Source: Candidatus Lindowbacteria bacterium RIFCSPLOWO2_12_FULL_62_27 (lineage in GTDB: Bacteria; Lindowbacteria; 2-12-FULL-62-27). Taken from it: a stretch of 64,000 nucleotides of DNA. A program made the translations under genes and the position numbers. The stretch covers positions 1 to 64,000 of the forward strand of contig MFPR01000044.1 in assembly GCA_001784175.1 (NCBI GenBank), in the 5' to 3' direction. A model generated the notes under the pieces. That model had not been told where the DNA came from and searched no databases. It worked only from the letters and a program-made list of their open reading frames with translations. Shown here one piece after another: positions 1-64,000 of this stretch (positions within the stretch are counted from its first letter, which is position 1; each line of letters starts with the position of its first letter).

Positions 1-105
1 TCGAGAAGGGGGAATGTGGGGTAGAGGGTTCGGGAGAGGGGGCGCGTCTCCCGATAAAATGCCTCTCTTTTACCCACAGGAAAACCGGAAGACCCCAAAA
101 AGGCA

Positions 106-201
106 GGGGGGAATGGGAATGGGGAATGGGGAATGGTGGGAATGGGAATGGTGCCATTCTTCTACTTTACTACTTTCGAATTTCTTCGATAGTAGAACAC
201 C
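106..201. repeat. Heptamer tract plus solitary RAYT-type end
   Basis: Positions 106-152 are a degenerate tandem of a GGGAATG-like heptamer. It is followed at 154-201 by a sequence closely matching the left end of the transposon at 3784-4862: CATTCTTCTACTTT, a second CTACTTT, then GATAGTAGA and ACACC. The CTAC...GTAG pairs can form a hairpin. No transposase gene is attached, so this looks like a solitary, trans-mobilised end just 3' of the kinase gene. The rest of 1-105 is GC-rich sequence in which I see no gene. Confidence 0.65.
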
Positions 202-226
202 CTACACATGGGGGTAGATGGGGAAA

Positions 227-2818
227 TCACTCCTCCTCCGGTGTCTCTTTCTCCTCTCCTCCCTTCACTTTGGATGCGCCCGTATCGGCCGGAGGTTTCC
301 GGGACCATATTTCCGGATACTTGGCGGCGGCCGGACCGAGATAAGACTTGATGTACGGCACGTTCTTGAACCGCGACATGCGGGCCGCGTAGGGCCTGGC
401 CTCGGAATCCCGGCCGGCTTCGGTCAGCAGACGGATCACGTGTGCGTACATCATTCCGGCGTTGGCCTCCTGCCCATCGCGTTCGAATTTCTCAGCGGCC
501 TTCAGGAAGAAACCGGTCGCTTTCCGTTTGGCGGCGTCCGCTGCGCCGGTCCTGCCCATTTCCGCCAGCGCATGCGCGATGCGAAGAGTTTCTTGCGCGA
601 CGCCGTGATGGGTTCCTATCTTTTCGTATGCCTCCGCCGACATCCGGAACATCTCCACAGCTTCCGCATGCCTTTTATCCCTCATGAGGATAGCCCCCAG
701 CCGGTCTGCCATGGTGGCAAACATCCCAGGGCTGGCCGTCTTCTCAACCGGCATCCGCGCACGATAGACGGCCTCTGCGGACCCGAAGGCGGCATCGGCG
801 CCTGGGAGATTTCCCATTTTTTCCCTGACGTGAGCGAGATTTTCGTATTCGGACGCCAAGCCAAATCCGCCGCCCATCTGTTCGGCCATCGCAATCGATT
901 TTAGATAGGCCTCCTCCGCCCCGGCGAATTGTTTCAACCCCATCAGAATCCTCCCCTTGCCTGAGTAGAAGCCCCACAGTTGCCTGGTATCCCCTGCCGC
1001 TACATAAATCCTCTCGGCCTTTTGGTAGGCCTCATCCGCTGCCGGGTAGTTCGTCGTTTTCGTGAGAACCATTCCCAAGTGTACATGCATCGCCGCCATC
1101 GCAAGGGTATCTCCCAATTTTTCATACAAACCCGCCGCCCGTCGATACACTTCCGCCGATTCTTCGCGGCTTCGCTTGTAACGACTCAGCATCCCTGCTT
1201 CCCGGTCATACATGAGCGCCTGTTTTCGAAGATATCCGGCTTCGCCAAAGCCTATCGCTGCCTGCCGATAGGCATCGGCCGCCTCCCGGGTTTTCCCCAG
1301 ACTGGCCATGACGATTCCCATACCGGAATAGGCGTCGGCCAGGAAGTAATCGGAGCCGGTCCGTTTGGCGATGTCCACCGATTTCCATGCGTTTTCCGCC
1401 GCCTCCGATCTCCGGGCAGCATCAAACATCTGCACCCAGCCCAGTCCGGAATAGGCCTCGTACAAACCGCCGTCATCTCCGTCTTTTTCCGACACCGCCA
1501 CCGCCTTTCGAAAAAACGACTCGGCCTCCGGAAGTTTCCTTCTGGTACAGTGAGTCCACCCGAGGTTGTTGTATGCTTGCGCCAGCCCGGCCGCGTCACC
1601 TCGTTTCAGGCATATCTGCTCCGCTCTGCGCAACGCCGTGTCCGCGGCCTCAAGAGCGCCATGTCCACCCAGATTATAATTCCCGACCAGTTCCGCCAGC
1701 GTTCGGCCGAGGCCGATGTAAGAAGCCGCCAGCCCGCGCTCGTCACCCTCCCGTTCATTTTCCGCCACGGCGGCGCGAAATGCTTTTTCCGCCTCCACCC
1801 AATGGCCGATCTTCAGAAGTTTTTGCGCCTTCCCTTCCGCCGTCGGCTTCAATGCGAGCCAGACGGAAAGACCCAGCGCAATCGCGCCCGCGACGCAGGA
1901 AACGCGGATCGCCGTCTTCTTGAGTTTTTTTCTCCGCCGTTCCGCCGCTGTCCGGGCGTAGGACGGGCGGGGCGTATACACCCGGGTGTCCTTTGCCGAC
2001 GCCAACGCCGCGACCAATTCTGCGGCCGACTGGAATCGATCGACAGGATTCTTTTCGGTCAGCCGGTCGATCACGGAGGCGAGGCCCGGCGGGGCAGCCC
2101 GGGATGCCTCCCGCACCAGGGGCGCGTCCTCGTTCGGGTTGGCGATGTGCCGGATCAGCGTGATCTGGCTTTCGGATTCGTAAGGCAGCCGGCGCGCGAG
2201 CATCCAGAAGCCGACCACGCCGAGCGACCAGAGATCTGCGCGGGCGTCCACGCCCTTCGACCCGCTCGCCTCAAACTGTTCCGGGGCCATGTACGCCGGC
2301 GTGCCGAAGTACTGGCCGGTCATGGTCAGCGTCACTTCGTCCATGACTTTCGAGATGCCAAAATCGATGATCTTGACTTCGTCGGCGTCCGTCACCAGGA
2401 TGTTTTTCGGCGAGATGTCGCGGTGGATGACGCCTTGGGCGTGGGCATAGTCCAGAATCCGCGCCGCGCCCGACAGCACGGCGGCAATCCAGTCCGCACC
2501 CGCGCGATCGGGATGATTCCGCACGATGTCCTCGACCGGGCGGCCCTCCACGTACTCCATGGTCAGGTACATCCGGCCGCCGTGTTCGCCCTGTTCGAAG
2601 AGCCGGGGAATGCCGGGATGGGACAGGCGGTCGAGGGTTTTGCATTCGCGCAAAAAACGGTTTCGGAATTCGGCGTTTTTCGAAAGGTATTCAGGCACGA
2701 TCTTGAGCGCCACCGGCCGGCCGGTCGAGTCCTCGGACAGGTAGACCGACCCCATCCCCCCGTGGCCGATTTCCCGAAGGAACTTAAAGGAACCGAACGA
2801 GCCGGGCGGCGCCGTCAC
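227..2818 (-). CDS. Transmembrane Ser/Thr protein kinase with TPR sensor domain
   Basis: A Hanks-type kinase phosphorylating Ser/Thr, probably cytoplasmic, with a TPR-rich region beyond a membrane segment. Visible are the glycine loop IGHGGMGSVYL, the VALK lysine (residue 39), the HRD loop VIHRDISPKNILV (132-142), DFG (152-154) and the PAYMAPEQ segment. A single hydrophobic helix at about 302-323 follows a basic RRRKKLKK stretch, then TPR-like helices run from about 330 to 830. I chose the GTG at 2816-2818 because it overlaps the TGA of the upstream isomerase gene (GTGA) and removes a low-complexity N-terminal extension. Length is then 863 aa. Coupling to an exported foldase suggests a sensor of envelope state, which is inference; no substrate is apparent. 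Confidence 0.9.
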   Translation of the reverse strand: MTAPPGSFGSFKFLREIGHGGMGSVYLSEDSTGRPVALKIVPEYLSKNAEFRNRFLRECKTLDRLSHPGIPRLFEQGEHGGRMYLTMEYVEGRPVEDIVRNHPDRAGADWIAAVLSGAARILDYAHAQGVIHRDISPKNILVTDADEVKIIDFGISKVMDEVTLTMTGQYFGTPAYMAPEQFEASGSKGVDARADLWSLGVVGFWMLARRLPYESESQITLIRHIANPNEDAPLVREASRAAPPGLASVIDRLTEKNPVDRFQSAAELVAALASAKDTRVYTPRPSYARTAAERRRKKLKKTAIRVSCVAGAIALGLSVWLALKPTAEGKAQKLLKIGHWVEAEKAFRAAVAENEREGDERGLAASYIGLGRTLAELVGNYNLGGHGALEAADTALRRAEQICLKRGDAAGLAQAYNNLGWTHCTRRKLPEAESFFRKAVAVSEKDGDDGGLYEAYSGLGWVQMFDAARRSEAAENAWKSVDIAKRTGSDYFLADAYSGMGIVMASLGKTREAADAYRQAAIGFGEAGYLRKQALMYDREAGMLSRYKRSREESAEVYRRAAGLYEKLGDTLAMAAMHVHLGMVLTKTTNYPAADEAYQKAERIYVAAGDTRQLWGFYSGKGRILMGLKQFAGAEEAYLKSIAMAEQMGGGFGLASEYENLAHVREKMGNLPGADAAFGSAEAVYRARMPVEKTASPGMFATMADRLGAILMRDKRHAEAVEMFRMSAEAYEKIGTHHGVAQETLRIAHALAEMGRTGAADAAKRKATGFFLKAAEKFERDGQEANAGMMYAHVIRLLTEAGRDSEARPYAARMSRFKNVPYIKSYLGPAAAKYPEIWSRKPPADTGASKVKGGEEKETPEEE

Positions 2819-3714
2819 TTTCCCGGGCGCGAACCAGGCTCGCCGGATTCGATGAGAGTCCGGGCGCGGTCGCCGTGGATGGTGATCTTCTTTTTTGTCT
2901 GCATCTCCTCGATCCACGGATCGAGAACCCGGCCGCGTTTGAGTCCGAACACGTATTTCCGGATCGGCTCCCGGACTTCCTCGAACGCGATCGGCCGGGC
3001 CGGTTCGATCCGGGCGACGTAGGCCACGTGCCATCCGATGGGCGTGGGGATGGGCCGGCTCACAAAGGCCAGCGGCATTTCGAACACGGGCCGGGCGAAT
3101 TCCGGAAGGAGCTGCTGCGCCGTCACCCCGACAAAGAGCGTGTCGGACCCGGGCACGGCATATTTTTTCAGTATGTCCGAAAAATTTCCGATCCGCGACG
3201 CCTCCTCATGCGCCTTCCGGGCCGCCGTCTCGGTCTCGAGGGTGACGCAGTAGATCGTGCGGCGTTCCGGGAAGACAAACCGGGCGCGGTTTTTTTCGTA
3301 AAACGCCAGAATTTCAGTGTCGGTCACATCAAGCTCCGTGCCGAACATTTCCCGCACCAGTTCTTGGATGACCATCTGTTCGGTCATCGCCCGGATCCGC
3401 TCGCGGATCTCCGGCCGCCGGTCAATGCCGCGCTCGGCGGCCTCGTTGAGCAGGAGCGTCTTCTGGATGAGCAGCCGGAACACCTCCTGCCGGTCCTGGA
3501 CCGTGAGCGCCTCGCCGAGAAAGGCCTGGAACCACGCCAGCTCGCTCAAGTAATCCTCCACGGTGGCGGCGGCGTGCGCCGTCTCAATCAGGACGGCGCC
3601 GGCCGTCTCCCGCCCCGGCTGCTTCTGCTTCTTCGCCTCCGCCTCCACAAGGCCGCTCGCCATGCATGCCGACAGGCACAGCACGAGAGATGCGGTCTTC
3701 GGAACGATTCCCAT
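2815..3714 (-). CDS. PpiC/SurA-type peptidyl-prolyl isomerase, probable lipoprotein
   Basis: An exported foldase expected to catalyse prolyl cis/trans isomerisation in the periplasm. The N-terminus MGIVPKTASLVLCLSAC holds a short signal with an L-S-A-C lipobox (Cys17), so lipid anchoring is likely. Residues about 50-130 are a helical SurA_N-like region; about 150-250 form a parvulin-like domain. The first ATG is at 3712-3714, while the open frame extends further upstream only through a TTG. The 3' end overlaps the kinase start by 4 bp, so the two are translationally coupled. The 299-aa length suits a single-PPIase SurA/PrsA-like protein. Which of the several PpiC subfamilies it belongs to is not clear. 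Confidence 0.85.
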   Translation of the reverse strand: MGIVPKTASLVLCLSACMASGLVEAEAKKQKQPGRETAGAVLIETAHAAATVEDYLSELAWFQAFLGEALTVQDRQEVFRLLIQKTLLLNEAAERGIDRRPEIRERIRAMTEQMVIQELVREMFGTELDVTDTEILAFYEKNRARFVFPERRTIYCVTLETETAARKAHEEASRIGNFSDILKKYAVPGSDTLFVGVTAQQLLPEFARPVFEMPLAFVSRPIPTPIGWHVAYVARIEPARPIAFEEVREPIRKYVFGLKRGRVLDPWIEEMQTKKKITIHGDRARTLIESGEPGSRPGK

Positions 3715-3751
3715 GCCATTCAATATACCAGCGCACCCGCAACGACTCAAG

Positions 3752-3797
3752 GAAGCGAGCTTGGGGCTTGGGATTGGTGGGCTTGGGGGCTTGGTGT
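3752..3797. repeat. Degenerate heptamer tract (left of transposon)
   Basis: A GGGCTTG/GGGATTG-like 7-bp unit is repeated imperfectly and runs directly into the left inverted repeat of the transposon. It resembles the tract at 106-152 in periodicity but not in exact unit. Confidence 0.6.
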
Positions 3798-4862
3798 CAT
3801 TCTTCTACTTTGCTACTTTATGTGATAGTAGATCACCATGCGAGGTCCGCGGATTTGTTATCCGGGCGCCGTGCTGCATGTGATCAATCGGTTTGTTGAC
3901 CGGCACCCTTTTTTCAAACGGCCCGAGGATTACCGAATGTTCCTCGACGTTTATTTTTCCGCCGCCAAAACCTTTGGCGTCAAAACGTATGCCTATGGCC
4001 TGATGCCCAACCATTTTCATTTTGTTCTCGAAACACCTTCCGGCGACATTTCGAGATTCTTGCAGCGCTTTCTGACATGCGCCGCTAAAAAATTGAACAG
4101 GACCTACGGCCGCACCGGGCATTTATTCGCCGGACGCAGCAAGACTCTAATTGTCCAGACCGACAGATATTTTAGGACTGTGATCGCTTACGTACTGCTG
4201 AATCCTGTGCGCGCGGGTCTGGCAAAAGACATTTTTTCCTACCGCTGGAGCAGTGTGGGTGAAATGCTGGGCGAACGGCCTTCCCGTCTGGATATGGCCG
4301 GACTATGGGCGTATCTGTTTGACAGTGACTTTGGCGCGCGTCCGATCAAGCGTCGAATTGCCGAAATCCATCGGTGGCTTGAAGATGTTGATGAAGAATC
4401 CAACCAACAGGCGTTTGAGGCTGCGCACCGGGGGGGGTTTTTGGCGGATAAGGAATTCCGGCAGAATATCCTGACGAGGATTGAACGCCGGAAGAAAAGG
4501 ATGGAAATGCAAAATCTCCGGAAGACAGACGTCCGCCCATCCCTGTGGAAATGGACAGACATGGATCGTGCGGCCCGGCAAATCGTGGAGAAAGTTCGCC
4601 GTCTCGATCATCTCTGGCGGAACCGGACAATCGCCGCACAACACATCCGTTGGTATCTGGCGCACGAAGGCGCCGGCTGGTCCTGGGAACAGGTGCACGT
4701 GGCGGAGGGCCATCCCGGCCGGGTCGGGTCACGATACTCCGTGGCCGTTTCCCGTATTCGTCTTGACTCCCGGAAGGGAAAAATTGCTGAACAAGCCGTC
4801 GGGGCAATGATGGGACACATCCGGCGAAAGTAGCAAAGTAGAAGAATGACACCAAGCCCCCA
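3784..4862 (+). mobile_element. RAYT/IS200-like element with 36-bp perfect inverted repeat
   Basis: The sequences at 3784-3819 and 4827-4862 are exact reverse complements over 36 bp and bracket one Y1 transposase gene. The stop codon of the transposase (4831-4833) lies inside the right repeat. Inside the left repeat a CTACTTT...GATAGTAG hairpin precedes the start codon. IS200/IS605 elements normally lack terminal inverted repeats, whereas RAYT genes are often flanked by inverted REP pairs, so this fits a RAYT locus. Confidence 0.8.
3838..4833 (+). CDS. Y1 (REP-associated tyrosine) transposase
   Basis: A single-strand DNA transposase of the HUH/Y1 family. The metal-binding HUH pair is in GLMPNHFHFVLE (His59, His61). 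The expected catalytic tyrosine is Tyr118 in VIAYVLLNPVRAGL, and the family hallmark RTGHLFAGRSKT is present. The protein is 331 aa, longer than minimal IS200 transposases. Residues about 240-331 form a basic helical region, possibly a helix-turn-helix like the DnaA-C-like tails of some family members (tentative). The frame appears intact, so the element may be active or recently active. GC content is lower than in neighbouring genes. The start codon follows the left repeat hairpin directly, without a clear Shine-Dalgarno sequence. Confidence 0.92.
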   Translation: MRGPRICYPGAVLHVINRFVDRHPFFKRPEDYRMFLDVYFSAAKTFGVKTYAYGLMPNHFHFVLETPSGDISRFLQRFLTCAAKKLNRTYGRTGHLFAGRSKTLIVQTDRYFRTVIAYVLLNPVRAGLAKDIFSYRWSSVGEMLGERPSRLDMAGLWAYLFDSDFGARPIKRRIAEIHRWLEDVDEESNQQAFEAAHRGGFLADKEFRQNILTRIERRKKRMEMQNLRKTDVRPSLWKWTDMDRAARQIVEKVRRLDHLWRNRTIAAQHIRWYLAHEGAGWSWEQVHVAEGHPGRVGSRYSVAVSRIRLDSRKGKIAEQAVGAMMGHIRRK

Positions 4863-4935
4863 ACCAAGCCCAAGCCACCACCAAGCCACAAGCCCAAAGT
4901 CCCAAGTCCACCAGCCCACGCCCACCATGACCCCA
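4850..4935. repeat. Degenerate CCAAGCC heptamer tract (right of transposon)
   Basis: Imperfect CCAAGCC/CCACCAA units continue outward from the right inverted repeat, mirroring the GGCTTGG tract on the left. The remainder to 5019 is non-coding and ends in a direct repeat of GCGACGCCGG just before the next gene. Confidence 0.6.
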
Positions 4936-5019
4936 AAGCCAAAAATATGAACGAATGACAAGAAATCCAAGATCCACGCAGCGACGCCGGTCCGGGCGGC
5001 GGCGACGCCGGTTGGCGTA

Positions 5020-7515
5020 ATGAATCCTGTCCTCTCAAAGTATCGGGTGTATGTATGCCTCGGTTTATTGTGTCTTGTTCACCTCGGTTACAAACTTTAC
5101 CTTTTCGATCGAATGTATATTCCCGACCGAAATCAAGAGCAGAATTTTTTTTGGTCTGAGGCGGCGTTTCATTACCGTCACTTCAAGATGATTGCCGATG
5201 GAAAGGAAATACCGGCCATCGACAGACAGATACAATATCCGGAAGGAATCCATACCAGACTCTACAACACACCATTGATGGAGTATGTGACCGGATCTCT
5301 GTATCGCAATTTCTTTCGCCAATACCCGCCGCACGTATTCCTGGTCTATTTCATGCTGAGCTTTTCCTGTTTGAATATTATCGCTGTTTTTATGACCGCA
5401 AAAGCGATCTGGACGTCCGACGAGGGTTCCCTCTTCCTGGCCGGTTGTTATGCCTTTCTACCCGGGCAATTTATCCGGACGATCATCGGCATATACATCA
5501 AGGAAGTCTTCGCGCTTCCTTTTATATTCATTAGTTTTGGCTGTTTAATGCATTGTTTCAAAAAAGACACTTATGCCACGTCTGTCATCGGAGCCTTGTC
5601 ATTGGTGACCGCTCTAATCGCGTGGGATGTCACCCAACTGTATTTGACCATCCTGGCTTGCGGGTTGGTTGTCACATTCCTCATTACAAGAGGCGAGAAT
5701 TTCCCGATCAAAAACCTGTTCATGACGACGTTTATTTTATTGATGGCCGCCGTGTCCCTGCCGGAGTTGCGGGTCAAATATTTTGCCGTTTCGCCGCCCA
5801 TACTTCTTTTGATAGGAATGATCGTCATCCTGCTCACAGTCAAATATCGGGAACGCAACACGTACGGATTTTATCCGCTTGCCATCCGCATTTTTTTGTT
5901 TCTATCCATTGCGGCACTGTTCACTTCAGGACTGGACCATTCGTATTCGCACGCTTATCAGCTGGTACTATATAAAATAATGTACGGGGGCGTGCTGCCG
6001 GCCGACGCGGATCTCCTGCCATTCGAAGCCAAGATCATGTGGACGGGACCTTTCTTGAGTCCTCAACCCGTGCATTACCTGATTAATTTTTTATCGGTTC
6101 TCATACCCGGGACCGTGGCCGTCCTTCTGCTGATAAAAAAGATAGCGGACAAATCGGCCGGCAAGGAAGAAATATTAATCACCTGTTTGTCCCTGACCTT
6201 CTGTATACTCTTCACGTTGATCTTGAGAATGAGCGTCTTCACCGCATTTTTTTCCGTGCTGCCCATCGGCGTGTATCACGCCATCGCGCGCAGGACCCTT
6301 AAACATGTCATTGCCGGCGGCATTTCACTGTTATTGCTGATCCACAACCTGGTTCTGCCCGGTTTTCATATCACGCCGTCCATTCCCGATGGGAAATACC
6401 TCGATCAATTGATCAACTATCTCAGGGATGAAACGCCGCCGGACGCTGTGTTTCTAACGTCGTATGAATTGGGTCCGTCCGTCGCCGGCTATGCGGATCG
6501 TGCCGTTCTCATCCATTCCAAATTCGAATCAAAAAAATTGAGGGACAAAGTCAAAGAAATCTACACCGCGTTGTTCAGCAACGAAGAGGATTTGCATGAG
6601 ATCGGCGCAAGATACGGGGCCGGTTATGTGATCTACCAAAACGACATGGTGTTGGCGGACTATCCCGGTAATATTGCCTATCAGGTGGATCGGTTCCCCA
6701 TCCGGACCCACAGCCCCGCATTTCTGATGCATTTTTTTCCTGAAGAACTTGAACACTTCAATTTGGTTTATCGAAACCACAATTACTCCGTTTTCCAAAT
6801 GGATAAGAACGCGGAAACGAATACAGTCCGTGCGCTCTATTCGCCATTTAATGACATTGGTTTTTTTTACAAAAACGATGAACCCATGGGAAACCTTGAC
6901 AGGGACAGGATCGACCGAGGCGTCGGCGAAATATTCAATCCGAATGTCCTGCTGCTGAAATGTGGGGATTTGATCCGGGCGACCCGGTATCAGGACGCGC
7001 TGGATTTGTGTGAGTATATCGCCCGTACATTCGGCGTGACCAAGGACGTTGATTATCATTTTGCCGAGATATTCATCGGATTGGATGATCAAATGAGATT
7101 GAAGGAAACGCTTTATACCATGATGAATTCAGATGAGCGGCGCATGGTCGTTCATCTGCCGATTCATGACGAAAAAATATTCCTTTGGCTTGGGGCGGGG
7201 GCACTGGCGCATCACGATACAGGATTGGCCCTTGCCCTGTACGAGAAAGCCGTCAAAGTGTTCAGCAATTCTGAAGAACTGAACTTCAGGCTGGGATTGA
7301 CCTGCATGAAATGCAACAGGCTGAGCGAAGCCGGCGCCTGTTTTTCCAAAGTTTTAATGCTGAATCCCAATAATTATACGGTGTTAAATAATCTTGGATC
7401 GATCCATGGTTTCCAAAATGATCACGGGCGCGCCCGATACTATTTCAAGGAATCTTTGCGGATCAATCCCGAACAACCGGATATCCAAAAAATCGTGGCG
7501 GAACTGAATCGATGA
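5020..7515 (+). CDS. STT3/AglB-like GT-C membrane glycosyltransferase with C-terminal TPRs
   Basis: An 831-aa polytopic membrane protein with about a dozen hydrophobic segments up to residue ~450, a soluble domain at about 460-700 and TPR repeats at about 720-830. After the first helix the sequence FWSEAAFHYRHFKMIADG followed by IPAIDRQIQYPEG matches the layout of the first luminal loop of STT3/AglB oligosaccharyltransferases (acidic residue, YR, then YPEG). The soluble part contains PDAVFLTSYELGPSVAGYAD, where STT3 proteins carry WWDYG; the tryptophans are absent. It probably transfers a lipid-linked sugar to protein or glycan, but the acceptor is unknown. Base composition is distinctly more AT-rich than the flanks, suggesting transfer. 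It converges on the GtrA/TMTC operon with a 20-bp gap. Confidence 0.65.
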   Translation: MNPVLSKYRVYVCLGLLCLVHLGYKLYLFDRMYIPDRNQEQNFFWSEAAFHYRHFKMIADGKEIPAIDRQIQYPEGIHTRLYNTPLMEYVTGSLYRNFFRQYPPHVFLVYFMLSFSCLNIIAVFMTAKAIWTSDEGSLFLAGCYAFLPGQFIRTIIGIYIKEVFALPFIFISFGCLMHCFKKDTYATSVIGALSLVTALIAWDVTQLYLTILACGLVVTFLITRGENFPIKNLFMTTFILLMAAVSLPELRVKYFAVSPPILLLIGMIVILLTVKYRERNTYGFYPLAIRIFLFLSIAALFTSGLDHSYSHAYQLVLYKIMYGGVLPADADLLPFEAKIMWTGPFLSPQPVHYLINFLSVLIPGTVAVLLLIKKIADKSAGKEEILITCLSLTFCILFTLILRMSVFTAFFSVLPIGVYHAIARRTLKHVIAGGISLLLLIHNLVLPGFHITPSIPDGKYLDQLINYLRDETPPDAVFLTSYELGPSVAGYADRAVLIHSKFESKKLRDKVKEIYTALFSNEEDLHEIGARYGAGYVIYQNDMVLADYPGNIAYQVDRFPIRTHSPAFLMHFFPEELEHFNLVYRNHNYSVFQMDKNAETNTVRALYSPFNDIGFFYKNDEPMGNLDRDRIDRGVGEIFNPNVLLLKCGDLIRATRYQDALDLCEYIARTFGVTKDVDYHFAEIFIGLDDQMRLKETLYTMMNSDERRMVVHLPIHDEKIFLWLGAGALAHHDTGLALALYEKAVKVFSNSEELNFRLGLTCMKCNRLSEAGACFSKVLMLNPNNYTVLNNLGSIHGFQNDHGRARYYFKESLRINPEQPDIQKIVAELNR

Positions 7516-7535
7516 CTTGATCCGGTCAACCCGCT

Positions 7536-7967
7536 TCAAGGGCCTTTCTTGTCCGGCGGATCCCGCAGGATGCCAAGGCGCGAAAACGCGAAAAACCGCG
7601 CAAGAAAAAGTCCGGTGGTATTCAAAAGCCCCGCCGACGCCGCCGGAAGGTGGAAACAGTCCACGAACAGCCAAACGATAAAGACGTTCAGGGCCGAGAA
7701 GACGCCGGCCACCAGTATGTATTTGACCGGATCGGCTTTTAACATTCCGATGAAAACGTATGCCGTGTATTTCGTAACGAAAAGGGCGCCATATACAATC
7801 GCCGATACCCAAATGGCCGGCAGGCGCCAATGATCGATGAGAAGCCAGAGAGAAGCAATCGGTAGAATCGTCCAGATCACCCCGACAGCCAGATATTTTG
7901 CGAAATGGGAGGCGCAGCGCCGGGCGATGACACCCGGAAAATCGGGCAACCAGTTCGGTGATTTCAT
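7536..7967 (-). CDS. GtrA-like four-helix membrane protein
   Basis: A 143-aa protein with four evenly spaced hydrophobic helices and the GtrA-family pattern (HFAKYLAVGVIWT near the start, FxxxRFFAFSRLGI near the end). GtrA-like proteins are thought to help flip or present undecaprenyl-linked sugars in cell-surface glycan synthesis. The gene is last in the minus-strand operon and its ATG overlaps the TGA of the preceding TMTC-like gene (ATGA at 7964-7967). It likely serves the lipid-sugar needs of the neighbouring GT-C proteins, which is inference. Confidence 0.8.
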   Translation of the reverse strand: MKSPNWLPDFPGVIARRCASHFAKYLAVGVIWTILPIASLWLLIDHWRLPAIWVSAIVYGALFVTKYTAYVFIGMLKADPVKYILVAGVFSALNVFIVWLFVDCFHLPAASAGLLNTTGLFLARFFAFSRLGILRDPPDKKGP

Positions 7968-9706
7968 CGGGTCAGCGTCTCCGACGCCCCAAGTGCGGGC
8001 TGCGCCCGCGTCCCCGACGCCGGCCGGGTCAGCGCCCGGCCAAGCGCTTCATGCACCGCCGCGTTCTGCGGCGACAGGGCGGCCGCCACTTGATAGTGTT
8101 CGATAGCCCGCTGTGTGAAACCTTTTTTTTCGAGAACCGATCCCAGAAAAAAGTGAACCTGCGCGTTGCGTGGCCTCAATCGGGAGGCCGACTCCAGGTG
8201 ATGAAGCACCACGTCGATCTGGCCTGTCTGGGCGGCCAGGACGGCGATGTTGTAGTGATTGTCGGCGTCCTGCGGCAGGATGGCCAGTGCCTGCTCGTAG
8301 CAGCCGATGGCCCGCCGCACGTCGTTTCCGTCCGAAGCGATGCGGGCCAGTTCCGAGTATGCCGACGCGGCGGAATAAGATCCCGGTTCCATCCGAATGG
8401 ACTGTTCGAACCTCCTGACGGCGGCCTGTACCTCCCCCCTTTGGTACAAACTCTTTCCTAGTTGATTGTACGCCAGCCCGGCGTGCGGATTGTTTTTTAT
8501 CGTCGCAGCCCAGAGGGTATCCGGGGTGCGATACGACCTTGATTCCAGATGGGTCACGATCGCAAATCCGATCACCACCGCCGCCCCTGTCCACCCTCCC
8601 GCCCGCGCCGGAAGACGGAGCCGGCCGGCCATGTCCCGCACGCCCCATACCAGTGCCGTCAGGACAGGGATGCTGGCCAAGTATGCCCAGCGATTGGCGA
8701 CATTTGAAAAACGGAAATAGGAAATCTTCACAAATCCCAGCATGGGTCCGAGCAAAAGAAGAGTGGCGACGGCGATGACGAGAGTCCCTTTTCCGAACCG
8801 CCGGCAAAGACCGACGGCCAGTACCAGCAATAGCAGTACCGCCGCCAATTTGGCCCAATCCGCCGCGGCCTCCGTCGAAGCTTGAATGGGCGGATAAACA
8901 AAGGAGAGATTCAGAGGGATTATTATTTTCAGAACATAAAACCAGACGGCCGCCGCCGCCGTCGGCCCTTTTTCGGCCAACGTGCTGTCCTGCACGACGA
9001 GATCGGCGCCGGGATGTTCAATCCATACGGTTCGAAGCGCCAGGATGACCGTCATGGATAGAAGGGGCACAAGCCGCCCGACGGTTATCCGGTCAAGGCG
9101 GCCCGTCCGGTACCAATGGATGAATCCCATGAGGATCGGCAGACCAATGACCGATGTTTTGCTCAACAGGGCCAGAAGATAGCAGATGGTACTCAACGCC
9201 AGATCCCGCCTGCGACCCGACTCTCCATGAATCACAAATCGCTCCAGCGAGAGCAGCGCGAAAAAACCGGATAACGTATTCTTGCGTTCCACAATCCAAG
9301 CGACCGACTCGGCATGGATGGGATGGACAGCGAAAAGGAGAGAGACGAGAAAAGCGCCGGGCAGCTTCAGGCGAACCAGGATGCGGAACAGGATGAAAGC
9401 GTTTGCCGCATGGAGCAGGACGTTAACGAGGTGATACCCGAACGGATTCGAGCCCCAGAGACGATGCTCGACCCAAAAAGATGTGCAGACCAGTGGATAG
9501 AATTGATGTTCTCCTGTCTTGAACCAGATGGTCATCAACCCGCCGGCGTCGTTCATGGCGGGGTTGTCCGGGATATAGGCCCGGTCGTCCCAGATGAAAT
9601 CGCCGAAGAGGGCCGGCATATACGCTGCGACTACCAAGAGAGCGATTGTCAGGAACACTCCCGCCATTCGCTCCGGCGAATGGCGGAGACAGGAAGGGCC
9701 GATCAT
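7964..9706 (-). CDS. TMTC-like membrane protein with C-terminal TPRs (paralogue 1)
   Basis: 580 aa. A first helix is followed by GDFIWDDRAYI (Asp40/Asp41), the acidic loop-1 motif of PMT/TMTC-type GT-C enzymes. Then comes the family signature AVHPIHAESVAWIVERKNTLS and about ten membrane helices to residue ~390, then TPRs at about 400-560. Eukaryotic TMTC proteins are O-mannosyltransferases, and bacterial relatives are usually unassigned. The ATG overlaps the TGA of the SGNH gene (ATGA at 9703-9706). The last ~25 codons (7970-8039) lie in a GC-rich palindromic repeat also found in the GH116 gene, so the C-terminus may have been altered by repeat insertion. Confidence 0.8.
   Translation of the reverse strand: MIGPSCLRHSPERMAGVFLTIALLVVAAYMPALFGDFIWDDRAYIPDNPAMNDAGGLMTIWFKTGEHQFYPLVCTSFWVEHRLWGSNPFGYHLVNVLLHAANAFILFRILVRLKLPGAFLVSLLFAVHPIHAESVAWIVERKNTLSGFFALLSLERFVIHGESGRRRDLALSTICYLLALLSKTSVIGLPILMGFIHWYRTGRLDRITVGRLVPLLSMTVILALRTVWIEHPGADLVVQDSTLAEKGPTAAAAVWFYVLKIIIPLNLSFVYPPIQASTEAAADWAKLAAVLLLLVLAVGLCRRFGKGTLVIAVATLLLLGPMLGFVKISYFRFSNVANRWAYLASIPVLTALVWGVRDMAGRLRLPARAGGWTGAAVVIGFAIVTHLESRSYRTPDTLWAATIKNNPHAGLAYNQLGKSLYQRGEVQAAVRRFEQSIRMEPGSYSAASAYSELARIASDGNDVRRAIGCYEQALAILPQDADNHYNIAVLAAQTGQIDVVLHHLESASRLRPRNAQVHFFLGSVLEKKGFTQRAIEHYQVAAALSPQNAAVHEALGRALTRPASGTRAQPALGASETLTR
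7970..8039. repeat. GC-rich palindromic repeat inside a gene 3' end
   Basis: Contains GGGTCAGCGTCTCCGACG, then CCCCAAGTGCGGGC and GACGCCGGCCGGGTCAGCGC. A near-identical run of about 28 bp (GGGTCAGCGYCTCCGRCG, CCCCAAGTG) occurs at 25706-25756. The repeat codes for the final residues of the TMTC-like protein. Confidence 0.55.
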
Positions 9707-10932
9707 TGTGGAGCGCCCGATGGAAATTGAATGTTCTGCGACATAAAAAAATCAAGAATGCTTTCGGACACAATCCGGTTGGTCAGGGCGGAAAAATGGG
9801 ATTCCTTCTCGTAAAACGTTTCAACGGGAAACATCCGTGCGGCCTCCCGCATCCGATGTTCGGGATGGATGACATGGCACTGCTGATCGATCGCGGCAAG
9901 CAGTTCCGCGTATGGCAGCGTCCGGCCTTCGACCATATCCCGGAGGTCCACCATCTGCGGGATATGAACGACGTAGAATTTGGATCCGGCCTGAACCGCC
10001 TCCCGTTGAAATTCCTGCACGATCCGGAGCGCAAGTCCGCCGCCTTCATTTGACGGGGAATAAAAATCTCTCTCCATTCGGTCATACTGCCGTATATAAC
10101 GATTTTCCGAGAGCAAGGCGATCAATTTGGAGTTGAACCAGATTGCACGGTCATGCGGCTGATAAAAATATTCGTGCGAAACCCATTTCCAGTCATCCAG
10201 ACGGCTGATTGTCTCTATGATCCTGTCCGGCGGCACCGTCGGAACATTGATCAAGGACAGATTCCGGCCGTCCAGGATGAATCTGGGTTTTGTGACCGAC
10301 AACTCCGAAATGGGATTGTAGATCATGCGGATCATATTGACGTTTCGTTTCGCGTTTTCGGCCATGAATCCGAACAGGACGATATGGGGATGAAACGGCC
10401 GCCCATCGCGCCGCCAGCGCAAAAAAGCCTGGTCCATACCGTATCCGCCAACCCCGAAGTTCAGCACCTCGACCCTGTATCCGGCCCGGCGCAGTTCCTG
10501 TTCGAGCATGTAACCCCATGAATAGCGGAACGGAACTTCGTAGCAGTGGGTGAATGAATCTCCAAACAGGGCGATCCGGAGCGTGCGGGGCGGAGGATAC
10601 CGATCGTATTCCCTCGGCTCCGAACGGATGCCCACCGAGTTATATTGGTAAAATCCCTCCTCGGACCGGCTGTTCGGCCGGTGCGACCATCCGAGATCCG
10701 GATCATAGATGATCCGGGTGGTGTCCGATGCCAGATACCCGTTGTGGACTCGTTTTATCCGGCTGAGAGGGATTATTTGCGGAGGCAGACGCCTGTTGAA
10801 AAAATAATAATTACCATCCTCATCGCGATGACAGACGACGCGAACGGCGACTTCAAACAGACCGAAGGCCAACAAAATGCCCGCGAACGGCAAAGCAATC
10901 CGTTTGAAGGTGACGCGCAAGGGAATGTTCAT
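9703..10932 (-). CDS. SGNH/GDSL-type hydrolase, membrane-anchored
   Basis: 409 aa with one N-terminal membrane anchor (residues about 11-32). Block I is GDSFTHC with the nucleophile Ser126. A glycine block, LNFGVGGYGMDQ, follows about 35 residues later. Near the C-terminus ESHFSALTNR holds the likely catalytic His379 with an adjacent acidic residue. Such proteins typically add or remove acetyl or other acyl groups on surface polysaccharides or glycans. ATGA overlaps join it to TMTC-like genes on both sides, which argues for work on the same glycan. The exact ester is unknown. Confidence 0.8.
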   Translation of the reverse strand: MNIPLRVTFKRIALPFAGILLAFGLFEVAVRVVCHRDEDGNYYFFNRRLPPQIIPLSRIKRVHNGYLASDTTRIIYDPDLGWSHRPNSRSEEGFYQYNSVGIRSEPREYDRYPPPRTLRIALFGDSFTHCYEVPFRYSWGYMLEQELRRAGYRVEVLNFGVGGYGMDQAFLRWRRDGRPFHPHIVLFGFMAENAKRNVNMIRMIYNPISELSVTKPRFILDGRNLSLINVPTVPPDRIIETISRLDDWKWVSHEYFYQPHDRAIWFNSKLIALLSENRYIRQYDRMERDFYSPSNEGGGLALRIVQEFQREAVQAGSKFYVVHIPQMVDLRDMVEGRTLPYAELLAAIDQQCHVIHPEHRMREAARMFPVETFYEKESHFSALTNRIVSESILDFFMSQNIQFPSGAPQ

Positions 10933-12650
10933 CTGGAATCAGAGGAGAGTTCAATGGATAAGTGTCCGTGCGTTGGAGGCTGTCCCATCAACAGCAGTCC
11001 GAGGATGAGATCGAACTGCGGATCGGTGACGGCGTCTCGCGCCGCCGCCTGAGCCTCGGAGATCGCATGGGGCGTATCACCGGTGGCGCACAAGAGTAGG
11101 ACAAGATTCCGTCTCGCTATCATATCTCGCGGTTCGATCTGAACGGCATGGCGCATGTGATGGACGGCCCGATCGTATTTGCCGGTTTGATACAACAGAG
11201 CGCCCAGGTTATTGTGGCTCCGGAAGTCGGCGGGATCGGATTGCAGGGCCTTTTGATAGAGATTGACGGCATCGGCCGCACGGGATTCTTCTCCTGCAAT
11301 TTTGGCCAGATTGTAATAGGCCGTCGGATAGGACGTGTCGATGCGCAAGACAGCCTCGAAGTGCCTCCGCGCCTCGTCGCGGTCACTCCGGTGCGCAAGA
11401 ATGGTCCCGAGATTGTTGTGGGCGATCGCCGCGCGGGGATTGAGGTTGAGCGTGTCGCGCCAGAGAGACTCCGCATTCCGGAAATGTTTCGCCCGGTCAT
11501 GAGATGAAAAAGCGAGCCCGACCATGACGACCACCCAGAACACGCTGATGACGCGCGCCGGACTGCGCAATCGGCGCGCGACCTGTTCGGCCAGACCGGC
11601 GGCGGCAGCGGCGATTCCGATGATGGGCAAATAGAGCCAATGATTGGCGACATAGGAATACCTGAAATAGAAAACATTAAAAAAACCAAGTACCGGCAGG
11701 AGGCCTGATAAAAAGAACAACACCGCCGCCACGATGGATCTGTCATGCCTGATACCCCATCCAATCCCTGCAAGAATGAACGCGATCGCCGCAATGCTGC
11801 CGATCCAGTTCCATGGGCTGGACGGGTGAATACTCCACCTGTCATAAACGAACGATAGATTCAAAGGCCAGAGGCATTTCCACAGATAGAACCAGAACGC
11901 TTTTCCCGCGATGACGAACTTTTCAGCCAGCGTGCGGGCGGAATCGGCCGCGCCGACCTGATGGTATTCGACATGTACGGCGACCAATCCCATGCCGAGG
12001 GCGATCAAAAAAAATGGCACGAGCCGCAACCACAATCCGGCGGACAGCGGCCGTTTTTTCCACCATTGAATGATGAGGACCGCCAAGGGCAATGTAACGG
12101 CGGCCGATTTGCTGAGAACCGCCATGAGAAACAGTCCGATGCTGATCAGATAAGCCCGCGGGTTGTTGGATTCATCATGCCGAAGAAACGCCAGGAGTGA
12201 ACAGAGATAGAAGAATGTCGACAGGGTGTTCTTTCGTTCTGCGATCCACGCCACGGATTGAACCTGGACAGGATGGAGCGCGAAAATGGCGGCCACCCAG
12301 AACGCTCCGGCCATCCCGAGCCGCCGGAGGATATGCCAGACCAACAGGGCATTCGCGAGGTGGAGTACCAGGTTCACGATATGGTAACCGATCGGATTCA
12401 TGCCCCATACCTTGTGTTCAATCCAGAAGGACGTGGTCAGGAGCGGATAATACTGATGATTTTCGAATGAGAGCCACATCCGAAAGAGGCCGGTCAGGTA
12501 GAGAATGGAGGGATTATCGGCAATATAGAGATCATCATCCCAAATGAATCCTCCGTTCAATGCCGGCCAATAGGCAAATACCATGAACGAGACCAACAAC
12601 AATGTCCGGGCCGCCATGGCCGGCCGGTCAATGCAAGCACGCGGTTCCAT
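10929..12650 (-). CDS. TMTC-like membrane protein with C-terminal TPRs (paralogue 2)
   Basis: 573 aa and a clear paralogue of the genes on either side. The loop motif is GGFIWDDDLYIADN (Asp38-40) and the signature is HPVQVQSVAWIAERKNTLS. About ten hydrophobic helices precede TPR units at about 390-540. The start codon lies 8 bp after the TGA of the upstream paralogue and the 3' end overlaps the SGNH start. Proposed role: GT-C transfer of a lipid-linked sugar to surface protein on the periplasmic side, with TPRs contacting acceptor or partners. The function is inferred from the family only. Confidence 0.8.
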   Translation of the reverse strand: MEPRACIDRPAMAARTLLLVSFMVFAYWPALNGGFIWDDDLYIADNPSILYLTGLFRMWLSFENHQYYPLLTTSFWIEHKVWGMNPIGYHIVNLVLHLANALLVWHILRRLGMAGAFWVAAIFALHPVQVQSVAWIAERKNTLSTFFYLCSLLAFLRHDESNNPRAYLISIGLFLMAVLSKSAAVTLPLAVLIIQWWKKRPLSAGLWLRLVPFFLIALGMGLVAVHVEYHQVGAADSARTLAEKFVIAGKAFWFYLWKCLWPLNLSFVYDRWSIHPSSPWNWIGSIAAIAFILAGIGWGIRHDRSIVAAVLFFLSGLLPVLGFFNVFYFRYSYVANHWLYLPIIGIAAAAAGLAEQVARRLRSPARVISVFWVVVMVGLAFSSHDRAKHFRNAESLWRDTLNLNPRAAIAHNNLGTILAHRSDRDEARRHFEAVLRIDTSYPTAYYNLAKIAGEESRAADAVNLYQKALQSDPADFRSHNNLGALLYQTGKYDRAVHHMRHAVQIEPRDMIARRNLVLLLCATGDTPHAISEAQAAARDAVTDPQFDLILGLLLMGQPPTHGHLSIELSSDSR

Positions 12651-12658
12651 CGAGCGAT

Positions 12659-14389
12659 TCAGGGAGAAACTCCGGATTTCCGCGAGGCCATCAACAATCC
12701 GAGTTGGTTGTGGATGGTCGTGTCATATGGCGCAAGCAATGCCGCGAGAGATAAATGGCCGATCGCATAATCGAGATCGCGGACTTGGACGTACAGTATT
12801 CCCAGATTGTAATGAGCATTGACGTGCTGTGGAGCGATGGTGGTGACGGCGTTAAAGTGATCGATGGCGTCCTGCGTTCGGCCGGCCTGCCACAGAATCG
12901 TCCCGTATTCGAACTGGGCCGCGGCGTCGTAGGGGTCCCGTTCGACAGCCTTGCGGCTGATGCCGATCGCGCGAGGGATGTCTCCCTTGATTCTCCATAT
13001 CTTGGCCAGATTGACGTAAGCGGCGGCAATGCCGGTGTCCGGCTGGATGGCGGTTTCGATATGCTGCTGAGCTTCATCCAACCGTCCCGTGCGCATCAAA
13101 TACGCTCCATAATTGATGTGCGCCAATGAAGGCTTCAAATTCCGCTTCAGCGCCGCCTGCCAAAATACATCTTCATTGGCGTATGCTCCACACCGGACCC
13201 ATGTAAACGCGGCGGCAAGGACGAGAATGCCCGTCCACAGACCGGCGCGGACCATCGGAAACGCCGGCGCGCGCGAGATGATCCGGTCCAGGAGCGCGGC
13301 TACCGCCACGATCAGCGCGATTCCACCGGCGTAGACATGGCGAAGATCAAGCAAGTTCGGAACGCTGCGTGATGACCGCATCAGGCCCGTATAGGGCAAT
13401 GTGAGAAACAGAAACACCAGAAGGGCTGAGACAAAACCCCTGCCGATCCGGTCTCGAAGATACCAGCCGATACCGATGACGGCCACAAACGCTGTTGAGA
13501 GGGTCCATGACAGTGTGTCTGCCGGCGTGACAGATCCGAACGTATAGCCGACCGTAAGATTGAGCGGCAAGAGACTATGAACAAGGTACAACCAGACTGT
13601 CCGGATGGCGTCGAGGAATTGGTGGAGCATCGACACATCCGAAACCTCCTGCCTTGCTCCTGTCCCATTTAAACAGGCTGTCAGCCGCAGAATCCCCCAT
13701 GCGGTTGCGACGAGGATGAACGGAATCAGCCGCAGGATTTCGCGGCCCCCGAGACGCCGGTTCTGAGACCACCACAGAAGCGGCAGGATGGACGGCAAGG
13801 CGACCATTTCGGTTTTCGCGAAGCACGCCAGAGCAAAACACAGGAGACTGAGAAAATATATGTCGACGCCTCCGATGTCCGCGTGCTTCATGAATATAAA
13901 TATGGAAAGAAGGCCGAAAAACGCTGATAGAACGGCCCCGTGGCCGCTCATCCAAGCCACCGAACAGACAGTCATGGGGTAAACGGAAAATAACATGGCT
14001 CCAGCAAGTGCGCCCGATACTCCCATCAGGGACAAAATCCGCCACAGCAGCACGGCATTCGCGATATGGATCAGGGTGTTGGTCATGTGATATCCCATGG
14101 GTTGAAATCCCCAGAACCGATGCTGGAACCAAAAGGAGGCGAAGGTCAGCGGGGAGTGTGACTTGGGAAAATGAGCCGACAAGATATCCTGCAACCCCTG
14201 ATACGAAAGTAAAGACTGGTTGTATCGAATGGTGGCAAGATCTTCCCAAATGAAATCGCCGGAGATCGAAGGCCGGTAAGCGGCGAATGCCAATCCCGCG
14301 AGGAGCATGGCCATGCCGACTCGCCGGACGGCGCCACACCCAGAACCCAGCGGGAGACAGGGTTTGTCGGATGGTGAAGCGTTTATCAA
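12659..14389 (-). CDS. TMTC-like membrane protein with C-terminal TPRs (divergent paralogue 3)
   Basis: I place the start at the TTG at 14387-14389. It has a GAGGGGG Shine-Dalgarno about 5 bp upstream and gives 576 aa, matching the paralogues at 573 and 580 aa. The ATG at 14312-14314 is the alternative. The loop motif is GDFIWEDLATIRYN, with Glu replacing the first Asp of WDD. The ERKN signature is replaced by SVYPMTVCSVAWMSGHGAVL, so catalysis may differ or be lost. TPRs occupy about residues 410-570. It is first of the five-gene glycan operon. Three paralogues in tandem suggest duplication with specialisation for different sugars or acceptors. Confidence 0.75.
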   Translation of the reverse strand: MINASPSDKPCLPLGSGCGAVRRVGMAMLLAGLAFAAYRPSISGDFIWEDLATIRYNQSLLSYQGLQDILSAHFPKSHSPLTFASFWFQHRFWGFQPMGYHMTNTLIHIANAVLLWRILSLMGVSGALAGAMLFSVYPMTVCSVAWMSGHGAVLSAFFGLLSIFIFMKHADIGGVDIYFLSLLCFALACFAKTEMVALPSILPLLWWSQNRRLGGREILRLIPFILVATAWGILRLTACLNGTGARQEVSDVSMLHQFLDAIRTVWLYLVHSLLPLNLTVGYTFGSVTPADTLSWTLSTAFVAVIGIGWYLRDRIGRGFVSALLVFLFLTLPYTGLMRSSRSVPNLLDLRHVYAGGIALIVAVAALLDRIISRAPAFPMVRAGLWTGILVLAAAFTWVRCGAYANEDVFWQAALKRNLKPSLAHINYGAYLMRTGRLDEAQQHIETAIQPDTGIAAAYVNLAKIWRIKGDIPRAIGISRKAVERDPYDAAAQFEYGTILWQAGRTQDAIDHFNAVTTIAPQHVNAHYNLGILYVQVRDLDYAIGHLSLAALLAPYDTTIHNQLGLLMASRKSGVSP

Positions 14390-14429
14390 CGGAAACCCCC
14401 TCAAGGAGCGGCGGGAGTCTGTCGGCTGT

Positions 14430-16766
14430 TCAGGGAGTAACCGGCCGGAAATGCGCGTAAACGTGGCCGTATTTTGTGTTGTTCGCGTTGACCCATCCGT
14501 GCAGAGCCACTTTGTAAGGGCTGTTCGTCGCTGACCATTTCTTCCACCCCGAATAAACAATCCATACCGATCCTGTTATATTCTCCCATGTCCATGAGTC
14601 ACCGCTGGTGATGGGATAGGACGACGTATTATCTTTGTCATACGCTTTCAATTGAAAATTGGTGGTTGCCGCGTTCTGCGTAGAAACATAGATGATGACA
14701 CGGGCTTCGACCTGCCCGTTGGGATCCACGTCCGTGGACATGAACGGCGATTCGACCCAGCTCTGGTCCGCGCCGGACGTGTTGCTCATCACATAAGCGC
14801 TGGCCTCGGACCGGAGCGCCAGGGACATGATGATGTTGCTGGCCTGAATGGTGCCGTTGGTCATGTCGATGACGACCTTGGAGTCGCCCGCGTTCTGGAA
14901 GGCGATGTCCTTATTGGCGGCAATGTTAAATTTACCGTTCCACTCATTCTGAATATACGCGTTCGCGTCGCCGAAAAAGATGGTCGCGGTGTCGCCGGAG
15001 GACCAGGAACCGTCTTCCTCGATCATGACGCCGTTGCCTGAACCATGAACCACGTGCAGTCCCCACTGCGGGTCGTTGTTGGTCCGGATGCCGACGTAAC
15101 CCGACGTCTGCTTCAGCCACAAGACCGTGTCGACCTGATAGAGGCCGAAGATGATGCCGGTGTCGCGCACGCCTCGCACGCGCGTGTTGACGTCGCCCAG
15201 AAAGAGCGTGGCGGTTTCGGCGTGGGCGTCCCAGCCTGCGTCGCCCTGGATCAGTTCGTTGCCGACCAGCGAGAGTTTGTGTGCCGGGGATTTCGTCCCG
15301 ATCCCGACGAACCCCGCGCCGGTGACCATCAGGCTGTCGCCGTCCGCGCCGCCGACCGAGAAGGAATCCTCAACGGCGACATCGCCGCGCACATTGAGTT
15401 TGCTGCCCGGCGTGTCGCCGCCGATGGCGACTTTTCCTTCTATCAGAAAATTCTGAAAACTCCCGTCCCAGCCGCCGACCCGGACCTTTCTGGTGTTCTG
15501 GTCGAATCCCAGAAACATGTATCCCGTTCCGCCTCCCAGGATATTGACGGCTTCGTTATCGTTGACCCCGCCTTCGATCACAAGTTTCTGGCCCGGGTCC
15601 TTTTTGCCGATGCCGACGTTTCCGCTGCCGGTAATCACGAAACTGTCGCCGCCCGTGCCGCCGACGACCAGCGAGTCCTGGATGATCACCGTGCCGACCA
15701 CGTCGAGCTTGGCGGCCGGATTGCTCGTGCCGATGCCGAACCGGCCGTTCGGGAAGGCGATCGTATCGACGTTGGTGCCGCGCCGGCCGAGGCGCATGGC
15801 GGCCGACCACGACGACCAGGCGTCGTTGGCCGTGATGATTTCATAGAACCGGGCGTCGGCCTTGTGGACCCATTTTTTCTCGTCCGTCGCCCCATCGGTC
15901 TCCTCGACAAGGAAATGGTCACCGGTAGCCTTGATGGTGAGCTTGCCCTGCAGGTCGTTGGTTCCGCCGATGGTGACCTTGCCGCTCGGGAAACTGATCG
16001 TGTCGACGACGTCGCCAGTTCGGCCGATTTTCAATCCTTCGTTCCAGCTCGACCACCCGTCGTTAGCGGCCGTGATGTCGAAATACCGGCTGTTGGCGCG
16101 GAAGAGCCAGCGTTTTTCGTCCGCCGCGCCATCGCCCTCCACGATGACCATCTGATCGTACGTTCCGGATATCTGCAACGAGGTCGCCTCGATCGTCGTC
16201 GTGCCGATTCCAACCGCGCCGCCGTCCTTCACATAGAGAGCGACGTTGCCGCCATCGTCGCGGAACCGGATGCCCTGCGCGGTGCGGGCGTCGAGGGTGT
16301 CGATCACGACGCGGCCGGTGAAAGTGTCGCCTGCGACGCGCGCGAATTTAGCGGAGTCCTGGCCTTCGAGGTAATACGCGTTGTAGGCATACGGCCCGGC
16401 CGCGAACTCGACGCGGGGGCTGAAGGTGTTGCCGCTGATGGCGATTTCGAGCCAGTTTTTTGTGATGAAGGTGGTTTCAGAAAAGGCGGAGGTCGATCCG
16501 AGATACACGCCGAAGACGCCGTTTTCGACGTTGACGTTGCTGAACGATTCCGGCCCCCACACGTTGTTGCCGCCGGTCACGGCGTCATAGAGCCGGAACG
16601 TCATGCTGTACTGGCCGGTCAGGAACTGCCCGGTGTCGTTGGTGACGCGGCCCTGATAGAAAACGGTGCGCGGAGGCGCCGCCGCAAACGCGGCGGACGA
16701 AAGGCCGAAGACGAACGCTGTGAGATGGGCGAATCTAATCCAAACCCCGGGACGGCTGATCAACAT
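14430..16766 (-). CDS. Secreted fibre-like surface protein with VGIGT repeats
   Basis: 778 aa with a signal peptide ending at AFAAAPP. Residues about 33-150 form a domain starting VFYQGRVTNDTGQFL and containing FRLYDAVTGG, common at the N-terminus of bacterial surface fibres. The rest holds at least five units of the type VGIGT-x-P-x-KL-x-V-x-G, as in phage tail-fibre and trimeric fibre repeats. No C-terminal endosialidase-type chaperone domain is visible; the end is a compact domain rich in Trp and Tyr. It probably forms an extended stalk or adhesin. The 110 bp upstream contain a palindromic repeat that separates it from the CBM gene. The biological role is unknown. Confidence 0.7.
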   Translation of the reverse strand: MLISRPGVWIRFAHLTAFVFGLSSAAFAAAPPRTVFYQGRVTNDTGQFLTGQYSMTFRLYDAVTGGNNVWGPESFSNVNVENGVFGVYLGSTSAFSETTFITKNWLEIAISGNTFSPRVEFAAGPYAYNAYYLEGQDSAKFARVAGDTFTGRVVIDTLDARTAQGIRFRDDGGNVALYVKDGGAVGIGTTTIEATSLQISGTYDQMVIVEGDGAADEKRWLFRANSRYFDITAANDGWSSWNEGLKIGRTGDVVDTISFPSGKVTIGGTNDLQGKLTIKATGDHFLVEETDGATDEKKWVHKADARFYEIITANDAWSSWSAAMRLGRRGTNVDTIAFPNGRFGIGTSNPAAKLDVVGTVIIQDSLVVGGTGGDSFVITGSGNVGIGKKDPGQKLVIEGGVNDNEAVNILGGGTGYMFLGFDQNTRKVRVGGWDGSFQNFLIEGKVAIGGDTPGSKLNVRGDVAVEDSFSVGGADGDSLMVTGAGFVGIGTKSPAHKLSLVGNELIQGDAGWDAHAETATLFLGDVNTRVRGVRDTGIIFGLYQVDTVLWLKQTSGYVGIRTNNDPQWGLHVVHGSGNGVMIEEDGSWSSGDTATIFFGDANAYIQNEWNGKFNIAANKDIAFQNAGDSKVVIDMTNGTIQASNIIMSLALRSEASAYVMSNTSGADQSWVESPFMSTDVDPNGQVEARVIIYVSTQNAATTNFQLKAYDKDNTSSYPITSGDSWTWENITGSVWIVYSGWKKWSATNSPYKVALHGWVNANNTKYGHVYAHFRPVTP

Positions 16767-16809
16767 AATTTGATTTTATACGAAAGCCGGGGGTTTTGCA
16801 AATCGTGCG

Positions 16810-16862
16810 GTTCTAACCCCCCACCTCAATCCTCCCCCACAAGGGGGGAGGAGGTTAGGGTC
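16810..16862. repeat. REP-like palindrome
   Basis: A CCTCCCCC-ACAA-GGGGGGAGG hairpin with flanking CCACCTCAAT and GGTTAGGG arms. It lies between the 3' end of the minus-strand CBM gene and the start of the fibre gene and could attenuate transcription. It is related in style to the CTCTCCC-type palindromes elsewhere in the window. Confidence 0.55.
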
Positions 16863-16876
16863 AAGGGCGGAGGAGG

Positions 16877-18103
16877 TCAGCGGTCGAGGCGCACATCGTC
16901 GATGACGAGGACGCCGGCGCCGCCCTCCATTTTGGAAATCGCGATCCAGATCGATGCGGTGTTTGCCCAGTCCATCCGGTCGTCGCCGCCCCAGAAATAG
17001 GCGAAGCGGCTGACCGGGAGCGGGAGGTCGGTCCATTCGGCGCCCGCGCCGTCGGACGCCAGCGGCACATCCTCGAGTTTGACGCCGAAGTTTGTGCCAT
17101 CGGCATCGACGAGTTTGATCTCGACGGCGTTCCGGGCGCCGGTCATCCGGAGTTTCAGGTGGACGGTCCGGGCGGCGCTCAAGTCCATCTTCTTCTCCTG
17201 AGAAATCTGAACCCAGTCGCCGGCCGACAGATCATACGTGATCTCCAGCGCCCGCCCGTCGGCGCCCGGGACGGCGGCGGTGCGGATGGACGCGCCATCG
17301 GCGTGCTCCGATTTCCATTCGTCCGGGCGGTCCATCGGAAAATGCTGGACTGACCCGTCGTTTGCAAGCCTGATCCCGCCCAAATCGGAGCCGTCGATGC
17401 CGAGCAGACGCACCTCCATGTTGTGATGATCATCTTTCTGCCGCATCCGGACGCGGGCGGGCCGGCCGCCGGCACGGTCGGGGTCGAGCGTGGCCCGGAT
17501 CCGGTCCCAGTCCGCGGATTCGATGCGGAACGTCATTTCGGATTCGGCGCCGGTCGGCGGTGCTGCGCGGGGCGCGGAGGCGCCGAGGTCGAGATCGATA
17601 CGATCGAACGAAATGTCGGACGCGCCTCCTTCGATTTTGGACACCGCCATCCACACCGATGTGACTTTGGCGAGATCGAGCGACGTGTCGGTCCCGCCCC
17701 AGAAATACTCGAAGCGCGAATACGGGATCGCGACCTCGCGCCACGCGCCGTCGAAGGCGAGATCGTCGAGCCGCGTACCGAAATTGGTGCCGTCGGCGTC
17801 GACGAGTTTGACCTCCAGCCGGTTCTTCGAGCCCGCGCAACGGAGGTTGATCCGGACGGCGGTGATGCCCTCCAAATTCAAATCGGCGTCCTGCCAGACT
17901 TGCGCCCAATCGCCGCGGGAAAGATCGACGCTCACGACGATGCCTTTGCCGCCGGGCGTCTCCACCGTCTTGACGCCGATCGACGCGCCGTCGGCCTGGC
18001 CTGAATTCCATTTTGCCGGATCGGACACGTCGAGTCTCTCCGCGCCAGCGACCGCGCCAAGTACAAAACCCCAGGCAATCGCGACAGACAAAATGCTGGA
18101 CAT
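16877..18103 (-). CDS. Secreted protein with two CBM11-like modules
   Basis: 408 aa with a signal peptide (ending about residue 20, AGA). Module 1 (about 22-172) and module 2 (about 235-408) share the motifs NxLEVKLVDADGTNFG and a later FxYFWGG followed by LDxxxVxxVWMAVSKxEGG. This is the pattern of CBM11-like beta-sandwiches that bind beta-glucan. A shorter linker (about 175-235) sits between them. There is no catalytic domain, so a substrate-binding or scaffold role is likely. The start is 3 bp after the GH9 stop, and its GGAG ribosome site is embedded in the GH9 C-terminal codons, so expression with the GH9-like enzyme is expected. Confidence 0.75.
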   Translation of the reverse strand: MSSILSVAIAWGFVLGAVAGAERLDVSDPAKWNSGQADGASIGVKTVETPGGKGIVVSVDLSRGDWAQVWQDADLNLEGITAVRINLRCAGSKNRLEVKLVDADGTNFGTRLDDLAFDGAWREVAIPYSRFEYFWGGTDTSLDLAKVTSVWMAVSKIEGGASDISFDRIDLDLGASAPRAAPPTGAESEMTFRIESADWDRIRATLDPDRAGGRPARVRMRQKDDHHNMEVRLLGIDGSDLGGIRLANDGSVQHFPMDRPDEWKSEHADGASIRTAAVPGADGRALEITYDLSAGDWVQISQEKKMDLSAARTVHLKLRMTGARNAVEIKLVDADGTNFGVKLEDVPLASDGAGAEWTDLPLPVSRFAYFWGGDDRMDWANTASIWIAISKMEGGAGVLVIDDVRLDR

Positions 18104-18106
18104 AAT

Positions 18107-21100
18107 TTATTCTCCTTTCGGAAACGGCTCCACGCCGGTGTTGGCAAAGTACAACCACGCCGTCGGGCAGACGCCGTACATGGGCGTATGCCAGGCGCCG
18201 CCCTTTGACAGATCGTCGCGCGAGTGCTGGAGCGCGCCGTCCGCCCGCTGCTGCGCGTTCATGTCGCGCAGGTATTCCGCCGCGCCGGCGCCGCCGGCGA
18301 TGATGTACTGGAGCGTGCCCTCGTTCCAGACCGTGTAGGGGCCGGTCGCGTCGAAGCCGCGGATCTGCCCGTCGGCGGTTTTGCATTCGAGATACCGGCG
18401 CGCGAACGCCAGGGACCGCAGGCCGCGGTCCGGCGCGCCCGCGCCGGCCGCGAAACTCGCGCCCCACGTCTGCACGTCGAGATAGGGCTGCAGGTCGGCC
18501 GGCGCCACCTGAAAGCGGCCTTCCGCGTCGTTCCAGACTTTCGTCAGAAGGTACTGTTTGAGCCGGTCCGCCGCGGCCATCAGCCCCGCCGCCGTCAGCG
18601 CGCGCCACGATGTCATGTTGCCCTCGGTCACGTCATGCAGGCGCCCGTCCTCGCGCTGCTGCGACGCGAGCCACTGCGCGCCGAGCTGCAACATGGCGGC
18701 GTACCTCGTGTCGCCGGTGACGGCCGTGTATCGATGAATCCCATAGACGATCCACGCGGCGGACCCGATCCAGCGGTTGTCGAATTCATACAGCACGCCG
18801 GGAACGTCCGACCGAAACCATTTCTTGCGGTCGTCGTCGGACAGGTCGACCGGTTTGCCGGCATCGAGCATGTATCCGTCGTTCCAGTGGCCTTCGGGTT
18901 TCTGGAGTTTCTCCAGCGCCGCGAGCAGCCGTTCGGCGGCCGGCCGATTTTCGCGCGCAAGGACGATGAGGCAAATTCCCTGATCGTAGGTCCAGCCGAA
19001 AGGCCTGTGGTCGTTTTCGTAGGAGAGGATCAATCCCGACGGCTGCTGCATCGACGCGATCCATGCGGCGGCTTTCCGGGCGACGCTTTCGTCGCCTTTG
19101 ACGTACTCGAACCGCGCCTGCGGCGATGGCGCCTCGAGCGACGAGTCCGGAGCGCGGCCGAACAGAGGGCTGTCGATCCAGACGGTCCCCTTGCCGCCGG
19201 CCATTTTGCTGACGGCGAAAAAAATCTTACGAAGTTTCGCCGGATCAAACGTCCCGTCCCCGCCCCACCAGTATTTGAATTCCTTGATCGGGATCGCGAA
19301 GTCGCGCCAGTCTTCCGTCGCCGTCGCACCCTCGATCGCGCGGCCCGCGTTGACGCCGTCGGCGTCTTCCAGCTTGATTTCAAGCTTGTTGGCCGGGCCC
19401 GTCCCCTTCAACCGGAACTTGAACGCGCCGAAGTTCCGGAGGTCGAGGTTCACATCTTTTTTCACCTGCGCCCAATTTCCGGAGGAGAGATCATACTCGA
19501 CCCGGAGGGCGCCGTGGTCGGCGCCAATTTTGACGGACGCGCCCTGATCGTGTTCCGTTTTCCATTCGTCCGGAGGCAACAACTGTTGCCGGTCGCTTTC
19601 CACGACCGGTACCCAGAATCCATCGTCGGCGAGTTTCGGCCGGTCCCGATCGTGCACCCGCACGAGTACGGGCCGGCCGGACACGCGGACGACCACCGGC
19701 CGCTCGTCTTTGGCCCGCGCCGCGACCTCGAAACTCTCCGGCAAGCCGCTCACGACTTCCGCGCCCAGCACGGAAAGGACCGGACGCACCACAACCGACG
19801 CATGGGACCGGTTGTCCGTCACGACCGAGAGCCGCGCCTCGCGCTGAGTGGGCGCAGACGGCGGCACGACGACTTCGAAAGAAATGCGCCGGTCAAGATC
19901 GATCTCAAGATCGATCTTCTGCCCGGACACGGGGACCAGATCCATCGTGTCCGATCCCGGTATTTGGATCACGTGGCGCGCCTGTGCCGCCAGCGCGACC
20001 GGACCGGCTTTTCCGCCGGCCAGCGCGAGGTCCACGATTTCGAGGCCGTCCTCTCTCCATATCTTAATGTTGCCTTCGACCGGCCGGCCGGACTGCGTGA
20101 TCGTCGCGCGCAATTCCGCGTCGCGGTCGAGTTCCGGCATAAGGGAAAGATAGTAGCTGTTGTGCGGCAGCCAATCTTCGCCGCTGGAAGGTCCCTCGCC
20201 CCACCATTCGGGTTCCTCCGTCGTCTCGTTGCCGCTGACGATGCCGTTCGGAATCTCTCCGGTGACCGGGCCCTTTCCGTAAAACGCCGACATGTGCGCG
20301 CCGGATCGGCTGCCGACGCCGGCCATCATGCAGTATCCGAGCGGATTCTTGCCGAGGGCCCACTGCATCTGCTCGTCCGCGAACCATTCGAGCGCGTAGG
20401 CGCCCCAGAGCTGAGCGAGCTTGATCGCGACGTAGCCGTATCCGAAATGGTCGCAGTTGAGACCATGGAACGACGCGGCGGCGCGCTCGCCGGCCTTGCC
20501 GGAGAAAAATTTCGGATAAAAGCGCCCGTCCTCCCCCGGTTCGAGTCCATGCGCGATCTGCCAGTAGGGCGACCCGGCGGACATCGCGTGGAGGTATCGC
20601 CGCGCGAAGACCGAGTTGGCGTAATGGATCGAAAACCAGTGTGGATGGTCCCGCGGCAAATCCTCCTCCAGCATCGCCAGCGCGAGGTGAATCCCGACAT
20701 TGAAGGACACGAACTTGTACTGGAAATGGAAATCGCGTTCGGCGGCGGAAAAGAAAAAGTTTCCGACCGCGCCGTTGGCGATTTTGGACGGATCGAGCGA
20801 CTGGAGCGCGAGCAGTTTCGGCAGGACTTCGTCGAGGCGGTGAAGGTACTCGCCTTCGGGAAACCTCCGGTGAAGCGATGCGGCGGCGTAGAGGTAGATG
20901 CCGTAGTCGTGCGCCGTCTCGAGCGGCTGCGCATCGATCCATTTCCAGGCCGTCTGAGCGACGCGCGCGGCGCGGTCCGCAAGCTCCGGGTCGATCCTGC
21001 GGCCGGCGTCAGCGCCGTCGAGGAGCGCGGCGACGTTGAAGCAGGTTGCGTGAAGATTTTTCTCCAGATACTTGACGCGCGGGATCGTGTCGTCCTCGCG

Positions 21101-22348
21101 GCGGAGGGGGCCAAGCCGGGAGATAAAATCATCGTACGACATGAATTTTTTGAAATCCGCCTCGATCCCGCCCCAGCTCACGGTGCCGTCCGGCTCGGGT
21201 ACGTCGGCGAGGAAGCGCAGGCCGAATCGCAGTTCGTCCAGCGCGTCGTCCACGCCATCGGTGTCGGCGTCCGGGCGGTACGCGCCAAGCGCGGCGTATC
21301 GAGCCAGCCCCAGAACATAGTGCGGGAGCGACCACATGCGTTTGGAGATGTCCATCTGCGTGTCGTGGTACCCGCCGGGCACGGGATCGTCCTTGTGGCA
21401 GACGATGCCGCACCGCATCCAGCGGGCGTAGGCGTACTGCGCGGGGGCGGTGCGCACAGCCAGCACCCGGGGGGCGATGTCGAACGGATAGGAGGCGGTC
21501 GCCCATTCCACGTTTCCTCCCTCCTTCCAGACGCGCACCTGAATCTGGTACGTACCGGCCGCACGCACCGCGCTGAATTTGCTGGTGAGAAACCGGCCCT
21601 CCCACCGGTCGAACTTCGAGAGCTTAAGTTCCCCCTCGTACACCGGCGCTTCAGCGCCAAGCGCGACGACGCGAAACGCTCCGGACAGTACCGCATCCCG
21701 CGGGGCGTCCAGCACGCGGACCACAAAAGATTTGTCGTCCCACGGATGGTATCCGACCTGCGACGCGTGGATCTGAACGACCGGCGCGCCCGGGGTGCGC
21801 GGCGCGATGGAGAATTCGTCGATGTCGAGGAATCCCGCGCGTTTCAATCCCCGGCTCACGGCGAACCAGACACTCTCGACCTCGTCGAGCTTGCTGTCGC
21901 CGCCCCAGAGATAATGGCAGTCGCGGAACGGCACGGTCACGGCCGTCCAGCCGTCCGGAGAAACGCCGGTGATCGGCAGTTTCATTCCGTAGTAGGATCC
22001 GTCGCGGTCCTTGAGTTTGAGTTCAAAGACGCTGCCGATCGCGTCGCCGCGCAGATAAAAACGAAACGACTCGGCCTCGCGCCATTTGAAACTGGCCGTA
22101 CGGCCGATTTCGACCCAATGATCGTTCAGGAGATCGTACCGAATCCGGATCGCGCGGCCGGTCTGTCCGTCGACCGATTCGGTCGAGATCGTGGCCTTCG
22201 GCGCGTGCCCGGCCGTCCACGCGGGGACGTCGTCGAAGGAAAACAACGGCGCCGTTTCCGAATGAGTGATGACGGGGAACAGCAGGAGGGCGGCCACGGA
22301 AGTCAAAAACGCGCGCACCAAGACCGAGATACCGTTTGCAGGGACCAT
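18107..22348 (-). CDS. Multidomain GH9-like glycosidase with CBM modules and a second alpha/alpha-barrel domain
   Basis: 1413 aa, exported (signal ending near residue 30). In order: CBM11-like module (about 33-185), cellulase N-terminal Ig-like domain (about 190-295, with VVQIHASQVGYHPWDDK), GH9-like (alpha/alpha)6 domain (about 300-760), an Ig-like stretch, a second CBM11-like module (about 920-1070) and a C-terminal alpha-helical toroid (about 1080-1413, with FGWTYDQGICLIVLA and YTVWNEGTLQYI). The GH9 base motif DAGD reads HDTQMD (Asp329, Asp333). Near residue 724 GEDWLPHNSYY has Ser731 where the usual Glu of NE is expected. The enzyme may therefore have altered specificity or use another acid. 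It probably acts on beta-glucan outside the cell. The second barrel may be a separate catalytic unit. Confidence 0.8.
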   Translation of the reverse strand: MVPANGISVLVRAFLTSVAALLLFPVITHSETAPLFSFDDVPAWTAGHAPKATISTESVDGQTGRAIRIRYDLLNDHWVEIGRTASFKWREAESFRFYLRGDAIGSVFELKLKDRDGSYYGMKLPITGVSPDGWTAVTVPFRDCHYLWGGDSKLDEVESVWFAVSRGLKRAGFLDIDEFSIAPRTPGAPVVQIHASQVGYHPWDDKSFVVRVLDAPRDAVLSGAFRVVALGAEAPVYEGELKLSKFDRWEGRFLTSKFSAVRAAGTYQIQVRVWKEGGNVEWATASYPFDIAPRVLAVRTAPAQYAYARWMRCGIVCHKDDPVPGGYHDTQMDISKRMWSLPHYVLGLARYAALGAYRPDADTDGVDDALDELRFGLRFLADVPEPDGTVSWGGIEADFKKFMSYDDFISRLGPLRREDDTIPRVKYLEKNLHATCFNVAALLDGADAGRRIDPELADRAARVAQTAWKWIDAQPLETAHDYGIYLYAAASLHRRFPEGEYLHRLDEVLPKLLALQSLDPSKIANGAVGNFFFSAAERDFHFQYKFVSFNVGIHLALAMLEEDLPRDHPHWFSIHYANSVFARRYLHAMSAGSPYWQIAHGLEPGEDGRFYPKFFSGKAGERAAASFHGLNCDHFGYGYVAIKLAQLWGAYALEWFADEQMQWALGKNPLGYCMMAGVGSRSGAHMSAFYGKGPVTGEIPNGIVSGNETTEEPEWWGEGPSSGEDWLPHNSYYLSLMPELDRDAELRATITQSGRPVEGNIKIWREDGLEIVDLALAGGKAGPVALAAQARHVIQIPGSDTMDLVPVSGQKIDLEIDLDRRISFEVVVPPSAPTQREARLSVVTDNRSHASVVVRPVLSVLGAEVVSGLPESFEVAARAKDERPVVVRVSGRPVLVRVHDRDRPKLADDGFWVPVVESDRQQLLPPDEWKTEHDQGASVKIGADHGALRVEYDLSSGNWAQVKKDVNLDLRNFGAFKFRLKGTGPANKLEIKLEDADGVNAGRAIEGATATEDWRDFAIPIKEFKYWWGGDGTFDPAKLRKIFFAVSKMAGGKGTVWIDSPLFGRAPDSSLEAPSPQARFEYVKGDESVARKAAAWIASMQQPSGLILSYENDHRPFGWTYDQGICLIVLARENRPAAERLLAALEKLQKPEGHWNDGYMLDAGKPVDLSDDDRKKWFRSDVPGVLYEFDNRWIGSAAWIVYGIHRYTAVTGDTRYAAMLQLGAQWLASQQREDGRLHDVTEGNMTSWRALTAAGLMAAADRLKQYLLTKVWNDAEGRFQVAPADLQPYLDVQTWGASFAAGAGAPDRGLRSLAFARRYLECKTADGQIRGFDATGPYTVWNEGTLQYIIAGGAGAAEYLRDMNAQQRADGALQHSRDDLSKGGAWHTPMYGVCPTAWLYFANTGVEPFPKGE

Positions 22349-22375
22349 GCCTCAGATGCTAAATGTCAGATCACC
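22349..22375. promoter_or_regulatory. 27-bp divergent intergenic gap
   Basis: Only 27 bp separate the start codons of the GH9-like (minus) and GH144-like (plus) genes. That is too short for two full promoters, so the promoters must overlap each other or lie within the opposite coding sequence. I see no clear -35/-10 pair or Shine-Dalgarno sequence here. Confidence 0.35.
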
Positions 22376-24787
22376 ATGATGTCAAGAAATCATTTGATGC
22401 TCATCGCCGCCGTCCTACTGGCGCCTGTGGCCGCCGCCGGCCAGACGGACGATGCTTTGATCAACGAGATTCAGCGCAAGGCGCTCGATTATTTTCTGGA
22501 GCTGCAGCATCCCCAGACGGGACTCATCTTGGACCGCGCGAATAATTTCACGCCAACGGAGTGGTCCTACGCGCCCGCGAGCACCGCCACCGCCGGATTT
22601 GGCCTTACGGCCTACGTCGTGGGCGCGGACCGCGGATGGATCACGCGCGAGGAGGCGTACGCGCGTAGTTTGAAGGCCCTCCGGTTTTACCGGGACCGCG
22701 CCGAAGTCCACTGGGGATTTTACTATCACTTCGTCGACGCGCGGGATGGCGCGCGGATGTGGAACTCGGAAGTCTCGACCATCGACACCGTTCTGTTTCT
22801 GGCGGGCGCGCTGACGGCGGCGGAATATTTCAAGGGCACCGAGGTCGACACGCTGGCGCGCGAATTGTACGAGCGCGTCGACTGGCCGGCGCTCTTGTCC
22901 GCCGACAAGCGGCTCATCAGCATGGGGTGGAATCCGGAGCGGGGGCTGCTTGCGTCGAGCTGGGACAGCTACGCGGAACTTCTGATCCTGTATCTCATGG
23001 CCATCGGATCGCCGACGCGTCCGGTTCCCGCCGACCTCTGGGACAACTGGCGGCGGCCGGTGGGCGAGTACGACGGCCACATCTCGATTGCGATCGGGCC
23101 GCTCTTCACGCACCAGTATTCTCACCTCTGGATCGATTTCCGGAACAAGCACGACCGGTACGCGGATTATTTCGAGAATTCCCGGCAGGCAACGCTCGCC
23201 AATCGCGCGTTTTGCGCGCGGAAAAAGAAATCGTACCGGACCTATGACGATGACGTGTGGGGGCTGACCGCGTGCGACGGGCCGGACGGATATCGCGCCT
23301 ACGGCGGGCCGCCGGCGCCGCCGATCCATGACGGGACCGTGGCGCCGACCGCGGCCGGCGGGTCGATCGTCTTTGCGCCGGACGAGGCGATTCAATGCAT
23401 GAAGACGATGAAGGAACGGCACGGCGGAAAACTCTGGGGAAAGTACGGCTTCTCGGACGCCTTCAACGTGGACCGCGACTGGTGGGACAAGGACGTGATC
23501 GGGATCGACCAGGGGGCGATGCTGCTCATGATCGAAAATTACAGGACCGGACTCATCTGGGAACTTTTCATGCGGCAGGACTGGGTGAAGCGCGCGATGG
23601 ACGCGGTGGGATTCAAGCCCGGAACGAAGCGCCTGACCGAGTCGGACGTGACGATGGCGCGGGCGAAATTCAAAGACCGGGAGGACCGGCCGCGTCTGGA
23701 GGCGCCTGCAGTGACGGCGATTCCCGCCGCCGACGGCAAGCTGGACGATTGGGCCACGCCAAAGTGGGTGGAGCTTCTGTATCCGGACGACGTTGAAACG
23801 GGCCGGAGGACTTCCGCGGCCGACCTGTCGGCGCGATTTTCCGTCTGCCGGACCGAAGAAGCGCTGGCGCTGGCCGTGCGAGTGACAGACAACGACATTC
23901 AAAACCCGCACCCGCAGACCGAACTGTATCGAGGCGATCTGGTCGAAGTGTACGTCGATCCTCAGTCGAACGGCCTGCAATGGGGCGACGCGCAGGAGTT
24001 TCAGATCGGCATCGCGCCGGCCGCCCGCGGCGCCGACAGGGACTCCGACTGGTACGCGTGGTTTCAAAACGGCCGGCCGGCCGGCATATCGGCCGGAGCC
24101 GCCGTCGATACGGACGGATACACGGCGGAGCTGGTGATGAACTGGCCCGCGCTAGGGTTGACGCCGGCGCCGCGGCGGATCGGATTTTCAGTCGGCGTCC
24201 ACGACGTGGACAGCGACACGACGCCGGACTGCAAGGTGCAATGGTTTTTCCTCGATCCAGGAATTCTTCTGGGCGAACTCATTCTCGAATCGTGGGACAG
24301 CGGCGTCCTCGCGGACTTCAATGCGCCGTCCGACCTGAAACGGCTCGGCCGGGATTTCGGCGACTGGAAAAGCGACCCGAACGACGGCGCGCAGGGCGTG
24401 AAGGTCGATTTTGCGGAAGGCCGGGACGGCGCGTGCCTGAGATTGCGGTACGATGTCGAATCAACGAAGCCGGCCTTCAACGGATTCTGGATGAAACTCG
24501 GCCGGTTCGACGCGTCGTCCTTCAACCAGTTCCTGTTCGACATCCGGGGAGACGAGACCGAGGGCATGCCGCGGCGGATCAAAGTCGAATTGAAAACCGC
24601 GGACCGGCAGGCGTCGACGTATGTGGAGGGCATCGGCCCCGAGTGGCGGACGGTGCGGCTGTCGAAGTCGGACTTTCCGGCGATCGGCGACTGGTCAGGT
24701 CTGACGGAGTTCGTGATCGTGTTCGAGGACAAGTCGGCCGGGGAAAAAACGGGCGTCATTTATCTGGATGACATTCGATTTAAATAG
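22376..24787 (+). CDS. GH144-like (glucoamylase-fold) enzyme with CBM9-like and CBM11-like modules
   Basis: 803 aa with signal peptide MMSRNHLMLIAAVLLAPVAA; an ATG at 22379 would remove one residue. Residues about 25-440 match the glycoamylase (alpha/alpha)6 family that includes GH144 endo-beta-1,2-glucanases: KALDYFLELQHPQTGLILDR, the tract WGFYYHFVDARDGARMWNSE, SSWDSYAELLILYLMA, and WWDKDVIGIDQGAMLLMIEN. Next is a CBM9/DOMON-like domain (about 455-640, with GDLVEVYVDPQSNG) and a C-terminal CBM11-like module (about 650-803). It is probably an extracellular or periplasmic beta-glucanase; the substrate linkage cannot be fixed by eye. It is divergently transcribed from the GH9-like gene and followed by palindromic repeats. 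Confidence 0.8.
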   Translation: MMSRNHLMLIAAVLLAPVAAAGQTDDALINEIQRKALDYFLELQHPQTGLILDRANNFTPTEWSYAPASTATAGFGLTAYVVGADRGWITREEAYARSLKALRFYRDRAEVHWGFYYHFVDARDGARMWNSEVSTIDTVLFLAGALTAAEYFKGTEVDTLARELYERVDWPALLSADKRLISMGWNPERGLLASSWDSYAELLILYLMAIGSPTRPVPADLWDNWRRPVGEYDGHISIAIGPLFTHQYSHLWIDFRNKHDRYADYFENSRQATLANRAFCARKKKSYRTYDDDVWGLTACDGPDGYRAYGGPPAPPIHDGTVAPTAAGGSIVFAPDEAIQCMKTMKERHGGKLWGKYGFSDAFNVDRDWWDKDVIGIDQGAMLLMIENYRTGLIWELFMRQDWVKRAMDAVGFKPGTKRLTESDVTMARAKFKDREDRPRLEAPAVTAIPAADGKLDDWATPKWVELLYPDDVETGRRTSAADLSARFSVCRTEEALALAVRVTDNDIQNPHPQTELYRGDLVEVYVDPQSNGLQWGDAQEFQIGIAPAARGADRDSDWYAWFQNGRPAGISAGAAVDTDGYTAELVMNWPALGLTPAPRRIGFSVGVHDVDSDTTPDCKVQWFFLDPGILLGELILESWDSGVLADFNAPSDLKRLGRDFGDWKSDPNDGAQGVKVDFAEGRDGACLRLRYDVESTKPAFNGFWMKLGRFDASSFNQFLFDIRGDETEGMPRRIKVELKTADRQASTYVEGIGPEWRTVRLSKSDFPAIGDWSGLTEFVIVFEDKSAGEKTGVIYLDDIRFK

Positions 24788-24795
24788 CTGCATTT

Positions 24796-24905
24796 TCCCC
24801 CCTCTCCCGCCTCTGGCGGGAGAGGGATGGGGTGAGGGTGGCAATTTCCGGCGCCTAGGGACCCCCTCACCCTAGCCCTCTCCCCCTTCGGGGGAGAGGG
24901 GAAGA
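24796..24905. repeat. Inverted pair of REP-like palindromes (BIME-like)
   Basis: Two hairpins face each other. CCCTCTCCCGCC-TCT-GGCGGGAGAGGG (about 24800-24826) is followed by ATGGGGTGAGGGTG, and CCCTCACCCTAG leads into CCCTCTCCCCCTTCGGGGGA (24876-24900 overall). This is the classic arrangement of paired REPs between genes. It lies in the 171-bp gap between the GH144-like and GH116 genes and could stabilise mRNA ends or terminate transcription. Confidence 0.75.
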
Positions 24906-24958
24906 ACTATCAGCCCTTATCTTAGCGGGCATGCGAGGTACAGAATCGGAGGCGAGCC

Positions 24959-27178
24959 ATGGTTCAGTATGCGAATGAACGAGTCAAGTCCGGCGTGCCG
25001 CTCGGAGGGATCGGGACCGGCAAGGTCGAGGTCCTGCCAAACGGCGGGTTGTACGGCATCACGTTTCAGAACAACTGGAACGCGCCGCTGATCGGCCCGT
25101 TCGAAAATGCCCGGCGGCCCTATCAGGGTCTTTTGGGATTTCATTTCGGCGTTTTTGCACGTCTGTCCGGCCGGCGGACGGCGTTTTTGCTTCAGACGGA
25201 GAAAATCCGGAGTCTGCCGGCTGCGGACCGGATTCTCTACGACGGGCTCTGGCCCAAAGCCGAGTTGACGTATGAGAAACGCGGCGTGCCGGTCCGGGTG
25301 CGGCTGACGGCATACGGCACGGTGCGCGCCGGAGACGAAACCGGCAGCGCGGCGCCGGCGGCGCTGTTCCGCTTCACCGTCACGAACCGCGCAACCCGGG
25401 CCGCCGACGTGAGCCTGCTCGGCATGGTGCGGAACATGGTCGGCGCGGACGAGATCGGGCGGGTGAACCGGCTGGAGAAAACGCGAGACGGCGTGTCCGT
25501 CATCTGCGCGACGGCCAATCCATATCCGGGCGACGCAACGAGCGGCGAATATGCGCTCAGCGCGCCGATATCCGGCAAGGTCACGTGGATGCGGCAGTGG
25601 AACATGCAGACGACGAATTTCAGGTTTGATCCTGACACGATCGATCTTCGTGCATTTGAGGCGTTCCGAAAAACGGGCGATCTGCCCAACACCGAATACG
25701 GTGCCCGGGTCAGCGCCTCCGGCGCCCCAAGTGCCGGCGTCTCCGACGCCGGCCCGCAGCGCGGCGGCGGCGCGGCCTTCGGAGGCGCGCTGGCCGTCAG
25801 GAGAAAAATTCCGGCGGGCGCGACGCGCGTTTACGATTTCGTCCTCTCCTGGCATTACCCGATTCACCACGCCGGCCACCGGTACGAGCGACTGTTCAAA
25901 AGCGCGCGCGAGGCAGGCCTGTCGATCCTTCGGACGCGGGACCGGCTGGCCGAATCGTGCAGCCGCTGGCAGAAACCGATCCTGGAGTGCGGCCTGCCGG
26001 ACTGGCTGAAGGACGCGCTCTGGAACAATTTGTACGTGCTGACCAGCACGACGTGGTGGGACCGGAAAGGGAACTTTGCGTTCTATGAAGCGCCCGTGAT
26101 CTGCCCCCTCATGGGCACGCTCGACGTCCGGTACTACGCGACCGTTCCCTTTGTCCGAATGTTTCCGAACCTCGAGAAAAACGAGCTTCACCAGTTCGCG
26201 CTGGCCCAGAGGCCGGACGGATACATCCCGCACGACCTCGGCCGAAACCGGCTCGACAATCCGAACGACGGGACAACGCATTACCCGTGGAAGGACCTGA
26301 ACCCGAAATTTGTCCTGCAGGTATACCGGGACGTGCTGTGGCTCCGGGCCCGCGGGTTTTTGCGGCGCATGTATCCGTCGGCCAAGAAGGCGATGCTGTG
26401 GAGTTTCGGCACCGACAAAAACGGCGACGGCCTTCCGGACAACGAAGGCGCGGACCAGACCTATGACGTGTGGGAATTTTTCGGAACGAACTCTTACACG
26501 TCGTCGATTTTTCTCGCGTCGGTCCTCGCGTTTGAGAAATTGGCGGCACTGCAAGGCGACCGTGCGATGACGCGGGCCTGCCGGGCGCGGTTCGTCCAAG
26601 GGCGCGAGAGTTTCATCCGCCAGCTCTGGAACGGCAAGTATTTCGTTGCGGGCTGGAGCAAGGGCAAAGTCTACCCGGCCAGCATCGCGGGCCAGCTCAA
26701 CGGCCAGTGGTATGCGCACCTTCTGGGGCTTGGCCATCTCTTCCCCGCGCACATGGTGCGGTCGGCGGTTCGGGAAATTCTGCGATTGAACGGCCGGGAC
26801 TCAAAGTACGGCGTGACCAACAGCGTTTTTCCAAACGGCCGCCGGGATTTGTCCAACGCCCATGCCTCCGGGATATGGCCGGGCGAAAGCTATGCGGTGG
26901 CGGCGCTGGCGATTTATGAAGGGATGGAAACCGAAGGGTTGGCAATCGCGCGCAAGACGTGGGAGAACATGACGCGCGTTCAGCGCAATCCGTGGAACCA
27001 GCCCGACGTCGTGCACGCGGCGGACGGGACGTTCGGATTCGGCGATTACTACATGCGCAACATGGCCGTGTGGGCGGTAGCCGAAGCGCTGGCCGCGCGG
27101 CGGCCGGCTATCCGGAAGGCGCTGGACGCCGTCTATTCACCATCGTCCGCCTTGCCTCTCCCCGCAGTGGAGGTATAA
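24959..27178 (+). CDS. GH116 family beta-glucosidase
   Basis: 739 aa, no signal peptide, so cytoplasmic hydrolysis of beta-glucosides is likely. The N-terminal domain starts with VPLGGIGTGKVEVLPNGG, typical of GH116. In the (alpha/alpha)6 domain the likely nucleophile is Glu377 in FYEAPVICPLMGTLDVRYYA. The likely acid/base is an Asp in GADQTYDVWEFFG (Asp499 to Asp503), in line with the characterised bacterial GH116 enzyme. A good GGAGGCGA ribosome site precedes the ATG. Residues about 250-268 (SASGAPSAGVSDAGPQRGG) are encoded by a GC-rich repeat shared with 7970-8039 and probably form an inserted surface loop. It probably finishes oligosaccharides released by the upstream glucanases. Confidence 0.88.
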   Translation: MVQYANERVKSGVPLGGIGTGKVEVLPNGGLYGITFQNNWNAPLIGPFENARRPYQGLLGFHFGVFARLSGRRTAFLLQTEKIRSLPAADRILYDGLWPKAELTYEKRGVPVRVRLTAYGTVRAGDETGSAAPAALFRFTVTNRATRAADVSLLGMVRNMVGADEIGRVNRLEKTRDGVSVICATANPYPGDATSGEYALSAPISGKVTWMRQWNMQTTNFRFDPDTIDLRAFEAFRKTGDLPNTEYGARVSASGAPSAGVSDAGPQRGGGAAFGGALAVRRKIPAGATRVYDFVLSWHYPIHHAGHRYERLFKSAREAGLSILRTRDRLAESCSRWQKPILECGLPDWLKDALWNNLYVLTSTTWWDRKGNFAFYEAPVICPLMGTLDVRYYATVPFVRMFPNLEKNELHQFALAQRPDGYIPHDLGRNRLDNPNDGTTHYPWKDLNPKFVLQVYRDVLWLRARGFLRRMYPSAKKAMLWSFGTDKNGDGLPDNEGADQTYDVWEFFGTNSYTSSIFLASVLAFEKLAALQGDRAMTRACRARFVQGRESFIRQLWNGKYFVAGWSKGKVYPASIAGQLNGQWYAHLLGLGHLFPAHMVRSAVREILRLNGRDSKYGVTNSVFPNGRRDLSNAHASGIWPGESYAVAALAIYEGMETEGLAIARKTWENMTRVQRNPWNQPDVVHAADGTFGFGDYYMRNMAVWAVAEALAARRPAIRKALDAVYSPSSALPLPAVEV
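25706..25756. repeat. GC-rich palindromic repeat inserted in frame in the GH116 gene
   Basis: Shares the order GGGTCAGCGCCTCCGGCG, CCCCAAGTG, then a GCCGGCGTCTCCGACGCCGG palindrome with the copy at 7970-8039. It is read through in frame as small and polar residues (S, A, G, P, D). Confidence 0.55.
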
Positions 27179-27185
27179 TAACTGT

Positions 27186-27413
27186 ATGGATGAAGTGATT
27201 CTGGAACGAGAAGCGATGCGACTGCCCCCGCATGAACGTGCCCTCCTGGCGGACGCGCTCCTTGGTAGTCTTGATGACGATGCCACACGAGAAATCCAGG
27301 CGGCTTGGGCGAACGAAGCAGAGGATAGGATGGAGGCCTTTCTCCGGGGAGAAATTAAGGCTCTCGATGGTCCGGAAGTTCTGCGGGAGTTTCGTGCGCG
27401 CTACCAGAGGTGA
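27186..27413 (+). CDS. Addiction-module antitoxin (putative, ParD/Unstab_antitox type)
   Basis: 75 aa. The sequence LPPHERALLADALLGSLDD and a tail with AWANEAEDRMEAFLRGEI match the small antitoxin family whose members pair with RelE/ParE toxins (LPxxERxxLxxxLLxSL...W..E...R...). It begins 7 bp after the GH116 stop. Its TGA overlaps the GTG of a toxin-like frame (GTGA), the usual coupling in these modules. The toxin is truncated, so the antitoxin may now be an orphan or may counter a relative elsewhere. Confidence 0.75.
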   Translation: MDEVILEREAMRLPPHERALLADALLGSLDDDATREIQAAWANEAEDRMEAFLRGEIKALDGPEVLREFRARYQR

Positions 27414-27496
27414 GATACCGATTTCTTATACCCGCCCAACAGGATCTTGCGGAAGCTCTGGAGTATTATGATCGAATAGGTGCCGTGATCGAATAG
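27410..27496 (+). pseudogene. RelE/ParE-type toxin gene, truncated to 28 codons
   Basis: From the GTG at 27410 the frame reads VRYRFLIPAQQDLAEALEYY then DRIGAVIE and stops. The start matches RelE/ParE toxins (a conserved beta strand, then A..DL.EA..YY), which are normally about 90-105 aa. The break follows DRI. A 17-bp tandem duplication (27469-27485 and 27486-27502) and the left end of a palindromic element supply the stop. No continuation of the toxin is found after the element. Confidence 0.75.
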
Positions 27497-27684
27497 GTGC
27501 CGCACATAGACTTATAGACTTATTACTCGTAGCATAAATATTTGACACACGAGTAAAGACGAAGTCATTTACTACGAATTGAACGCGAAAGAGCGCGAAA
27601 ATTTTCACAGGGAGATGTTATGCGGTTCGCGTTGTTTTGTGCCATCGCTCTGTGAATAAGTCTATAAGTCTATGTGCGGCACCT
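27495..27684. mobile_element. 190-bp MITE-like palindromic element with 30-bp perfect inverted repeats
   Basis: Positions 27495-27524 and 27655-27684 are exact 30-bp reverse complements. Inside are further complementary arms (27582-27589 with 27626-27633, and 27604-27617 with 27643-27656 at 12/14), so the whole unit folds strongly. It is AT-rich compared with its surroundings and has no ORF. It sits exactly where the toxin gene breaks, next to a 17-bp tandem duplication, suggesting it inserted there. Positions 27685-27753 hold no gene. Confidence 0.75.
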
Positions 27685-27753
27685 TAACCAAGGAGGCGGC
27701 TGAGTCCACACGCGAAGTCAAGCGCGTTCTAAATAATACCGATAATTTAATAT

Positions 27754-29751
27754 ATGGCTTTCAGGGAGGGGAACCCTCCGCGGGGGAGCTGCCGGCTCGT
27801 CCCGCGGGTGTTGGCGGCGGTATTGGGGATGGCCGTGTTCGCCGGGGGTGGCGCCTTGGGCGCGATCATCGACAGCATGGACGACGCGACGGTGTGGAGT
27901 CAGAAGTCCGTCGACGGCGCGGCGACGCTGACGGTCAGCACGGTCACCGGGCAATCCGGGAACGCGGTCGAGGGCGCGTATGACCTGAAGACCGGTTCGT
28001 ACGTCCAGTTCGGCCGCAAGCTCGAGACGGTAGACATCAGTTCCGGGGACGCGATTACCTTCCTCTACAAAGGTTCCGGAAGCAAGAACAGCATCGAGGT
28101 GAAACTCCAGGACAGCGGCGGCGACTGGTTCGCCAAGACCATCGCGAACGTGTCCGACACGGCGGAATGGACGCGCGCCGTTCTCAGATACTCGGGAACC
28201 AGTCCCGATTTCACTTTTGCCTTCATGGAGGGATCGAGCGGCGACTCGGCGCTCAACACTCGCGCGATCAAGAAAATATCGATCGGCGTGACCAAGAGCG
28301 CCGGAGGGTCCGGCACCCTGCTCTTGGACGAGCTCGGCGTGTATCAGGTGGCGGCCGACACGACCCAGATTGTCTTCGACAACTTCAATGACACCACCAA
28401 AACCACGAACAATCTGGGAGCCAACCAGCGGCTTGTTTATGACGACGCCAGCACGAGTTCGTTTTCGTTTTCCTACGATACCGCAGCCAAGCCGTCCGAC
28501 GGCGACACCGCTTCCTTCAAAATCATCTTCACGAAGGGCGGGACGACCAAGAACGCCGCCTGGCTGCCTGCGTTTGCGGTGGTCGACACAACGAGTTCCT
28601 GCACCGAACTCGTTTTCGACCTCAAAGGCGATACCGGCGCCACGCTGGGCATCGGGCTGAAGGGCACCGACGCGCAAAACACCACGCAGGAGGACCTGGT
28701 CTACTTGAACTCCTACCTATTGGGTGGAGTGACCGATGCATGGACAAGAGTCCGGATTCCGCTTACCGCCTTTCCCAACGTTTCCTTCCGAACTAATTTT
28801 CAGATCTGGTTCGCGACCGAACTCAAGGACGGCGTCACCATTTCACTGCCGACCGCTGCGACGACAAGCGTCTGGATAGACAACCTGAAGATATTTCGCG
28901 TCCCGGTGCCGAACGCCGTCCTCCAGACGCTCGACAGTTTCGACGCGCCGGTGTCCGCGTCGGGCTGGAGCAAGGCCACCGGCGACGATGCGTCGCTCAG
29001 CTTTGAGCGCGCGACCGGACAGGTCGGCAAGGCGTACGAGCTTGCGTACGCGTTCAACAGCGGCACCTACGCGATCATTGAGCGGAAAATATCGATCAAT
29101 GTCCAGGAGGGCTCCGCGTTTTCGTTCCTGCTGAAGGGAACCGGCGGCGCGAACAACGTGGAGTTCAAGGTCAAAGACGGCGACGGCACGACGTACTACA
29201 AAGTCCTCACCGGCGCCGCGAGCACATCCGGCGCTTGGGCGACCTACACGATCCCCTACACGCAACTCAGCTTTTTCTCCGCCGGGACCGACAACTCGCT
29301 CAATCTCGGGGAAATCGCGCAAATCGATTTTGCGATCACCAAATCTTCCGGTCAGTCGACCGGCGGAACTTTGGCGGTGGATCTCCTGTCCTACGGCGCC
29401 GCGCCTTCGATCAGCGCGAACGTGGCGGCGGGAGGCGTGGTCGAAAATCTGACCGTCAAGGGAAATCCTGTCAGCCCCAACGGCGATGGGATCGACGACG
29501 AGGTGACTTTTCAGTTTACGCTGAAAGAATCCTCTGTCGTCACCCTGAACGTCTACGACCTGCGAGGGACGCTCGTTCGGCAGATCCCAGGCGGCACGCA
29601 GGCGGCGGGCCCGCAGACGCTGAACTGGGACGTGCGCGACCGCGCCGGCCGCGTCTGCCCCAACGGGCTTTGCGTGTTCCAGTTCGAAGCGCGCAGCGCG
29701 ACGAGCGGCGGCCGGTCGGACATCCGGAACATCATCGCGGTCGTCCGATGA
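27754..29751 (+). CDS. Secreted protein with three CBM-like modules and a FlgD-Ig/gliding-type C-terminus
   Basis: 665 aa with an N-terminal signal (hydrophobic VLAAVLGMAVFAGGGALGA). Three beta-sandwich modules of about 160 aa follow (about 37-200, 208-385, 392-550). Two carry the motif GSGSKNSIEVKLQDSGGDW or TGGANNVEFKVKDGDGTTYY. The C-terminal domain (about 560-665) contains NPVSPNGDGIDDEVTFQFTL, LNVYDLRGTLVR and a WDVRDRAGR turn, the FlgD-like Ig fold used as a sorting or anchoring domain in many diderms. There is no catalytic domain. Its stop overlaps the start of a PorV-like gene (ATGA), the first of three cargo/PorV couples in the window. It probably binds polysaccharide at the cell surface. 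Confidence 0.72.
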   Translation: MAFREGNPPRGSCRLVPRVLAAVLGMAVFAGGGALGAIIDSMDDATVWSQKSVDGAATLTVSTVTGQSGNAVEGAYDLKTGSYVQFGRKLETVDISSGDAITFLYKGSGSKNSIEVKLQDSGGDWFAKTIANVSDTAEWTRAVLRYSGTSPDFTFAFMEGSSGDSALNTRAIKKISIGVTKSAGGSGTLLLDELGVYQVAADTTQIVFDNFNDTTKTTNNLGANQRLVYDDASTSSFSFSYDTAAKPSDGDTASFKIIFTKGGTTKNAAWLPAFAVVDTTSSCTELVFDLKGDTGATLGIGLKGTDAQNTTQEDLVYLNSYLLGGVTDAWTRVRIPLTAFPNVSFRTNFQIWFATELKDGVTISLPTAATTSVWIDNLKIFRVPVPNAVLQTLDSFDAPVSASGWSKATGDDASLSFERATGQVGKAYELAYAFNSGTYAIIERKISINVQEGSAFSFLLKGTGGANNVEFKVKDGDGTTYYKVLTGAASTSGAWATYTIPYTQLSFFSAGTDNSLNLGEIAQIDFAITKSSGQSTGGTLAVDLLSYGAAPSISANVAAGGVVENLTVKGNPVSPNGDGIDDEVTFQFTLKESSVVTLNVYDLRGTLVRQIPGGTQAAGPQTLNWDVRDRAGRVCPNGLCVFQFEARSATSGGRSDIRNIIAVVR

Positions 29752-30620
29752 AGAGACATTTGGGATTTTGGATTTTAATTCTGTGCGGCCTTCCGGGGGC
29801 AGCCTCGGCGGCGGCGTTTGAGGCCATGATGGTGGGGGCGCGGCCAGTCGGGATGGGCGGGGCGTTTGTGGCCGTGGCCGATGACGGGCTGGCGGCGCAC
29901 TACAATCCGGCCGGACTGGCCAACCTCAAGATGCGCCGGATCGACTCCGCCTACAGCGACCTCTACAATCTCGGGCTGTTGAAACGAAACTACATGTCCT
30001 ATGCGCATCCCAAACTTGGCCGGGCCGGCGCGGCCATCAGTTGGAATGGGCTCGCGACGTCGCAGAAGGTCACGTTCATCGATTATTCCGAGAACGCGTA
30101 TGGATTTTCCGTCGGATTCCCCGTGTACCGCGGGCTCGCCGTCGGATCGACGCTTAAATATTACTGGGTGAACTACGACAAAAAGGCCACCGGATACGGA
30201 TTCGACCTTGGCGTCATGCTCCGCTTCATGATGGACTACCGGTTCGGCGTGATGCTCCGAAACGCCAGCCATCCGAAAATCCGCTGGGCCACCGGCGCCA
30301 TCGATTACCTGCCGATCACGTGGGAAATGGGTCTCGCCGCCGACGTCGGCCGGCACACGCTGGTGTCCATCCAGTGGGACCGGCAGGCCGACAACAACGA
30401 CCGGTCGCTCTTCAGGGTCGGCGGGGAATACTGGCTCACCGAGCGGCGCGCCAGCACGCGACTGGGCGTCCGGGCGGGCGCCGTGAGGCACCCGATGAAC
30501 AAGTGGGCCTTCACCGGCGGGCTGAGCGCGGTCCTCAAGGGATTCGAAGCCGTCTATGGGCTGCAGTTCCACTACAACCTCGACGAAGAACACACGTTCT
30601 CGCTGAACTGGGCGTTCTGA
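29748..30620 (+). CDS. PorV/PorQ-family outer-membrane beta-barrel (copy 1)
   Basis: 290 aa. Signal peptide MKRHLGFWILILCGLPGAAS is partly encoded by a GGATTTT-type repeat. The mature N-terminus holds the family hallmark MMVGARPVGMGGAFVAVADD then HYNPAGLANL. Alternating strands follow and the protein ends in Phe (FSLNWAF), as barrel proteins do. PorV-like proteins help type IX systems deliver or process cargo with C-terminal sorting domains; other relatives resemble FadL/UPF0164 proteins. The start ATG overlaps the upstream TGA. It is more divergent from the other two copies than they are from each other. Confidence 0.8.
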   Translation: MKRHLGFWILILCGLPGAASAAAFEAMMVGARPVGMGGAFVAVADDGLAAHYNPAGLANLKMRRIDSAYSDLYNLGLLKRNYMSYAHPKLGRAGAAISWNGLATSQKVTFIDYSENAYGFSVGFPVYRGLAVGSTLKYYWVNYDKKATGYGFDLGVMLRFMMDYRFGVMLRNASHPKIRWATGAIDYLPITWEMGLAADVGRHTLVSIQWDRQADNNDRSLFRVGGEYWLTERRASTRLGVRAGAVRHPMNKWAFTGGLSAVLKGFEAVYGLQFHYNLDEEHTFSLNWAF

Positions 30621-30623
30621 AAA

Positions 30624-33600
30624 ATGGAGATTTTGGATTTTGGATTTTGGATTTTGGATTGGACACAGCGACGACTCCGAATCGGCTGTCTCGGATTTGC
30701 AGTCCTCATTGCGTGGGCCGCTCCAGTCGCCGGAGAATTTCTTCCGGTCGATGATTTCAATGACGCGAACGACCGGAACGACGCCGGCGGATATTCGTTT
30801 GTCCTGACCGACGGGCAGGCGGGGTCGGCGATAGCCATCGAATATGTTTCGGATCCCGCAGTCCGATACGGGCCGGCGGGATACAGCCTGAAGCTGACGT
30901 TTGAGATCAACACCTACAACGGATGGTGCGCGTGGGCCGCCGATCTGAACGGGCTGAACGCCGCGCCGTTTGACGCGCTCCGGTTTCGCCTGCACGGATC
31001 GCACAGCCGCGCGGAATCGTTCACGGTCCTTTTGCGGGATCGCAAAGGCAACCGGATATCAATCCGGACGTCCGACCATCTCTCGGCCGACGGCAATGGC
31101 TGGCGGGACCTGGATCTGCCGCTGGACAGGGGACAGGAATTTGACTGGAGCGACCTCGACACGCTGATGTTGATCCTTGATCGGGAGAATCTTTTTCCCG
31201 GCGTTCCGGGCGCGCTCCTGATCGATGACATCCGGTTTGAGAAGATTGCGCGTGAGGTGGCGCCGGCACGCGCGCCGGAACCATCGCCGCCGGCGCCCGC
31301 GCCGCCGCCGGCAGCCACACCGACGCCAAAACCTCCGGCGCCGATTCTTGCCGGGCCGGCGCCAAGCCTCAAGACGCCGGCGCAAACGACTCACCTCCTC
31401 TCCCCCCGCGAAGGGCGAGAGAGGACTGAGGTGAGGGGGGTAGACAGCGACACGCAAGGCTTGCCACCCTCACCCCAACCCTCTCCCGCCAGAGGCGGGA
31501 GAGGGGGGACGCCGCCGGTGGACACGAAGCCAGCTCCCATCCTGACGAAACCGAAGGCCGGCGGAGCGATTCCGCCGCTGATCGTGGCGCGGCCGGCGCC
31601 GCCGGAAACAAAACCGGCGCCGATCCTGACAAAACCAGCCGCACGCGGCGCCATCCCTCCATTGATTCTGACGAAACCTGCGCCGGTCTTGACCAAACAG
31701 CCCGCGCCCACACCTGCGGACAAGGGATACCTGACGTACGACGCCATGGAGAATCCCAAAGACTGGGCGACCGAATCCGATCAGGGCGCGAGCCTCCAGC
31801 TCAAACCGGTGCCCGGCGTCAAAGGCCAAGCGCTCTCTCTGACCTACTCCTTCGGCAAGGGCGGCTGGGTGCAGATGTCCAAACCGTCAAAGGCGGACCT
31901 GAGCCGCATGGAAGCCTTGAGGCTCCGGGTCAGAGTCGTCAAAGGAACCGTCAACTTGGAGATCAAGCTGACGGACGAAGACTTCTCGAACTTCGGGAAA
32001 AAATACGAGGCCCTCAAGCCCGAAAACGAGTGGGCCACGATTGACATCCCCATCGAGCAGTTCACATACTGGTGGGGTGGAGACAGCAAGCTTGACATGA
32101 AAACCATCCGGGGCGTTTACATCGCCGTCAGTAAAGTGTCCGGCAACGCCGGCGAGATTCTCGTTGATGACATCGAGTATAAATCGCGCGCGCCGACGGC
32201 CGCCGAAGTTCCCGGCGGGCTCGTCCTCATCGACAGTTTCGAACGCAGCGTTCCCGAAAACGCCTACTCAGTCCTGCGCGGCGACAACTCGGTCCTGAAC
32301 CTCGAGTCGGTCCGCGACGCACACGATGGCAACTATTCGATGCGTTTCGATTACACGCTCGAAACCACGCGGAGCATTCCGACCCACGTCGGCGCGTCCA
32401 GCGCATTCGCGACGACGCTGGACTGGCGCGGCGTGGACCGGTTCAACCTCTGGGTCCGGGGTGACGGCTCGTCCAACCACCTGCGGATCAACCTCGTCGA
32501 CCGCGACGAGGAAGTGTGGAGCGCCGTCCACCGGCACGTTTTGAAATCAAGCCAGTGGCAGCTCGTGTCGATCCCGATTGCCGACTTCAATATCCCGGGT
32601 GACGCGCCGGCGCGAAACAAGAGATTCGACGTCGACGAGATCAACAAGATCGAGATCCAGATCGTGGGCGACCGGACCGACAAGACGACCGGCACGGTGT
32701 GGGTCGACGAGATGTACGTAACCGGCAAAAACCTCGATCCCAACAAGGTCGGCCCGGCGGAGCTCCGCAAGGGCCTGGTGGTTCCCCTGCCGGCCCTGGC
32801 CGCCGCCTTCAACTTCGGGATCGTCAACTTCGCGGAATTCTCCGACGTTCCGGAAGAGGGCCAGAAGGTGAACCACTATGGGAAAATCCTGATGGACGCG
32901 CAGTTCTCGAAGTTCTCGACCCGTCTCGAAATCGCCTCCGATTTCCAGGACTACGGCGCGTCGGCCTATTTCGACACCAAGGGCACCCTGAGCCTCGAAA
33001 ACCCGAGGACCGTTCTCGTCAACAGCCAGATCAACGTCAGCCAGATCCACCCGAACCTGCGCCTCCTGACGCTCGGATACCTCTGGATCGATTTCGGACG
33101 CTGGACCTTCACGCCGCAGTTCGGAAGCAAGGGCCTCAAGGCGGAAGGATCGATCGGAGACGCGGGATACGAAGCGTTTGTGATCAAGAAACGCTACGAG
33201 TCCTACGCGGCCGGGTCGCGCGTGACCCTGACGCTCGGGCCGTGGCTCCTGCAGTCCATCTTCGTTTACGACAACGACGTCGCCCAGCAGACCGGCGCCA
33301 CGCTCGTCGGCGGGCAACTCGTGAGTTCCAGCTCCAAACTGGTGACGCGTCCGATTTCGAAGGATTTCGTCGGAACCCTCGAAGTCACGCGGAAGCTGAG
33401 CAAGGACCGGATCACGCTCTCGGCGCTCCTCGGACGCAATCTCAACACGCAGTTCGGGACCAAGACCGGCACCTTCAGCCCGACCGTCGTCTCGCTCTAC
33501 GACAGCCCGCGGAACAAATCGGGAAACCTCGGAATATTCGAGGCGCGGTTGAACGATTACCCGTGGAAAAAACTCTCGTCGCAGGTCCAGTACCGCTGGA

Positions 33601-34172
33601 TCGGGACGCACTTCAAGCCCAATTTCCGGGAAGCCGGCCTGTCGTTTGACGACGCGTGGGCGGACCAGCAAGGCTACAACCTGCGGTTTCTCCAATCGAT
33701 CTGGAAGATGAATTTCGCCGGAGAATACGACCGGATCGACCGTCTATCGGCCACGCACTACAACCGGCGCCGGTCGAGGCTGACGTGCGGCTACTATGGA
33801 ATCCGCAACGTGGATATCGCCGTTTCGGGCGAGCAGTTCGCGGAGGTCTACAAATTTTCGAGCGACCGAACGGCCTTTTCAACAGACAAGAACGAGAAGA
33901 AATTCAGCGCCGAAGCCTATGTGGGCCTGCGGGTGTCGGACAAACTCAGGACCTGGGCCAAGGCGATCGAGGAACGAATCACGCATCCCGGAAACAACAA
34001 CGCCAAATACAAGACTGACATCTTCCAGACCCGCTTCGAATACTTCGTCTCCAACAACTCGCGCATCTTCGCCGAATACAAATTCACCCAGTTCGGCAAC
34101 CCCGCCTGGGAGCCGATCGGCTCGCCCTTCGACGACAATTTCACCAAACTAAGCGTGGAGCTGAATTTCTAG
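30624..34172 (+). CDS. Outer-membrane beta-barrel protein with N-terminal CBM modules
   Basis: 1182 aa. Signal peptide (about 1-38), first ligand-binding-type module (about 40-212), a Pro/Lys-rich linker (about 213-365), a CBM11-like module (about 368-525, with VNLEIKLTDEDFSNFG and FTYWWGGDSKLD) and a third module (about 534-705). Residues about 710-1182 are alternating amphipathic strands with frequent Tyr/Phe/Trp, ending LSVELNF with a terminal Phe, as expected of an outer-membrane barrel. The modules would lie on one face of the membrane, tethered by the linker. The first codons are encoded by a heptamer repeat, and REP-like palindromes (31390-31506) encode part of the linker. A role in capturing glycan at a pore is plausible but not shown. 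Confidence 0.7.
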   Translation: MEILDFGFWILDWTQRRLRIGCLGFAVLIAWAAPVAGEFLPVDDFNDANDRNDAGGYSFVLTDGQAGSAIAIEYVSDPAVRYGPAGYSLKLTFEINTYNGWCAWAADLNGLNAAPFDALRFRLHGSHSRAESFTVLLRDRKGNRISIRTSDHLSADGNGWRDLDLPLDRGQEFDWSDLDTLMLILDRENLFPGVPGALLIDDIRFEKIAREVAPARAPEPSPPAPAPPPAATPTPKPPAPILAGPAPSLKTPAQTTHLLSPREGRERTEVRGVDSDTQGLPPSPQPSPARGGRGGTPPVDTKPAPILTKPKAGGAIPPLIVARPAPPETKPAPILTKPAARGAIPPLILTKPAPVLTKQPAPTPADKGYLTYDAMENPKDWATESDQGASLQLKPVPGVKGQALSLTYSFGKGGWVQMSKPSKADLSRMEALRLRVRVVKGTVNLEIKLTDEDFSNFGKKYEALKPENEWATIDIPIEQFTYWWGGDSKLDMKTIRGVYIAVSKVSGNAGEILVDDIEYKSRAPTAAEVPGGLVLIDSFERSVPENAYSVLRGDNSVLNLESVRDAHDGNYSMRFDYTLETTRSIPTHVGASSAFATTLDWRGVDRFNLWVRGDGSSNHLRINLVDRDEEVWSAVHRHVLKSSQWQLVSIPIADFNIPGDAPARNKRFDVDEINKIEIQIVGDRTDKTTGTVWVDEMYVTGKNLDPNKVGPAELRKGLVVPLPALAAAFNFGIVNFAEFSDVPEEGQKVNHYGKILMDAQFSKFSTRLEIASDFQDYGASAYFDTKGTLSLENPRTVLVNSQINVSQIHPNLRLLTLGYLWIDFGRWTFTPQFGSKGLKAEGSIGDAGYEAFVIKKRYESYAAGSRVTLTLGPWLLQSIFVYDNDVAQQTGATLVGGQLVSSSSKLVTRPISKDFVGTLEVTRKLSKDRITLSALLGRNLNTQFGTKTGTFSPTVVSLYDSPRNKSGNLGIFEARLNDYPWKKLSSQVQYRWIGTHFKPNFREAGLSFDDAWADQQGYNLRFLQSIWKMNFAGEYDRIDRLSATHYNRRRSRLTCGYYGIRNVDIAVSGEQFAEVYKFSSDRTAFSTDKNEKKFSAEAYVGLRVSDKLRTWAKAIEERITHPGNNNAKYKTDIFQTRFEYFVSNNSRIFAEYKFTQFGNPAWEPIGSPFDDNFTKLSVELNF
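30631..30660. repeat. GGATTTT heptanucleotide tandem repeat at a gene start
   Basis: Four tandem copies of a 7-bp TTTTGGA unit begin 7 bp after the ATG at 30624 and encode ILDFGFWILDW at the protein N-terminus. A shorter related run (TTTGGGATTTTGGATTTT, about 29760-29777) lies at the same place in the preceding PorV-like gene. Confidence 0.8.
31390..31506. repeat. Pair of REP-like palindromes inside a coding sequence
   Basis: Two CTCTCCC...GGGAGAG hairpins with CTCACC/GGTGAG arms lie within the open frame of the CBM/barrel gene. They encode LLSPREGRERTEVRG and later PPSPQPSPARGGRGG in the proline-rich linker (residues about 256-294). They belong to the same family as the repeats at 24796, 43823 and 50638. 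Confidence 0.8.
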
Positions 34173-34173
34173 C

Positions 34174-37100
34174 ATGGGCGGCAGGCCGGCTCTATATAAT
34201 ATTTGTATATATATAATAGTGATTTCGGTTCTGAGCCCGGGCGTGTCCCGTGCAGACATTGTACATGACGATTTTAACGACAGTTCCACCAGCAACGACT
34301 GGGGCGGCAGCACCGGGACTTTTACGGGCAGCGGCGGGACCATCAGCATCAATCGAATCTCGTCCGATGCGTCCGAAGGCGCGCGGTCGCTGGAGATGCA
34401 ATTCGATGTGACGGCATCCTCCGCCTACAGCGGCTACTACAGCCGCCTGAACGACACCAACCTGTTCACCGACACGGCCAACAACCGGGCGGTGTCGTTT
34501 TTCGTCAAGGGGCTGGCCGGCCACGAGGTGTTCAAGATAGAGGTCGGCGAGTCCGATGCACTGTCCCAGAAAACCCTGGTCCGGGATTTTATCAACGGCG
34601 GCGTCACCACCGCCTGGCGGCAGGTCTACATCCCGATGATGGCGTACGACCAGTTGAATTTCAACGATTCCCGCTGGACCGGCAACCTGGCGTTCGTGTT
34701 TGAGGATGGGCTTGGATCGCCGAAATCGGGAACGATCCGGATCGACAGCATCCAGATCGTCAAGACACCCGATACATACCTCGTCGATACCTACGACGAC
34801 GGCGATACGCAGAAAAGTTCGTTCGGCGGGACCAACACGTTTTATGAAAATCAGACGGAAATGAACGCCCAGCGCGATACGTCGACGTTCGTCGGCGACA
34901 CGGGCGCCTCCTTGCGCATCGCCTACACCTGCACGGGCACGTCGTCCGGAAATTACACGGTGTACGAGCAGACCGTCAACAACGGGCTCGGCAAGGGCCA
35001 GGACGTGCGGTTCGCGACTTCGCTGCACTTCTGGATCCGCGCCGACACCGGCCTGCGCGGTCCCCTGGCCAACGTGTGGCTCATCGACATGGGCAACGGA
35101 TCCAACCAGAAGGACATCGAGTCGTTCGTTCCCGCCATCCCGATCGACACGTGGGTTCCAGTCAACATTCCGATCCGCGTATTTTCCGGGGTCGACACGC
35201 CGTCGCTCAAAATGATCAAGTGGGCGTGGGAATACGAGGACAAGAGCGGGACCATGTGGCTGGACGCCGTGGAATTTTCGAAGGGGTATGACCTTTCCGT
35301 GCCGGCGGCCCCGGCGCTGTCGAAGCCGGCGGCCGACACAGTCATGCAGGAAACCACACCGGCGTTCTCATGGAACAGCGTGTCGGACGGGCAGGGGGTG
35401 TCGTATTTCATTCAGGTAACGGCATACGAGGACACCGATTTTTCCGACCCGATTCTTCGTGAGGTCACCAGCGCGACGAGCCTGACGTTCGCGCAGGCGC
35501 TGGCGAATGGCGGCCGGTATCGGTGGCGGGTCGCGGCCTTTGACGGGCACGGAAACTGGAGCATCTTCAGCGACAGCCGCGCGTTCAAAATCCAGTCGGC
35601 CACGCATGACGATTTCAACGACAGCGCCACTACCAACAAATGGGGAGGCGCCGCCGGCATTTTTACCGGAGGCGCCGGGGCGATCACCATCAACCGCACG
35701 TCGGCCGACGCGGCCGAGGGCGCACGGTCGCTTGAAATCGCGTACACCGCCACCGGCGCGAGCGGAGATTATTCGGGCTATTACAGCGAGCTGAACAACA
35801 TGAACGTGACCGACACGCCGAGAAACAGGGCGCTGTCGTTCACGATCAAGGGACTGGCGGGCAACGAAGTGTTCAAGGTCGAGCTGGGTGAGTCGACGGT
35901 GAAGACCCAGCAGGTGGCCGTCCGCGATTTTCTGAACGGAGGCGTGTCGACCGCCTGGAGGGACATCCACATTCCTCTTTCGGCGTTCGACCAGTTGAAT
36001 TTCACCAACCCGTGGTGGAACCGCAACCTCGCGTTTGTGTTTGAATACGACTTGGGAACGCCGAGGTCCGGAACCGTACGGATCGACAACATCCGGCTGA
36101 CCTCCGAGCCGGAGACGTACCTCGTGGACTCCTATGACGACGCCGACACGTCCAAATCGTCCTTCGGCGGGACCATGGTCTACTATGAGAACAATGCCGA
36201 CCTGAATGCCCAGCGCGACACGAGCACCTACGTCGGAGACACGGGCGCATCCCTGCGCATCTTCTACAACGTGACAGGCGCGGGATCGGGCAACTACGTC
36301 GTCATCGAGCAAACCGTCAACAACGGCGTCAACAAGGGCCAGGACATCCGGCACATGTCGTCGCTCCATTTCTGGGTCAAGGCCGATTCCGGCACGCGCG
36401 GGCCGCCCGCCAACGTCTGGATGCACGACATGGGCAACGCGTCCAGCCAGAAGGATCTCGAGGCGTATATCCCGGCCCTTCCAACCGACACGTGGGTTCC
36501 GGTCAACATTCCGCTGCGTGCGTTTTCCGGCGTCGATAGCGCGTCGCTGAAGATGATCAAATGGGCGTGGGAGTACGAAGACAAGAGCGGCACGATGTGG
36601 ATCGACGCGGTCGAATTTTCCAAAGGATACGATGTCACGGCGCCCAACACTCCTGTTTTGTCCGGAGTGTATCCCGACTCGACACCGACCTTTTCGTGGA
36701 CGGGAGGGAATGACGCGCAGGGAGAGAGTTATTACATCCAAGTCGCCGCTTTCTCCGATACAAAATTTGAGAACGTCATCCTGAGTTCAGTGACCGGCGC
36801 CGCCAGCATCACGTTCACGCAAACGCTGTCCGCCGGGAGCCGCTATCACTGGCGGGTTGCGGCCTTTGACCGGCACGGCAACTGGACCGGATTCAGCGAC
36901 ACGAAAAGTTTCGTGGTGTTTGAGGACACCGGCCGAAGCACGGTGTTCGTGTCCGATCGCGGGGACAGCTCGAACGTCGGATCGGCGGACACGAGGGGGG
37001 CGTTCGGCGGGATATTTGAGGCGATCTCATATCTGGATCCCGCGAACGGCGCGGACACGGTCGTGATCTTCAACCGGATCGGATCGGACTCGTACCGGCT

Positions 37101-40100
37101 GACGGCCGCGGTCGTGCCGGACAGCGGAATGACGATGTTGAGCTTCCGAGAATGGAACCGCCGCGTCAACGGCCAGAATACCGACACCGGCGGCGGCACC
37201 GACACTTACGCAAGGCTGGCCTCCAGCGCCGATACCGCACTCCTGTTCATTCCCAACATCGACAACGTCACCATCGCTGGGCTCATCCTTGACGGCGAAA
37301 GCACGGCCGGTTCCTCCAAGGCCGGCGTCCTCCTCTCCAACTCCCGCTCGGACTCCATCAGCCTCGTCCACATCTACCGCGCCAACACCGGTATCCGCCT
37401 CGCCGCGTCCCTGAACAACGCCATCGCCGCCTGCATCCTCACAGGCAACGACAGCGCCTCCGTCTCCCTCCAAACAGGGGCGAGCAACAACACCGTCGGC
37501 GGCAACTCGGTCCGGGGCGGGGGATTTGGGATACACGTCAGCGGGGATCAAAACGTCATCGTGGACAACACGGTCTACGGGGCTGCGCGGGCCGGCCTGT
37601 ACCTCGACAGCGGGACGGCGAACCGTGTGCAGGGCAACCGCATCCAAAACGGCGGATCGTACGGCGTGATGCTCTCGAACTCGGCGCAGGGCAATTACGC
37701 CGCGCTGAACGAGATCGACTCAACGGCGGGCGCGGCGATCTACATCGGATCGAGCGGGACGAACCACACGGACACGTTCGAGGCGAACAACATCACGAAC
37801 TGCACGACGGCGGTGATCAACGAGGAGGCCGCGACGTTTGACCTGCGATACAACTGGTGGGGGAGCCGGGACGAAGACGCGGTGACGGACAGCGCGATGA
37901 ACACGGGCGGCGGGGGGCTGTTGGTTGTGCCGCTGTCGCTGCACGTGATCGACACGTCGGCGGGCGCGGACACGCTGTCGCCGGATTCGACGAAGATCAG
38001 CGCCGACTCGACGGTGACGACGTCAAGCGTGACGATCACGTGGGACACGGTGTCGGTCGACCGGGACTCGACGGCGCTCGGGGGTCTGGCGGGATATCAT
38101 GTGTACCGCCGCACTTCGGCCGGGACGAACTGGTTCGAGAGCCTCATCGACACCGTACTCGCCGGCGGCGGAACCGACACGCGGTACACGGACTCCTCTG
38201 CGAGCGTCAACAACACGTACTATTACCGGGTGACGGCATTTGACTCGCACTACACAGGCGGCCGGCTCTTCCTCAATGAAAGCTGGTTCTCCGACACGCG
38301 GATCATCAGCACACCGGAGACCACGGTGTCGCTTGCGATTGTGATCACCTCCCCGGCGCCGGGCGATACGGTCGGCCTGACGAAAGGCATCACCTACTAC
38401 CTGCCCAAGAATCCTTCGAATTACGACACGGTCGTCCTCGCGCAGTTTTCGCCGGACAGCGGCGCCAACTGGTACACCATTCTGAAACGGAGTGGAGACA
38501 CCCAGAACCTTCTGGCGGACGCGGACGGCGAAACCTATACGCTCACTTGGAACGTCTACTCGAGCCTCTTCGACACTTCCATCGCCGGCCGGGTTCAAAT
38601 CCGGATGGCGGCGACCAGCGGGTCGGACACCGTATGGGACACAGTCACGGATTTCAACGTCAACACCGTGATCGACAGCGGCGGTATGACCGTATTTGTG
38701 TCCAACGGCGGTGATTCGTCCTATCCTTACGCCGCCGACACGGACGGAGGATTGCCCGACATCGGTGTCGCGTTTGGGCTTTTGACTCCAGCAAATGGCG
38801 CCGACACGGTGGTGATCTTCAACCGGATCGGATCGGACTCCTACCGGCTGACGGCCGCGGTCGTGCCGGACAGCGGAATGACGATTCTCGGATTTCGCGA
38901 ATGGAACCGCCGCGTCAACGGCCAGAACACCGACACCGGCGGCGGAATCGACACCTACGCTACGCTCGCCTCAAGCGCCGATACCGCGATCGTGTTCATC
39001 CCCAACATCGACAACGTCACGATCGCAGGACTCATCCTCGACGGCGAAAGCGCCGCCGGTTCCGCCAGGGCCGGTATCCTCCTCTCCAACTCCCGCTCGG
39101 ACTCCATCAGCCTCGTCCACATCTACCGCGCCAACACCGGTATCCGCCTCGCCGCGTCCCTGAACAACGCCATCGCCGCCAACATCCTCGCCGGCAACGA
39201 CAGCGCCGGCGCCTCCATCCAGGCCGGGTCGAGCAACAACACCGTCCGCGGCAACTCGGTCTGGAGCGGAGGACTCGGCATCCACGTCGGAGGAGATCAA
39301 AACATCATCGTGGACAACACGGTCTACGGGACCGCCCGGGCCGGCCTGTACCTCGACAGCGGGGCGGCGAACCGCGTGCAGGGCAACCGCGTCCAGAACG
39401 GCGGGTCGTACGGGATGATGCTGTCGAACTCGGCGCAGGGCAATTACGCCGCGCTGAACGAGATCGACTCGACGGCGGGCGCGGCGATCTACATCGGATC
39501 GAGCGGGACGAACCACACGGACACGTTCGAGGCGAACAACATCACGAACTGCACGACGGCGGTGATCAACGAGGAGGCCGCGACGTTCGACCTGCGATAC
39601 AACTGGTGGGGGAGCCGGGACGAAGACGCGGTGACGGACAGCGCGGTGAACACGGGCGGCGGCGGCCTCTTGGTCCTGCCGCTGTCGCTGTGGGTGATTG
39701 ACACGTCGGCGGGCGCGGACACGGTGTCGCCGGATTCGACGAAGATCAGCGTGGACTCGACGGTGACGACGACCGGCATAACGATCACGTGGGACACGGT
39801 GTCGGTCGACCGGGACTCGACGGCGCTCGGGGGTCTGACGGGATATCATGTGTACCGCCGGACGGGCGCGGGGACGAACTGGTACGAGAGCCTCATCGAC
39901 ACCGTACTCGCCGGCGGCGGAACTGACACAAAATATGCGGACACGGGCTTGAATCCGAGCGCCACTTACTATTATCGCGTGACGGCATTCGACTCGCACT
40001 ACACGGGCGGGCGGCTCTTCCTCAACGAAAGCTGGTTCTCCGACACCCGCGCCGTCACAACGTCAACACCGTCGACATCCGATACGAATGTCCACGACCA

Positions 40101-42864
40101 TTACAACGACAGCGTCACGACCAACAATTTCGGCGGCACCGTTGGGTCGTTTACGGGCGGATCGGGAGTGTCCCGCATCAACCGTATCACGACCGACGCC
40201 CTCGAGGGCGCCCGGTCGATGCAAATCGATTACACCGTCGCCTCGTCAGGAGATTTCGCGGGGTTGTACAGCGAGCTGAACAACTGGAATCCCGCAGACA
40301 CTGGATTCGGCCGGTTCTGGAGCTTCTGGGTCAAGGGCCTGGCCGGCCAGGAAATATTTTACCTGGAGTTCGGCGAGTCCACAGCGAAAACACAGCAGCT
40401 CACGGTCGCCGACTTCGTCAACGGCGGGATCGACACCGTCTGGCAGGAAGTCAACATCCCGCTCATGGCGCTCGACGATCTGAATATCACCAATCCGAAA
40501 TGGAACCGCAATTTCGCCCTTGTGTTCAGCAACGCCCTCGGACCGCCCACCAACGGATCGGTCCGGGTCGACAGCGTTTCGGTGAAAAAATACATCGATA
40601 CTTTTTTCATCGACACATTCGACGACCCCGACACGTTCGAAAACAGTTGGGGCGGAACCAACACGTTCTACGCGAACGGCGGCGGCGCTCTGAAAGCGAA
40701 GCGGGACACGGGAACGTTCGTCGGCGATACCGGCGCGTCGCTGGTTCTGCCGTACGGCGTGCCGAATCCCTCCGGCGGCGACTATGCCGTCGCCGAGTTC
40801 AACATCCAGAACGGCGCGGGCTGGTGGGCGGACCTGAGCCAGATGACGTCGCTGCGATTTCATATCAAAGGCGATTCGGCCTCGACCGACAAGCAACTCA
40901 ACATCTGGCTCATTGACAATTCCAGCGCGGACGCGATTGTGGATCTTGAAAAGTTCATCCCGGACCTCCCGACGACCTCGTGGGTTCCCGTCAATATTCC
41001 GCTCTCTCAGTTCTACGACGGAGCGCCGCCCGACACGAAATACACCAAACTCATCAAATTCGCGTGGGAATCCGACGCCATGAGCGGCACGACATGGATC
41101 GACGCGATCGAGGTTTCACGCGGGTACAATCTCTCGCCGCCGGACACGCCGGCCAATCAACAACCGGCGGCCGCGGCCGACACCGGCACCGAAACGCCGG
41201 TGTTCCGGTGGTCGGCGTCGACCGACGCGCAGGGCGTCTCGTATTTCGTGCAGGTCGCGTCGATTTTTGACACGGACTTCACCGATCCGATCCTGAGCGG
41301 CGTGATGGCCGGAAACGAAACGACCTTTTCGAAGGGCCTCAAATCCTCGAACACCTACCAGTGGCGGGTCGCGGCCTTTGACGGACACGGCAACTGGACC
41401 GGGTTCAGCGATTCGACGCGGTTCCGTGTGGTCTCGGGAAATTTCCCGGTGATCAAACTCACGCACCCTGATTCCAACGCCGTTCAGGGCACCGCCACTC
41501 TCTTTGTGGGCGGCGTGCTGTCGGACACGGAAGACACGCCGACCCGCGTCGATTTTCTCGTCAACGGCGCGTATGTGTCGGACACGGCGGCGGTGGATTC
41601 AAGCGGCGCGTTCGGCGACACGCTGACTTTTGCGGCGGCGGGAACGTACACCGTAACCGCCATCTGCACGGACCAGGCCGGCAATACGGCCTCCGCCACC
41701 CTCACGCTGACGATCGACCTCGGTGCGCCCAAAGTCGAATTCACGGCGCGCGCCGCCGGCGAGACCCAGACGACCGTCACGATCACCGGCACGGTCAGCG
41801 ACTCCAAACAGGTCACGGAACTGCGCGTCACGCACAACTCCGACACCGTCACGCTCGTCAGCCTGTCGGCGGACAGCAAGGCCTTTTCGTTCAGCGTGTC
41901 GGTCACGCTGGTCAGCGGCAAGAACCAGTTTGTTGCCAAGGCGACCGATACGGCCGGCCTGGTCGGATACGATACGCTCAATATCCTGCGGACCACCGCG
42001 TTCAAAACCGCCGCCGGCGGGACCACGGTGGCGCTGCCCGAAGGCAGCCAGTACGACACGTGGGTCGGGGTGATCGCGTTCTCCGACACGGCGTCCACGC
42101 CGGTCGAAATTCCGATGTATGACCCGAACAAGGGATCCTACGCGGACAAACTGTCCATGACGATCAAGCCCGCCGACAGCGGAGTCATTCTGATGGTGCG
42201 TCGGCCGCCCGACACGATGGACCTCAAGCTCGGAACGGTCGATCTCAAGCGATCCGACTTCAAGCACACGATTTTCGAATTCAACCTCTTCGATTCGGCC
42301 GGCGAGAACAACATCGGGGGAAGTTCCGGCAAGTTCTCGACGTTGAGCCTTTCGCTCAAGCCTGCCGCAACCACGATCGCCGGCGTCGCGGTGACCGATC
42401 TGAAACTCTATACGCTGAACGAGCAGGCCGGCCGCTGGGAGGAAATTTCCGGCAGCGGATACGACGCGTCGACCGGCGAAATCAAAGGCACGCTGTCCCA
42501 CCTCTCGTTCTACGCGTTCTTTCCGGACACCACCAAACTCGTCGCGGCGGAACTGTCCGGCGTCATGATCTTCCCCAATCCCTTCGTGCCGAACGACGGC
42601 GTCGACGAAAACGGCCGCTGGGCGGTCGCGGGCGATTTCACCACGGGCATCGTCATCGACAACCTCACGGACGACGTCCTCATCCGCATTTTCACGATCA
42701 CCGGCAAAATCGTCCTCGAACAGCGCGTCCAGAACGCCGGCCGGACCCAGTGGAACGTCACCAACAAGGTGGGCGACAAACTCGCGAGCGGCATCTACCT
42801 CATCCACGTCAAGGACATGAAAGGCCGGGGCGAAGCGGTCCGGAAGGTGGCGGTAGTCAAATGA
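34174..42864 (+). CDS. Giant multidomain surface protein (2896 aa) with type-IX-like C-terminal domain
   Basis: Signal peptide (IYIIVISVLSPGVSRAD) encoded by an unusually AT-rich stretch. A tri-domain unit of two CBM-like sandwiches plus one Fn3-like domain occurs three times (about residues 26-470, 476-915, 1969-2420); hallmark strings are HDDFNDS, WEYEDKSGTMW and YRWRVAAFDGHGNW. Between copies 2 and 3 lie two right-handed beta-helix regions (about 920-1300 and 1505-1885), each followed by an Fn3-like domain; these come from a 1.26-kb duplication. Then come Ig-like domains (2425-2610) and a C-terminal module (2610-2896) ending in a sorting-type domain (FPNPFVPNDG ... WNVTNKVGDKLASGIYLIHV). 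No catalytic motif was seen. It probably binds polysaccharide or mediates adhesion at the cell surface. It is ATGA-coupled to a PorV-like gene. Confidence 0.8.
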   Translation: MGGRPALYNICIYIIVISVLSPGVSRADIVHDDFNDSSTSNDWGGSTGTFTGSGGTISINRISSDASEGARSLEMQFDVTASSAYSGYYSRLNDTNLFTDTANNRAVSFFVKGLAGHEVFKIEVGESDALSQKTLVRDFINGGVTTAWRQVYIPMMAYDQLNFNDSRWTGNLAFVFEDGLGSPKSGTIRIDSIQIVKTPDTYLVDTYDDGDTQKSSFGGTNTFYENQTEMNAQRDTSTFVGDTGASLRIAYTCTGTSSGNYTVYEQTVNNGLGKGQDVRFATSLHFWIRADTGLRGPLANVWLIDMGNGSNQKDIESFVPAIPIDTWVPVNIPIRVFSGVDTPSLKMIKWAWEYEDKSGTMWLDAVEFSKGYDLSVPAAPALSKPAADTVMQETTPAFSWNSVSDGQGVSYFIQVTAYEDTDFSDPILREVTSATSLTFAQALANGGRYRWRVAAFDGHGNWSIFSDSRAFKIQSATHDDFNDSATTNKWGGAAGIFTGGAGAITINRTSADAAEGARSLEIAYTATGASGDYSGYYSELNNMNVTDTPRNRALSFTIKGLAGNEVFKVELGESTVKTQQVAVRDFLNGGVSTAWRDIHIPLSAFDQLNFTNPWWNRNLAFVFEYDLGTPRSGTVRIDNIRLTSEPETYLVDSYDDADTSKSSFGGTMVYYENNADLNAQRDTSTYVGDTGASLRIFYNVTGAGSGNYVVIEQTVNNGVNKGQDIRHMSSLHFWVKADSGTRGPPANVWMHDMGNASSQKDLEAYIPALPTDTWVPVNIPLRAFSGVDSASLKMIKWAWEYEDKSGTMWIDAVEFSKGYDVTAPNTPVLSGVYPDSTPTFSWTGGNDAQGESYYIQVAAFSDTKFENVILSSVTGAASITFTQTLSAGSRYHWRVAAFDRHGNWTGFSDTKSFVVFEDTGRSTVFVSDRGDSSNVGSADTRGAFGGIFEAISYLDPANGADTVVIFNRIGSDSYRLTAAVVPDSGMTMLSFREWNRRVNGQNTDTGGGTDTYARLASSADTALLFIPNIDNVTIAGLILDGESTAGSSKAGVLLSNSRSDSISLVHIYRANTGIRLAASLNNAIAACILTGNDSASVSLQTGASNNTVGGNSVRGGGFGIHVSGDQNVIVDNTVYGAARAGLYLDSGTANRVQGNRIQNGGSYGVMLSNSAQGNYAALNEIDSTAGAAIYIGSSGTNHTDTFEANNITNCTTAVINEEAATFDLRYNWWGSRDEDAVTDSAMNTGGGGLLVVPLSLHVIDTSAGADTLSPDSTKISADSTVTTSSVTITWDTVSVDRDSTALGGLAGYHVYRRTSAGTNWFESLIDTVLAGGGTDTRYTDSSASVNNTYYYRVTAFDSHYTGGRLFLNESWFSDTRIISTPETTVSLAIVITSPAPGDTVGLTKGITYYLPKNPSNYDTVVLAQFSPDSGANWYTILKRSGDTQNLLADADGETYTLTWNVYSSLFDTSIAGRVQIRMAATSGSDTVWDTVTDFNVNTVIDSGGMTVFVSNGGDSSYPYAADTDGGLPDIGVAFGLLTPANGADTVVIFNRIGSDSYRLTAAVVPDSGMTILGFREWNRRVNGQNTDTGGGIDTYATLASSADTAIVFIPNIDNVTIAGLILDGESAAGSARAGILLSNSRSDSISLVHIYRANTGIRLAASLNNAIAANILAGNDSAGASIQAGSSNNTVRGNSVWSGGLGIHVGGDQNIIVDNTVYGTARAGLYLDSGAANRVQGNRVQNGGSYGMMLSNSAQGNYAALNEIDSTAGAAIYIGSSGTNHTDTFEANNITNCTTAVINEEAATFDLRYNWWGSRDEDAVTDSAVNTGGGGLLVLPLSLWVIDTSAGADTVSPDSTKISVDSTVTTTGITITWDTVSVDRDSTALGGLTGYHVYRRTGAGTNWYESLIDTVLAGGGTDTKYADTGLNPSATYYYRVTAFDSHYTGGRLFLNESWFSDTRAVTTSTPSTSDTNVHDHYNDSVTTNNFGGTVGSFTGGSGVSRINRITTDALEGARSMQIDYTVASSGDFAGLYSELNNWNPADTGFGRFWSFWVKGLAGQEIFYLEFGESTAKTQQLTVADFVNGGIDTVWQEVNIPLMALDDLNITNPKWNRNFALVFSNALGPPTNGSVRVDSVSVKKYIDTFFIDTFDDPDTFENSWGGTNTFYANGGGALKAKRDTGTFVGDTGASLVLPYGVPNPSGGDYAVAEFNIQNGAGWWADLSQMTSLRFHIKGDSASTDKQLNIWLIDNSSADAIVDLEKFIPDLPTTSWVPVNIPLSQFYDGAPPDTKYTKLIKFAWESDAMSGTTWIDAIEVSRGYNLSPPDTPANQQPAAAADTGTETPVFRWSASTDAQGVSYFVQVASIFDTDFTDPILSGVMAGNETTFSKGLKSSNTYQWRVAAFDGHGNWTGFSDSTRFRVVSGNFPVIKLTHPDSNAVQGTATLFVGGVLSDTEDTPTRVDFLVNGAYVSDTAAVDSSGAFGDTLTFAAAGTYTVTAICTDQAGNTASATLTLTIDLGAPKVEFTARAAGETQTTVTITGTVSDSKQVTELRVTHNSDTVTLVSLSADSKAFSFSVSVTLVSGKNQFVAKATDTAGLVGYDTLNILRTTAFKTAAGGTTVALPEGSQYDTWVGVIAFSDTASTPVEIPMYDPNKGSYADKLSMTIKPADSGVILMVRRPPDTMDLKLGTVDLKRSDFKHTIFEFNLFDSAGENNIGGSSGKFSTLSLSLKPAATTIAGVAVTDLKLYTLNEQAGRWEEISGSGYDASTGEIKGTLSHLSFYAFFPDTTKLVAAELSGVMIFPNPFVPNDGVDENGRWAVAGDFTTGIVIDNLTDDVLIRIFTITGKIVLEQRVQNAGRTQWNVTNKVGDKLASGIYLIHVKDMKGRGEAVRKVAVVK
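37042..38297 (+). repeat. Intragenic duplication, copy A
   Basis: This 1256-bp segment matches 38791-40046 at a constant offset of 1749 bp with no net indel. It codes for a beta-helix domain and an Fn3-like domain. Long stretches are identical at DNA level, so the duplication is recent or homogenised. Confidence 0.9.
38791..40046 (+). repeat. Intragenic duplication, copy B
   Basis: Second copy of the beta-helix/Fn3 segment. The 493 bp between the copies (38298-38790) encode a different domain, with ITSPAPGDTVGLTKGITYYL at its start. Confidence 0.9.
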
Positions 42865-43775
42865 AAAAGGAGATGTTCCTGCTATCGCTCCTCATGTTCT
42901 GCCCGACGCTCCGCGCATGGGCCGACTCGCCCGGATCGACCGGCGCGGAGTTTTTGAAAGTCGGCGTGGGCGCGCGCGCGATGGCGCTCGGAGGTTCGCA
43001 CGCGGCGCTTGCGAGTGACGTCTACAGCCTCTACTGGAATCCGGCGGGGCTTGCGCGGATCGAGCGAGCCGAAGCGGCCGTTCAGGTCAACAGCTACATT
43101 TCGGACATCGAACAGCATTTCCTGGCCGGCGCGTACCGGCACAAAAAGTATGGAACATTTGGCGCAAGCCTGAACCTCCTGGGCGTCGACGGAATCCCGC
43201 GGACCACCGTCGCCGCCAACGGCGCCGTCACCACCAGCGGCACGTTCGGCGCGGATGACCTTGCCTTTACCGCCGCATTCGCCCGGCCCATCACCGGATG
43301 GCTCTCGGCCGGCGGGGCGGCGAAGTGGATTCGATCGACCATCGCCCACTATCACGCCAACGCCTCCGCGGCCGATCTGGGACTTCAGGTGAAGCCGCTG
43401 TCCTTCCTCTCGCTCGGACTCGCGCTGCAGAACATCGGCACGCGGATCAAGTTCATGTCCGACCGCGACGAGCTTCCGATGCTCTATCGGTTCGGCGCCG
43501 CCGGCGAATTCCTCGACAACCGTGCGCTCGTCGTGACGATGGACCTGTCCCAGGCGAGAAACGACGTCGCGACCTTCGGGCTCGGCGTCGAATACACGCT
43601 GCGGCGAATCCTCTCTCTCCGGCTCGGCTACACGACGGCCGGCGCCGAAGTCGACCGCGGCCTCACTGCCGGTTTCGGCGTCCGCTTCCGATCTCTGAAT
43701 CTCGAGTACGCCTTCATCCCCTTCGGCGCCCTCGGCGACGCGCACCGGTACAGTTTGAAATACGCGTTCTATTGA
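42861..43775 (+). CDS. PorV/PorQ-family outer-membrane beta-barrel (copy 2)
   Basis: 304 aa. Signal peptide ends near RAWADS. The mature start GSTGAEFLKVGVGARAMALG, then SDVYSLYWNPAGLA, is the family signature. About fourteen amphipathic strands follow, ending in an aromatic residue (SLKYAFY). It resembles copy 3 (57818-58735) over its length, for example LRLGYTTAGAEVDRGLTAGF against LRLGYTLENKDADDGLTAGV. The start overlaps the stop of the 2896-aa surface protein (ATGA), suggesting a dedicated export or anchoring partner. Confidence 0.85.
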   Translation: MKKEMFLLSLLMFCPTLRAWADSPGSTGAEFLKVGVGARAMALGGSHAALASDVYSLYWNPAGLARIERAEAAVQVNSYISDIEQHFLAGAYRHKKYGTFGASLNLLGVDGIPRTTVAANGAVTTSGTFGADDLAFTAAFARPITGWLSAGGAAKWIRSTIAHYHANASAADLGLQVKPLSFLSLGLALQNIGTRIKFMSDRDELPMLYRFGAAGEFLDNRALVVTMDLSQARNDVATFGLGVEYTLRRILSLRLGYTTAGAEVDRGLTAGFGVRFRSLNLEYAFIPFGALGDAHRYSLKYAFY

Positions 43776-43822
43776 CGCCCATGTTTTCAATGTTAGCTCT
43801 TTGTAACTGTTCCCCATGTGTC

Positions 43823-43868
43823 CCCCCTCTCCCGCCCCCGGCGGGAGAGGGCCGGGGTGAGGGTGGCC
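43823..43868. repeat. REP-like palindrome
   Basis: CCCTCTCCCGCC-CCC-GGCGGGAGAGGG followed by CCGGGGTGAGGGTGGCC, just 3' of the PorV-like gene. It could act as the transcript end of the surface operon. Apart from this and the boxes at 43893-43928 the 160-bp gap shows no gene. Confidence 0.75.
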
Positions 43869-43892
43869 AATCGCCGTCCGACATCCCGCGCA

Positions 43893-43928
43893 AGTTGACA
43901 ATTATTGTATTTCTATAGTTGACAATTA
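43893..43928 (+). promoter_or_regulatory. Duplicated AGTTGACAATTA box upstream of regulator
   Basis: AGTTGACAATTA occurs at 43893-43904 and 43917-43928, the second ending 7 bp before the ATG. TTGACAATT recurs at 45005-45013, right after the regulator stop and before the sugar-transport operon. Each contains a consensus -35 hexamer (TTGACA), and ACAATTATTGT at the first box is a perfect palindrome around one base. This could be an operator for the adjacent winged-helix protein, covering both its own gene and the ABC operon. No convincing -10 at 17 bp was found. Confidence 0.4.
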
Positions 43929-43935
43929 GTTTACA

Positions 43936-45003
43936 ATGTGGAACGCTTCCTTTGTGAACATCAAAGAACTCGTTCTCAAGCGAGCGGCCGGCCGGACCCC
44001 CCTCCGAATCCATGACTTGATCGGTGACACGAAAGTCAGCAGGCAGGCAATCCACAAGCACATCAAGGAGCTCGTCCGGCAGGGGAAACTTAGGAAGCTC
44101 GGAGAAACGAGGGGCGTGTTCTATGTGCGGGCAGACACGCCCCCGGCGCCAGCGGTCACCGTGTCGAAGACCTATCTTAGGAAAGGCCTTGCCGAAGACG
44201 AGGTCTTCGACCGGATGCGGCGGATCCATCGGTTGAAAGAATTGCTCCCGCTGAATGTTCTTGATTTGTTCAGATACGCCTTTACTGAAATCCTTAACAA
44301 TGCCATCGAACACTCCCGGTCGACCCGCGTCCGCGTCCTCCTTCACATCGATCCCTACCTCGCGCGATTCGTCGTCGAGGACGCCGGAACCGGAATATTC
44401 GCGACCATACGGAATAAATTTCATCTGCCGGACGAATACACCGCCCTGCAGGAATTGCTGAAAGGAAAAACAACGACGGCGGCGCGGGGCCATACGGGCG
44501 AGGGGATATTTTTTACTTCTCGGGCGGCCGATTCGATGGAAATCATGAGTCACCAGATCGGCCTCACGTATGACAACCGGATCGACGACGTGTTCGTCCG
44601 GGAAATCCGCCAGAAGCGCGGGACCCGCGTCGCCTTCGAAATCAGCCGGCGGTCGCGCAAAAAGCTTGAGACCGTCTTCGAGGCATTCGCCGGCCGGCAG
44701 TTCGACTACCAGTTCGCCCGCACATCGGTCAGGGTCAAGCTTTTCAAGGGAACCGCAGACTTCTATGTCTCGCGGTCCGAGGCACGACGGCTTCTTCATG
44801 GCCTGGACCGATTCAAGCACATCGTTCTCGATTTCAAGGGCATTCGCGGTATCGGCCAGGGCTTTGCGGACGAGCTCTTCCGCGTCTTCGCCGCCCGACA
44901 CCCCCGCATCGCCCTCGAACCGGTCCACGCAAACGCGGCCGTGGCGGCGATGATCCGGCACGCGATGAATCCCGGCGCCGTTCCCGGACGGATCCGGAGG
45001 TAG
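43936..45003 (+). CDS. Regulator: winged helix + HATPase + STAS-like (DUF4325) domain
   Basis: 355 aa with three parts. Residues about 1-68 are a winged helix (VSRQAIHKHIKELVRQGKLR as recognition segment, then a wing). About 95-255 form a GHKL ATPase with an N box (AFTEILNNAIEHS), G1 (VEDAGTGIF) and G2 (GHTGEGIFFTSRAAD). About 270-345 form a STAS-like DUF4325 domain (HIVLDFKGIRGIGQGFADEL). There is no membrane segment. In other systems an anti-sigma-type kinase and its STAS antagonist are separate proteins; here a DNA-binding domain is added in the same chain. It probably binds DNA in a nucleotide-dependent way. Its position between the surface operon and the sugar-import operon suggests control of one or both. 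Confidence 0.82.
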   Translation: MWNASFVNIKELVLKRAAGRTPLRIHDLIGDTKVSRQAIHKHIKELVRQGKLRKLGETRGVFYVRADTPPAPAVTVSKTYLRKGLAEDEVFDRMRRIHRLKELLPLNVLDLFRYAFTEILNNAIEHSRSTRVRVLLHIDPYLARFVVEDAGTGIFATIRNKFHLPDEYTALQELLKGKTTTAARGHTGEGIFFTSRAADSMEIMSHQIGLTYDNRIDDVFVREIRQKRGTRVAFEISRRSRKKLETVFEAFAGRQFDYQFARTSVRVKLFKGTADFYVSRSEARRLLHGLDRFKHIVLDFKGIRGIGQGFADELFRVFAARHPRIALEPVHANAAVAAMIRHAMNPGAVPGRIRR

Positions 45004-45174
45004 ATTGACAATTCTGACCGGAGGACTGGCATTTTCCGGTTCGGCCATGTATGCTGTAAGCGTTTTCAGCAGGCGTTGGTAAAATTAGGTTTGACGCGCG
45101 ACCGGCGCAGAGTCACAATCGGGCCCGGATCTGACGGACGGATGGTTCTCATCTCTCTTGTCGAGGGGTTGATT

Positions 45175-47409
45175 ATGCACGTTCTGCTCATCAGTCTCAT
45201 CGGCCTTCTGGCCGCGTTTCCCGCCCATGGCGCCGAGCCTCCGGATGTCCTGCGCGTGTGGGCGATGGGGTTTGAAGGCAAGAAGATCGCGGATGTCGCG
45301 AAGGAGTTCGAAAACGCCAACGACTCCCGCGTCAAGGTCGTCACCCAGGCGATCCCGTGGAGCGGGGCGCACGAGAAGATCATGACGAGCGTCATCGGCG
45401 AGATTCCACCGGACGTGTGCCAGATGGGCACGACCTGGATGGCCGAATTCGCCACCATCGGCGCGCTTGAGCCGCTCGATGAGTTCCTCTCGCAATCCCG
45501 TGACGTCGACGTCTCGCGATTTTGGCCGGGCGCGCTCGAAACCAACCGCGTGCGCGGCCGGCTCTACGGCGTGCCCTGGTATGTGGACACCCGCATTCTG
45601 TTTTACCGCGCCGACCTTTTGCGCGCGGCCGGCTTTGACAAACCGCCTGAAACCTGGGAGGAGCTTCTGGCCGTTTGCCGCAAACTGAAAAAGACCGGCC
45701 CGGATGACAAGCCCGAGCGCTACGGCATCGCGATGTCTCCGAACGACTGGGGCGAGTTTCTGCCCTTCTTCTGGCAGAACGGCGGCATGTTGCTGAACGA
45801 CGAGATGACAGCGGCGGCGGTGGACCGCGAGACCTTCATCGAGTCGATGAACGTCTTCAAGACTTTTTTTGACGAGGAGCTTGCCCCGCTTCTGTCCCAG
45901 GGCGCCGGCATGGACCTGTTCCACGCCTTCAAGACCGGCTATTTCCCGATGTTTGTCAGCGGGCCATGGATGGTCTCCGAGATCAAGACCAAGATTCCCG
46001 AAGTCTCGGACAGTTTCGCCGTCGCGCCACGCCCCGGGAAGAAGAACCGGAAAAGTTTCATCGGTGGATGCAATCTGGTGACGTTCCAGAAGAGCCGGCA
46101 GAAAGCGTGGGCGCTTAAATTCATCGCCTACATGAGCCGGCCCGATGTCCAAGTACGCTGGTACGAGCTGACGTCAGATCTGCCGTCCGTCCGCGGAGCC
46201 TGGGACGCGGAGCCGCTCAAGAGCAACCGCCATCTCGAGGGATTTCATCAACAGCTCGAATGGACCCAGGCGCCGCCCAATCATCCGTCCTGGGAGGAAA
46301 TGGCGCAGACCGTCATCATGCAGGTCCAGGAGAAAATCGTCAGGGGGAAAATCACCGTCGAGCAGGGATATCAGGAACTCGTCGACGGCATCAACGGCGT
46401 GATCCAGCGCAGTTCCGCGCAGCAGAGCAACTCGCTGAAACTCGCCGTCTGCGGCGGCCTCGCCCTTCTCTTGATCCTGGCACTCGTCATCTACTTCGTC
46501 ACCGGCAAAGCCGAAACGGCGCCATCGAGCCAGACGCGGCCCGCACAGGCGGTCCCGTTTTTGTTTCCCGCACTGCTCCTCCTTTCAGTATTCCTGCTCA
46601 TCCCCATCATGGCCTCGCTCATCATGAGCCTGACCAACTGGGACATCTACAGCCTGATGCGCCTCAGCAACCTCAATCTGGTCGGGTTCGATAATTACAG
46701 GAAACTACTGACCCAGGACGAGGTCTTCAAACGCTCGGTCCTCAACACCTTTGTGTTTGTCCTCGTCGCCGTCCCGCTCACGATCTCCGTCGCGCTCGGA
46801 ATGGCGCTCGTGGTCAATTCGGCTCTGCTCAAATTCAAAGCATTTTTCCGCACGGGTTTTTTCATCCCGGTCATCACCACCATGGTGGCCGTGGCCGTGA
46901 TCTGGCGGTGGCTCTACAATCCGCAGTTCGGCCTTTTCAATCTGGGGCTGGAAAAATTGGGGCTCCAACCCCAGAACTGGCTCGGTGAGCCGCATCTGGC
47001 CCTGCCGTGCCTGATCCTCATGGCGGTCTGGAAAAATTTCGGATACAACATGATCATTTTCATCGCGGGCCTCCAAGCCATTCCGCACGTCCTCTACGAG
47101 GCGTCCGACATCGACGGCGTCAATCCTTGGCAGAGGTTCCGGCACATCACGCTGCCGATGCTGAAACCGTCCATGATCTTCGTCTGCATCACCACCGTGA
47201 TCGGCTATTTCCAGTTCTTCGCCGAACCCTACATCATGACCGAGGGCGGGCCGAACAACGCGACCAATTCGATCGTGCTCTACACCTACAATCACGCGTT
47301 CAAGTTCTACAACATGGGATACGCGTCGGCCATCTCGTATGTCCTCTTCATGATGACCCTGGTCTTCAGCCTGGCCCAGATCGCGTACGCGAAAAAATCG
47401 GAGGCGTGA
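45175..47409 (+). CDS. Fused sugar-binding protein and MalF-type ABC permease
   Basis: 744 aa from the ATG at 45175, which has a GAGGGG ribosome site and is followed directly by signal peptide MHVLLISLIGLLAAFPAHG. Residues about 22-420 are a family-1 extracellular solute-binding protein (CQMGTTWMAEFATIGALEPL, YGVPWYVDTRILFYRADLL). One helix (about 421-444) crosses the membrane, then residues about 455-744 are a MalF/UgpA-type permease with EAA loop EASDIDGVNPWQRFRHITLP. The extra helix gives the right topology: binding domain outside, permease N-terminus inside. It should import oligosaccharides with the MalG-like and MalK-like proteins downstream. Fused binding domains are known in betaine and amino-acid importers but are unusual in carbohydrate importers. 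Confidence 0.9.
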   Translation: MHVLLISLIGLLAAFPAHGAEPPDVLRVWAMGFEGKKIADVAKEFENANDSRVKVVTQAIPWSGAHEKIMTSVIGEIPPDVCQMGTTWMAEFATIGALEPLDEFLSQSRDVDVSRFWPGALETNRVRGRLYGVPWYVDTRILFYRADLLRAAGFDKPPETWEELLAVCRKLKKTGPDDKPERYGIAMSPNDWGEFLPFFWQNGGMLLNDEMTAAAVDRETFIESMNVFKTFFDEELAPLLSQGAGMDLFHAFKTGYFPMFVSGPWMVSEIKTKIPEVSDSFAVAPRPGKKNRKSFIGGCNLVTFQKSRQKAWALKFIAYMSRPDVQVRWYELTSDLPSVRGAWDAEPLKSNRHLEGFHQQLEWTQAPPNHPSWEEMAQTVIMQVQEKIVRGKITVEQGYQELVDGINGVIQRSSAQQSNSLKLAVCGGLALLLILALVIYFVTGKAETAPSSQTRPAQAVPFLFPALLLLSVFLLIPIMASLIMSLTNWDIYSLMRLSNLNLVGFDNYRKLLTQDEVFKRSVLNTFVFVLVAVPLTISVALGMALVVNSALLKFKAFFRTGFFIPVITTMVAVAVIWRWLYNPQFGLFNLGLEKLGLQPQNWLGEPHLALPCLILMAVWKNFGYNMIIFIAGLQAIPHVLYEASDIDGVNPWQRFRHITLPMLKPSMIFVCITTVIGYFQFFAEPYIMTEGGPNNATNSIVLYTYNHAFKFYNMGYASAISYVLFMMTLVFSLAQIAYAKKSEA

Positions 47410-47413
47410 GATC

Positions 47414-48265
47414 ATGAAGGAAGAAACACGGGAACGCGTCGAAATGCGGTTTCGAACGATTTCGCTCTTTGTGTTTGTGATCTTCGCCACCGCCATCACC
47501 CTGATGCCCTTCGCATGGATGATTTCGACGTCGTTCAAGCCGGAAGACAAGATTCTCACCAAAACGCCCGATCTGATCCCCGCCCTCGATGTTTTCACCG
47601 ATACGCACTATGTGAAACTCTTCGACCAGGTCAACTTCATGGGTCATTTCTTCAACAGCCTCATCGTCACCCTCGGCGTGACCTTCTTCAGCCTCGCCGT
47701 CAACGCCGCGGCCGCGTACGCGTTCGCCAAACTGCACTTCCCGAAAAAGGAGCGGCTCTTTGCGCTCCTCCTCATCACCATGATGATCCCGATGCAGGTC
47801 ACGATGATTCCGAGTTTCATCATCCTGAAATACCTCGGGCTTCTCAACAGCTACGCCGGCCTCATCATCCCGGGCGGCGCCAGCGTCTACGGGATTTTTC
47901 TCCTCAGACAATTCATGATGTCCATTCCCAATTCCCTCCTCGAAGCCGCGCGGATCGACGGATGCGGCGAGTGGACGATTTTCTGGAGAATTGTCCTGCC
48001 GCTCTGCCGGCCCGTCCTCGCGACGCTCACGATCTTCACGTTCATCGGCGCATGGAACGATTTCCTCGGGCCGCTCATCATCCTCCTTGAAGAATCCAAG
48101 TACACGCTCCCCGTGGCCCTTGCGACCCTCAACGGCCAGTACGGCACCGAATGGGGACTCTTGATGGCCGGCAGCGTCATCGTCGTGGTGCCGGTCGTCA
48201 TCGTGTTCCTTTTGGTCCAGCGGCATTACATCAAGGGCCTCATGGTCGGGGGTGTCAAGGGATGA
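47414..48265 (+). CDS. MalG/UgpE-type sugar ABC permease
   Basis: 283 aa with six hydrophobic helices and an EAA loop EAARIDGCGEWTIFWRIVLP that contacts the ATPase. The N-terminal AWMISTSFKPEDKI is typical of the family. It starts 4 bp after the fused MalF gene, and its TGA overlaps the ATG of the glycosidase gene (ATGA). It forms the second half of the transmembrane channel. Sugar specificity cannot be read from the sequence; context suggests glucan or galactoside oligosaccharides. Confidence 0.9.
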   Translation: MKEETRERVEMRFRTISLFVFVIFATAITLMPFAWMISTSFKPEDKILTKTPDLIPALDVFTDTHYVKLFDQVNFMGHFFNSLIVTLGVTFFSLAVNAAAAYAFAKLHFPKKERLFALLLITMMIPMQVTMIPSFIILKYLGLLNSYAGLIIPGGASVYGIFLLRQFMMSIPNSLLEAARIDGCGEWTIFWRIVLPLCRPVLATLTIFTFIGAWNDFLGPLIILLEESKYTLPVALATLNGQYGTEWGLLMAGSVIVVVPVVIVFLLVQRHYIKGLMVGGVKG

Positions 48266-50673
48266 CCGGCGGGCGCTGCGCGGTCCGCGAGGGCCGGCTC
48301 GAAGTCGACGGGCGGCCGTTTTTTGTCTATTCAGGCGAAATCCATTATTTCCGCGTCGACCCCGCCGAGTGGCCCGACCGCCTGCGGAAGGCCAAACGCG
48401 CCGGGCTGAACACCGTCAGCAGCTACATTCCCTGGCGATGGCACGAGCGGACGGAGAAAAAATTTGATTTCACGGGCCGGACGCATCCGGCCAGAAACCT
48501 GGTCCGGTGGATGGACGAAATCGTCAAGGCCGGGCTTTTTTTCATCGCGCGTATCGGCCCCGTTTCCAACGCGGAACTCATCCGCGAGGGGTTGCCGGAC
48601 TGGCTCATGGAAAAATACCACGAGGTCCATCTCGCCGGCCGGCCCCTGCCCGGCCTGCCGCATGTCACCATCGTCGCGTATCGCAGCCCCGTCTTCATCG
48701 AGAAAGTCTCCAACTGGTACCGCGCGCTCCTGCCGCGTCTTCTGCCGTACCACCACACCATGGGCGGGCCGATCATCCTCACGCAGATTTGCAACGAAAT
48801 CGGCATGGTGCACTGGCTCAACCGCGCGGCCGACTACTCGCCGCGGGCGGAAAACGCGTGGCGGGAATTTCTCAAAAATAAATATGGAGACATTTCCGAA
48901 CTGAACCGCGCATGGGGCGGAACCGGATCGCGAAAACGCCGGTTGGGGTCTTGGAACGCGGTGCGCCAGCCCGCAGGCGCGTTGGAGCAAACGCGCTGGG
49001 CGGAGGCCGCCGACTGGGCGCTGTTTTATCGAGACTATTATGCCGGCTATTTCGCCGCCCTCTCCGGGCAGGCGGCAAAGGAGGGCTTCACCGGACCGTA
49101 CATCGCCAACATTCCGCAGTTCTGGGATCATGACGTGCGCGGGCGCGGCACGCCCGCGCCGATGACGTCGTCGCTCTTTCGGGACTTCCAGAAAAAAACG
49201 CCGGCGCCCGTGCTCTTCGGCGGCGCCTACCAGATGCGCCGGCTCGACATCGACAATTTCCACGACATCGCGCTCGCCACCGAAAGCGTGAATCTCCTGC
49301 ACCCCGACGGCGACGTGCCCTCCATCTGCGCCGAGCTTCAGACCGGCATCATGCGCGACCGGCCGCGGCTCTACGGGACCGACGTCGAACTCAACCTCAA
49401 AACGTCGACGGCCCACGGGCTCGGCGGCGTCAACGGATACATGTTCTGCGCGGGTACGTCCACCGATGACATGGGGGCCTTCGGCCGGTATCACGAATGG
49501 CAGGCGGCGGTCGACTCGAAAGGCGCCGCCCGGCCGCATTTTGCGGAGATGGAAAGGTTCGGCCGATGGGTGAAGACCGCCGGCCGGAATCTGGCCGGAT
49601 GGAAAAAATCGCCGGACGTGGCGCTGGGAATTTATCTTCCGTATTTTTCAACGGAGTACTGGAAGGGCGAATGGGTGGAACGGCTGGCGTTTCGCCGGGA
49701 CCACTACTGGTTTGACGGGCTCGCCCGGTTGCTTGCGCTCAACAATTACAATTTTTCCTTCGTCGACATCTGCCGGTCCCTGGACATATCCACGCTCGTC
49801 GCGGCGCATCTTTCCAGAAGTCTCTGGGTCTTCACCACCGAATGTATGGACGCCGAAACGCAGCGCCGGCTCGTCGGTTTCGTCTCCGCCGGCGGAAGGC
49901 TTTTCATCGGGCCATGGATGCCCGCCTTTGATTTGACCGGCAAGCCCTGTTCGATTTTGTCCGAGGCCTTGGGCGTGAAACGCGTCGAGGTCCTTGAGGA
50001 AAAACGGGTGCGGATCAACGGCGGCGAGGGATGGTTTGACGGAAACCTCGTCTGCGCGCATTCCCCGGGGTCGGCTACGCTTCTCAAAAGCGCGGCCGGC
50101 CGGCCGGTGGCGTGGATCCGGAAGGCCTCGCGCGGCGCCCGGGGCGCGGCGCTTTTTTGCGGGATCCCCCTGCACCACACGTTCGATCCCGCCATCCCCA
50201 TGGTCCGGCGTCTGGCGGAGGCGTTGGCGGGCGAGCCTCGTGTCCGGGCACAGTCGGATGCGGACCTCCCGCTCGTCTGGCGCGGAACCGATCGTGAGGG
50301 GCTCTTGCTGGTCCCCAATTACCACGACCGGCCGGTCCGCGCGCGCCTCCGGATAAACTCGCCCGCATTTCACACGGATTGGCTGACCCTGCCCCCGCGC
50401 AAGGCATACTTTTTCCCGGTGAACTTTCCGCTGGACAACGGCCTGACGGTCACCGCGACCGGCGAGCTGCTTGACGTCAACCCGGCGCCGGGCGGCTGCA
50501 CGCTGGTTTTCGATTTTCCGGCCGGCCGGAACCTGCTGGCGGTCGGCCGCAATCGCCGGCGCCTTGATTTCGTTTACGGCGTGCAGGACCGTCAGCGCTG
50601 CGATGTGAAGATTCGAATTCGAGCGGGAACAGATCAACCCCCTCTCCCCCGGAGGGGGAGAGGGTCGGGGTGA
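48262..50673 (+). CDS. GH35/GH42-like beta-galactosidase-type glycosidase
   Basis: 803 aa, no signal peptide, hence cytoplasmic. The start VDGRPFFVYSGEIHYFRVDP, followed by GLNTVSSYIPWRWHE, is the GH35 TIM-barrel beginning. The likely acid/base is Glu179 in LTQICNEIGMVHW and the likely nucleophile is Glu358 in SICAELQTG; their wide spacing recalls GH42. The C-terminal half has a GATase-like and a beta domain. The last residues (PPLPRRGRGSG) and the TGA are encoded by a REP-like palindrome. The gene is coupled to malG by an ATGA overlap, so it should act on the imported oligosaccharide. It may also accept beta-glucosides or other beta-glycosides. Confidence 0.8.
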   Translation: MTGGRCAVREGRLEVDGRPFFVYSGEIHYFRVDPAEWPDRLRKAKRAGLNTVSSYIPWRWHERTEKKFDFTGRTHPARNLVRWMDEIVKAGLFFIARIGPVSNAELIREGLPDWLMEKYHEVHLAGRPLPGLPHVTIVAYRSPVFIEKVSNWYRALLPRLLPYHHTMGGPIILTQICNEIGMVHWLNRAADYSPRAENAWREFLKNKYGDISELNRAWGGTGSRKRRLGSWNAVRQPAGALEQTRWAEAADWALFYRDYYAGYFAALSGQAAKEGFTGPYIANIPQFWDHDVRGRGTPAPMTSSLFRDFQKKTPAPVLFGGAYQMRRLDIDNFHDIALATESVNLLHPDGDVPSICAELQTGIMRDRPRLYGTDVELNLKTSTAHGLGGVNGYMFCAGTSTDDMGAFGRYHEWQAAVDSKGAARPHFAEMERFGRWVKTAGRNLAGWKKSPDVALGIYLPYFSTEYWKGEWVERLAFRRDHYWFDGLARLLALNNYNFSFVDICRSLDISTLVAAHLSRSLWVFTTECMDAETQRRLVGFVSAGGRLFIGPWMPAFDLTGKPCSILSEALGVKRVEVLEEKRVRINGGEGWFDGNLVCAHSPGSATLLKSAAGRPVAWIRKASRGARGAALFCGIPLHHTFDPAIPMVRRLAEALAGEPRVRAQSDADLPLVWRGTDREGLLLVPNYHDRPVRARLRINSPAFHTDWLTLPPRKAYFFPVNFPLDNGLTVTATGELLDVNPAPGGCTLVFDFPAGRNLLAVGRNRRRLDFVYGVQDRQRCDVKIRIRAGTDQPPLPRRGRGSG

Positions 50674-50680
50674 GGGGGAG
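50638..50680. repeat. REP-like palindrome overlapping a gene end and the next start
   Basis: CCCTCTCCCCCGGAGGGGGA and GAGGGTCGGGGTGAGGG, same family as 24796 and 43823. It provides the stop codon (50671-50673) of the glycosidase gene and the purine-rich sequence directly before the ATG at 50681. Confidence 0.8.
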
Positions 50681-52732
50681 ATGTCGGCCCTGAATCGCCT
50701 CCCTCACCAGCTTCCAACGAAACCTGCTTTCGGCCGGTGGCTGATCGTGGTGGCTGCCATGGGCCTCTTCGGGTGTTCGTCGCCGCCGCAGGCGCCGCAA
50801 AAACTGACGGCCCTGCCGGACACCCGGCTCAAAGGAGAATGGTACACGCTGTACCGTGAAACATTTGACACGGGCGCGATCGACTCCGCCTGGGAACAGT
50901 TTCAGGGACCCGATATTGCCCGCCTGGCCCCCGCGCCCGGCGGATGGTTCATGGCCAACGGCCGCCTCATCGGAAAAAGCTCTGTAGCGATCGGACTGAA
51001 GAATCGAGTGCCCCTCGGCGGCGACATCGACATCACCCTCCGGTTCGCCCACCCGATTCAACTGCGCCGGTGGGGACTGGCCATCGGCAAGACGGGATTT
51101 CAGGACGGGTATGGCCTCATGGTGGACCGCGCGGAAATGCGGCTGACCCGAAACGGCCTGAGAAATCTCGCGGACGCCGCCGACATCGGCCGGCTGCCGC
51201 CCGCGGAATACGCCGAGTTGCGGCTGGTCCGGGAGGGCGGCCGAATCACGGTCCACGTGGACAACTTTGAGGCGATCAATTTTTGGGATTATACACCGAT
51301 CCTTTCGCCCGACGCGGAATCTTTGACGCTGGTCTGCGAGGAATCGAAACTTGAAATCATGGAACTGAAAATCCTCGGAAAAACGGTTCGGGAGCCTGAC
51401 GCCGAAATTCAAAAAATGGCCGAAGATTTCCGGCAAGGGTCCGCCGCCCTGTTCCTCGACGGCCATCGCAGGCTCAAACGGCCTTCCCCGGATCAGCCGC
51501 GAATGGATGTCATGGCCCTGCAGGCCGCCTGCGCGCTGGAGGATTATGGCGCGCTGGAAAACGCGCCGAAAGACTTCCCCCATCTGCCGGACGGGTTCAC
51601 GGAATTTTTGCGGTTCCACGCGCTCACGCGGCTGGGCCGCGCGGCGGAGACGGAGGAACGGGCGCTCAAAGAATGGATGGCCGATCCGCAGACGCTCAAG
51701 AATCTCCGGCTGGTTTTGCTCGAAAAAATAGCGGCGGCCAGACTGAAAAACGACGCCGGTACCGTCGACTCGGTCTATGATCTCCTTGCGCGTCTCTTCA
51801 AGAACGCCCGGGAATTTCTTGTGCCGGTGCAGTTGGAACAGGTGATTGAACTGGCCAATGCGGGCCGCAGGGAAAAGTGTTACGAAATTCTGGAGGCGCT
51901 CACAGCCGGCGGGATGGCCGGACAAAAGCAGGACTTGGCGCGGATCGTCATCGCCCGGGCCTCCATCGCAAAACGGCTGGACGACCGCCAGACCTTTGAG
52001 CGCGTGTTCAAATTCGCGGGGGAGCAATTGAAGGGCGTTCCCGGCGGAATCAGCTGGCTGTATTTGCTCAAGGGCGAGTGGCTCATGAGCCGGGGCGAGC
52101 ATGAGGAGGCGCTGGCATGGCTGGACAAGGTCATCAAGCTTTTCTCCAACGAGCCCGAACCTGTTCTGTGGGCGCATACCAACAGGGCAAAAATCCTGAG
52201 CAGGGAGGGAAGCCTCGAGCCGTTTCTGGCGGAGTTCCGGGAGGTCGCCGAAAACGACGCGTACCAGAAACCCGCCGCCATCGTCGAGGAGATTCTTCAC
52301 CGGGCGGAGGAAAAAAAATCGCGCGCGGCGGAGGAGGTCGCCCTTCGGGCGCGGACCGGCATCCGGTCCATCACGGTCTCATCCGAGGAGGTCGGCTTGG
52401 GCGGGCCTTATGCCATGGTCGACGGCTCGCTCAAAACGCGGTGGGGATCGGAACACGGAATCGATCCCGGCTGGATCGTCATCGAATTTCAAACGCTTCA
52501 TGAATTCAGCCGCATCACCCTTCACTGGGAAGTGGCGGCGGCCCGCGAGTACGATCTTCTGATCTCATCCGACGGCGCCCGCTGGGAAACCGTCGCAACA
52601 GAATCGGCCGGCCTCGAAGGCGCCGTGCGGTCGTTCGAACTCGAGCGAAAAGTCGGCCGGTTCCTGAAAGTATGGATGAAGCGGCGCGCGACGCAATGGG
52701 GGTATTCCATCTGGGAAATAGAGTGGTCATGA
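50681..52732 (+). CDS. Lipoprotein with concanavalin-like, TPR-like and F5/8C (discoidin) domains
   Basis: 683 aa. A hydrophobic signal ends in the lipobox LFGC (Cys32), so it is membrane-anchored by lipid. Residues about 50-235 form a beta-jelly-roll, concanavalin/DUF1080-like (YRETFDTGAIDSAWEQ, then WFMANGRLIGKSS). About 250-530 are helical repeats resembling TPRs. About 545-683 are an F5/8-type C domain (GGPYAMVDGSLKTRWGSE, then WIVIEFQ), a common sugar-binding fold. It lies between the glycosidase and ATPase genes of the import operon and probably presents substrate to the transporter or enzymes at the envelope. No catalytic residues were recognised. Confidence 0.75.
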   Translation: MSALNRLPHQLPTKPAFGRWLIVVAAMGLFGCSSPPQAPQKLTALPDTRLKGEWYTLYRETFDTGAIDSAWEQFQGPDIARLAPAPGGWFMANGRLIGKSSVAIGLKNRVPLGGDIDITLRFAHPIQLRRWGLAIGKTGFQDGYGLMVDRAEMRLTRNGLRNLADAADIGRLPPAEYAELRLVREGGRITVHVDNFEAINFWDYTPILSPDAESLTLVCEESKLEIMELKILGKTVREPDAEIQKMAEDFRQGSAALFLDGHRRLKRPSPDQPRMDVMALQAACALEDYGALENAPKDFPHLPDGFTEFLRFHALTRLGRAAETEERALKEWMADPQTLKNLRLVLLEKIAAARLKNDAGTVDSVYDLLARLFKNAREFLVPVQLEQVIELANAGRREKCYEILEALTAGGMAGQKQDLARIVIARASIAKRLDDRQTFERVFKFAGEQLKGVPGGISWLYLLKGEWLMSRGEHEEALAWLDKVIKLFSNEPEPVLWAHTNRAKILSREGSLEPFLAEFREVAENDAYQKPAAIVEEILHRAEEKKSRAAEEVALRARTGIRSITVSSEEVGLGGPYAMVDGSLKTRWGSEHGIDPGWIVIEFQTLHEFSRITLHWEVAAAREYDLLISSDGARWETVATESAGLEGAVRSFELERKVGRFLKVWMKRRATQWGYSIWEIEWS

Positions 52733-52762
52733 AGGAATCACATTCTTGAACGGGGGTGCGGC

Positions 52763-53872
52763 ATGGCTGAGGTGACATTGAAGGGCGTGGCGAAAATCTA
52801 TGAGGGCGGGGTGCAGGCGGTCCACGACGTGAATCTGACCATTCACGACAAGGAATTCATGGTCCTCGTCGGGCCGTCCGGGTCAGGCAAATCAACCGTG
52901 CTCCGGATGGTCGCCGGGCTTGAGTCCATTTCCGAGGGCGACATCTCCATCGATGGCCAGGTCGTAAACCATCAGCCGCCCAAGAAAAGGGACATCGCCA
53001 TGGTCTTTCAGGACTATGCGCTCTACCCCCACATGAACGTCTTTGACAACATGGCCTTCGGCCTCAAAGTCCAGAAATATCCGATGGCCGAAATCCGGCG
53101 GCGCGTGGACGAGGCGGCGGCCATCCTGGAACTGACGCATCTTTTGGAGCGAAAACCGAAAGCGCTGTCCGGGGGTCAGCGGCAGCGCGTGGCGGTGGGC
53201 CGGGCGATCGTGCGGAAACCCAAAGTTTTTCTCTTCGACGAACCGCTGTCGAATCTCGACGCCAAGCTGCGCACGCAGATGCGGACGGAAATAAAAAAAA
53301 TCCACGCCAGGCTCGGCGCCACCATTATCTACGTGACCCACGACCAGGTCGAAGCCATGACCATGGGAGACCGCATCACGGTCATGGACCACGGGAAAGT
53401 TCAGCAGATCGATACGCCGATCAACCTCTACCAGCGGCCGGTCAACCGCTTCGTCGCGGGGTTTCTCGGATCCCCGCCGATGAACTTCATCCCTTGCAGA
53501 ACGGTCGATGAGGGAGGGGCGATTTATCTGGATGAGGGAACCGCCAAGATCCGCGTGCCGCAGAAATGGGCCGGGCCGCTGCGCGCCGCCGGACGCATCG
53601 GCCAGGAAGTCATCCTGGGAATCCGGCCGGAAAACATCGGCGACAAGCTCTACGTCCAGCCGAAATACCCGGACAGCGTGATGACGGCGACGGTCGACGT
53701 GGTCGAACCGATGGGGTCTGAAGTGTACTGCCTGTTGAAATCCGACAAGAACAACATTCAGGCCAGGTTCGGCGGGATGAGCCGCGTGCAGCCCAACCAG
53801 GAGATCGACATCGTATTCGATCTGGATGCAATCCACTTTTTCCATCCGGAAACCGGCGCGGCCATTGTATGA
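52763..53872 (+). CDS. MalK/UgpC-type sugar ABC transporter ATPase
   Basis: 369 aa. Walker [10 protein letters not shown] (37-45), signature [15 protein letters not shown], Walker [14 protein letters not shown]-loop [14 protein letters not shown], and a C-terminal OB/TOBE region (about 240-369) with GIRPENIG. It powers import through the fused SBP-MalF and MalG proteins. It starts 30 bp after the lipoprotein gene and closes the import operon. MalK-type ATPases may serve several importers. Confidence 0.95.
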
Positions 53873-53890
53873 GTTTGACCGGGTAACCGG

Positions 53891-55336
53891 ATGGGCATTT
53901 GGAAATTACTCGACGCCGGCCGGGAAAAATTGCGGCTGGCCCAGGCCTCCCATGACCTCGGCTGGCGGGGGCTGCTGCTGGCTTCCTTTTTTCTGTTCTG
54001 GGCCGGCGTTTTCTTTGCCGTGGACCGGACGCTGTTTTATCCATGGATGGTGTTCCTCCCTCTGGCCGCCGCGCTTCTGTATGATCCGTCCTGGATATGG
54101 GCGGCAGGCCTGGGAATGTCGGCCGTCGGCATGGCGGCGGCGGTCGGCGAAGGGCTGTTCGCAACAACCAGGACGGGATGCGCCGCCGCTTTTCTCTTTT
54201 CTCTTTCGTCTCTTTGGATCGCCAGGGGAATCACAAGATCGATCGGACGGATCGACGACGCCCGCGTGATGGGCCGCGTCGCCGTCCGGGAGGCGGAGGA
54301 ACGGCTGACGGAACTCGAGCGGGTCAGCGCGCCGGAATTGTTCAAACACATGGAACAGCTCCGACTCAGACTTCAAAAATATGACCGGCTCAACCGCCTC
54401 CTGCTGGACGTGCCCGAGGGCGAGGGCCTGACGGAGGTGGCGGCGTTTTATGTGACGGAGGCCGAGAACCTGATCGGGAGGGGGCACGGCGAATTTTATA
54501 TAGAAAGCGACGAAGACAACATCCGGCTGGCCGTGGTCGGCGAGGGCGGAAAGGTTGACCCGAACGCCCGGCGCTGCCGGACCGTCGAGGACGCTGAAAG
54601 CCTCGCCGGATATTCCAAATGGTTGCTGCGCCCGCGGTCGGCCCTGGCGGAGCACAGCGGCGAAATCGCCACGCCGGTCGTTGTGGAAAACAGGCCGATC
54701 GGAATGATGAGGGTCGTCGCCCGGCGGGGAGAATTGTCGGAAACGGATTTGCGGACGCTGGACGGCCTCTCGATCCTCGCGTCGATATCCGTGATGAACT
54801 CGATCCTCTATAAAAGAATGGAACACCTCGCGAGAACCGACGGTCAGACAGGGTTGGGAAAGAGAATCGTGCTCGACGAAGCCCTGGCGGAGGAAATCCT
54901 TCGCGCGGAGCGGCATGGCCTGCGGCTCTCGGTCGCCATGCTCGACATCGACCATTTTCGGAATTTCAACAATAAATACGGACACCTCACCGGCGACTGG
55001 GTCCTACGGGAACTCGGGCGGTACATCCGCGAAACGCTGCCGCCGTACGCCGTTTCGGTCCGGTGGGGCGGCGAGGAGTTCGTCGTGCTTCTTCCGAACG
55101 AGGACGCGCAAAGCGCCGCCAAACGCATCGAGGGATTGCAGCAGATTCTCGCCGAACAGATGCGCATCCCGCCGGAAATCGCCGATGCGCCGGAGGAACG
55201 CGTCACCTTCAGTGCCGGAATCGCGCAGTTCCCGGAACATGCCCGGAAGGCCGACCTCATGGTCCAGTTGGCGGATGAGGCGCTCTATCGCGCCAAAAAT
55301 TCCGGCCGGAACCGCGTCGTGATCTATGGGTCCTAA
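53891..55336 (+). CDS. Diguanylate cyclase with membrane helices and GAF-like region
   Basis: 481 aa. Three hydrophobic segments (about 25-115), a coiled-coil region (about 130-165), a GAF-like sensory region (about 165-310) and a GGDEF domain (about 315-481). The active-site motif is RWGGEEFVVLLP (GGEEF at 393-397), so c-di-GMP synthesis is expected. No RxxD inhibitory site precedes the motif (the region reads PPYAVSVRWGG), so product inhibition at the I-site is unlikely. It begins 18 bp after the malK stop and overlaps the next cyclase gene by 11 bp. Confidence 0.85.
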   Translation: MGIWKLLDAGREKLRLAQASHDLGWRGLLLASFFLFWAGVFFAVDRTLFYPWMVFLPLAAALLYDPSWIWAAGLGMSAVGMAAAVGEGLFATTRTGCAAAFLFSLSSLWIARGITRSIGRIDDARVMGRVAVREAEERLTELERVSAPELFKHMEQLRLRLQKYDRLNRLLLDVPEGEGLTEVAAFYVTEAENLIGRGHGEFYIESDEDNIRLAVVGEGGKVDPNARRCRTVEDAESLAGYSKWLLRPRSALAEHSGEIATPVVVENRPIGMMRVVARRGELSETDLRTLDGLSILASISVMNSILYKRMEHLARTDGQTGLGKRIVLDEALAEEILRAERHGLRLSVAMLDIDHFRNFNNKYGHLTGDWVLRELGRYIRETLPPYAVSVRWGGEEFVVLLPNEDAQSAAKRIEGLQQILAEQMRIPPEIADAPEERVTFSAGIAQFPEHARKADLMVQLADEALYRAKNSGRNRVVIYGS

Positions 55337-56531
55337 GTTCTCGTTTCTTCTGGCCGCCGCGTGGGTTGCAGTTCCATGGATCGAGACCCGGCCCGGGCCG
55401 AAGGGAGAGGCCTCCGGACGGGGGCGGACGCTTCTGCTGTGGACAATCGCCGGGATCGGCCTTGCGATTGGATCAACCGCGCCGCATCCCCTCTGGTGGA
55501 TCGTGTGGGCGGCGCTCGTGTGGGCGCTCGAAATGGAACACCGGCAGGCCAGGGAGGGCCTCCGGGATCTGGCCGAGGCGCCGGCGATTAAATTGCGGAG
55601 AAAAATCCAGCCCTTGGAGGATAAGTGCCGCGCGCTCCAACATGAGATCCACGGTCTGCAGGCCGGCGTCTCCGCCGCGGTGGGGCGGTATCTCGCCATG
55701 AAGGATTTTCATCGGTCCCTCCGCGCCGAGGATCTGGGCCAGGCGGTGATCGACAAGATGCTCAAATTGACCGGCGCGAATGAGGCGGCGGTCGGCATTT
55801 GGAACAACGACGGCCGCGCCATCCTTTTGCTCGGCCATCCCGCGGACAGGGTCGGCGACATTTTGGATCACGGCGCATGGAAACGCGAAGTCGAGGTCGA
55901 AAGCGTCCGCGTCCGGATGGCGGCGAATGGTCCGGGAAGTACGGTGGCGCTGGAAGAATCACTCAAAGAACTGATCCTGCCCCTGCCGGCGCTCTGGCGA
56001 CAGAGCATCCTGTATGCGCGGGTCGAGGAGATGGCCATTACGGACCGCCTGACAGGCCTCTACGTCCACCGCCTGTTCGCCGAACGATTACGCCAGGAAA
56101 TCGCGAGAGTCGCTGAAACCGCGCGGCCCCTGAGTTTGATCATGGTCGATGTCGACCATTTCAAACGCTTCAACGACACCTTCGGCCATCTCCTGGGCGA
56201 CCGGGTCCTGCGGGCCATCGGGCAGACATTCATTGCCGAAGTGAGAAAGTCCGATTTCGCCGCGCGCTACGGCGGCGAGGAAATGGCGCTCATCCTTCCG
56301 GAAACGCCCTTGAGCGGCGCGCTCCTGAAGGCCGAGCGCCTGCGGAAGGCCGTCGAAAAAATAAAAATATCCCATCAGGACCAGATGCTCGGCGTCACCG
56401 CCAGTTTCGGCGTCACCGAGTGGTCCAGAACCGATCAGTCGCCGGTCGACTTCATCCGCCGCGCCGACCAGGCGCTCTACCGCGCGAAAGAGAACGGGCG
56501 AAACAGGGTCGAGATTTCGGAGGCCGGATAA
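55326..56531 (+). CDS. Diguanylate cyclase with I-site
   Basis: 401 aa. Two N-terminal hydrophobic segments, a short coiled coil (about 75-105), a GAF-like region (about 110-225) and a GGDEF domain (about 230-401). The motif is RYGGEEMALILP (316-320, Met instead of Phe at the last position). RKSD, an RxxD inhibitory site, sits 5 residues upstream. Active c-di-GMP synthesis with feedback inhibition is likely. It overlaps the preceding cyclase by 11 bp in another frame, and the two proteins share architecture, suggesting gene duplication. Confidence 0.85.
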   Translation: MGPKFSFLLAAAWVAVPWIETRPGPKGEASGRGRTLLLWTIAGIGLAIGSTAPHPLWWIVWAALVWALEMEHRQAREGLRDLAEAPAIKLRRKIQPLEDKCRALQHEIHGLQAGVSAAVGRYLAMKDFHRSLRAEDLGQAVIDKMLKLTGANEAAVGIWNNDGRAILLLGHPADRVGDILDHGAWKREVEVESVRVRMAANGPGSTVALEESLKELILPLPALWRQSILYARVEEMAITDRLTGLYVHRLFAERLRQEIARVAETARPLSLIMVDVDHFKRFNDTFGHLLGDRVLRAIGQTFIAEVRKSDFAARYGGEEMALILPETPLSGALLKAERLRKAVEKIKISHQDQMLGVTASFGVTEWSRTDQSPVDFIRRADQALYRAKENGRNRVEISEAG

Positions 56532-56537
56532 AACCGC

Positions 56538-57821
56538 TCACCGCGCCGCGGCGGTCTGGGCGCGGATCTTGACGGCCTGCTCCATGTAGACTTCAGCCTC
56601 GATCAGACGGTTCATTTTGACGTACAGGTTCGAAACGGTTTCCATCAGGCTCGCCACGGCGGGATGATCGGGGCCGAGCACCCTCTGCTTGATGTCCAGG
56701 GCGAGGAGAAATGTGTGCTCTGATTCGGTGTATCGCCTCTGCGCAAGCAACCGCAGGGCCTCGCTTTCATAGAACTCCGCATACATTAAAGGGGTGGAGT
56801 CTGGATGGGACGAAGGTGGTTGGTCGAGGTTTATCCGCCACAGCTTCAACGTGCGACGCTCCAGAAGATCAATCGCCGCAAGGTGGCGGCCGTCCGGCGA
56901 AAATTCAACCCAGTCCACTGGGCCCGCGCACGGAATCGTCTGCAACAGAATTCCACGGCGCGCATCCCACATCTCGATCCATCCCCGGCTTACCGTCGGC
57001 CGGCTTAGCGCGGTCCCGCCGATGCCCGACGCCAGCCGGACGCCGGTCGCATCAAAGGCCAGCGATCGCACGTTCAACCGGTCGTTCTCCCTCTTTCCCA
57101 GCGTCCGCGCAGGAGCGCTCGTGTCCGGATCGATCAGGCGGATCGACAGGCCGCTGCCGGCCGCAAGTTTGCGGCCCGTGGGGAAAAACGCGAGGTCCCG
57201 GACCCATCCCCGGTGATGGACCGTTCGGAGACGCGCTCCCGTTACCGCATCCCATATCGTGACGGACCCCGTGACGATGCCGGCGGCGAGGCGCGCGCCG
57301 TCCGCAGAGAATTCCATTGCGGTGATCACGCCCTTTCGGTCGGCCTGAAACGTGCGGATCGTTTCACCCGTGGCGGCGCCCATCAGAAGCACCCGGTCGC
57401 CGCCGGACGGCGCGGCCAGAAATCGGCCGTCCGGCGAAAAAACCACCGGCGCATCCGGATCGGCGCGGTCCAGCGTCCCGAGCAGTTTTCCTCGCGACCA
57501 TGTCCGCAGTTTCGTTTCCTGCCCCGACCGCGTCACCACCTGCCGCCCGTCGGGGGAAACCGCGATCACCCGCTCCTCCGCGCCGAGCGGCCGGCCCTCG
57601 TCGGTGATCGTCCAGCGGCTCAGGACCTGCCCGCTTTCGGGGTCCATGATGTCGAACGTCGCGGGCGCGGTGGAGACAAGGAGATGGCCGGAGGGGAGAA
57701 ATTTCGCCCACTCGGCGGGCGGGGGTTCTTTGAACTCAACAGGCTCGTACGATTCCGCGACGACGGCAGGACTCCAGATGAGAATCATCAACGCGAACGC
57801 CGCGCAGAAACGTCCCGTCAC
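56538..57821 (-). CDS. Secreted WD40-type beta-propeller protein with C-terminal TPRs
   Basis: 427 aa with signal peptide (MTGRFCAAFALMILIWSPAV, cleavage near VAES). Residues about 40-340 hold seven or so repeats of the WD40/PQQ type, such as VVFSPDGRFLAAPSGGDRVL, AMEFSADGARLAAG and VEFSPDGRHLAA. A TPR pair follows (about 345-415, with AEFYESEALRLLAQRRYTES, LALDIKQRVLGPDHPAVASL). Such proteins serve as interaction platforms. Its ATG overlaps the stop of the third PorV-like gene, so it is probably a periplasmic accessory of that secretion couple. No enzymatic motif was seen. Confidence 0.8.
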   Translation of the reverse strand: MTGRFCAAFALMILIWSPAVVAESYEPVEFKEPPPAEWAKFLPSGHLLVSTAPATFDIMDPESGQVLSRWTITDEGRPLGAEERVIAVSPDGRQVVTRSGQETKLRTWSRGKLLGTLDRADPDAPVVFSPDGRFLAAPSGGDRVLLMGAATGETIRTFQADRKGVITAMEFSADGARLAAGIVTGSVTIWDAVTGARLRTVHHRGWVRDLAFFPTGRKLAAGSGLSIRLIDPDTSAPARTLGKRENDRLNVRSLAFDATGVRLASGIGGTALSRPTVSRGWIEMWDARRGILLQTIPCAGPVDWVEFSPDGRHLAAIDLLERRTLKLWRINLDQPPSSHPDSTPLMYAEFYESEALRLLAQRRYTESEHTFLLALDIKQRVLGPDHPAVASLMETVSNLYVKMNRLIEAEVYMEQAVKIRAQTAAAR

Positions 57822-58735
57822 GGGATGTCCCCGAAACGGATCGTCAGGCTGAACCGGTGCGTGTCGCCGAAAACGCCCAGCGGCACAAAGGCGTAGTCGA
57901 CGTCCACCATCTTGAATCGAACGCCGACACCGGCCGTCAGCCCGTCGTCCGCGTCCTTGTTTTCCAGCGTGTAGCCCAGCCGGAGGGAAAAATGCCGCAG
58001 CAGCGTGTACTCGGCGCCGAAATTGATGAAGAGATCGTCATAGCGAACCTTGTTCAGATCCAGGCTCAGAACCACGTTGCGCTCCGGCAGAAACTTCAGG
58101 GCGGTCCCGACCCGGAAGGACCTCGGCAGGGGTTCTTCGACCGTCAGGTATTTGATGCCGGACCCATAGTTCTTGACGGAGGCGCCGATCGTCCAGAAGT
58201 CCATCGGCCGGACCTGGATTCCGAAATCGCCCGTGACCGCTGTGCCGCCGTGCTCGTAAATCCGGCTTGAAATGAACCGGCCCAGGGCGCCGACCGACAC
58301 GCCATTCGTGATTTCCCGGCCATAACCGATGTCGAACGCCATGTCCCGCGCGCCGAAAAATCCCAGCACCTGACCCGCCTGCCCGGACGTCAGAGTCGTC
58401 CGCTCAATGTCCTCGATCGTCATGACGTTCGCGCTGATCCCCCAGTTGCCATAGGGCGTCGGAAAGGCCAACGCCAGGTAATTCTGGTCGATGTCGGCGA
58501 TGTACTGGTTGTTCTGGAACGTCACTTGGGCCGTCCGAACCCTTCCGAGTCCCGCCGGGTTCCAGTACATGCTCGTGGCATCGTCCACAACCGCAGTGTA
58601 GGCGCCGCCCATCGCAACCGCTCGCGCGCCCTGCCCAATGCGCAGAAATTCCAGCGAAGTGGATCCCGGTTCCGCCCATGCGGGGAGCGCCGGCAAGAAC
58701 AACAGGAAAGACAGGATGAACTTTGCAGGCCTCAT
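57818..58735 (-). CDS. PorV/PorQ-family outer-membrane beta-barrel (copy 3)
   Basis: 305 aa. Signal peptide ends near PAWAEP; then GSTSLEFLRIGQGARAVAMG and TSMYWNPAGLG give the family signature. Barrel strands continue to the C-terminus, with LRLGYTLENKDADDGLTAGV and MVDVDYAFVPLGVFGDTHRF closely matching copy 2. Unlike the other copies the last residues (FGDIP) extend past the aromatic. It sits between the giant repeat protein and the WD40 gene with ATGA overlaps on both sides. Confidence 0.85.
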   Translation of the reverse strand: MRPAKFILSFLLFLPALPAWAEPGSTSLEFLRIGQGARAVAMGGAYTAVVDDATSMYWNPAGLGRVRTAQVTFQNNQYIADIDQNYLALAFPTPYGNWGISANVMTIEDIERTTLTSGQAGQVLGFFGARDMAFDIGYGREITNGVSVGALGRFISSRIYEHGGTAVTGDFGIQVRPMDFWTIGASVKNYGSGIKYLTVEEPLPRSFRVGTALKFLPERNVVLSLDLNKVRYDDLFINFGAEYTLLRHFSLRLGYTLENKDADDGLTAGVGVRFKMVDVDYAFVPLGVFGDTHRFSLTIRFGDIP

Positions 58736-61700
58736 TTAATGATCGCCACCTTCTTGGTGACGCGCTGGCCCGTCTTGTTGTCCGTGATCACCATGAGATA
58801 CACGCCGCTGGCCACCATCTGGCCGCCGATCGGGTCGATCGTCGATAGGTCCCACTGAAACCGGCCGGCGCCCGTGACTTTGCGGTTGAACAACTCGCGC
58901 CCCGCAACCGTGAACACCCGCACGGTGATGTCGGCGCTGATGTTGTCCACGATGATGCCGGTCGTGAAATCGCCGGGCAGGGGCGGCTTGCCGTTTTCGT
59001 CAATGCCGTCATACGGAATGTACGGGTTCGGATAGACGATGACTTTCGAAAGATCGCTCGCCGCAAGTTTCCCCGTGTCCGGGAAAACGGCGTAAAACGA
59101 GAAATGGAACGGAGCGCCGATGACGGCGTTCTGGCCCGCATCCCAGGCGCTGCCCGTCACCGCCTCCCAACCGCCGGTCGCTTCGTTCAGCGTATGGAAC
59201 TTCATCGCAGACAGCGGCAGGCCGGCCAGGTCGCTTCCCGACGCCGGCTTCCACAAAAGCCGCACGGCGCCGAACGCGCTCCGCTCGCTGCCCACGTCCG
59301 CGCCGGTTTCGGTGTAGAGATTGATTTCAAACGCGGTGAACCGCATCCGCGTGATGCGATCGTCCGTGCCGAGTTTCAAATCCTTGGAATTGCCCGCCCG
59401 CTGGATGGTGAACAGGCTGCCGACATTGGACGGCTGCAGATCGACCGCGAGCTTGTCGCCATAGGCCTTCTTGGTGGAGTCGTAGACGGGCGTGGAAATC
59501 ATGGTCATCACCGTGTCCGAGAAATACACCGCGCCGCGCCACGTGTCGTACTGCGACAGCTCCGGAAATGTGATCGGCGCGCCGTTGCCGGCGACCATCA
59601 TGTAGTCGACCTTGTAGATGTCGTAGGTGTCCATCAATAGCCGGCCGGTCGTGTCCATGGCCTTCAAAATAAACCGGTTCTGGCCCTTCACCAGCGGGAC
59701 GGTGGCGGTCGCCGAAAAAATCCGGCTGTCGGCGCCCACGGCAAGGCCCGTCGCGGTGTCTGAATTCTGAGTGATCATCAGAGTGGCGATCGGAACGTAC
59801 GACCGCACCTCCGCCGTGAGCGTCGTGACGACGTCCGTGTCGACCGGCTTGCGCGACTTGAATTTCGCGGTCGGCGGCGACGTGTCGATCACGATGGCGC
59901 GCGTGTCCTCACCGGCGAATCCGGAGGCGCCGACCGCCCGGGCGGTGATCGTCTGCGTGCCGGTGCCTGTGAAGGTTCGGGTCGTCATGAAGGCGCCCAT
60001 GGAATCGACGGGGGCCGTGTCCGTCACATCCACGCCGTTGATCCGGAAGAGGACGGAGGTCGGGGTGTCAAACGTTGCCAGCACGGTGCCTTTAATCGTG
60101 ATCGTCAGCGAATCCGTGATGACGCCGGAATCGGGCGCCGTGATCTGCACAACCGGCGGCGCGCCCGAATCGACGCGGAATGTCCGGTACGCCGTCGTTT
60201 CCACGTTGCCGGATCGGTCCTGCGCGCCCACGCGCCAGTAATAGGTGTTCGCGACAAATCCGTTCAGAGGCGTGTGGCTGGTGCCGGACGTGACCTTGCT
60301 GTCCACCATCGTCACGAACAGGGAATCGCGCGCGACCTGCACCGTATAGGTGTCCCCGGTCCCGCTCCACGTGAGTTTCTGGAACGAGTCCGTGGTGGTC
60401 GCCGAATCCGACGGACTGGCCAGAGCCACGGTCACCGCCGTGTCGATGACGAGCGCGCGGGCGGCGCTTGTCTCGGCATTGCCCGCGGCATCCTGCGCCG
60501 TCACGCGCCAGTAATACGTGTCCGACCCGTAGCCGCTCGACGGCGTGTACGTCACCGCCGTCGTCGTCTTGCTGTCCACGACCGTTCCGAATCCGGCCGT
60601 CTTCGACACCTGCAGCGTGTACGTGTCGCCGGTCCCGTTCCATGTAAACGTCGGCGTCGTGTCATTCGTCTCCACGCTGTCCGCCGGGCTTGTCTGACTC
60701 ACCGTCACGCCCGTGTCGATGAACAACGCGCGCGCGGCCGACGTCTCAAAGTTCCCCGCATCGTCGCTCGCGATCACTCGCCAGAAATAGGTGTCTGCGG
60801 CGTACCCGCCGGCCGGCGTGTACGTCAACGACGCCGTCGTCTTGCTGTCCACCAGCACGCCGAAGGCGCTCGACTTCGATACCTGCAGCGCATACGTATC
60901 GCCTGTGCCGTTCCATGTGAACGTGGGCGTCGTGTCGTTTGTGCCGGTGGTATCCGCCGGGGTCGCCAGACTCACCGTCACGCCGGTGTCGATGAACAAC
61001 GCGCGCGCGGCTGACGTCTCGTGGTTCCCCGCATCGTCGCTCGCGATCACGCGCCAGAAATAGGTGTCCGCCGAATAGCCGGTGGTGGGCGTGTACGCCA
61101 GAGCCGCCGGCGTCTTGCTGTCCACGAGCGTTCCGAATCCGGCCGTCTTCGACACCTGCAGCGTGTACGTGTCCCCCGTCCCGCTCCACGTGAACGTGGG
61201 CGTTGGATCGTTCGTCTCCGCGCTGTCCGACGGGCTCGTCAGGCTCACGGCGATCGACGTGTCCACAACCAGAAGACGCACGAGGCTTGTGTCGTAACTG
61301 CCGGCGGAAGTGCTCGCGATCACGCGCCAGAAATACGTGTCCGCCGGATAGCCGGCCGCCGGCGTGTAGGTCACGGCGCCCGTCGTCGCGCTGTCCGCCA
61401 GCGCGCCGAACGCGCTCGATTTCGAGACCTGAATCGTGTAGGTGTCCCCCGTCCCGCTCCACGTGAACGTGGGCGTTGTGTCGTTCGTCTCCGCGCTGTC
61501 CGGCGGGCTTGCCTGACTCACCGTCACGCCCGTGTCGATGAACAACGCGCGCGCGGCCGACGTCTCAAAGTTCCCCGCGTCGTCGCTCGCGATCACACGC
61601 CAGAAATACGTGTCCGCGCCGTATCCCCCCGACGACGTGTACGTCAACGACGCAGTCGTCTTGCTGTCCACCACCGTGCCGAATCCGCCCGATTTCGACA

Positions 61701-64000
61701 CCTGGATCGTGTAGGTGTCCCCCGTCCCACTCCACGTGAACGTGGGCGTTGTGTCGTTCGTCTCCGCGCTGTCCGATGGATTTGCCAGACTCACCGTCAC
61801 GCCCGTGTCGATGACCAGCACGCGGGCGGCCGACGTCTCGTAGTTTCCCGCGTCATCGAGCGCGACCACCCGCCAGAAGTACGTATCCGCGCCGTATCCG
61901 CCGGCCGGCGTGTACGTCAACGACGCCGTCGTCTTGCTGTCCACCACCGTGCCGAAGCCGCCCGCTTTCGACACCTGCAGCGTGTACGTGTCGCCGGTCC
62001 CGCTCCACGTGAACGTGGGCGTCGTGTCGTTCGTCTCCGCGCTGTCCACCGGGCTTGTCTGGCTCACCGTCACGCACGTGTCGATAAACAATACACGCGC
62101 GGCCGGCGTCTCAAAGTTCCCCGCGTCGTCGCTTGCGATCACGCGCCAGAAATATGTGTCCGCGGCGTACCCGCCGGCCGGCGTGTACGTCGTCGACGAC
62201 GTCGTCTTGCTGTCCACCACCGTTCCGAATCCGCCCGATTTCGACACCTGCAGCGTGTACGTGTCGCCGGTCCCGCTCCACGCGAACGTCGGGGTCGTGT
62301 CGTTCGTCTCGGCGCTGTCCACCGGGCTTGCCAGACTCACCGTCACGCTCGTGTCGATGACCAGCGCACGCGCCGCCGCCGTCTCGTGGTTCCCGGCGTC
62401 GTCGCTCGCAATCACCCGCCAGAAATACGTGTCCGCACCATATCCGCTCGACGGCGCGTACGTCGTTGACGACGTCGTCTTGCTGTCCACCATCGCGGCG
62501 AAGTCGCCCGCTTTCGACACTTGCAGCGTGTACGTGTCCCCCGTCCCGCTCCACGTGAATGTGGGCGTTGTGTCGTTCGTCTCCGCACTGTCGGCAGGGC
62601 TTGCCAGGCTCACCGTCACGCCCGTGTCGATCACCAGAACCCGCGACACCGTCGTGTCGTGATTGCCTGAAATCGTGCCGGCCGTTACACGCCAGTAATA
62701 GGTGTCGGCCGGGTAGCCGCCGCTCGGCGTGTAGGTCACGGAAGAGGTGGTCTTGCTGTCGAATATGGAGCCGAACGCGCTGCTCTTTGAAATCTGAATC
62801 GTGTACGTGTCGCCGTTCCCGCTCCACGTGAAGCTCGGCGTTGTATCGTTCGTCTCGGCGCCCTCCGCCGGGGTCGACAGGCTCACGGACACCGCCGTGT
62901 CGATGATCAACAGGCGTACAGACGTCACACCGGTATTTCCGGCCTGGTCCGCCACGACGACGCGCCAATAGTACGTATCGGCGGCATAGTAGGCGGCCGG
63001 CGTGTAGGTGGCCCCGCCGGTGGTCTGGCTGTCGAAGATCGCGCCGAACCCGGCGGTTTTCGAAACTTGGAGCGTATAGGTGTCGCCATCCCCGCTCCAC
63101 GTGAAGGTCGGCATCGTGTCGCTTGTCTTGGTCGAATCCTCCGGACTGGTCTGGCTCACGGTCACGCCGGTGTCGAGGTAGAGAACGCGGCTTGCGCTCG
63201 TCTCATGATTTCCCGCGGCATCGATCGCGGCGACCCGCCAGTAATAGGTTTCCGCCGCATACCCGGTCGACGGCGTGTACGTCACGGCGGACGAGGTCAG
63301 ACTGTCAGCGAGGGCGCCGAACGCCGCCTGCTTTGAAATCTGAAACACATAGGTATCGCCCGCGCCGCTCCACGAAAACGCCGGCGTCGTGTCGTTCGTC
63401 CGGGTCGAATCGGCGGGCGACGTGACGCTCACCGTCACACTCGTGTCGAGAACGATCATGCGGACGGCCGTCGTCTCGAAATTCCCCGCCTCGTCCCATG
63501 CGATCACGCGCCAATAGTACGTGTCCTCCGGATAGCCCGACGGCGTGTACGTCAGCGCGGCCGTCGACGTACTGTCACGGAGCGTGCCAAACGTGCCGCT
63601 CATGGATATCTGAATCTGGTAGGTGTCGCCTGTTCCGCTCCAGGCAAAGGCCGGCGTTGTGTCGTTCGTCCGGGTCGTATCCGCCGGGCTGGTCAAACTG
63701 ACGGTGACGATCGTGTCGATCAACAGAAACCGCGATGCGGACGTTTCGAAATTTCCCGCCTTGTCGCCGGCGATCACGCGCCAGAAATATGTGTCCGCGC
63801 CATAACTGCTCGACGGCGAATAGCTGGTTCCATTCGTGGTCGACGCCTCATACAAAACGGCAAACGTGCTGACCTTCGCAATTTGAATCGTATACGTGTC
63901 GCCTGTCCCGCTCCACGTGAACGTCAGCGTCGTGTCGTTCGTCTCGGCTGAATCTGACGGGGCCGTCAAACTCACGCTTACGATCGTGTCCACCTTGATC
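58732..64000 (-). CDS. Giant surface protein with fourteen Fn3/Ig-like repeats and type-IX-like C-terminus (5' end outside window)
   Basis: At least 1755 aa; the frame is open to the window edge, so the true start lies beyond 64000. Fourteen complete repeats of about 91 aa (60163-63978) share PADSAETNDTTPTFTWSGTG, GDTYTLQVSK, then YGADTYFWRVIASDDAGN and a terminal IDTGVTV, an Fn3/Ig-like strand pattern. They are followed by Ig-like domains and a C-terminal module homologous to that of the 2896-aa protein (SQYDTWRGAVYFSDT; FYAVFPDTGKL; VYPNPYIPYDGIDENGK; GQMVASGVYLMVI). It is probably a long stalk or adhesin exported with the adjacent PorV-like protein. No catalytic domain appears in the visible part. 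Confidence 0.85.
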   Translation of the reverse strand, partial: IKVDTIVSVSLTAPSDSAETNDTTLTFTWSGTGDTYTIQIAKVSTFAVLYEASTTNGTSYSPSSSYGADTYFWRVIAGDKAGNFETSASRFLLIDTIVTVSLTSPADTTRTNDTTPAFAWSGTGDTYQIQISMSGTFGTLRDSTSTAALTYTPSGYPEDTYYWRVIAWDEAGNFETTAVRMIVLDTSVTVSVTSPADSTRTNDTTPAFSWSGAGDTYVFQISKQAAFGALADSLTSSAVTYTPSTGYAAETYYWRVAAIDAAGNHETSASRVLYLDTGVTVSQTSPEDSTKTSDTMPTFTWSGDGDTYTLQVSKTAGFGAIFDSQTTGGATYTPAAYYAADTYYWRVVVADQAGNTGVTSVRLLIIDTAVSVSLSTPAEGAETNDTTPSFTWSGNGDTYTIQISKSSAFGSIFDSKTTSSVTYTPSGGYPADTYYWRVTAGTISGNHDTTVSRVLVIDTGVTVSLASPADSAETNDTTPTFTWSGTGDTYTLQVSKAGDFAAMVDSKTTSSTTYAPSSGYGADTYFWRVIASDDAGNHETAAARALVIDTSVTVSLASPVDSAETNDTTPTFAWSGTGDTYTLQVSKSGGFGTVVDSKTTSSTTYTPAGGYAADTYFWRVIASDDAGNFETPAARVLFIDTCVTVSQTSPVDSAETNDTTPTFTWSGTGDTYTLQVSKAGGFGTVVDSKTTASLTYTPAGGYGADTYFWRVVALDDAGNYETSAARVLVIDTGVTVSLANPSDSAETNDTTPTFTWSGTGDTYTIQVSKSGGFGTVVDSKTTASLTYTSSGGYGADTYFWRVIASDDAGNFETSAARALFIDTGVTVSQASPPDSAETNDTTPTFTWSGTGDTYTIQVSKSSAFGALADSATTGAVTYTPAAGYPADTYFWRVIASTSAGSYDTSLVRLLVVDTSIAVSLTSPSDSAETNDPTPTFTWSGTGDTYTLQVSKTAGFGTLVDSKTPAALAYTPTTGYSADTYFWRVIASDDAGNHETSAARALFIDTGVTVSLATPADTTGTNDTTPTFTWNGTGDTYALQVSKSSAFGVLVDSKTTASLTYTPAGGYAADTYFWRVIASDDAGNFETSAARALFIDTGVTVSQTSPADSVETNDTTPTFTWNGTGDTYTLQVSKTAGFGTVVDSKTTTAVTYTPSSGYGSDTYYWRVTAQDAAGNAETSAARALVIDTAVTVALASPSDSATTTDSFQKLTWSGTGDTYTVQVARDSLFVTMVDSKVTSGTSHTPLNGFVANTYYWRVGAQDRSGNVETTAYRTFRVDSGAPPVVQITAPDSGVITDSLTITIKGTVLATFDTPTSVLFRINGVDVTDTAPVDSMGAFMTTRTFTGTGTQTITARAVGASGFAGEDTRAIVIDTSPPTAKFKSRKPVDTDVVTTLTAEVRSYVPIATLMITQNSDTATGLAVGADSRIFSATATVPLVKGQNRFILKAMDTTGRLLMDTYDIYKVDYMMVAGNGAPITFPELSQYDTWRGAVYFSDTVMTMISTPVYDSTKKAYGDKLAVDLQPSNVGSLFTIQRAGNSKDLKLGTDDRITRMRFTAFEINLYTETGADVGSERSAFGAVRLLWKPASGSDLAGLPLSAMKFHTLNEATGGWEAVTGSAWDAGQNAVIGAPFHFSFYAVFPDTGKLAASDLSKVIVYPNPYIPYDGIDENGKPPLPGDFTTGIIVDNISADITVRVFTVAGRELFNRKVTGAGRFQWDLSTIDPIGGQMVASGVYLMVITDNKTGQRVTKKVAIIK
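60163..63978 (-). repeat. Fourteen tandem ~273-bp coding repeats
   Basis: Units of 90-91 codons lie head to tail. Units 6-9 and 11-13 are nearly identical in protein and close in DNA, while units 1-5, 10 and 14 are more diverged. This suggests ongoing homogenisation or expansion in the C-terminal half of the array. Confidence 0.9.

Follow-up and report, generated by a model that had tools for sequence, protein, structure and literature searches.

Type IX secretion (T9SS) has been described in reviews as restricted to the Bacteroidota or the FCB group, a single PorV serving all type A cargos (PMC10202324, PMC12618676, PMC11205867), and structures from Flavobacterium johnsoniae reveal a plastic PorV site that accepts many type A C-terminal domains (CTDs), whose contact face is poorly conserved (PMC10994853). 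Closer partnerships between a CTD protein and a barrel are also known: PorU–PorV and PorZ–PorQ form 1:1 subcomplexes (PMC5562754), and SprB–SprF provides a precedent for the pairing of a cargo with its shuttle (PMC9143113, PMC12618676). Here, we analysed a window of 64,000 nucleotides (positions 1–64,000, forward strand, of contig MFPR01000044.1, assembly GCA_001784175.1) from Candidatus Lindowbacteria bacterium RIFCSPLOWO2_12_FULL_62_27 (GTDB lineage Bacteria; Lindowbacteria; 2-12-FULL-62-27), in which three large surface-protein genes each lead directly into a PorV-like barrel gene:

27754–29751, forward: cargo 1, predicted secreted protein; CBM11/CBM30-type domains, with a FlgD-Ig-like domain at the C-terminus (Pfam CBM_11, CBM30, FlgD_ig, weak CHU_C)
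29461–29748, forward: CTD of cargo 1 (CTD profile, E = 1.3e-19)
29748–29751, forward: ATGA start/stop overlap of couple 1
29748–30620, forward: PorV-like barrel 1, 290 aa (NF033709, 52 bits, under the cut-off of 90)
30624–34172, forward: CBM11/CIA30 protein between couples 1 and 2, in an operon-like run shared with both
34174–42864, forward: cargo 2, predicted secreted protein of 2896 aa; domains of CBM30-type, Ig/Fn3 and beta-helix kinds, ending in a type A-like CTD
42571–42861, forward: CTD of cargo 2 (CTD profile, E = 2.3e-29)
42861–42864, forward: ATGA start/stop overlap of couple 2
42861–43775, forward: PorV-family barrel 2, 304 aa (NF033709, 185.5 bits)
57818–58735, reverse: PorV-family barrel 3, 305 aa (NF033709, 196.4 bits)
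58732–58735, reverse: ATGA start/stop overlap of couple 3
58735–59034, reverse: CTD of cargo 3 (CTD profile, E = 5.2e-26)
58732–64000, reverse: cargo 3, protein of Ig repeats (13 Big_13) ending in a type A-like CTD; its 5' end falls outside both the window and the contig

All three junctions are real, each barrel beginning inside the ATGA stop codon of a CTD protein, as a preliminary description of this DNA had proposed; of its further statement that translational coupling was seen directly, the overlap stands, whereas coupling itself is what the overlap suggests. The FlgD-Ig or type IX-like C-terminal domains that it placed upstream of the barrels were likewise recovered, as a FlgD_ig/CHU_C-like domain in cargo 1 and Por_Secre_tail/PorZ-like CTDs in cargos 2 and 3. 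Cargos 1 and 2 each begin with what resembles a signal peptide. Cargo 3 is incomplete: its reading frame is still open where the contig ends, at 64,490, and the range of 27754–58735 given in the preliminary description stops short of it. Both members of couple 1 are divergent: the cargo 1 CTD is divergent and lacks the conserved near-terminal Lys, and barrel 1 is a divergent PorV-family member, with an orthologue (58%) within the same couple in another genome (G002). The C-terminal half of the protein between couples 1 and 2, judged by eye from its sequence, resembles an outer-membrane barrel.

Searched against the PDB, the PorV profile matched F. johnsoniae PorV (E = 4e-35) far better than TodX (1e-6), and fold comparison ranked PorV first, ahead of FadL/TodX (for example, the model of barrel 2, with a pLDDT of 92.7, had PorV 8gl6_F/6h3i_F as its top matches), while the Pfam Toluene_X match to the barrels stayed under its cut-off. 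Clustering with FadL transporters, which the preliminary description had set down as evidence against its proposal, was therefore not what we found. Barrels 2 and 3, but not barrel 1, reached the 90-bit cut-off of NF033709 (the PorV/PorQ family), and NF033710, the PorV equivalog, was not reached (75.9 and 81.5 bits versus a cut-off of 250); on these profile scores, we class the barrels as PorV/PorQ-family members and not as PorV orthologues. A search for PorV with PF13568, which is the wrong family, gave no match. For the CTDs, profile and fold comparisons returned PorZ, PorU and translocon substrates (PorZ, PorU and translocon-bound CTDs for the model of the cargo 2 CTD), and in the NCBIfam scan TIGR04183 fell just below its cut-off (21.8 and 22.2 versus 23) and neither PorP/SprF models nor those for type B CTDs gave a match.

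Across the genome, 17 intact PorV-family genes were counted (12 of them over the NF033709 cut-off), and a CTD protein was encoded directly 5' of 15; one further PorV gene lay directly 5' of a CTD gene and one was without a CTD neighbour, so that, with 16 of the 17 linked, the mostly unlinked arrangement that would have spoken against the proposed couples was not observed. The overlap of start and stop codons is far above background in these couples, with an ATG at −4 or −1 in 14 of the 17 PorV genes and in 23 of 109 other co-directional neighbours (Fisher P = 1.6e-6). An insert of CBM30 type was present in one PorV. The reverse count is different: at least 35 proteins had strong CTDs by the CTD profile, and approximately 20 of these had no adjacent PorV, so an adjacent PorV is not required for every cargo, and the claim of a dedicated PorV per cargo holds from the PorV side only. 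Eighteen of these PorV-less proteins share one near-uniform CTD type (mean identity 65%, compared with 31% among the diverse paired CTDs), and the proteins of this class are probably served by a common shuttle or a small set of them. The barrel of couple C30, whose cargo is the sole paired cargo in this genome with the uniform CTD and its cassette, fits as a general shuttle for the 18 within this genome; a C30 orthologue was not found in two relatives, both with CTDs apparently of the uniform class.

The divergence of PorV and CTD was correlated across couples (Mantel r = 0.80, P < 5e-5; 0.69 and 0.47 after pruning), and seven couples are preserved in two further genera of the family, each CTD and each PorV best-matching its own counterpart, with no re-pairing seen among the seven. 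Pairing also extends to other phyla: the CTD was present in 66 of 79 open reading frames adjoining PorV versus 19 of 526 others, 33 of 40 PorV genes followed a CTD gene in the five other genomes checked, the canonical porU–porV pair among them, and a complete Rhodothermales chromosome showed the same arrangement, its porU–porV pair included. The porU–porV gene order (L260) is itself a CTD/PorV couple. Because pairing is this widespread and cognate type B CTD/SprF pairs have already been described (PMC12618676), the preliminary description, which had presented one PorV per cargo as a variant of described single-PorV systems, drew that contrast too sharply.

Among type IX core genes, a distant SprA/Sov homologue of 1800 aa was recovered (L039:6305–11707, reverse strand), so the genome is not one devoid of such genes; it aligned with FCB SprA over 1146 columns (hhalign, 99.9%, E = 3e-36), scored far under the TIGR04189 cut-off (69.9 versus 200 bits) and had no phmmer match in the PDB. 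The suggested search for PorU gave a different outcome, PF01364 (the C25 sortase) matching nothing in this genome (G000, 94% complete) or in G001, with one weak partial match in G002 and strong matches in FCB genomes. For the PorL/PorM (GldL/GldM) motor, the GldM model TIGR03517 was uninformative, matching in no genome, Bacteroidota included. We also considered whether loss of PorU drives PorV expansion and rejected this: PorV families are equally large in PorU-bearing genomes, and sortase absence therefore does not explain the expansion. In two genera, an ExbB–ExbD–TonB operon follows a PorV gene.

We consider it probable that these loci encode cognate type A CTD/PorV couples of a sortase-less, T9SS-like system outside the Bacteroidota, whose export, specificity and anchoring we infer. 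Each couple would unite a cognate PorV-family barrel with a large surface protein that is exported by Sec and bears a type A-like CTD, both made from one message at a fixed ratio. The signal peptide would take the cargo into the periplasm, where the folded CTD may enter the SprA/Sov-type translocon, the putative role of the homologue found; its own PorV would then dock at the lateral gate, bind the CTD and draw the cargo out, by analogy with the F. johnsoniae structures. As the search for a PorU-type sortase gave none, the cargo would probably stay on the surface with its uncleaved CTD bound to its PorV, for which PorU on PorV, PorZ on PorQ and type B cargos on SprF/PorP are precedents. Glycan-binding modules on the cargos and a surrounding polysaccharide-degradation region (GH116, GH9, GH35/42 and a sugar ABC transporter) make polymer capture or adhesion the likely task of the proteins displayed from the window.

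The same pairing could be explained if the barrels were interchangeable shuttles of a T9SS-like system, any PorV serving any CTD, with adjacency scaling shuttle supply to cargo expression and couples spreading by block duplication. Such duplication, without any binding specificity, would by itself yield the observed distance correlation and also conserved pairing; PorV makes plastic contacts with a poorly conserved face of the CTD (PMC10994853), and the 18 uniform-CTD proteins must use another cargo's shuttle. However, pairs are kept across genera without re-pairing, and the contrast between diverse paired CTDs and a uniform PorV-less class is what would be expected if sharing needs one CTD type, and we regard interchangeable shuttles as unlikely. 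Far less credible is that FadL-like transporters and glycan-binding surface proteins form a SusCD-style uptake pair with merely structural Ig-like C-termini, a reading that draws on the carbohydrate-active genes and sugar transporter of the window, the CBM30-type insert in one PorV and the fold superfamily common to PorV and FadL. We consider it very improbable, since both the sequence and the fold of the CTDs specifically match those of T9SS, the barrels match PorV over TodX/FadL, an SprA homologue is present, and Ig-repeat and beta-helix cargos show this pairing too, as do unrelated phyla. A bolder extension, which we hold to be doubtful, is a sortase-less type IX system outside the Bacteroidota built from independent display units, in which an uncleaved CTD would fasten every cargo to its own PorV and ExbB–ExbD–TonB, not GldLM, would supply the power; the one-shuttle layout of Porphyromonas gingivalis would then be derived and reduced, with porU–porV as a surviving couple.

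Together, these couples suggest that many cargos have their own PorV escort rather than one in common. They come from a little-known lineage outside the Bacteroidota and FCB group, which has an SprA homologue, 17 genes of the PorV family and no fewer than 35 CTD proteins, many of them belonging to matched couples. Should the pairing prove specific, these natural couples would offer a ready set of cognate and non-cognate partners for finding what sets CTD recognition, a question that is hard to address with single-PorV models, and gene order allows cargos to be found beside barrels in uncultured genomes.

Compared with the PorV/type A systems of F. johnsoniae and P. gingivalis, the present system shares a PorV-family barrel, an SprA-type translocon homologue and type A-like CTDs, most with the conserved near-terminal Lys, but differs in having 17 PorV-family genes in place of one for all type A cargos, nearly all CTD-adjacent and mostly start/stop-overlapping, in the absence of a detected PorU sortase and in its host outside the Bacteroidota. 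The attachment complex (PorU–PorV and PorZ–PorQ; PMC5562754) likewise holds a CTD protein on a PorV-family barrel, and PorZ and PorU are the nearest solved CTDs to those of the window, although its members are a sortase and A-LPS delivery proteins, whereas the cargos here are adhesin/CBM-like. The type B CTD and PorP/SprF systems (SprB–SprF and Fjoh_3952–Fjoh_3951; PMC12618676, PMC9143113) also place a cargo's own shuttle or anchor barrel directly downstream and have some orphan cargos with one common shuttle, and although the CTDs here resemble type A and the barrels are members of the PorV/PorQ family, the type A CTD/PorV couples described here are best read as analogous to type B CTD/SprF pairs.

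All three start/stop overlaps claimed in the preliminary description, each formed by the ATG of a PorV-like barrel gene and the TGA that ends the preceding surface-protein (cargo) gene, were found exactly as described; polysaccharide-related genes lie around the couples:

29748-29751, + strand: ATGA junction of cargo 1 and barrel 1
42861-42864, + strand: ATGA junction of cargo 2 and barrel 2
58732-58735, - strand: ATGA junction of cargo 3 and barrel 3
18107-56531: polysaccharide region surrounding the couples (GH9 with CBM11, GH116, GH35/42; further, an F5/8-type C protein, a sugar ABC transporter and GGDEF-like proteins)

The window covers bases 1-64,000 of the 64,490 in contig C44 (genome G000; 4.39 Mb, 94% complete), and the cargo 3 frame is still open at the contig end, its start lying beyond it. 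Barrels 2 and 3 scored above the NCBIfam PorV/PorQ family cut-off without reaching the equivalog cut-off of either PorV or PorQ, and barrel 1 belongs to the family as a divergent member. In the cargos, CBM11/CBM30, beta-helix, Ig and Fn3 domains precede a C-terminal domain (CTD) of the FlgD_ig/CHU_C-like or Por_Secre_tail/PorZ-like type. Near-identical 'ILDFxFWILD' starts in unrelated genes (window 30624 and, in two extracted loci, L034:7530-9044 and L037:10429 and 15450) suggest either a repeat scattered among gene starts or start sites that were called wrongly.

Profile and structural comparisons both placed the barrels with PorV: a profile of 50 PorVs matched the F. johnsoniae translocon PorV at E = 4e-35 versus only 1e-6 for the transporter TodX, and barrel 2 as modelled by AlphaFold2 (pLDDT 92.7) ranked PorV chains 8gl6_F and 6h3i_F above TodX and FadL. 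The CTD model matched PorZ (5m11) and PorU (6za2) best, then translocon-caught CTDs (8glk, 8gl8, 8gl6), and the CTD profile likewise matched PorZ, PorU and translocon CTDs; its WD-40 and WRAP matches were discounted as short repeat matches. The near-terminal lysine by which a CTD touches PorV (PMC10994853) was present in most CTDs, replaced by arginine in the TPR-fused couples, while the CTD of cargo 1 has neither residue.

A family search of the genome recovered 17 intact PorV-family genes and one fragment, around which genes were called with a simple codon-usage caller on the extracted DNA. The couples are real, far above chance and were correctly spotted, and their extent is broader than the three claimed, reaching other phyla and, in G000, 15 of the 17 PorV genes, which lie directly 3' of a gene with a CTD-ending product (exact ATGA overlap in ten; ATG at most one base from the stop in three more). 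An ATG at -4 or -1 was found for 14 of 17 PorV genes and, among 109 further co-directional gene neighbours, for 23 (P = 1.6e-6). On contig C26 the PorV gene comes first and is followed directly by a giant gene (CTD end at C26:14583); its orthologues in both relatives (G001 and G002, other genera of the family) likewise have a large gene 3'. Another, C21a, lacks a CTD gene 5' of it; the gene in that place encodes a CBM48 protein with an outer-membrane-barrel-like end, and the 5' neighbour of the G002 orthologue is of the same kind. Fusions and fragments also occur:

L032:9848-13324, L033:7343-11056, L036:7265-11110, L037:8966-10411, L038:8272-9828: PorV fusions, three with long C-terminal TPR arrays, one with a CBM30-type insert inside the barrel sequence, one with a large C-terminal domain
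C30:10418-10756 and C43:49738-49887 (G000): two PorV fragments resembling the C30 barrel (88% and 60% identical to it), which look like copies in decay

PorV and CTD distances were correlated across the 15 couples (Mantel r = 0.80, P < 5e-5), also when one of the three TPR-fused couples was kept (r = 0.69) and without the TPR-fused and two odd couples (0.47, P = 0.012). Seven couples are kept in the two other genera, with every CTD (57-86% identity; blastp, last 95-108 residues) and every PorV (56-76%) best matching its own counterpart; in G002, window couples 1 and 2 also share one contig, in reversed order. The couples are therefore passed down and duplicated together, a pattern that taken alone is no proof of specific binding.

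A profile built from 14 partner CTDs identified 35 CTDs in G000 as strong (E ≤ 1.3e-12), 15 of them in couples, along with weaker matches, including the C2 couple's own partner CTD (2e-8) and many internal repeats in two giant frames. These frames, and seven cargo loci that share a cassette, are:

C2 and C40 (G000): open frames, about 22,286 and 10,454 codons long, in which CTD-like repeats recur many times internally
L078, L079, L080, L083, L085, L086, L034: cassette 3' of the cargo, made up of an Alginate_exp-type barrel, in most cases a 160-aa protein, and a FecR-like protein

Because 20 strong CTDs lie outside couples, dedicated PorV pairing is not universal among cargos. Eighteen of these 20 form one class with a near-identical C-terminus (mean CTD identity 65%, versus 31% among paired CTDs), to which the C30 cargo alone among paired cargos belongs. 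It is thus the cargos without an adjacent PorV that are uniform, which is what a shuttle common to them would predict, and the C30 barrel is a natural candidate for that role. Six of the 18 share the cassette with the C30 locus (L034), the only one of the seven with a PorV. No C30 orthologue was found in the two relatives (81% and 88% complete), and both carry CTDs apparently of the uniform class.

Beyond the family, at 80 PorV loci from named genomes (Elusimicrobia, Aerophobetes, Calditrichaeota, Neomarinimicrobiota, KSB1, Rhodothermales, Latescibacterota and others), a CTD was found in 66 of 79 ORFs ending next to the PorV start versus 19 of 526 other ORFs. As these loci had been picked by likeness to the query, a second sample of 40 PorV genes was taken from five genomes by best family score, ignoring neighbourhood; 33 follow a CTD gene. 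On a complete Rhodothermales chromosome 10 of 11 do, one pair being PorU-PorV. PorV-family matches reached 47 per genome, a few genes possibly being split into two matches. The CTD partner in Rhodothermales, Calditrichaeota and Neomarinimicrobiota is often about 1150-1190 aa (L109, L114, L118, L128, L163 and similar loci); an NCBIfam scan of the L109 partner gave no convincing name. An rpoB tree sets G000 and G002 apart as a deep lineage of their own, separate from the FCB and Elusimicrobia branches, any closer kinship being weakly supported; beyond the family, the nearest genomes available for comparison share only the domain with G000.

Other potential type IX parts were located as follows:

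L039:6305-11707 (contig C20), - strand: SprA (translocon) homologue, aligning with FCB SprA
L026:4519-10598 (contig C18, G000) and L238:2936-5906: PorV, then ExbB, ExbD and TonB, in two genera

The SprA homologue scored far under the family cut-off and aligned with FCB SprA over 1146 columns (99.9% probability); of the Elusimicrobia and other lineages tested, almost all have similarly remote homologues. The C25 sortase family, strong in FCB genomes by the same search, was not found in G000 or in any Elusimicrobia tested. The GldM model matched no genome, Bacteroidota included, and, being blank where a match is expected, has no bearing on the motor. The proton-driven ExbBD motors are akin to GldLM, which makes the C18 operon (with a TPR protein following in G000; ExbB, ExbD and TonB recurring at the matching PorV in G001) a possible motor for the system, as a lead rather than evidence.

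Structures from F. johnsoniae show PorV docked at the SprA lateral gate with the CTD bound to it (PMC10994853). In P. gingivalis, PorV then delivers type A cargo to PorU for CTD removal; PorU-PorV and PorZ-PorQ are in turn about 1:1 CTD/barrel complexes (PMC5562754). By analogy, each paired cargo may be exported via its own, specifically matched PorV-family barrel in an energised process and, because no sortase was found, lasting non-covalent anchoring would be its simplest fate on the surface. The open-access literature (most subscription papers lie outside it) yielded no paper on PorV-family couples as a rule and no report of type IX parts in a lineage of this sort; the PorV family is already known, as are cognate CTD/shuttle pairs for type B cargos. 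There, a cognate SprF/PorP barrel, encoded directly downstream, extracts and anchors the cargo, and some orphan cargos share a shuttle (PMC12618676, PMC9143113). The same logic fits here, type A-like CTDs taking the place of the type B ones and PorV-family barrels that of SprF/PorP.

Follow-up and report, generated by a model that had tools for sequence, protein, structure and literature searches.

The analyses presented here identify, in the window (the whole 64,000-nucleotide stretch analysed, from contig C44 of a Candidatus Lindowbacteria-related MAG, a draft genome of 4.39 Mb), a protein, termed CBM-barrel here, which may well sit in the outer membrane, its C-terminal ~450 residues forming a barrel and its N-terminal sandwiches binding glucan, and which with partners encoded in a conserved cassette may take up glucan by a non-SusCD route. 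This is the best explanation we can offer for the observed domains, operon and conservation, and we put its probability at about one half. The reading frame at 30624–34172 (+) is uninterrupted and its product ends in ...TKLSVELNF, which bears out the single 1182-residue chain with a terminal Phe described in the initial annotation. Since the first 12 residues are encoded by a (GGATTTT)n repeat, the true start codon may lie a little further downstream. The layout of the gene is as follows.

30624–34172, + strand, CBM-barrel protein, 1182 residues, signal peptide at about residues 13–37
30735–31247, + strand, N-domain, a CIA30/CBM30-like sandwich (residues 38–208)
31248–31718, + strand, Pro-rich linker (residues 209–365, from sequence)
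31380–31530, + strand, interspersed DNA repeat in the linker, in frame, core of about 125 bp
31719–32195, + strand, CBM11 domain with the FTYWWGGD motif (residues 366–524)
32196–32729, + strand, third sandwich, CBM11/CIA30-like (residues 525–702)
32820–34169, + strand, probable outer-membrane barrel (about residues 733–1182)

The interspersed repeat supplies linker residues of about 253–302. Because it has about 40 copies across the genome and the linker of the orthologue (comparison with L013) holds no equivalent, this segment is probably recent and dispensable.

In particular, the N-terminal part was rightly annotated as three sandwich domains, one of them CBM11-like. Against Pfam the whole chain matches CBM_11 (60.3 bits, cut-off 27; 3.2e-16) and CIA30 (50.7 bits, cut-off 24), and both families are also matched by residues 366–523 alone (CBM_11 6e-7, CIA30 1.7e-5) and by residues 524–701 alone (2.1e-8 and 2.2e-7); residues 31–227 alone, which hold the first sandwich, gave zero Pfam matches. 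In the CBM11 fold test, VIA-align superposed the domain beginning at residue 366 (366–524) on CtCBM11 complexed with mixed-linkage glucan (6r3m) with Z 19.0, rmsd 3.2 and 159 residues aligned, and the third sandwich (residues 531–703 of 525–702 and its border) on NDUFAF1/CIA30 (7zkq) with Z 17.5; in the AlphaFold model of residues 366–1182 the mean pLDDT is about 87–95 over 376–515 and about 48–85 over 516–705. The FTYWWGGDSKLD motif sits in the middle sandwich; FTYWWGGD is kept in the CBM11-like domain of a related genome (G001), and several of the related CBMs that the window encodes show the form FxY[FW]WGG. Both CBM11 and CBM30 are textbook families. CtCBM11 (1v0a, 6r3m) shares fold and Pfam family with residues 366–524, but the two are only 18% identical, and most of the presumed ligand residues of CtCBM11 differ in the phmmer alignment, the equivalent of Tyr129 alone seeming to be kept. 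The first sandwich, at residues 38–208, aligns with the N-domains of loci L013, L074, L017 and L016, and its hmmsearch match of 5.6e-65 arises by construction, the HMM having included the N-domain itself; judged from these alignments, it is a divergent relative within the CBM11/CIA30-type sandwich superfamily. Given how few CtCBM11 ligand residues seem to be kept, sugar binding by the CBM11-like domain, and its specificity, is putative, and the N-terminal sandwiches of CBM-barrel would bind glucan.

The remainder of the chain had been annotated as an outer-membrane barrel ending in Phe. Its C-terminal ~450 residues gave zero Pfam matches up to E 10 and zero NCBIfam families, matched nothing meaningful among PDB sequences, and in the family scan did not match the autotransporter barrel family PF03797. 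Relationships of this region to PorV and to an 817-residue neighbour in contig C40 were rejected, hhalign finding zero similarity to either, and Foldseek rows to SprA (8gl8, 6h3i; TM 0.06–0.14) were discarded. The last strand, TKLSVELNF, has hydrophobic residues at −1/−3/−5/−7 and closes, as a beta-signal does, on an aromatic residue; relatives with identities as low as about 31% retain it in the forms TRLSAELNF and TRIALEVMF; aromatic residues make up 14.0% of the region, against 9.1–9.4% in soluble beta controls and 14.3% in a PorV control. Because of this conserved terminal aromatic beta-signal, the 14% aromatics and the strict adjacency of a PorV-like barrel gene, we consider it quite probable that the region forms an outer-membrane barrel. 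The same three observations argue against a soluble beta domain at the C-terminus of a protein lying outside the membrane, a reading that we regard as unlikely. It would accommodate the low AlphaFold confidence (AlphaFold2 pLDDT 27 for residues 700–1182 alone, with three sequences from two genomes; mostly 22–46 over the barrel region in the model of 366–1182, 817 residues run with CBM paralogues, in which the CBMs are good), obtained with alignments two to three sequences deep over the C-terminal region. It would also fit a hydrophobic alternation that is no stronger than, and not separable from, that of soluble beta controls: counting amphipathic positions in a simple way, scoring with a home-made HMM for barrels and averaging the alternation over an alignment all failed to discriminate. 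The terminal Phe strand, and the union in one chain of CBMs and a C-terminal region that is conserved and probably all-beta, stand as first annotated, whereas the closed barrel fold did not emerge from the prediction of residues 700–1182.

‘Candidatus Lindowbacteria bacterium nzgw232’ (JAHFCY01) is the closest relative to carry the gene; its orthologue spans two contigs (L013 7263–9911 and L012 1–977) whose overlapping ends are nearly identical; in G001 the barrel region is 58–67% identical. A barrel profile run against 386 sampled genomes returned the G001 orthologue, a protein in G339 and a contig-end copy in G387, and no others were accepted: weak matches to a biotin carboxylase-like protein (G012) and an oxidoreductase-like protein (G316) and a marginal match over 39 positions (G018) were treated as chance. 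Viral contig scans gave zero relatives of CBM-barrel. The G339 protein, from another phylum, has 729 residues (E 1.1e-74 over positions 31–484, about 31% identity) arranged as signal peptide, single N-domain, short linker and barrel, a distant homologue in which N-domain and barrel are retained. Since this architecture is found in a distant phylum and in few others of the 386 genomes, it is old or transferred, yet rare.

The surroundings of the gene are conserved as well, and in the window comprise the following.

22379–24787, + strand, predicted GH144-type (PF10091) glucanase with CBM9_1 and a C-terminal relative of the N-domain
24959–27178, + strand, GH116 glycosidase, no evident signal peptide
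27754–29751, + strand, secreted protein with three CBM11/CBM30 domains and a FlgD_ig/CHU_C-type tail (CBMx3-FlgD_ig)
29748–30620, + strand, PorV1, PorV-like barrel companion (NF033709 9e-14, below the curated cut-off)
34174–42864, + strand, giant secreted protein of 2896 residues with CBM30, beta-helix, fn3 and a T9SS-like tail
42861–43775, + strand, PorV2, second PorV-family barrel (NF033709 185.5 bits, above the cut-off of 90)

From 27754 onward these neighbours abut or overlap within a few bases. The ordered triplet CBMx3-FlgD_ig, PorV1, CBM-barrel occurs in five genomes of two phyla, in one of them (G209) cut by the contig end after a CBM protein, PorV1 and the N-domain. A PorV1 orthologue lies immediately upstream of CBM-barrel in L013, where the order is GH116, CBMx3-FlgD_ig, PorV1, CBM-barrel, and in L074 (G339) and L075 (G387), where an N-domain-OmpA gene precedes the triplet; in L074 a PF10091 glycosidase follows CBM-barrel, and in L075 the contig stops inside the CBM-barrel gene. 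Between the window and L074, the CBMx3-FlgD_ig proteins are collinear (32% identity, E 1e-89) and the catalytic parts of the GH144-type enzymes are 46% identical over 412 residues; PorV1 is about 31% identical across the phyla. PorV proteins are widespread (194 of 386 genomes), and among 30 PorV-type loci compared CBM neighbours were seen at close PorV1 relatives only. This ordered cassette had been missed by the initial annotation, and we grade it as the more interesting part of the locus.

The two PorV-like proteins that flank T9SS-like cargo raise another reading, in which CBM-barrel and PorV1 would form a type-IX-like attachment site for CBMx3-FlgD_ig and the giant protein, the sandwiches making protein contacts as in NDUFAF1/CIA30. 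PorV/PorQ (NF033709) and type IX secretion systems likewise have PorV-like proteins beside proteins with T9SS-like tails, PorV2 scores above the cut-off, the third sandwich is nearest to CIA30, and SprA-like ORFs are present in G000 and G001. In contrast to those systems, however, PorV1 falls below the NF033709 cut-off (51.8 against 90 bits; its L074 orthologue reaches 38.4 bits against Pfam PorV, cut-off 27), the SprA-like ORFs match TIGR04189 far under cut-off (68.9 against 200 bits, over 316 residues), and the sorting-tail match is just under cut-off (21.8 against 23 bits). We know of no T9SS component corresponding to CBM-barrel. Considering also that a sugar ligand fits better with the CBM11 fold and with the linked GH144-type gene, we think an attachment site improbable.

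We suggest instead a glucan-binding outer-membrane protein whose sandwiches face inward. Soluble N-terminal parts of outer-membrane barrels are normally periplasmic, and the topologies of OmpA and FadL/PorV are known, the turn after strand 2 of a FadL-type barrel being its first periplasmic one. Two independent relatives of the N-domain agree with this. In G339 one copy, 36% identical to the N-domain of that genome's own CBM-barrel, shares a chain with a peptidoglycan-binding OmpA domain (2.9e-19); and both Lindowbacteria genomes encode a PorV-family barrel that carries a CBM30-type copy as an insert following strand 2 and preceding strand 3, the strands being assigned by eye. The C-terminal copy on the GH144-type enzyme is 44% identical to the OmpA-fused copy. 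Considering the outer-membrane-barrel default and the relatives of the N-domain that are joined to OmpA or lie within the PorV turn, we prefer a periplasmic placement as the most likely one for the CBM-barrel sandwiches, and these grounds make doubtful a surface-capture reading of the initial annotation. That reading amounts to a porin with its CBMs outside (by an odd strand number, threading or autotransporter-like export), a SusC and SusD in one chain. It draws on the middle CBM, which is 36–37% identical to CBMs of neighbouring, probably secreted proteins including a GH9 enzyme, and on the Pro-rich linker, of a kind usual in secreted enzymes; given the default topology, the OmpA and PorV relatives that point to the periplasm and the lack of a match to an autotransporter family, we hold it to be a possible but less favoured arrangement. 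Binding domains beneath a barrel are also the layout of polysaccharide export systems (PgaA, BcsC, AlgE/AlgK), and the placement of the N-domain would fit an export port whose glycoside hydrolases trim the exported glucan. Against this, the scan of window genes turned up no glycan synthase, and the genes nearby encode an importer and enzymes of degradation, so that export appears very unlikely.

The substrate of the preferred uptake system is suggested by the linked enzyme. The PF10091 protein of the window (264.7 bits, cut-off 27) matches the solved beta-1,2-glucanases 5gzh (endo-beta-1,2-glucanase CpSGL; E 3.2e-51) and XCC2207 (E 4.9e-74), both of which fall in the SGL clan (PMC12102758). 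These GH144 enzymes belong to the same catalytic family as the cassette-linked enzyme in both phyla; unlike them, the window enzyme adds CBM9_1 and a relative of the N-domain. The linked enzyme is thus a predicted GH144-type endo-beta-1,2-glucanase, and beta-1,2-glucan is the leading, though not the sole, substrate candidate. In Ignavibacterium a GH35-family enzyme is reported from a cluster of beta-1,2-glucanase genes (PMC8861115), and the window encodes a GH35-like protein at 48151–50673. Since the window also encodes a GH9 enzyme in addition to this GH35-like one, a glucan other than beta-1,2-glucan may be the substrate.

Taken in sequence, the CBMx3-FlgD_ig protein, with its type-IX-like tail, would capture glucan while itself held at the surface by PorV1; the GH144-type endo-beta-1,2-glucanase and the GH116 glycosidase would cut the captured glucan; the resulting oligosaccharides would enter through CBM-barrel; and its CBM and N-domains, most likely periplasmic, may retain sugar as it emerges on the inner side, to be handed on to periplasmic steps, for example an ABC importer (SBP, permease and ABC sugar importer genes lie at 45076–53872 in the same window). 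Of this scheme the analysis shows the domains apart from the barrel, the operon and how it is conserved; the fold of the barrel, its topology, the role in transport and the substrate are inferred. More tentatively, and with rather less confidence than in the protein itself, we propose for candidate phyla a TonB/SusCD-independent form of glucan uptake, with PorV-anchored multi-CBM proteins outside and a novel barrel with periplasmic glycan-binding modules, acting probably on beta-1,2-glucan.

The likeness of this locus to SusC/SusD lies in its layout, in that binder, channel and glycosidases share one locus; the difference is that the binding modules here form one chain with the channel or belong to the FlgD_ig-tailed protein. 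TonB-dependent receptor and SusD families were unmatched in the CBM-barrel and cassette proteins scanned, which upholds the annotated departure from SusC/SusD, but a CBM-barrel fusion in a single chain is not new as an architecture, being already known from the widespread CBM9_1-DUF5916 proteins (PF06452 + PF19313). These likewise have one chain with a signal peptide, an N-terminal CBM-like domain and a long C-terminal region, which we take to be an outer-membrane barrel. CBM-barrel differs from them in its CBM family and in a barrel with neither a PF19313 match nor profile similarity; DUF5916 kinship was rejected at an hhalign probability of 0.1%. DUF5916 occurs in 14 of 60 sampled genomes, CBM9_1 being detected in two of the four scanned, and none of the three Lindowbacteria genomes searched holds a CBM9_1-DUF5916 fusion. 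Within the literature searched, mostly outside subscription journals, we found no description of this barrel family, the ordered triplet or the likely periplasmic use of CBMs, and barrel, cassette and topology appear undescribed there.

Finally, to our knowledge the passage of large glycans through the outer membrane in bacteria without SusCD is poorly known, and the small cassette found in two distant phyla, in which the secreted CBM protein, PorV1 and CBM-barrel are linked to a predicted beta-1,2-glucanase, offers a concrete, testable candidate for SusCD-free uptake. It further hints at a role for CBM-like domains beneath outer-membrane barrels, in the periplasm, where CBMs are seldom expected.

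Two repeats fall within the CBM-barrel gene of the window, the second of them also elsewhere in the window:

Window 30628-30660: (GGATTTT)n repeat, where the gene has its start codon
Window 31380-31530, 24796-24899, near 43842-43865 and 50655-50678: interspersed repeat with a core of some 125 bp

The interspersed repeat is found at about 40 sites across the genome, part of them within open frames, and its copy at 31380-31530 is translated in frame within the linker of the CBM-barrel protein. The ILDFGFWILD-type peptide with which the CBM-barrel ORF starts at the (GGATTTT)n repeat also opens other ORFs, at 12681 and 18365 of another locus, L077.

The 2896-aa protein encoded directly downstream (34174-42864) carries the CBM30 domain repeatedly, and its beta-helix/fn3 halves are duplicates. 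Beyond it, a single 777-aa ORF (45076-47409) fuses a sugar-binding protein (SBP_bac_1) to an ABC permease (BPD_transp_1) and is followed by a separate permease gene, and a GH35/exo-beta-glucosaminidase-like enzyme (48151-50673) adjoins sugar ABC genes. Elsewhere in the window, a Dpy19-like (C-mannosyltransferase-type) protein with TPRs (5020-7515) lies near several TPR proteins (7964-14560).

PorV-family barrels in which a CBM30-type domain follows strand 2 as an insertion are encoded both in the genome of the window (contig C40, locus L017, 1198-2643) and in its relative nzgw232 (contig C253, locus L016, 829-2388); they score 126-134 bits for PorV_fam and 8e-8 for CBM30, and each is adjoined by a CBM-FlgD_ig gene. 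The window itself encodes a third PorV-family protein, beside a Big_13 protein of at least 12 Ig-like repeats that reaches the window edge:

Window 57818-58735 (-): third PorV-family protein
Window 58732-63999 (-): Big_13 neighbour

In G339, a genome of another phylum, the cassette opens with a gene (locus L074, 6694-7716) whose single product joins an OmpA peptidoglycan-binding domain to a CIA30/CBM11-like domain.

A further ORF of the window's genome weakly resembles SprA:

Locus L113 (contig C20), 1308-6785, -: 1825-aa ORF, weak SprA match

Its match is weak (68.9 bits, against a cut-off of 200), and its C-terminal end reads ...TAELRF. This ORF possibly represents a distant type IX translocon in Lindowbacteria.
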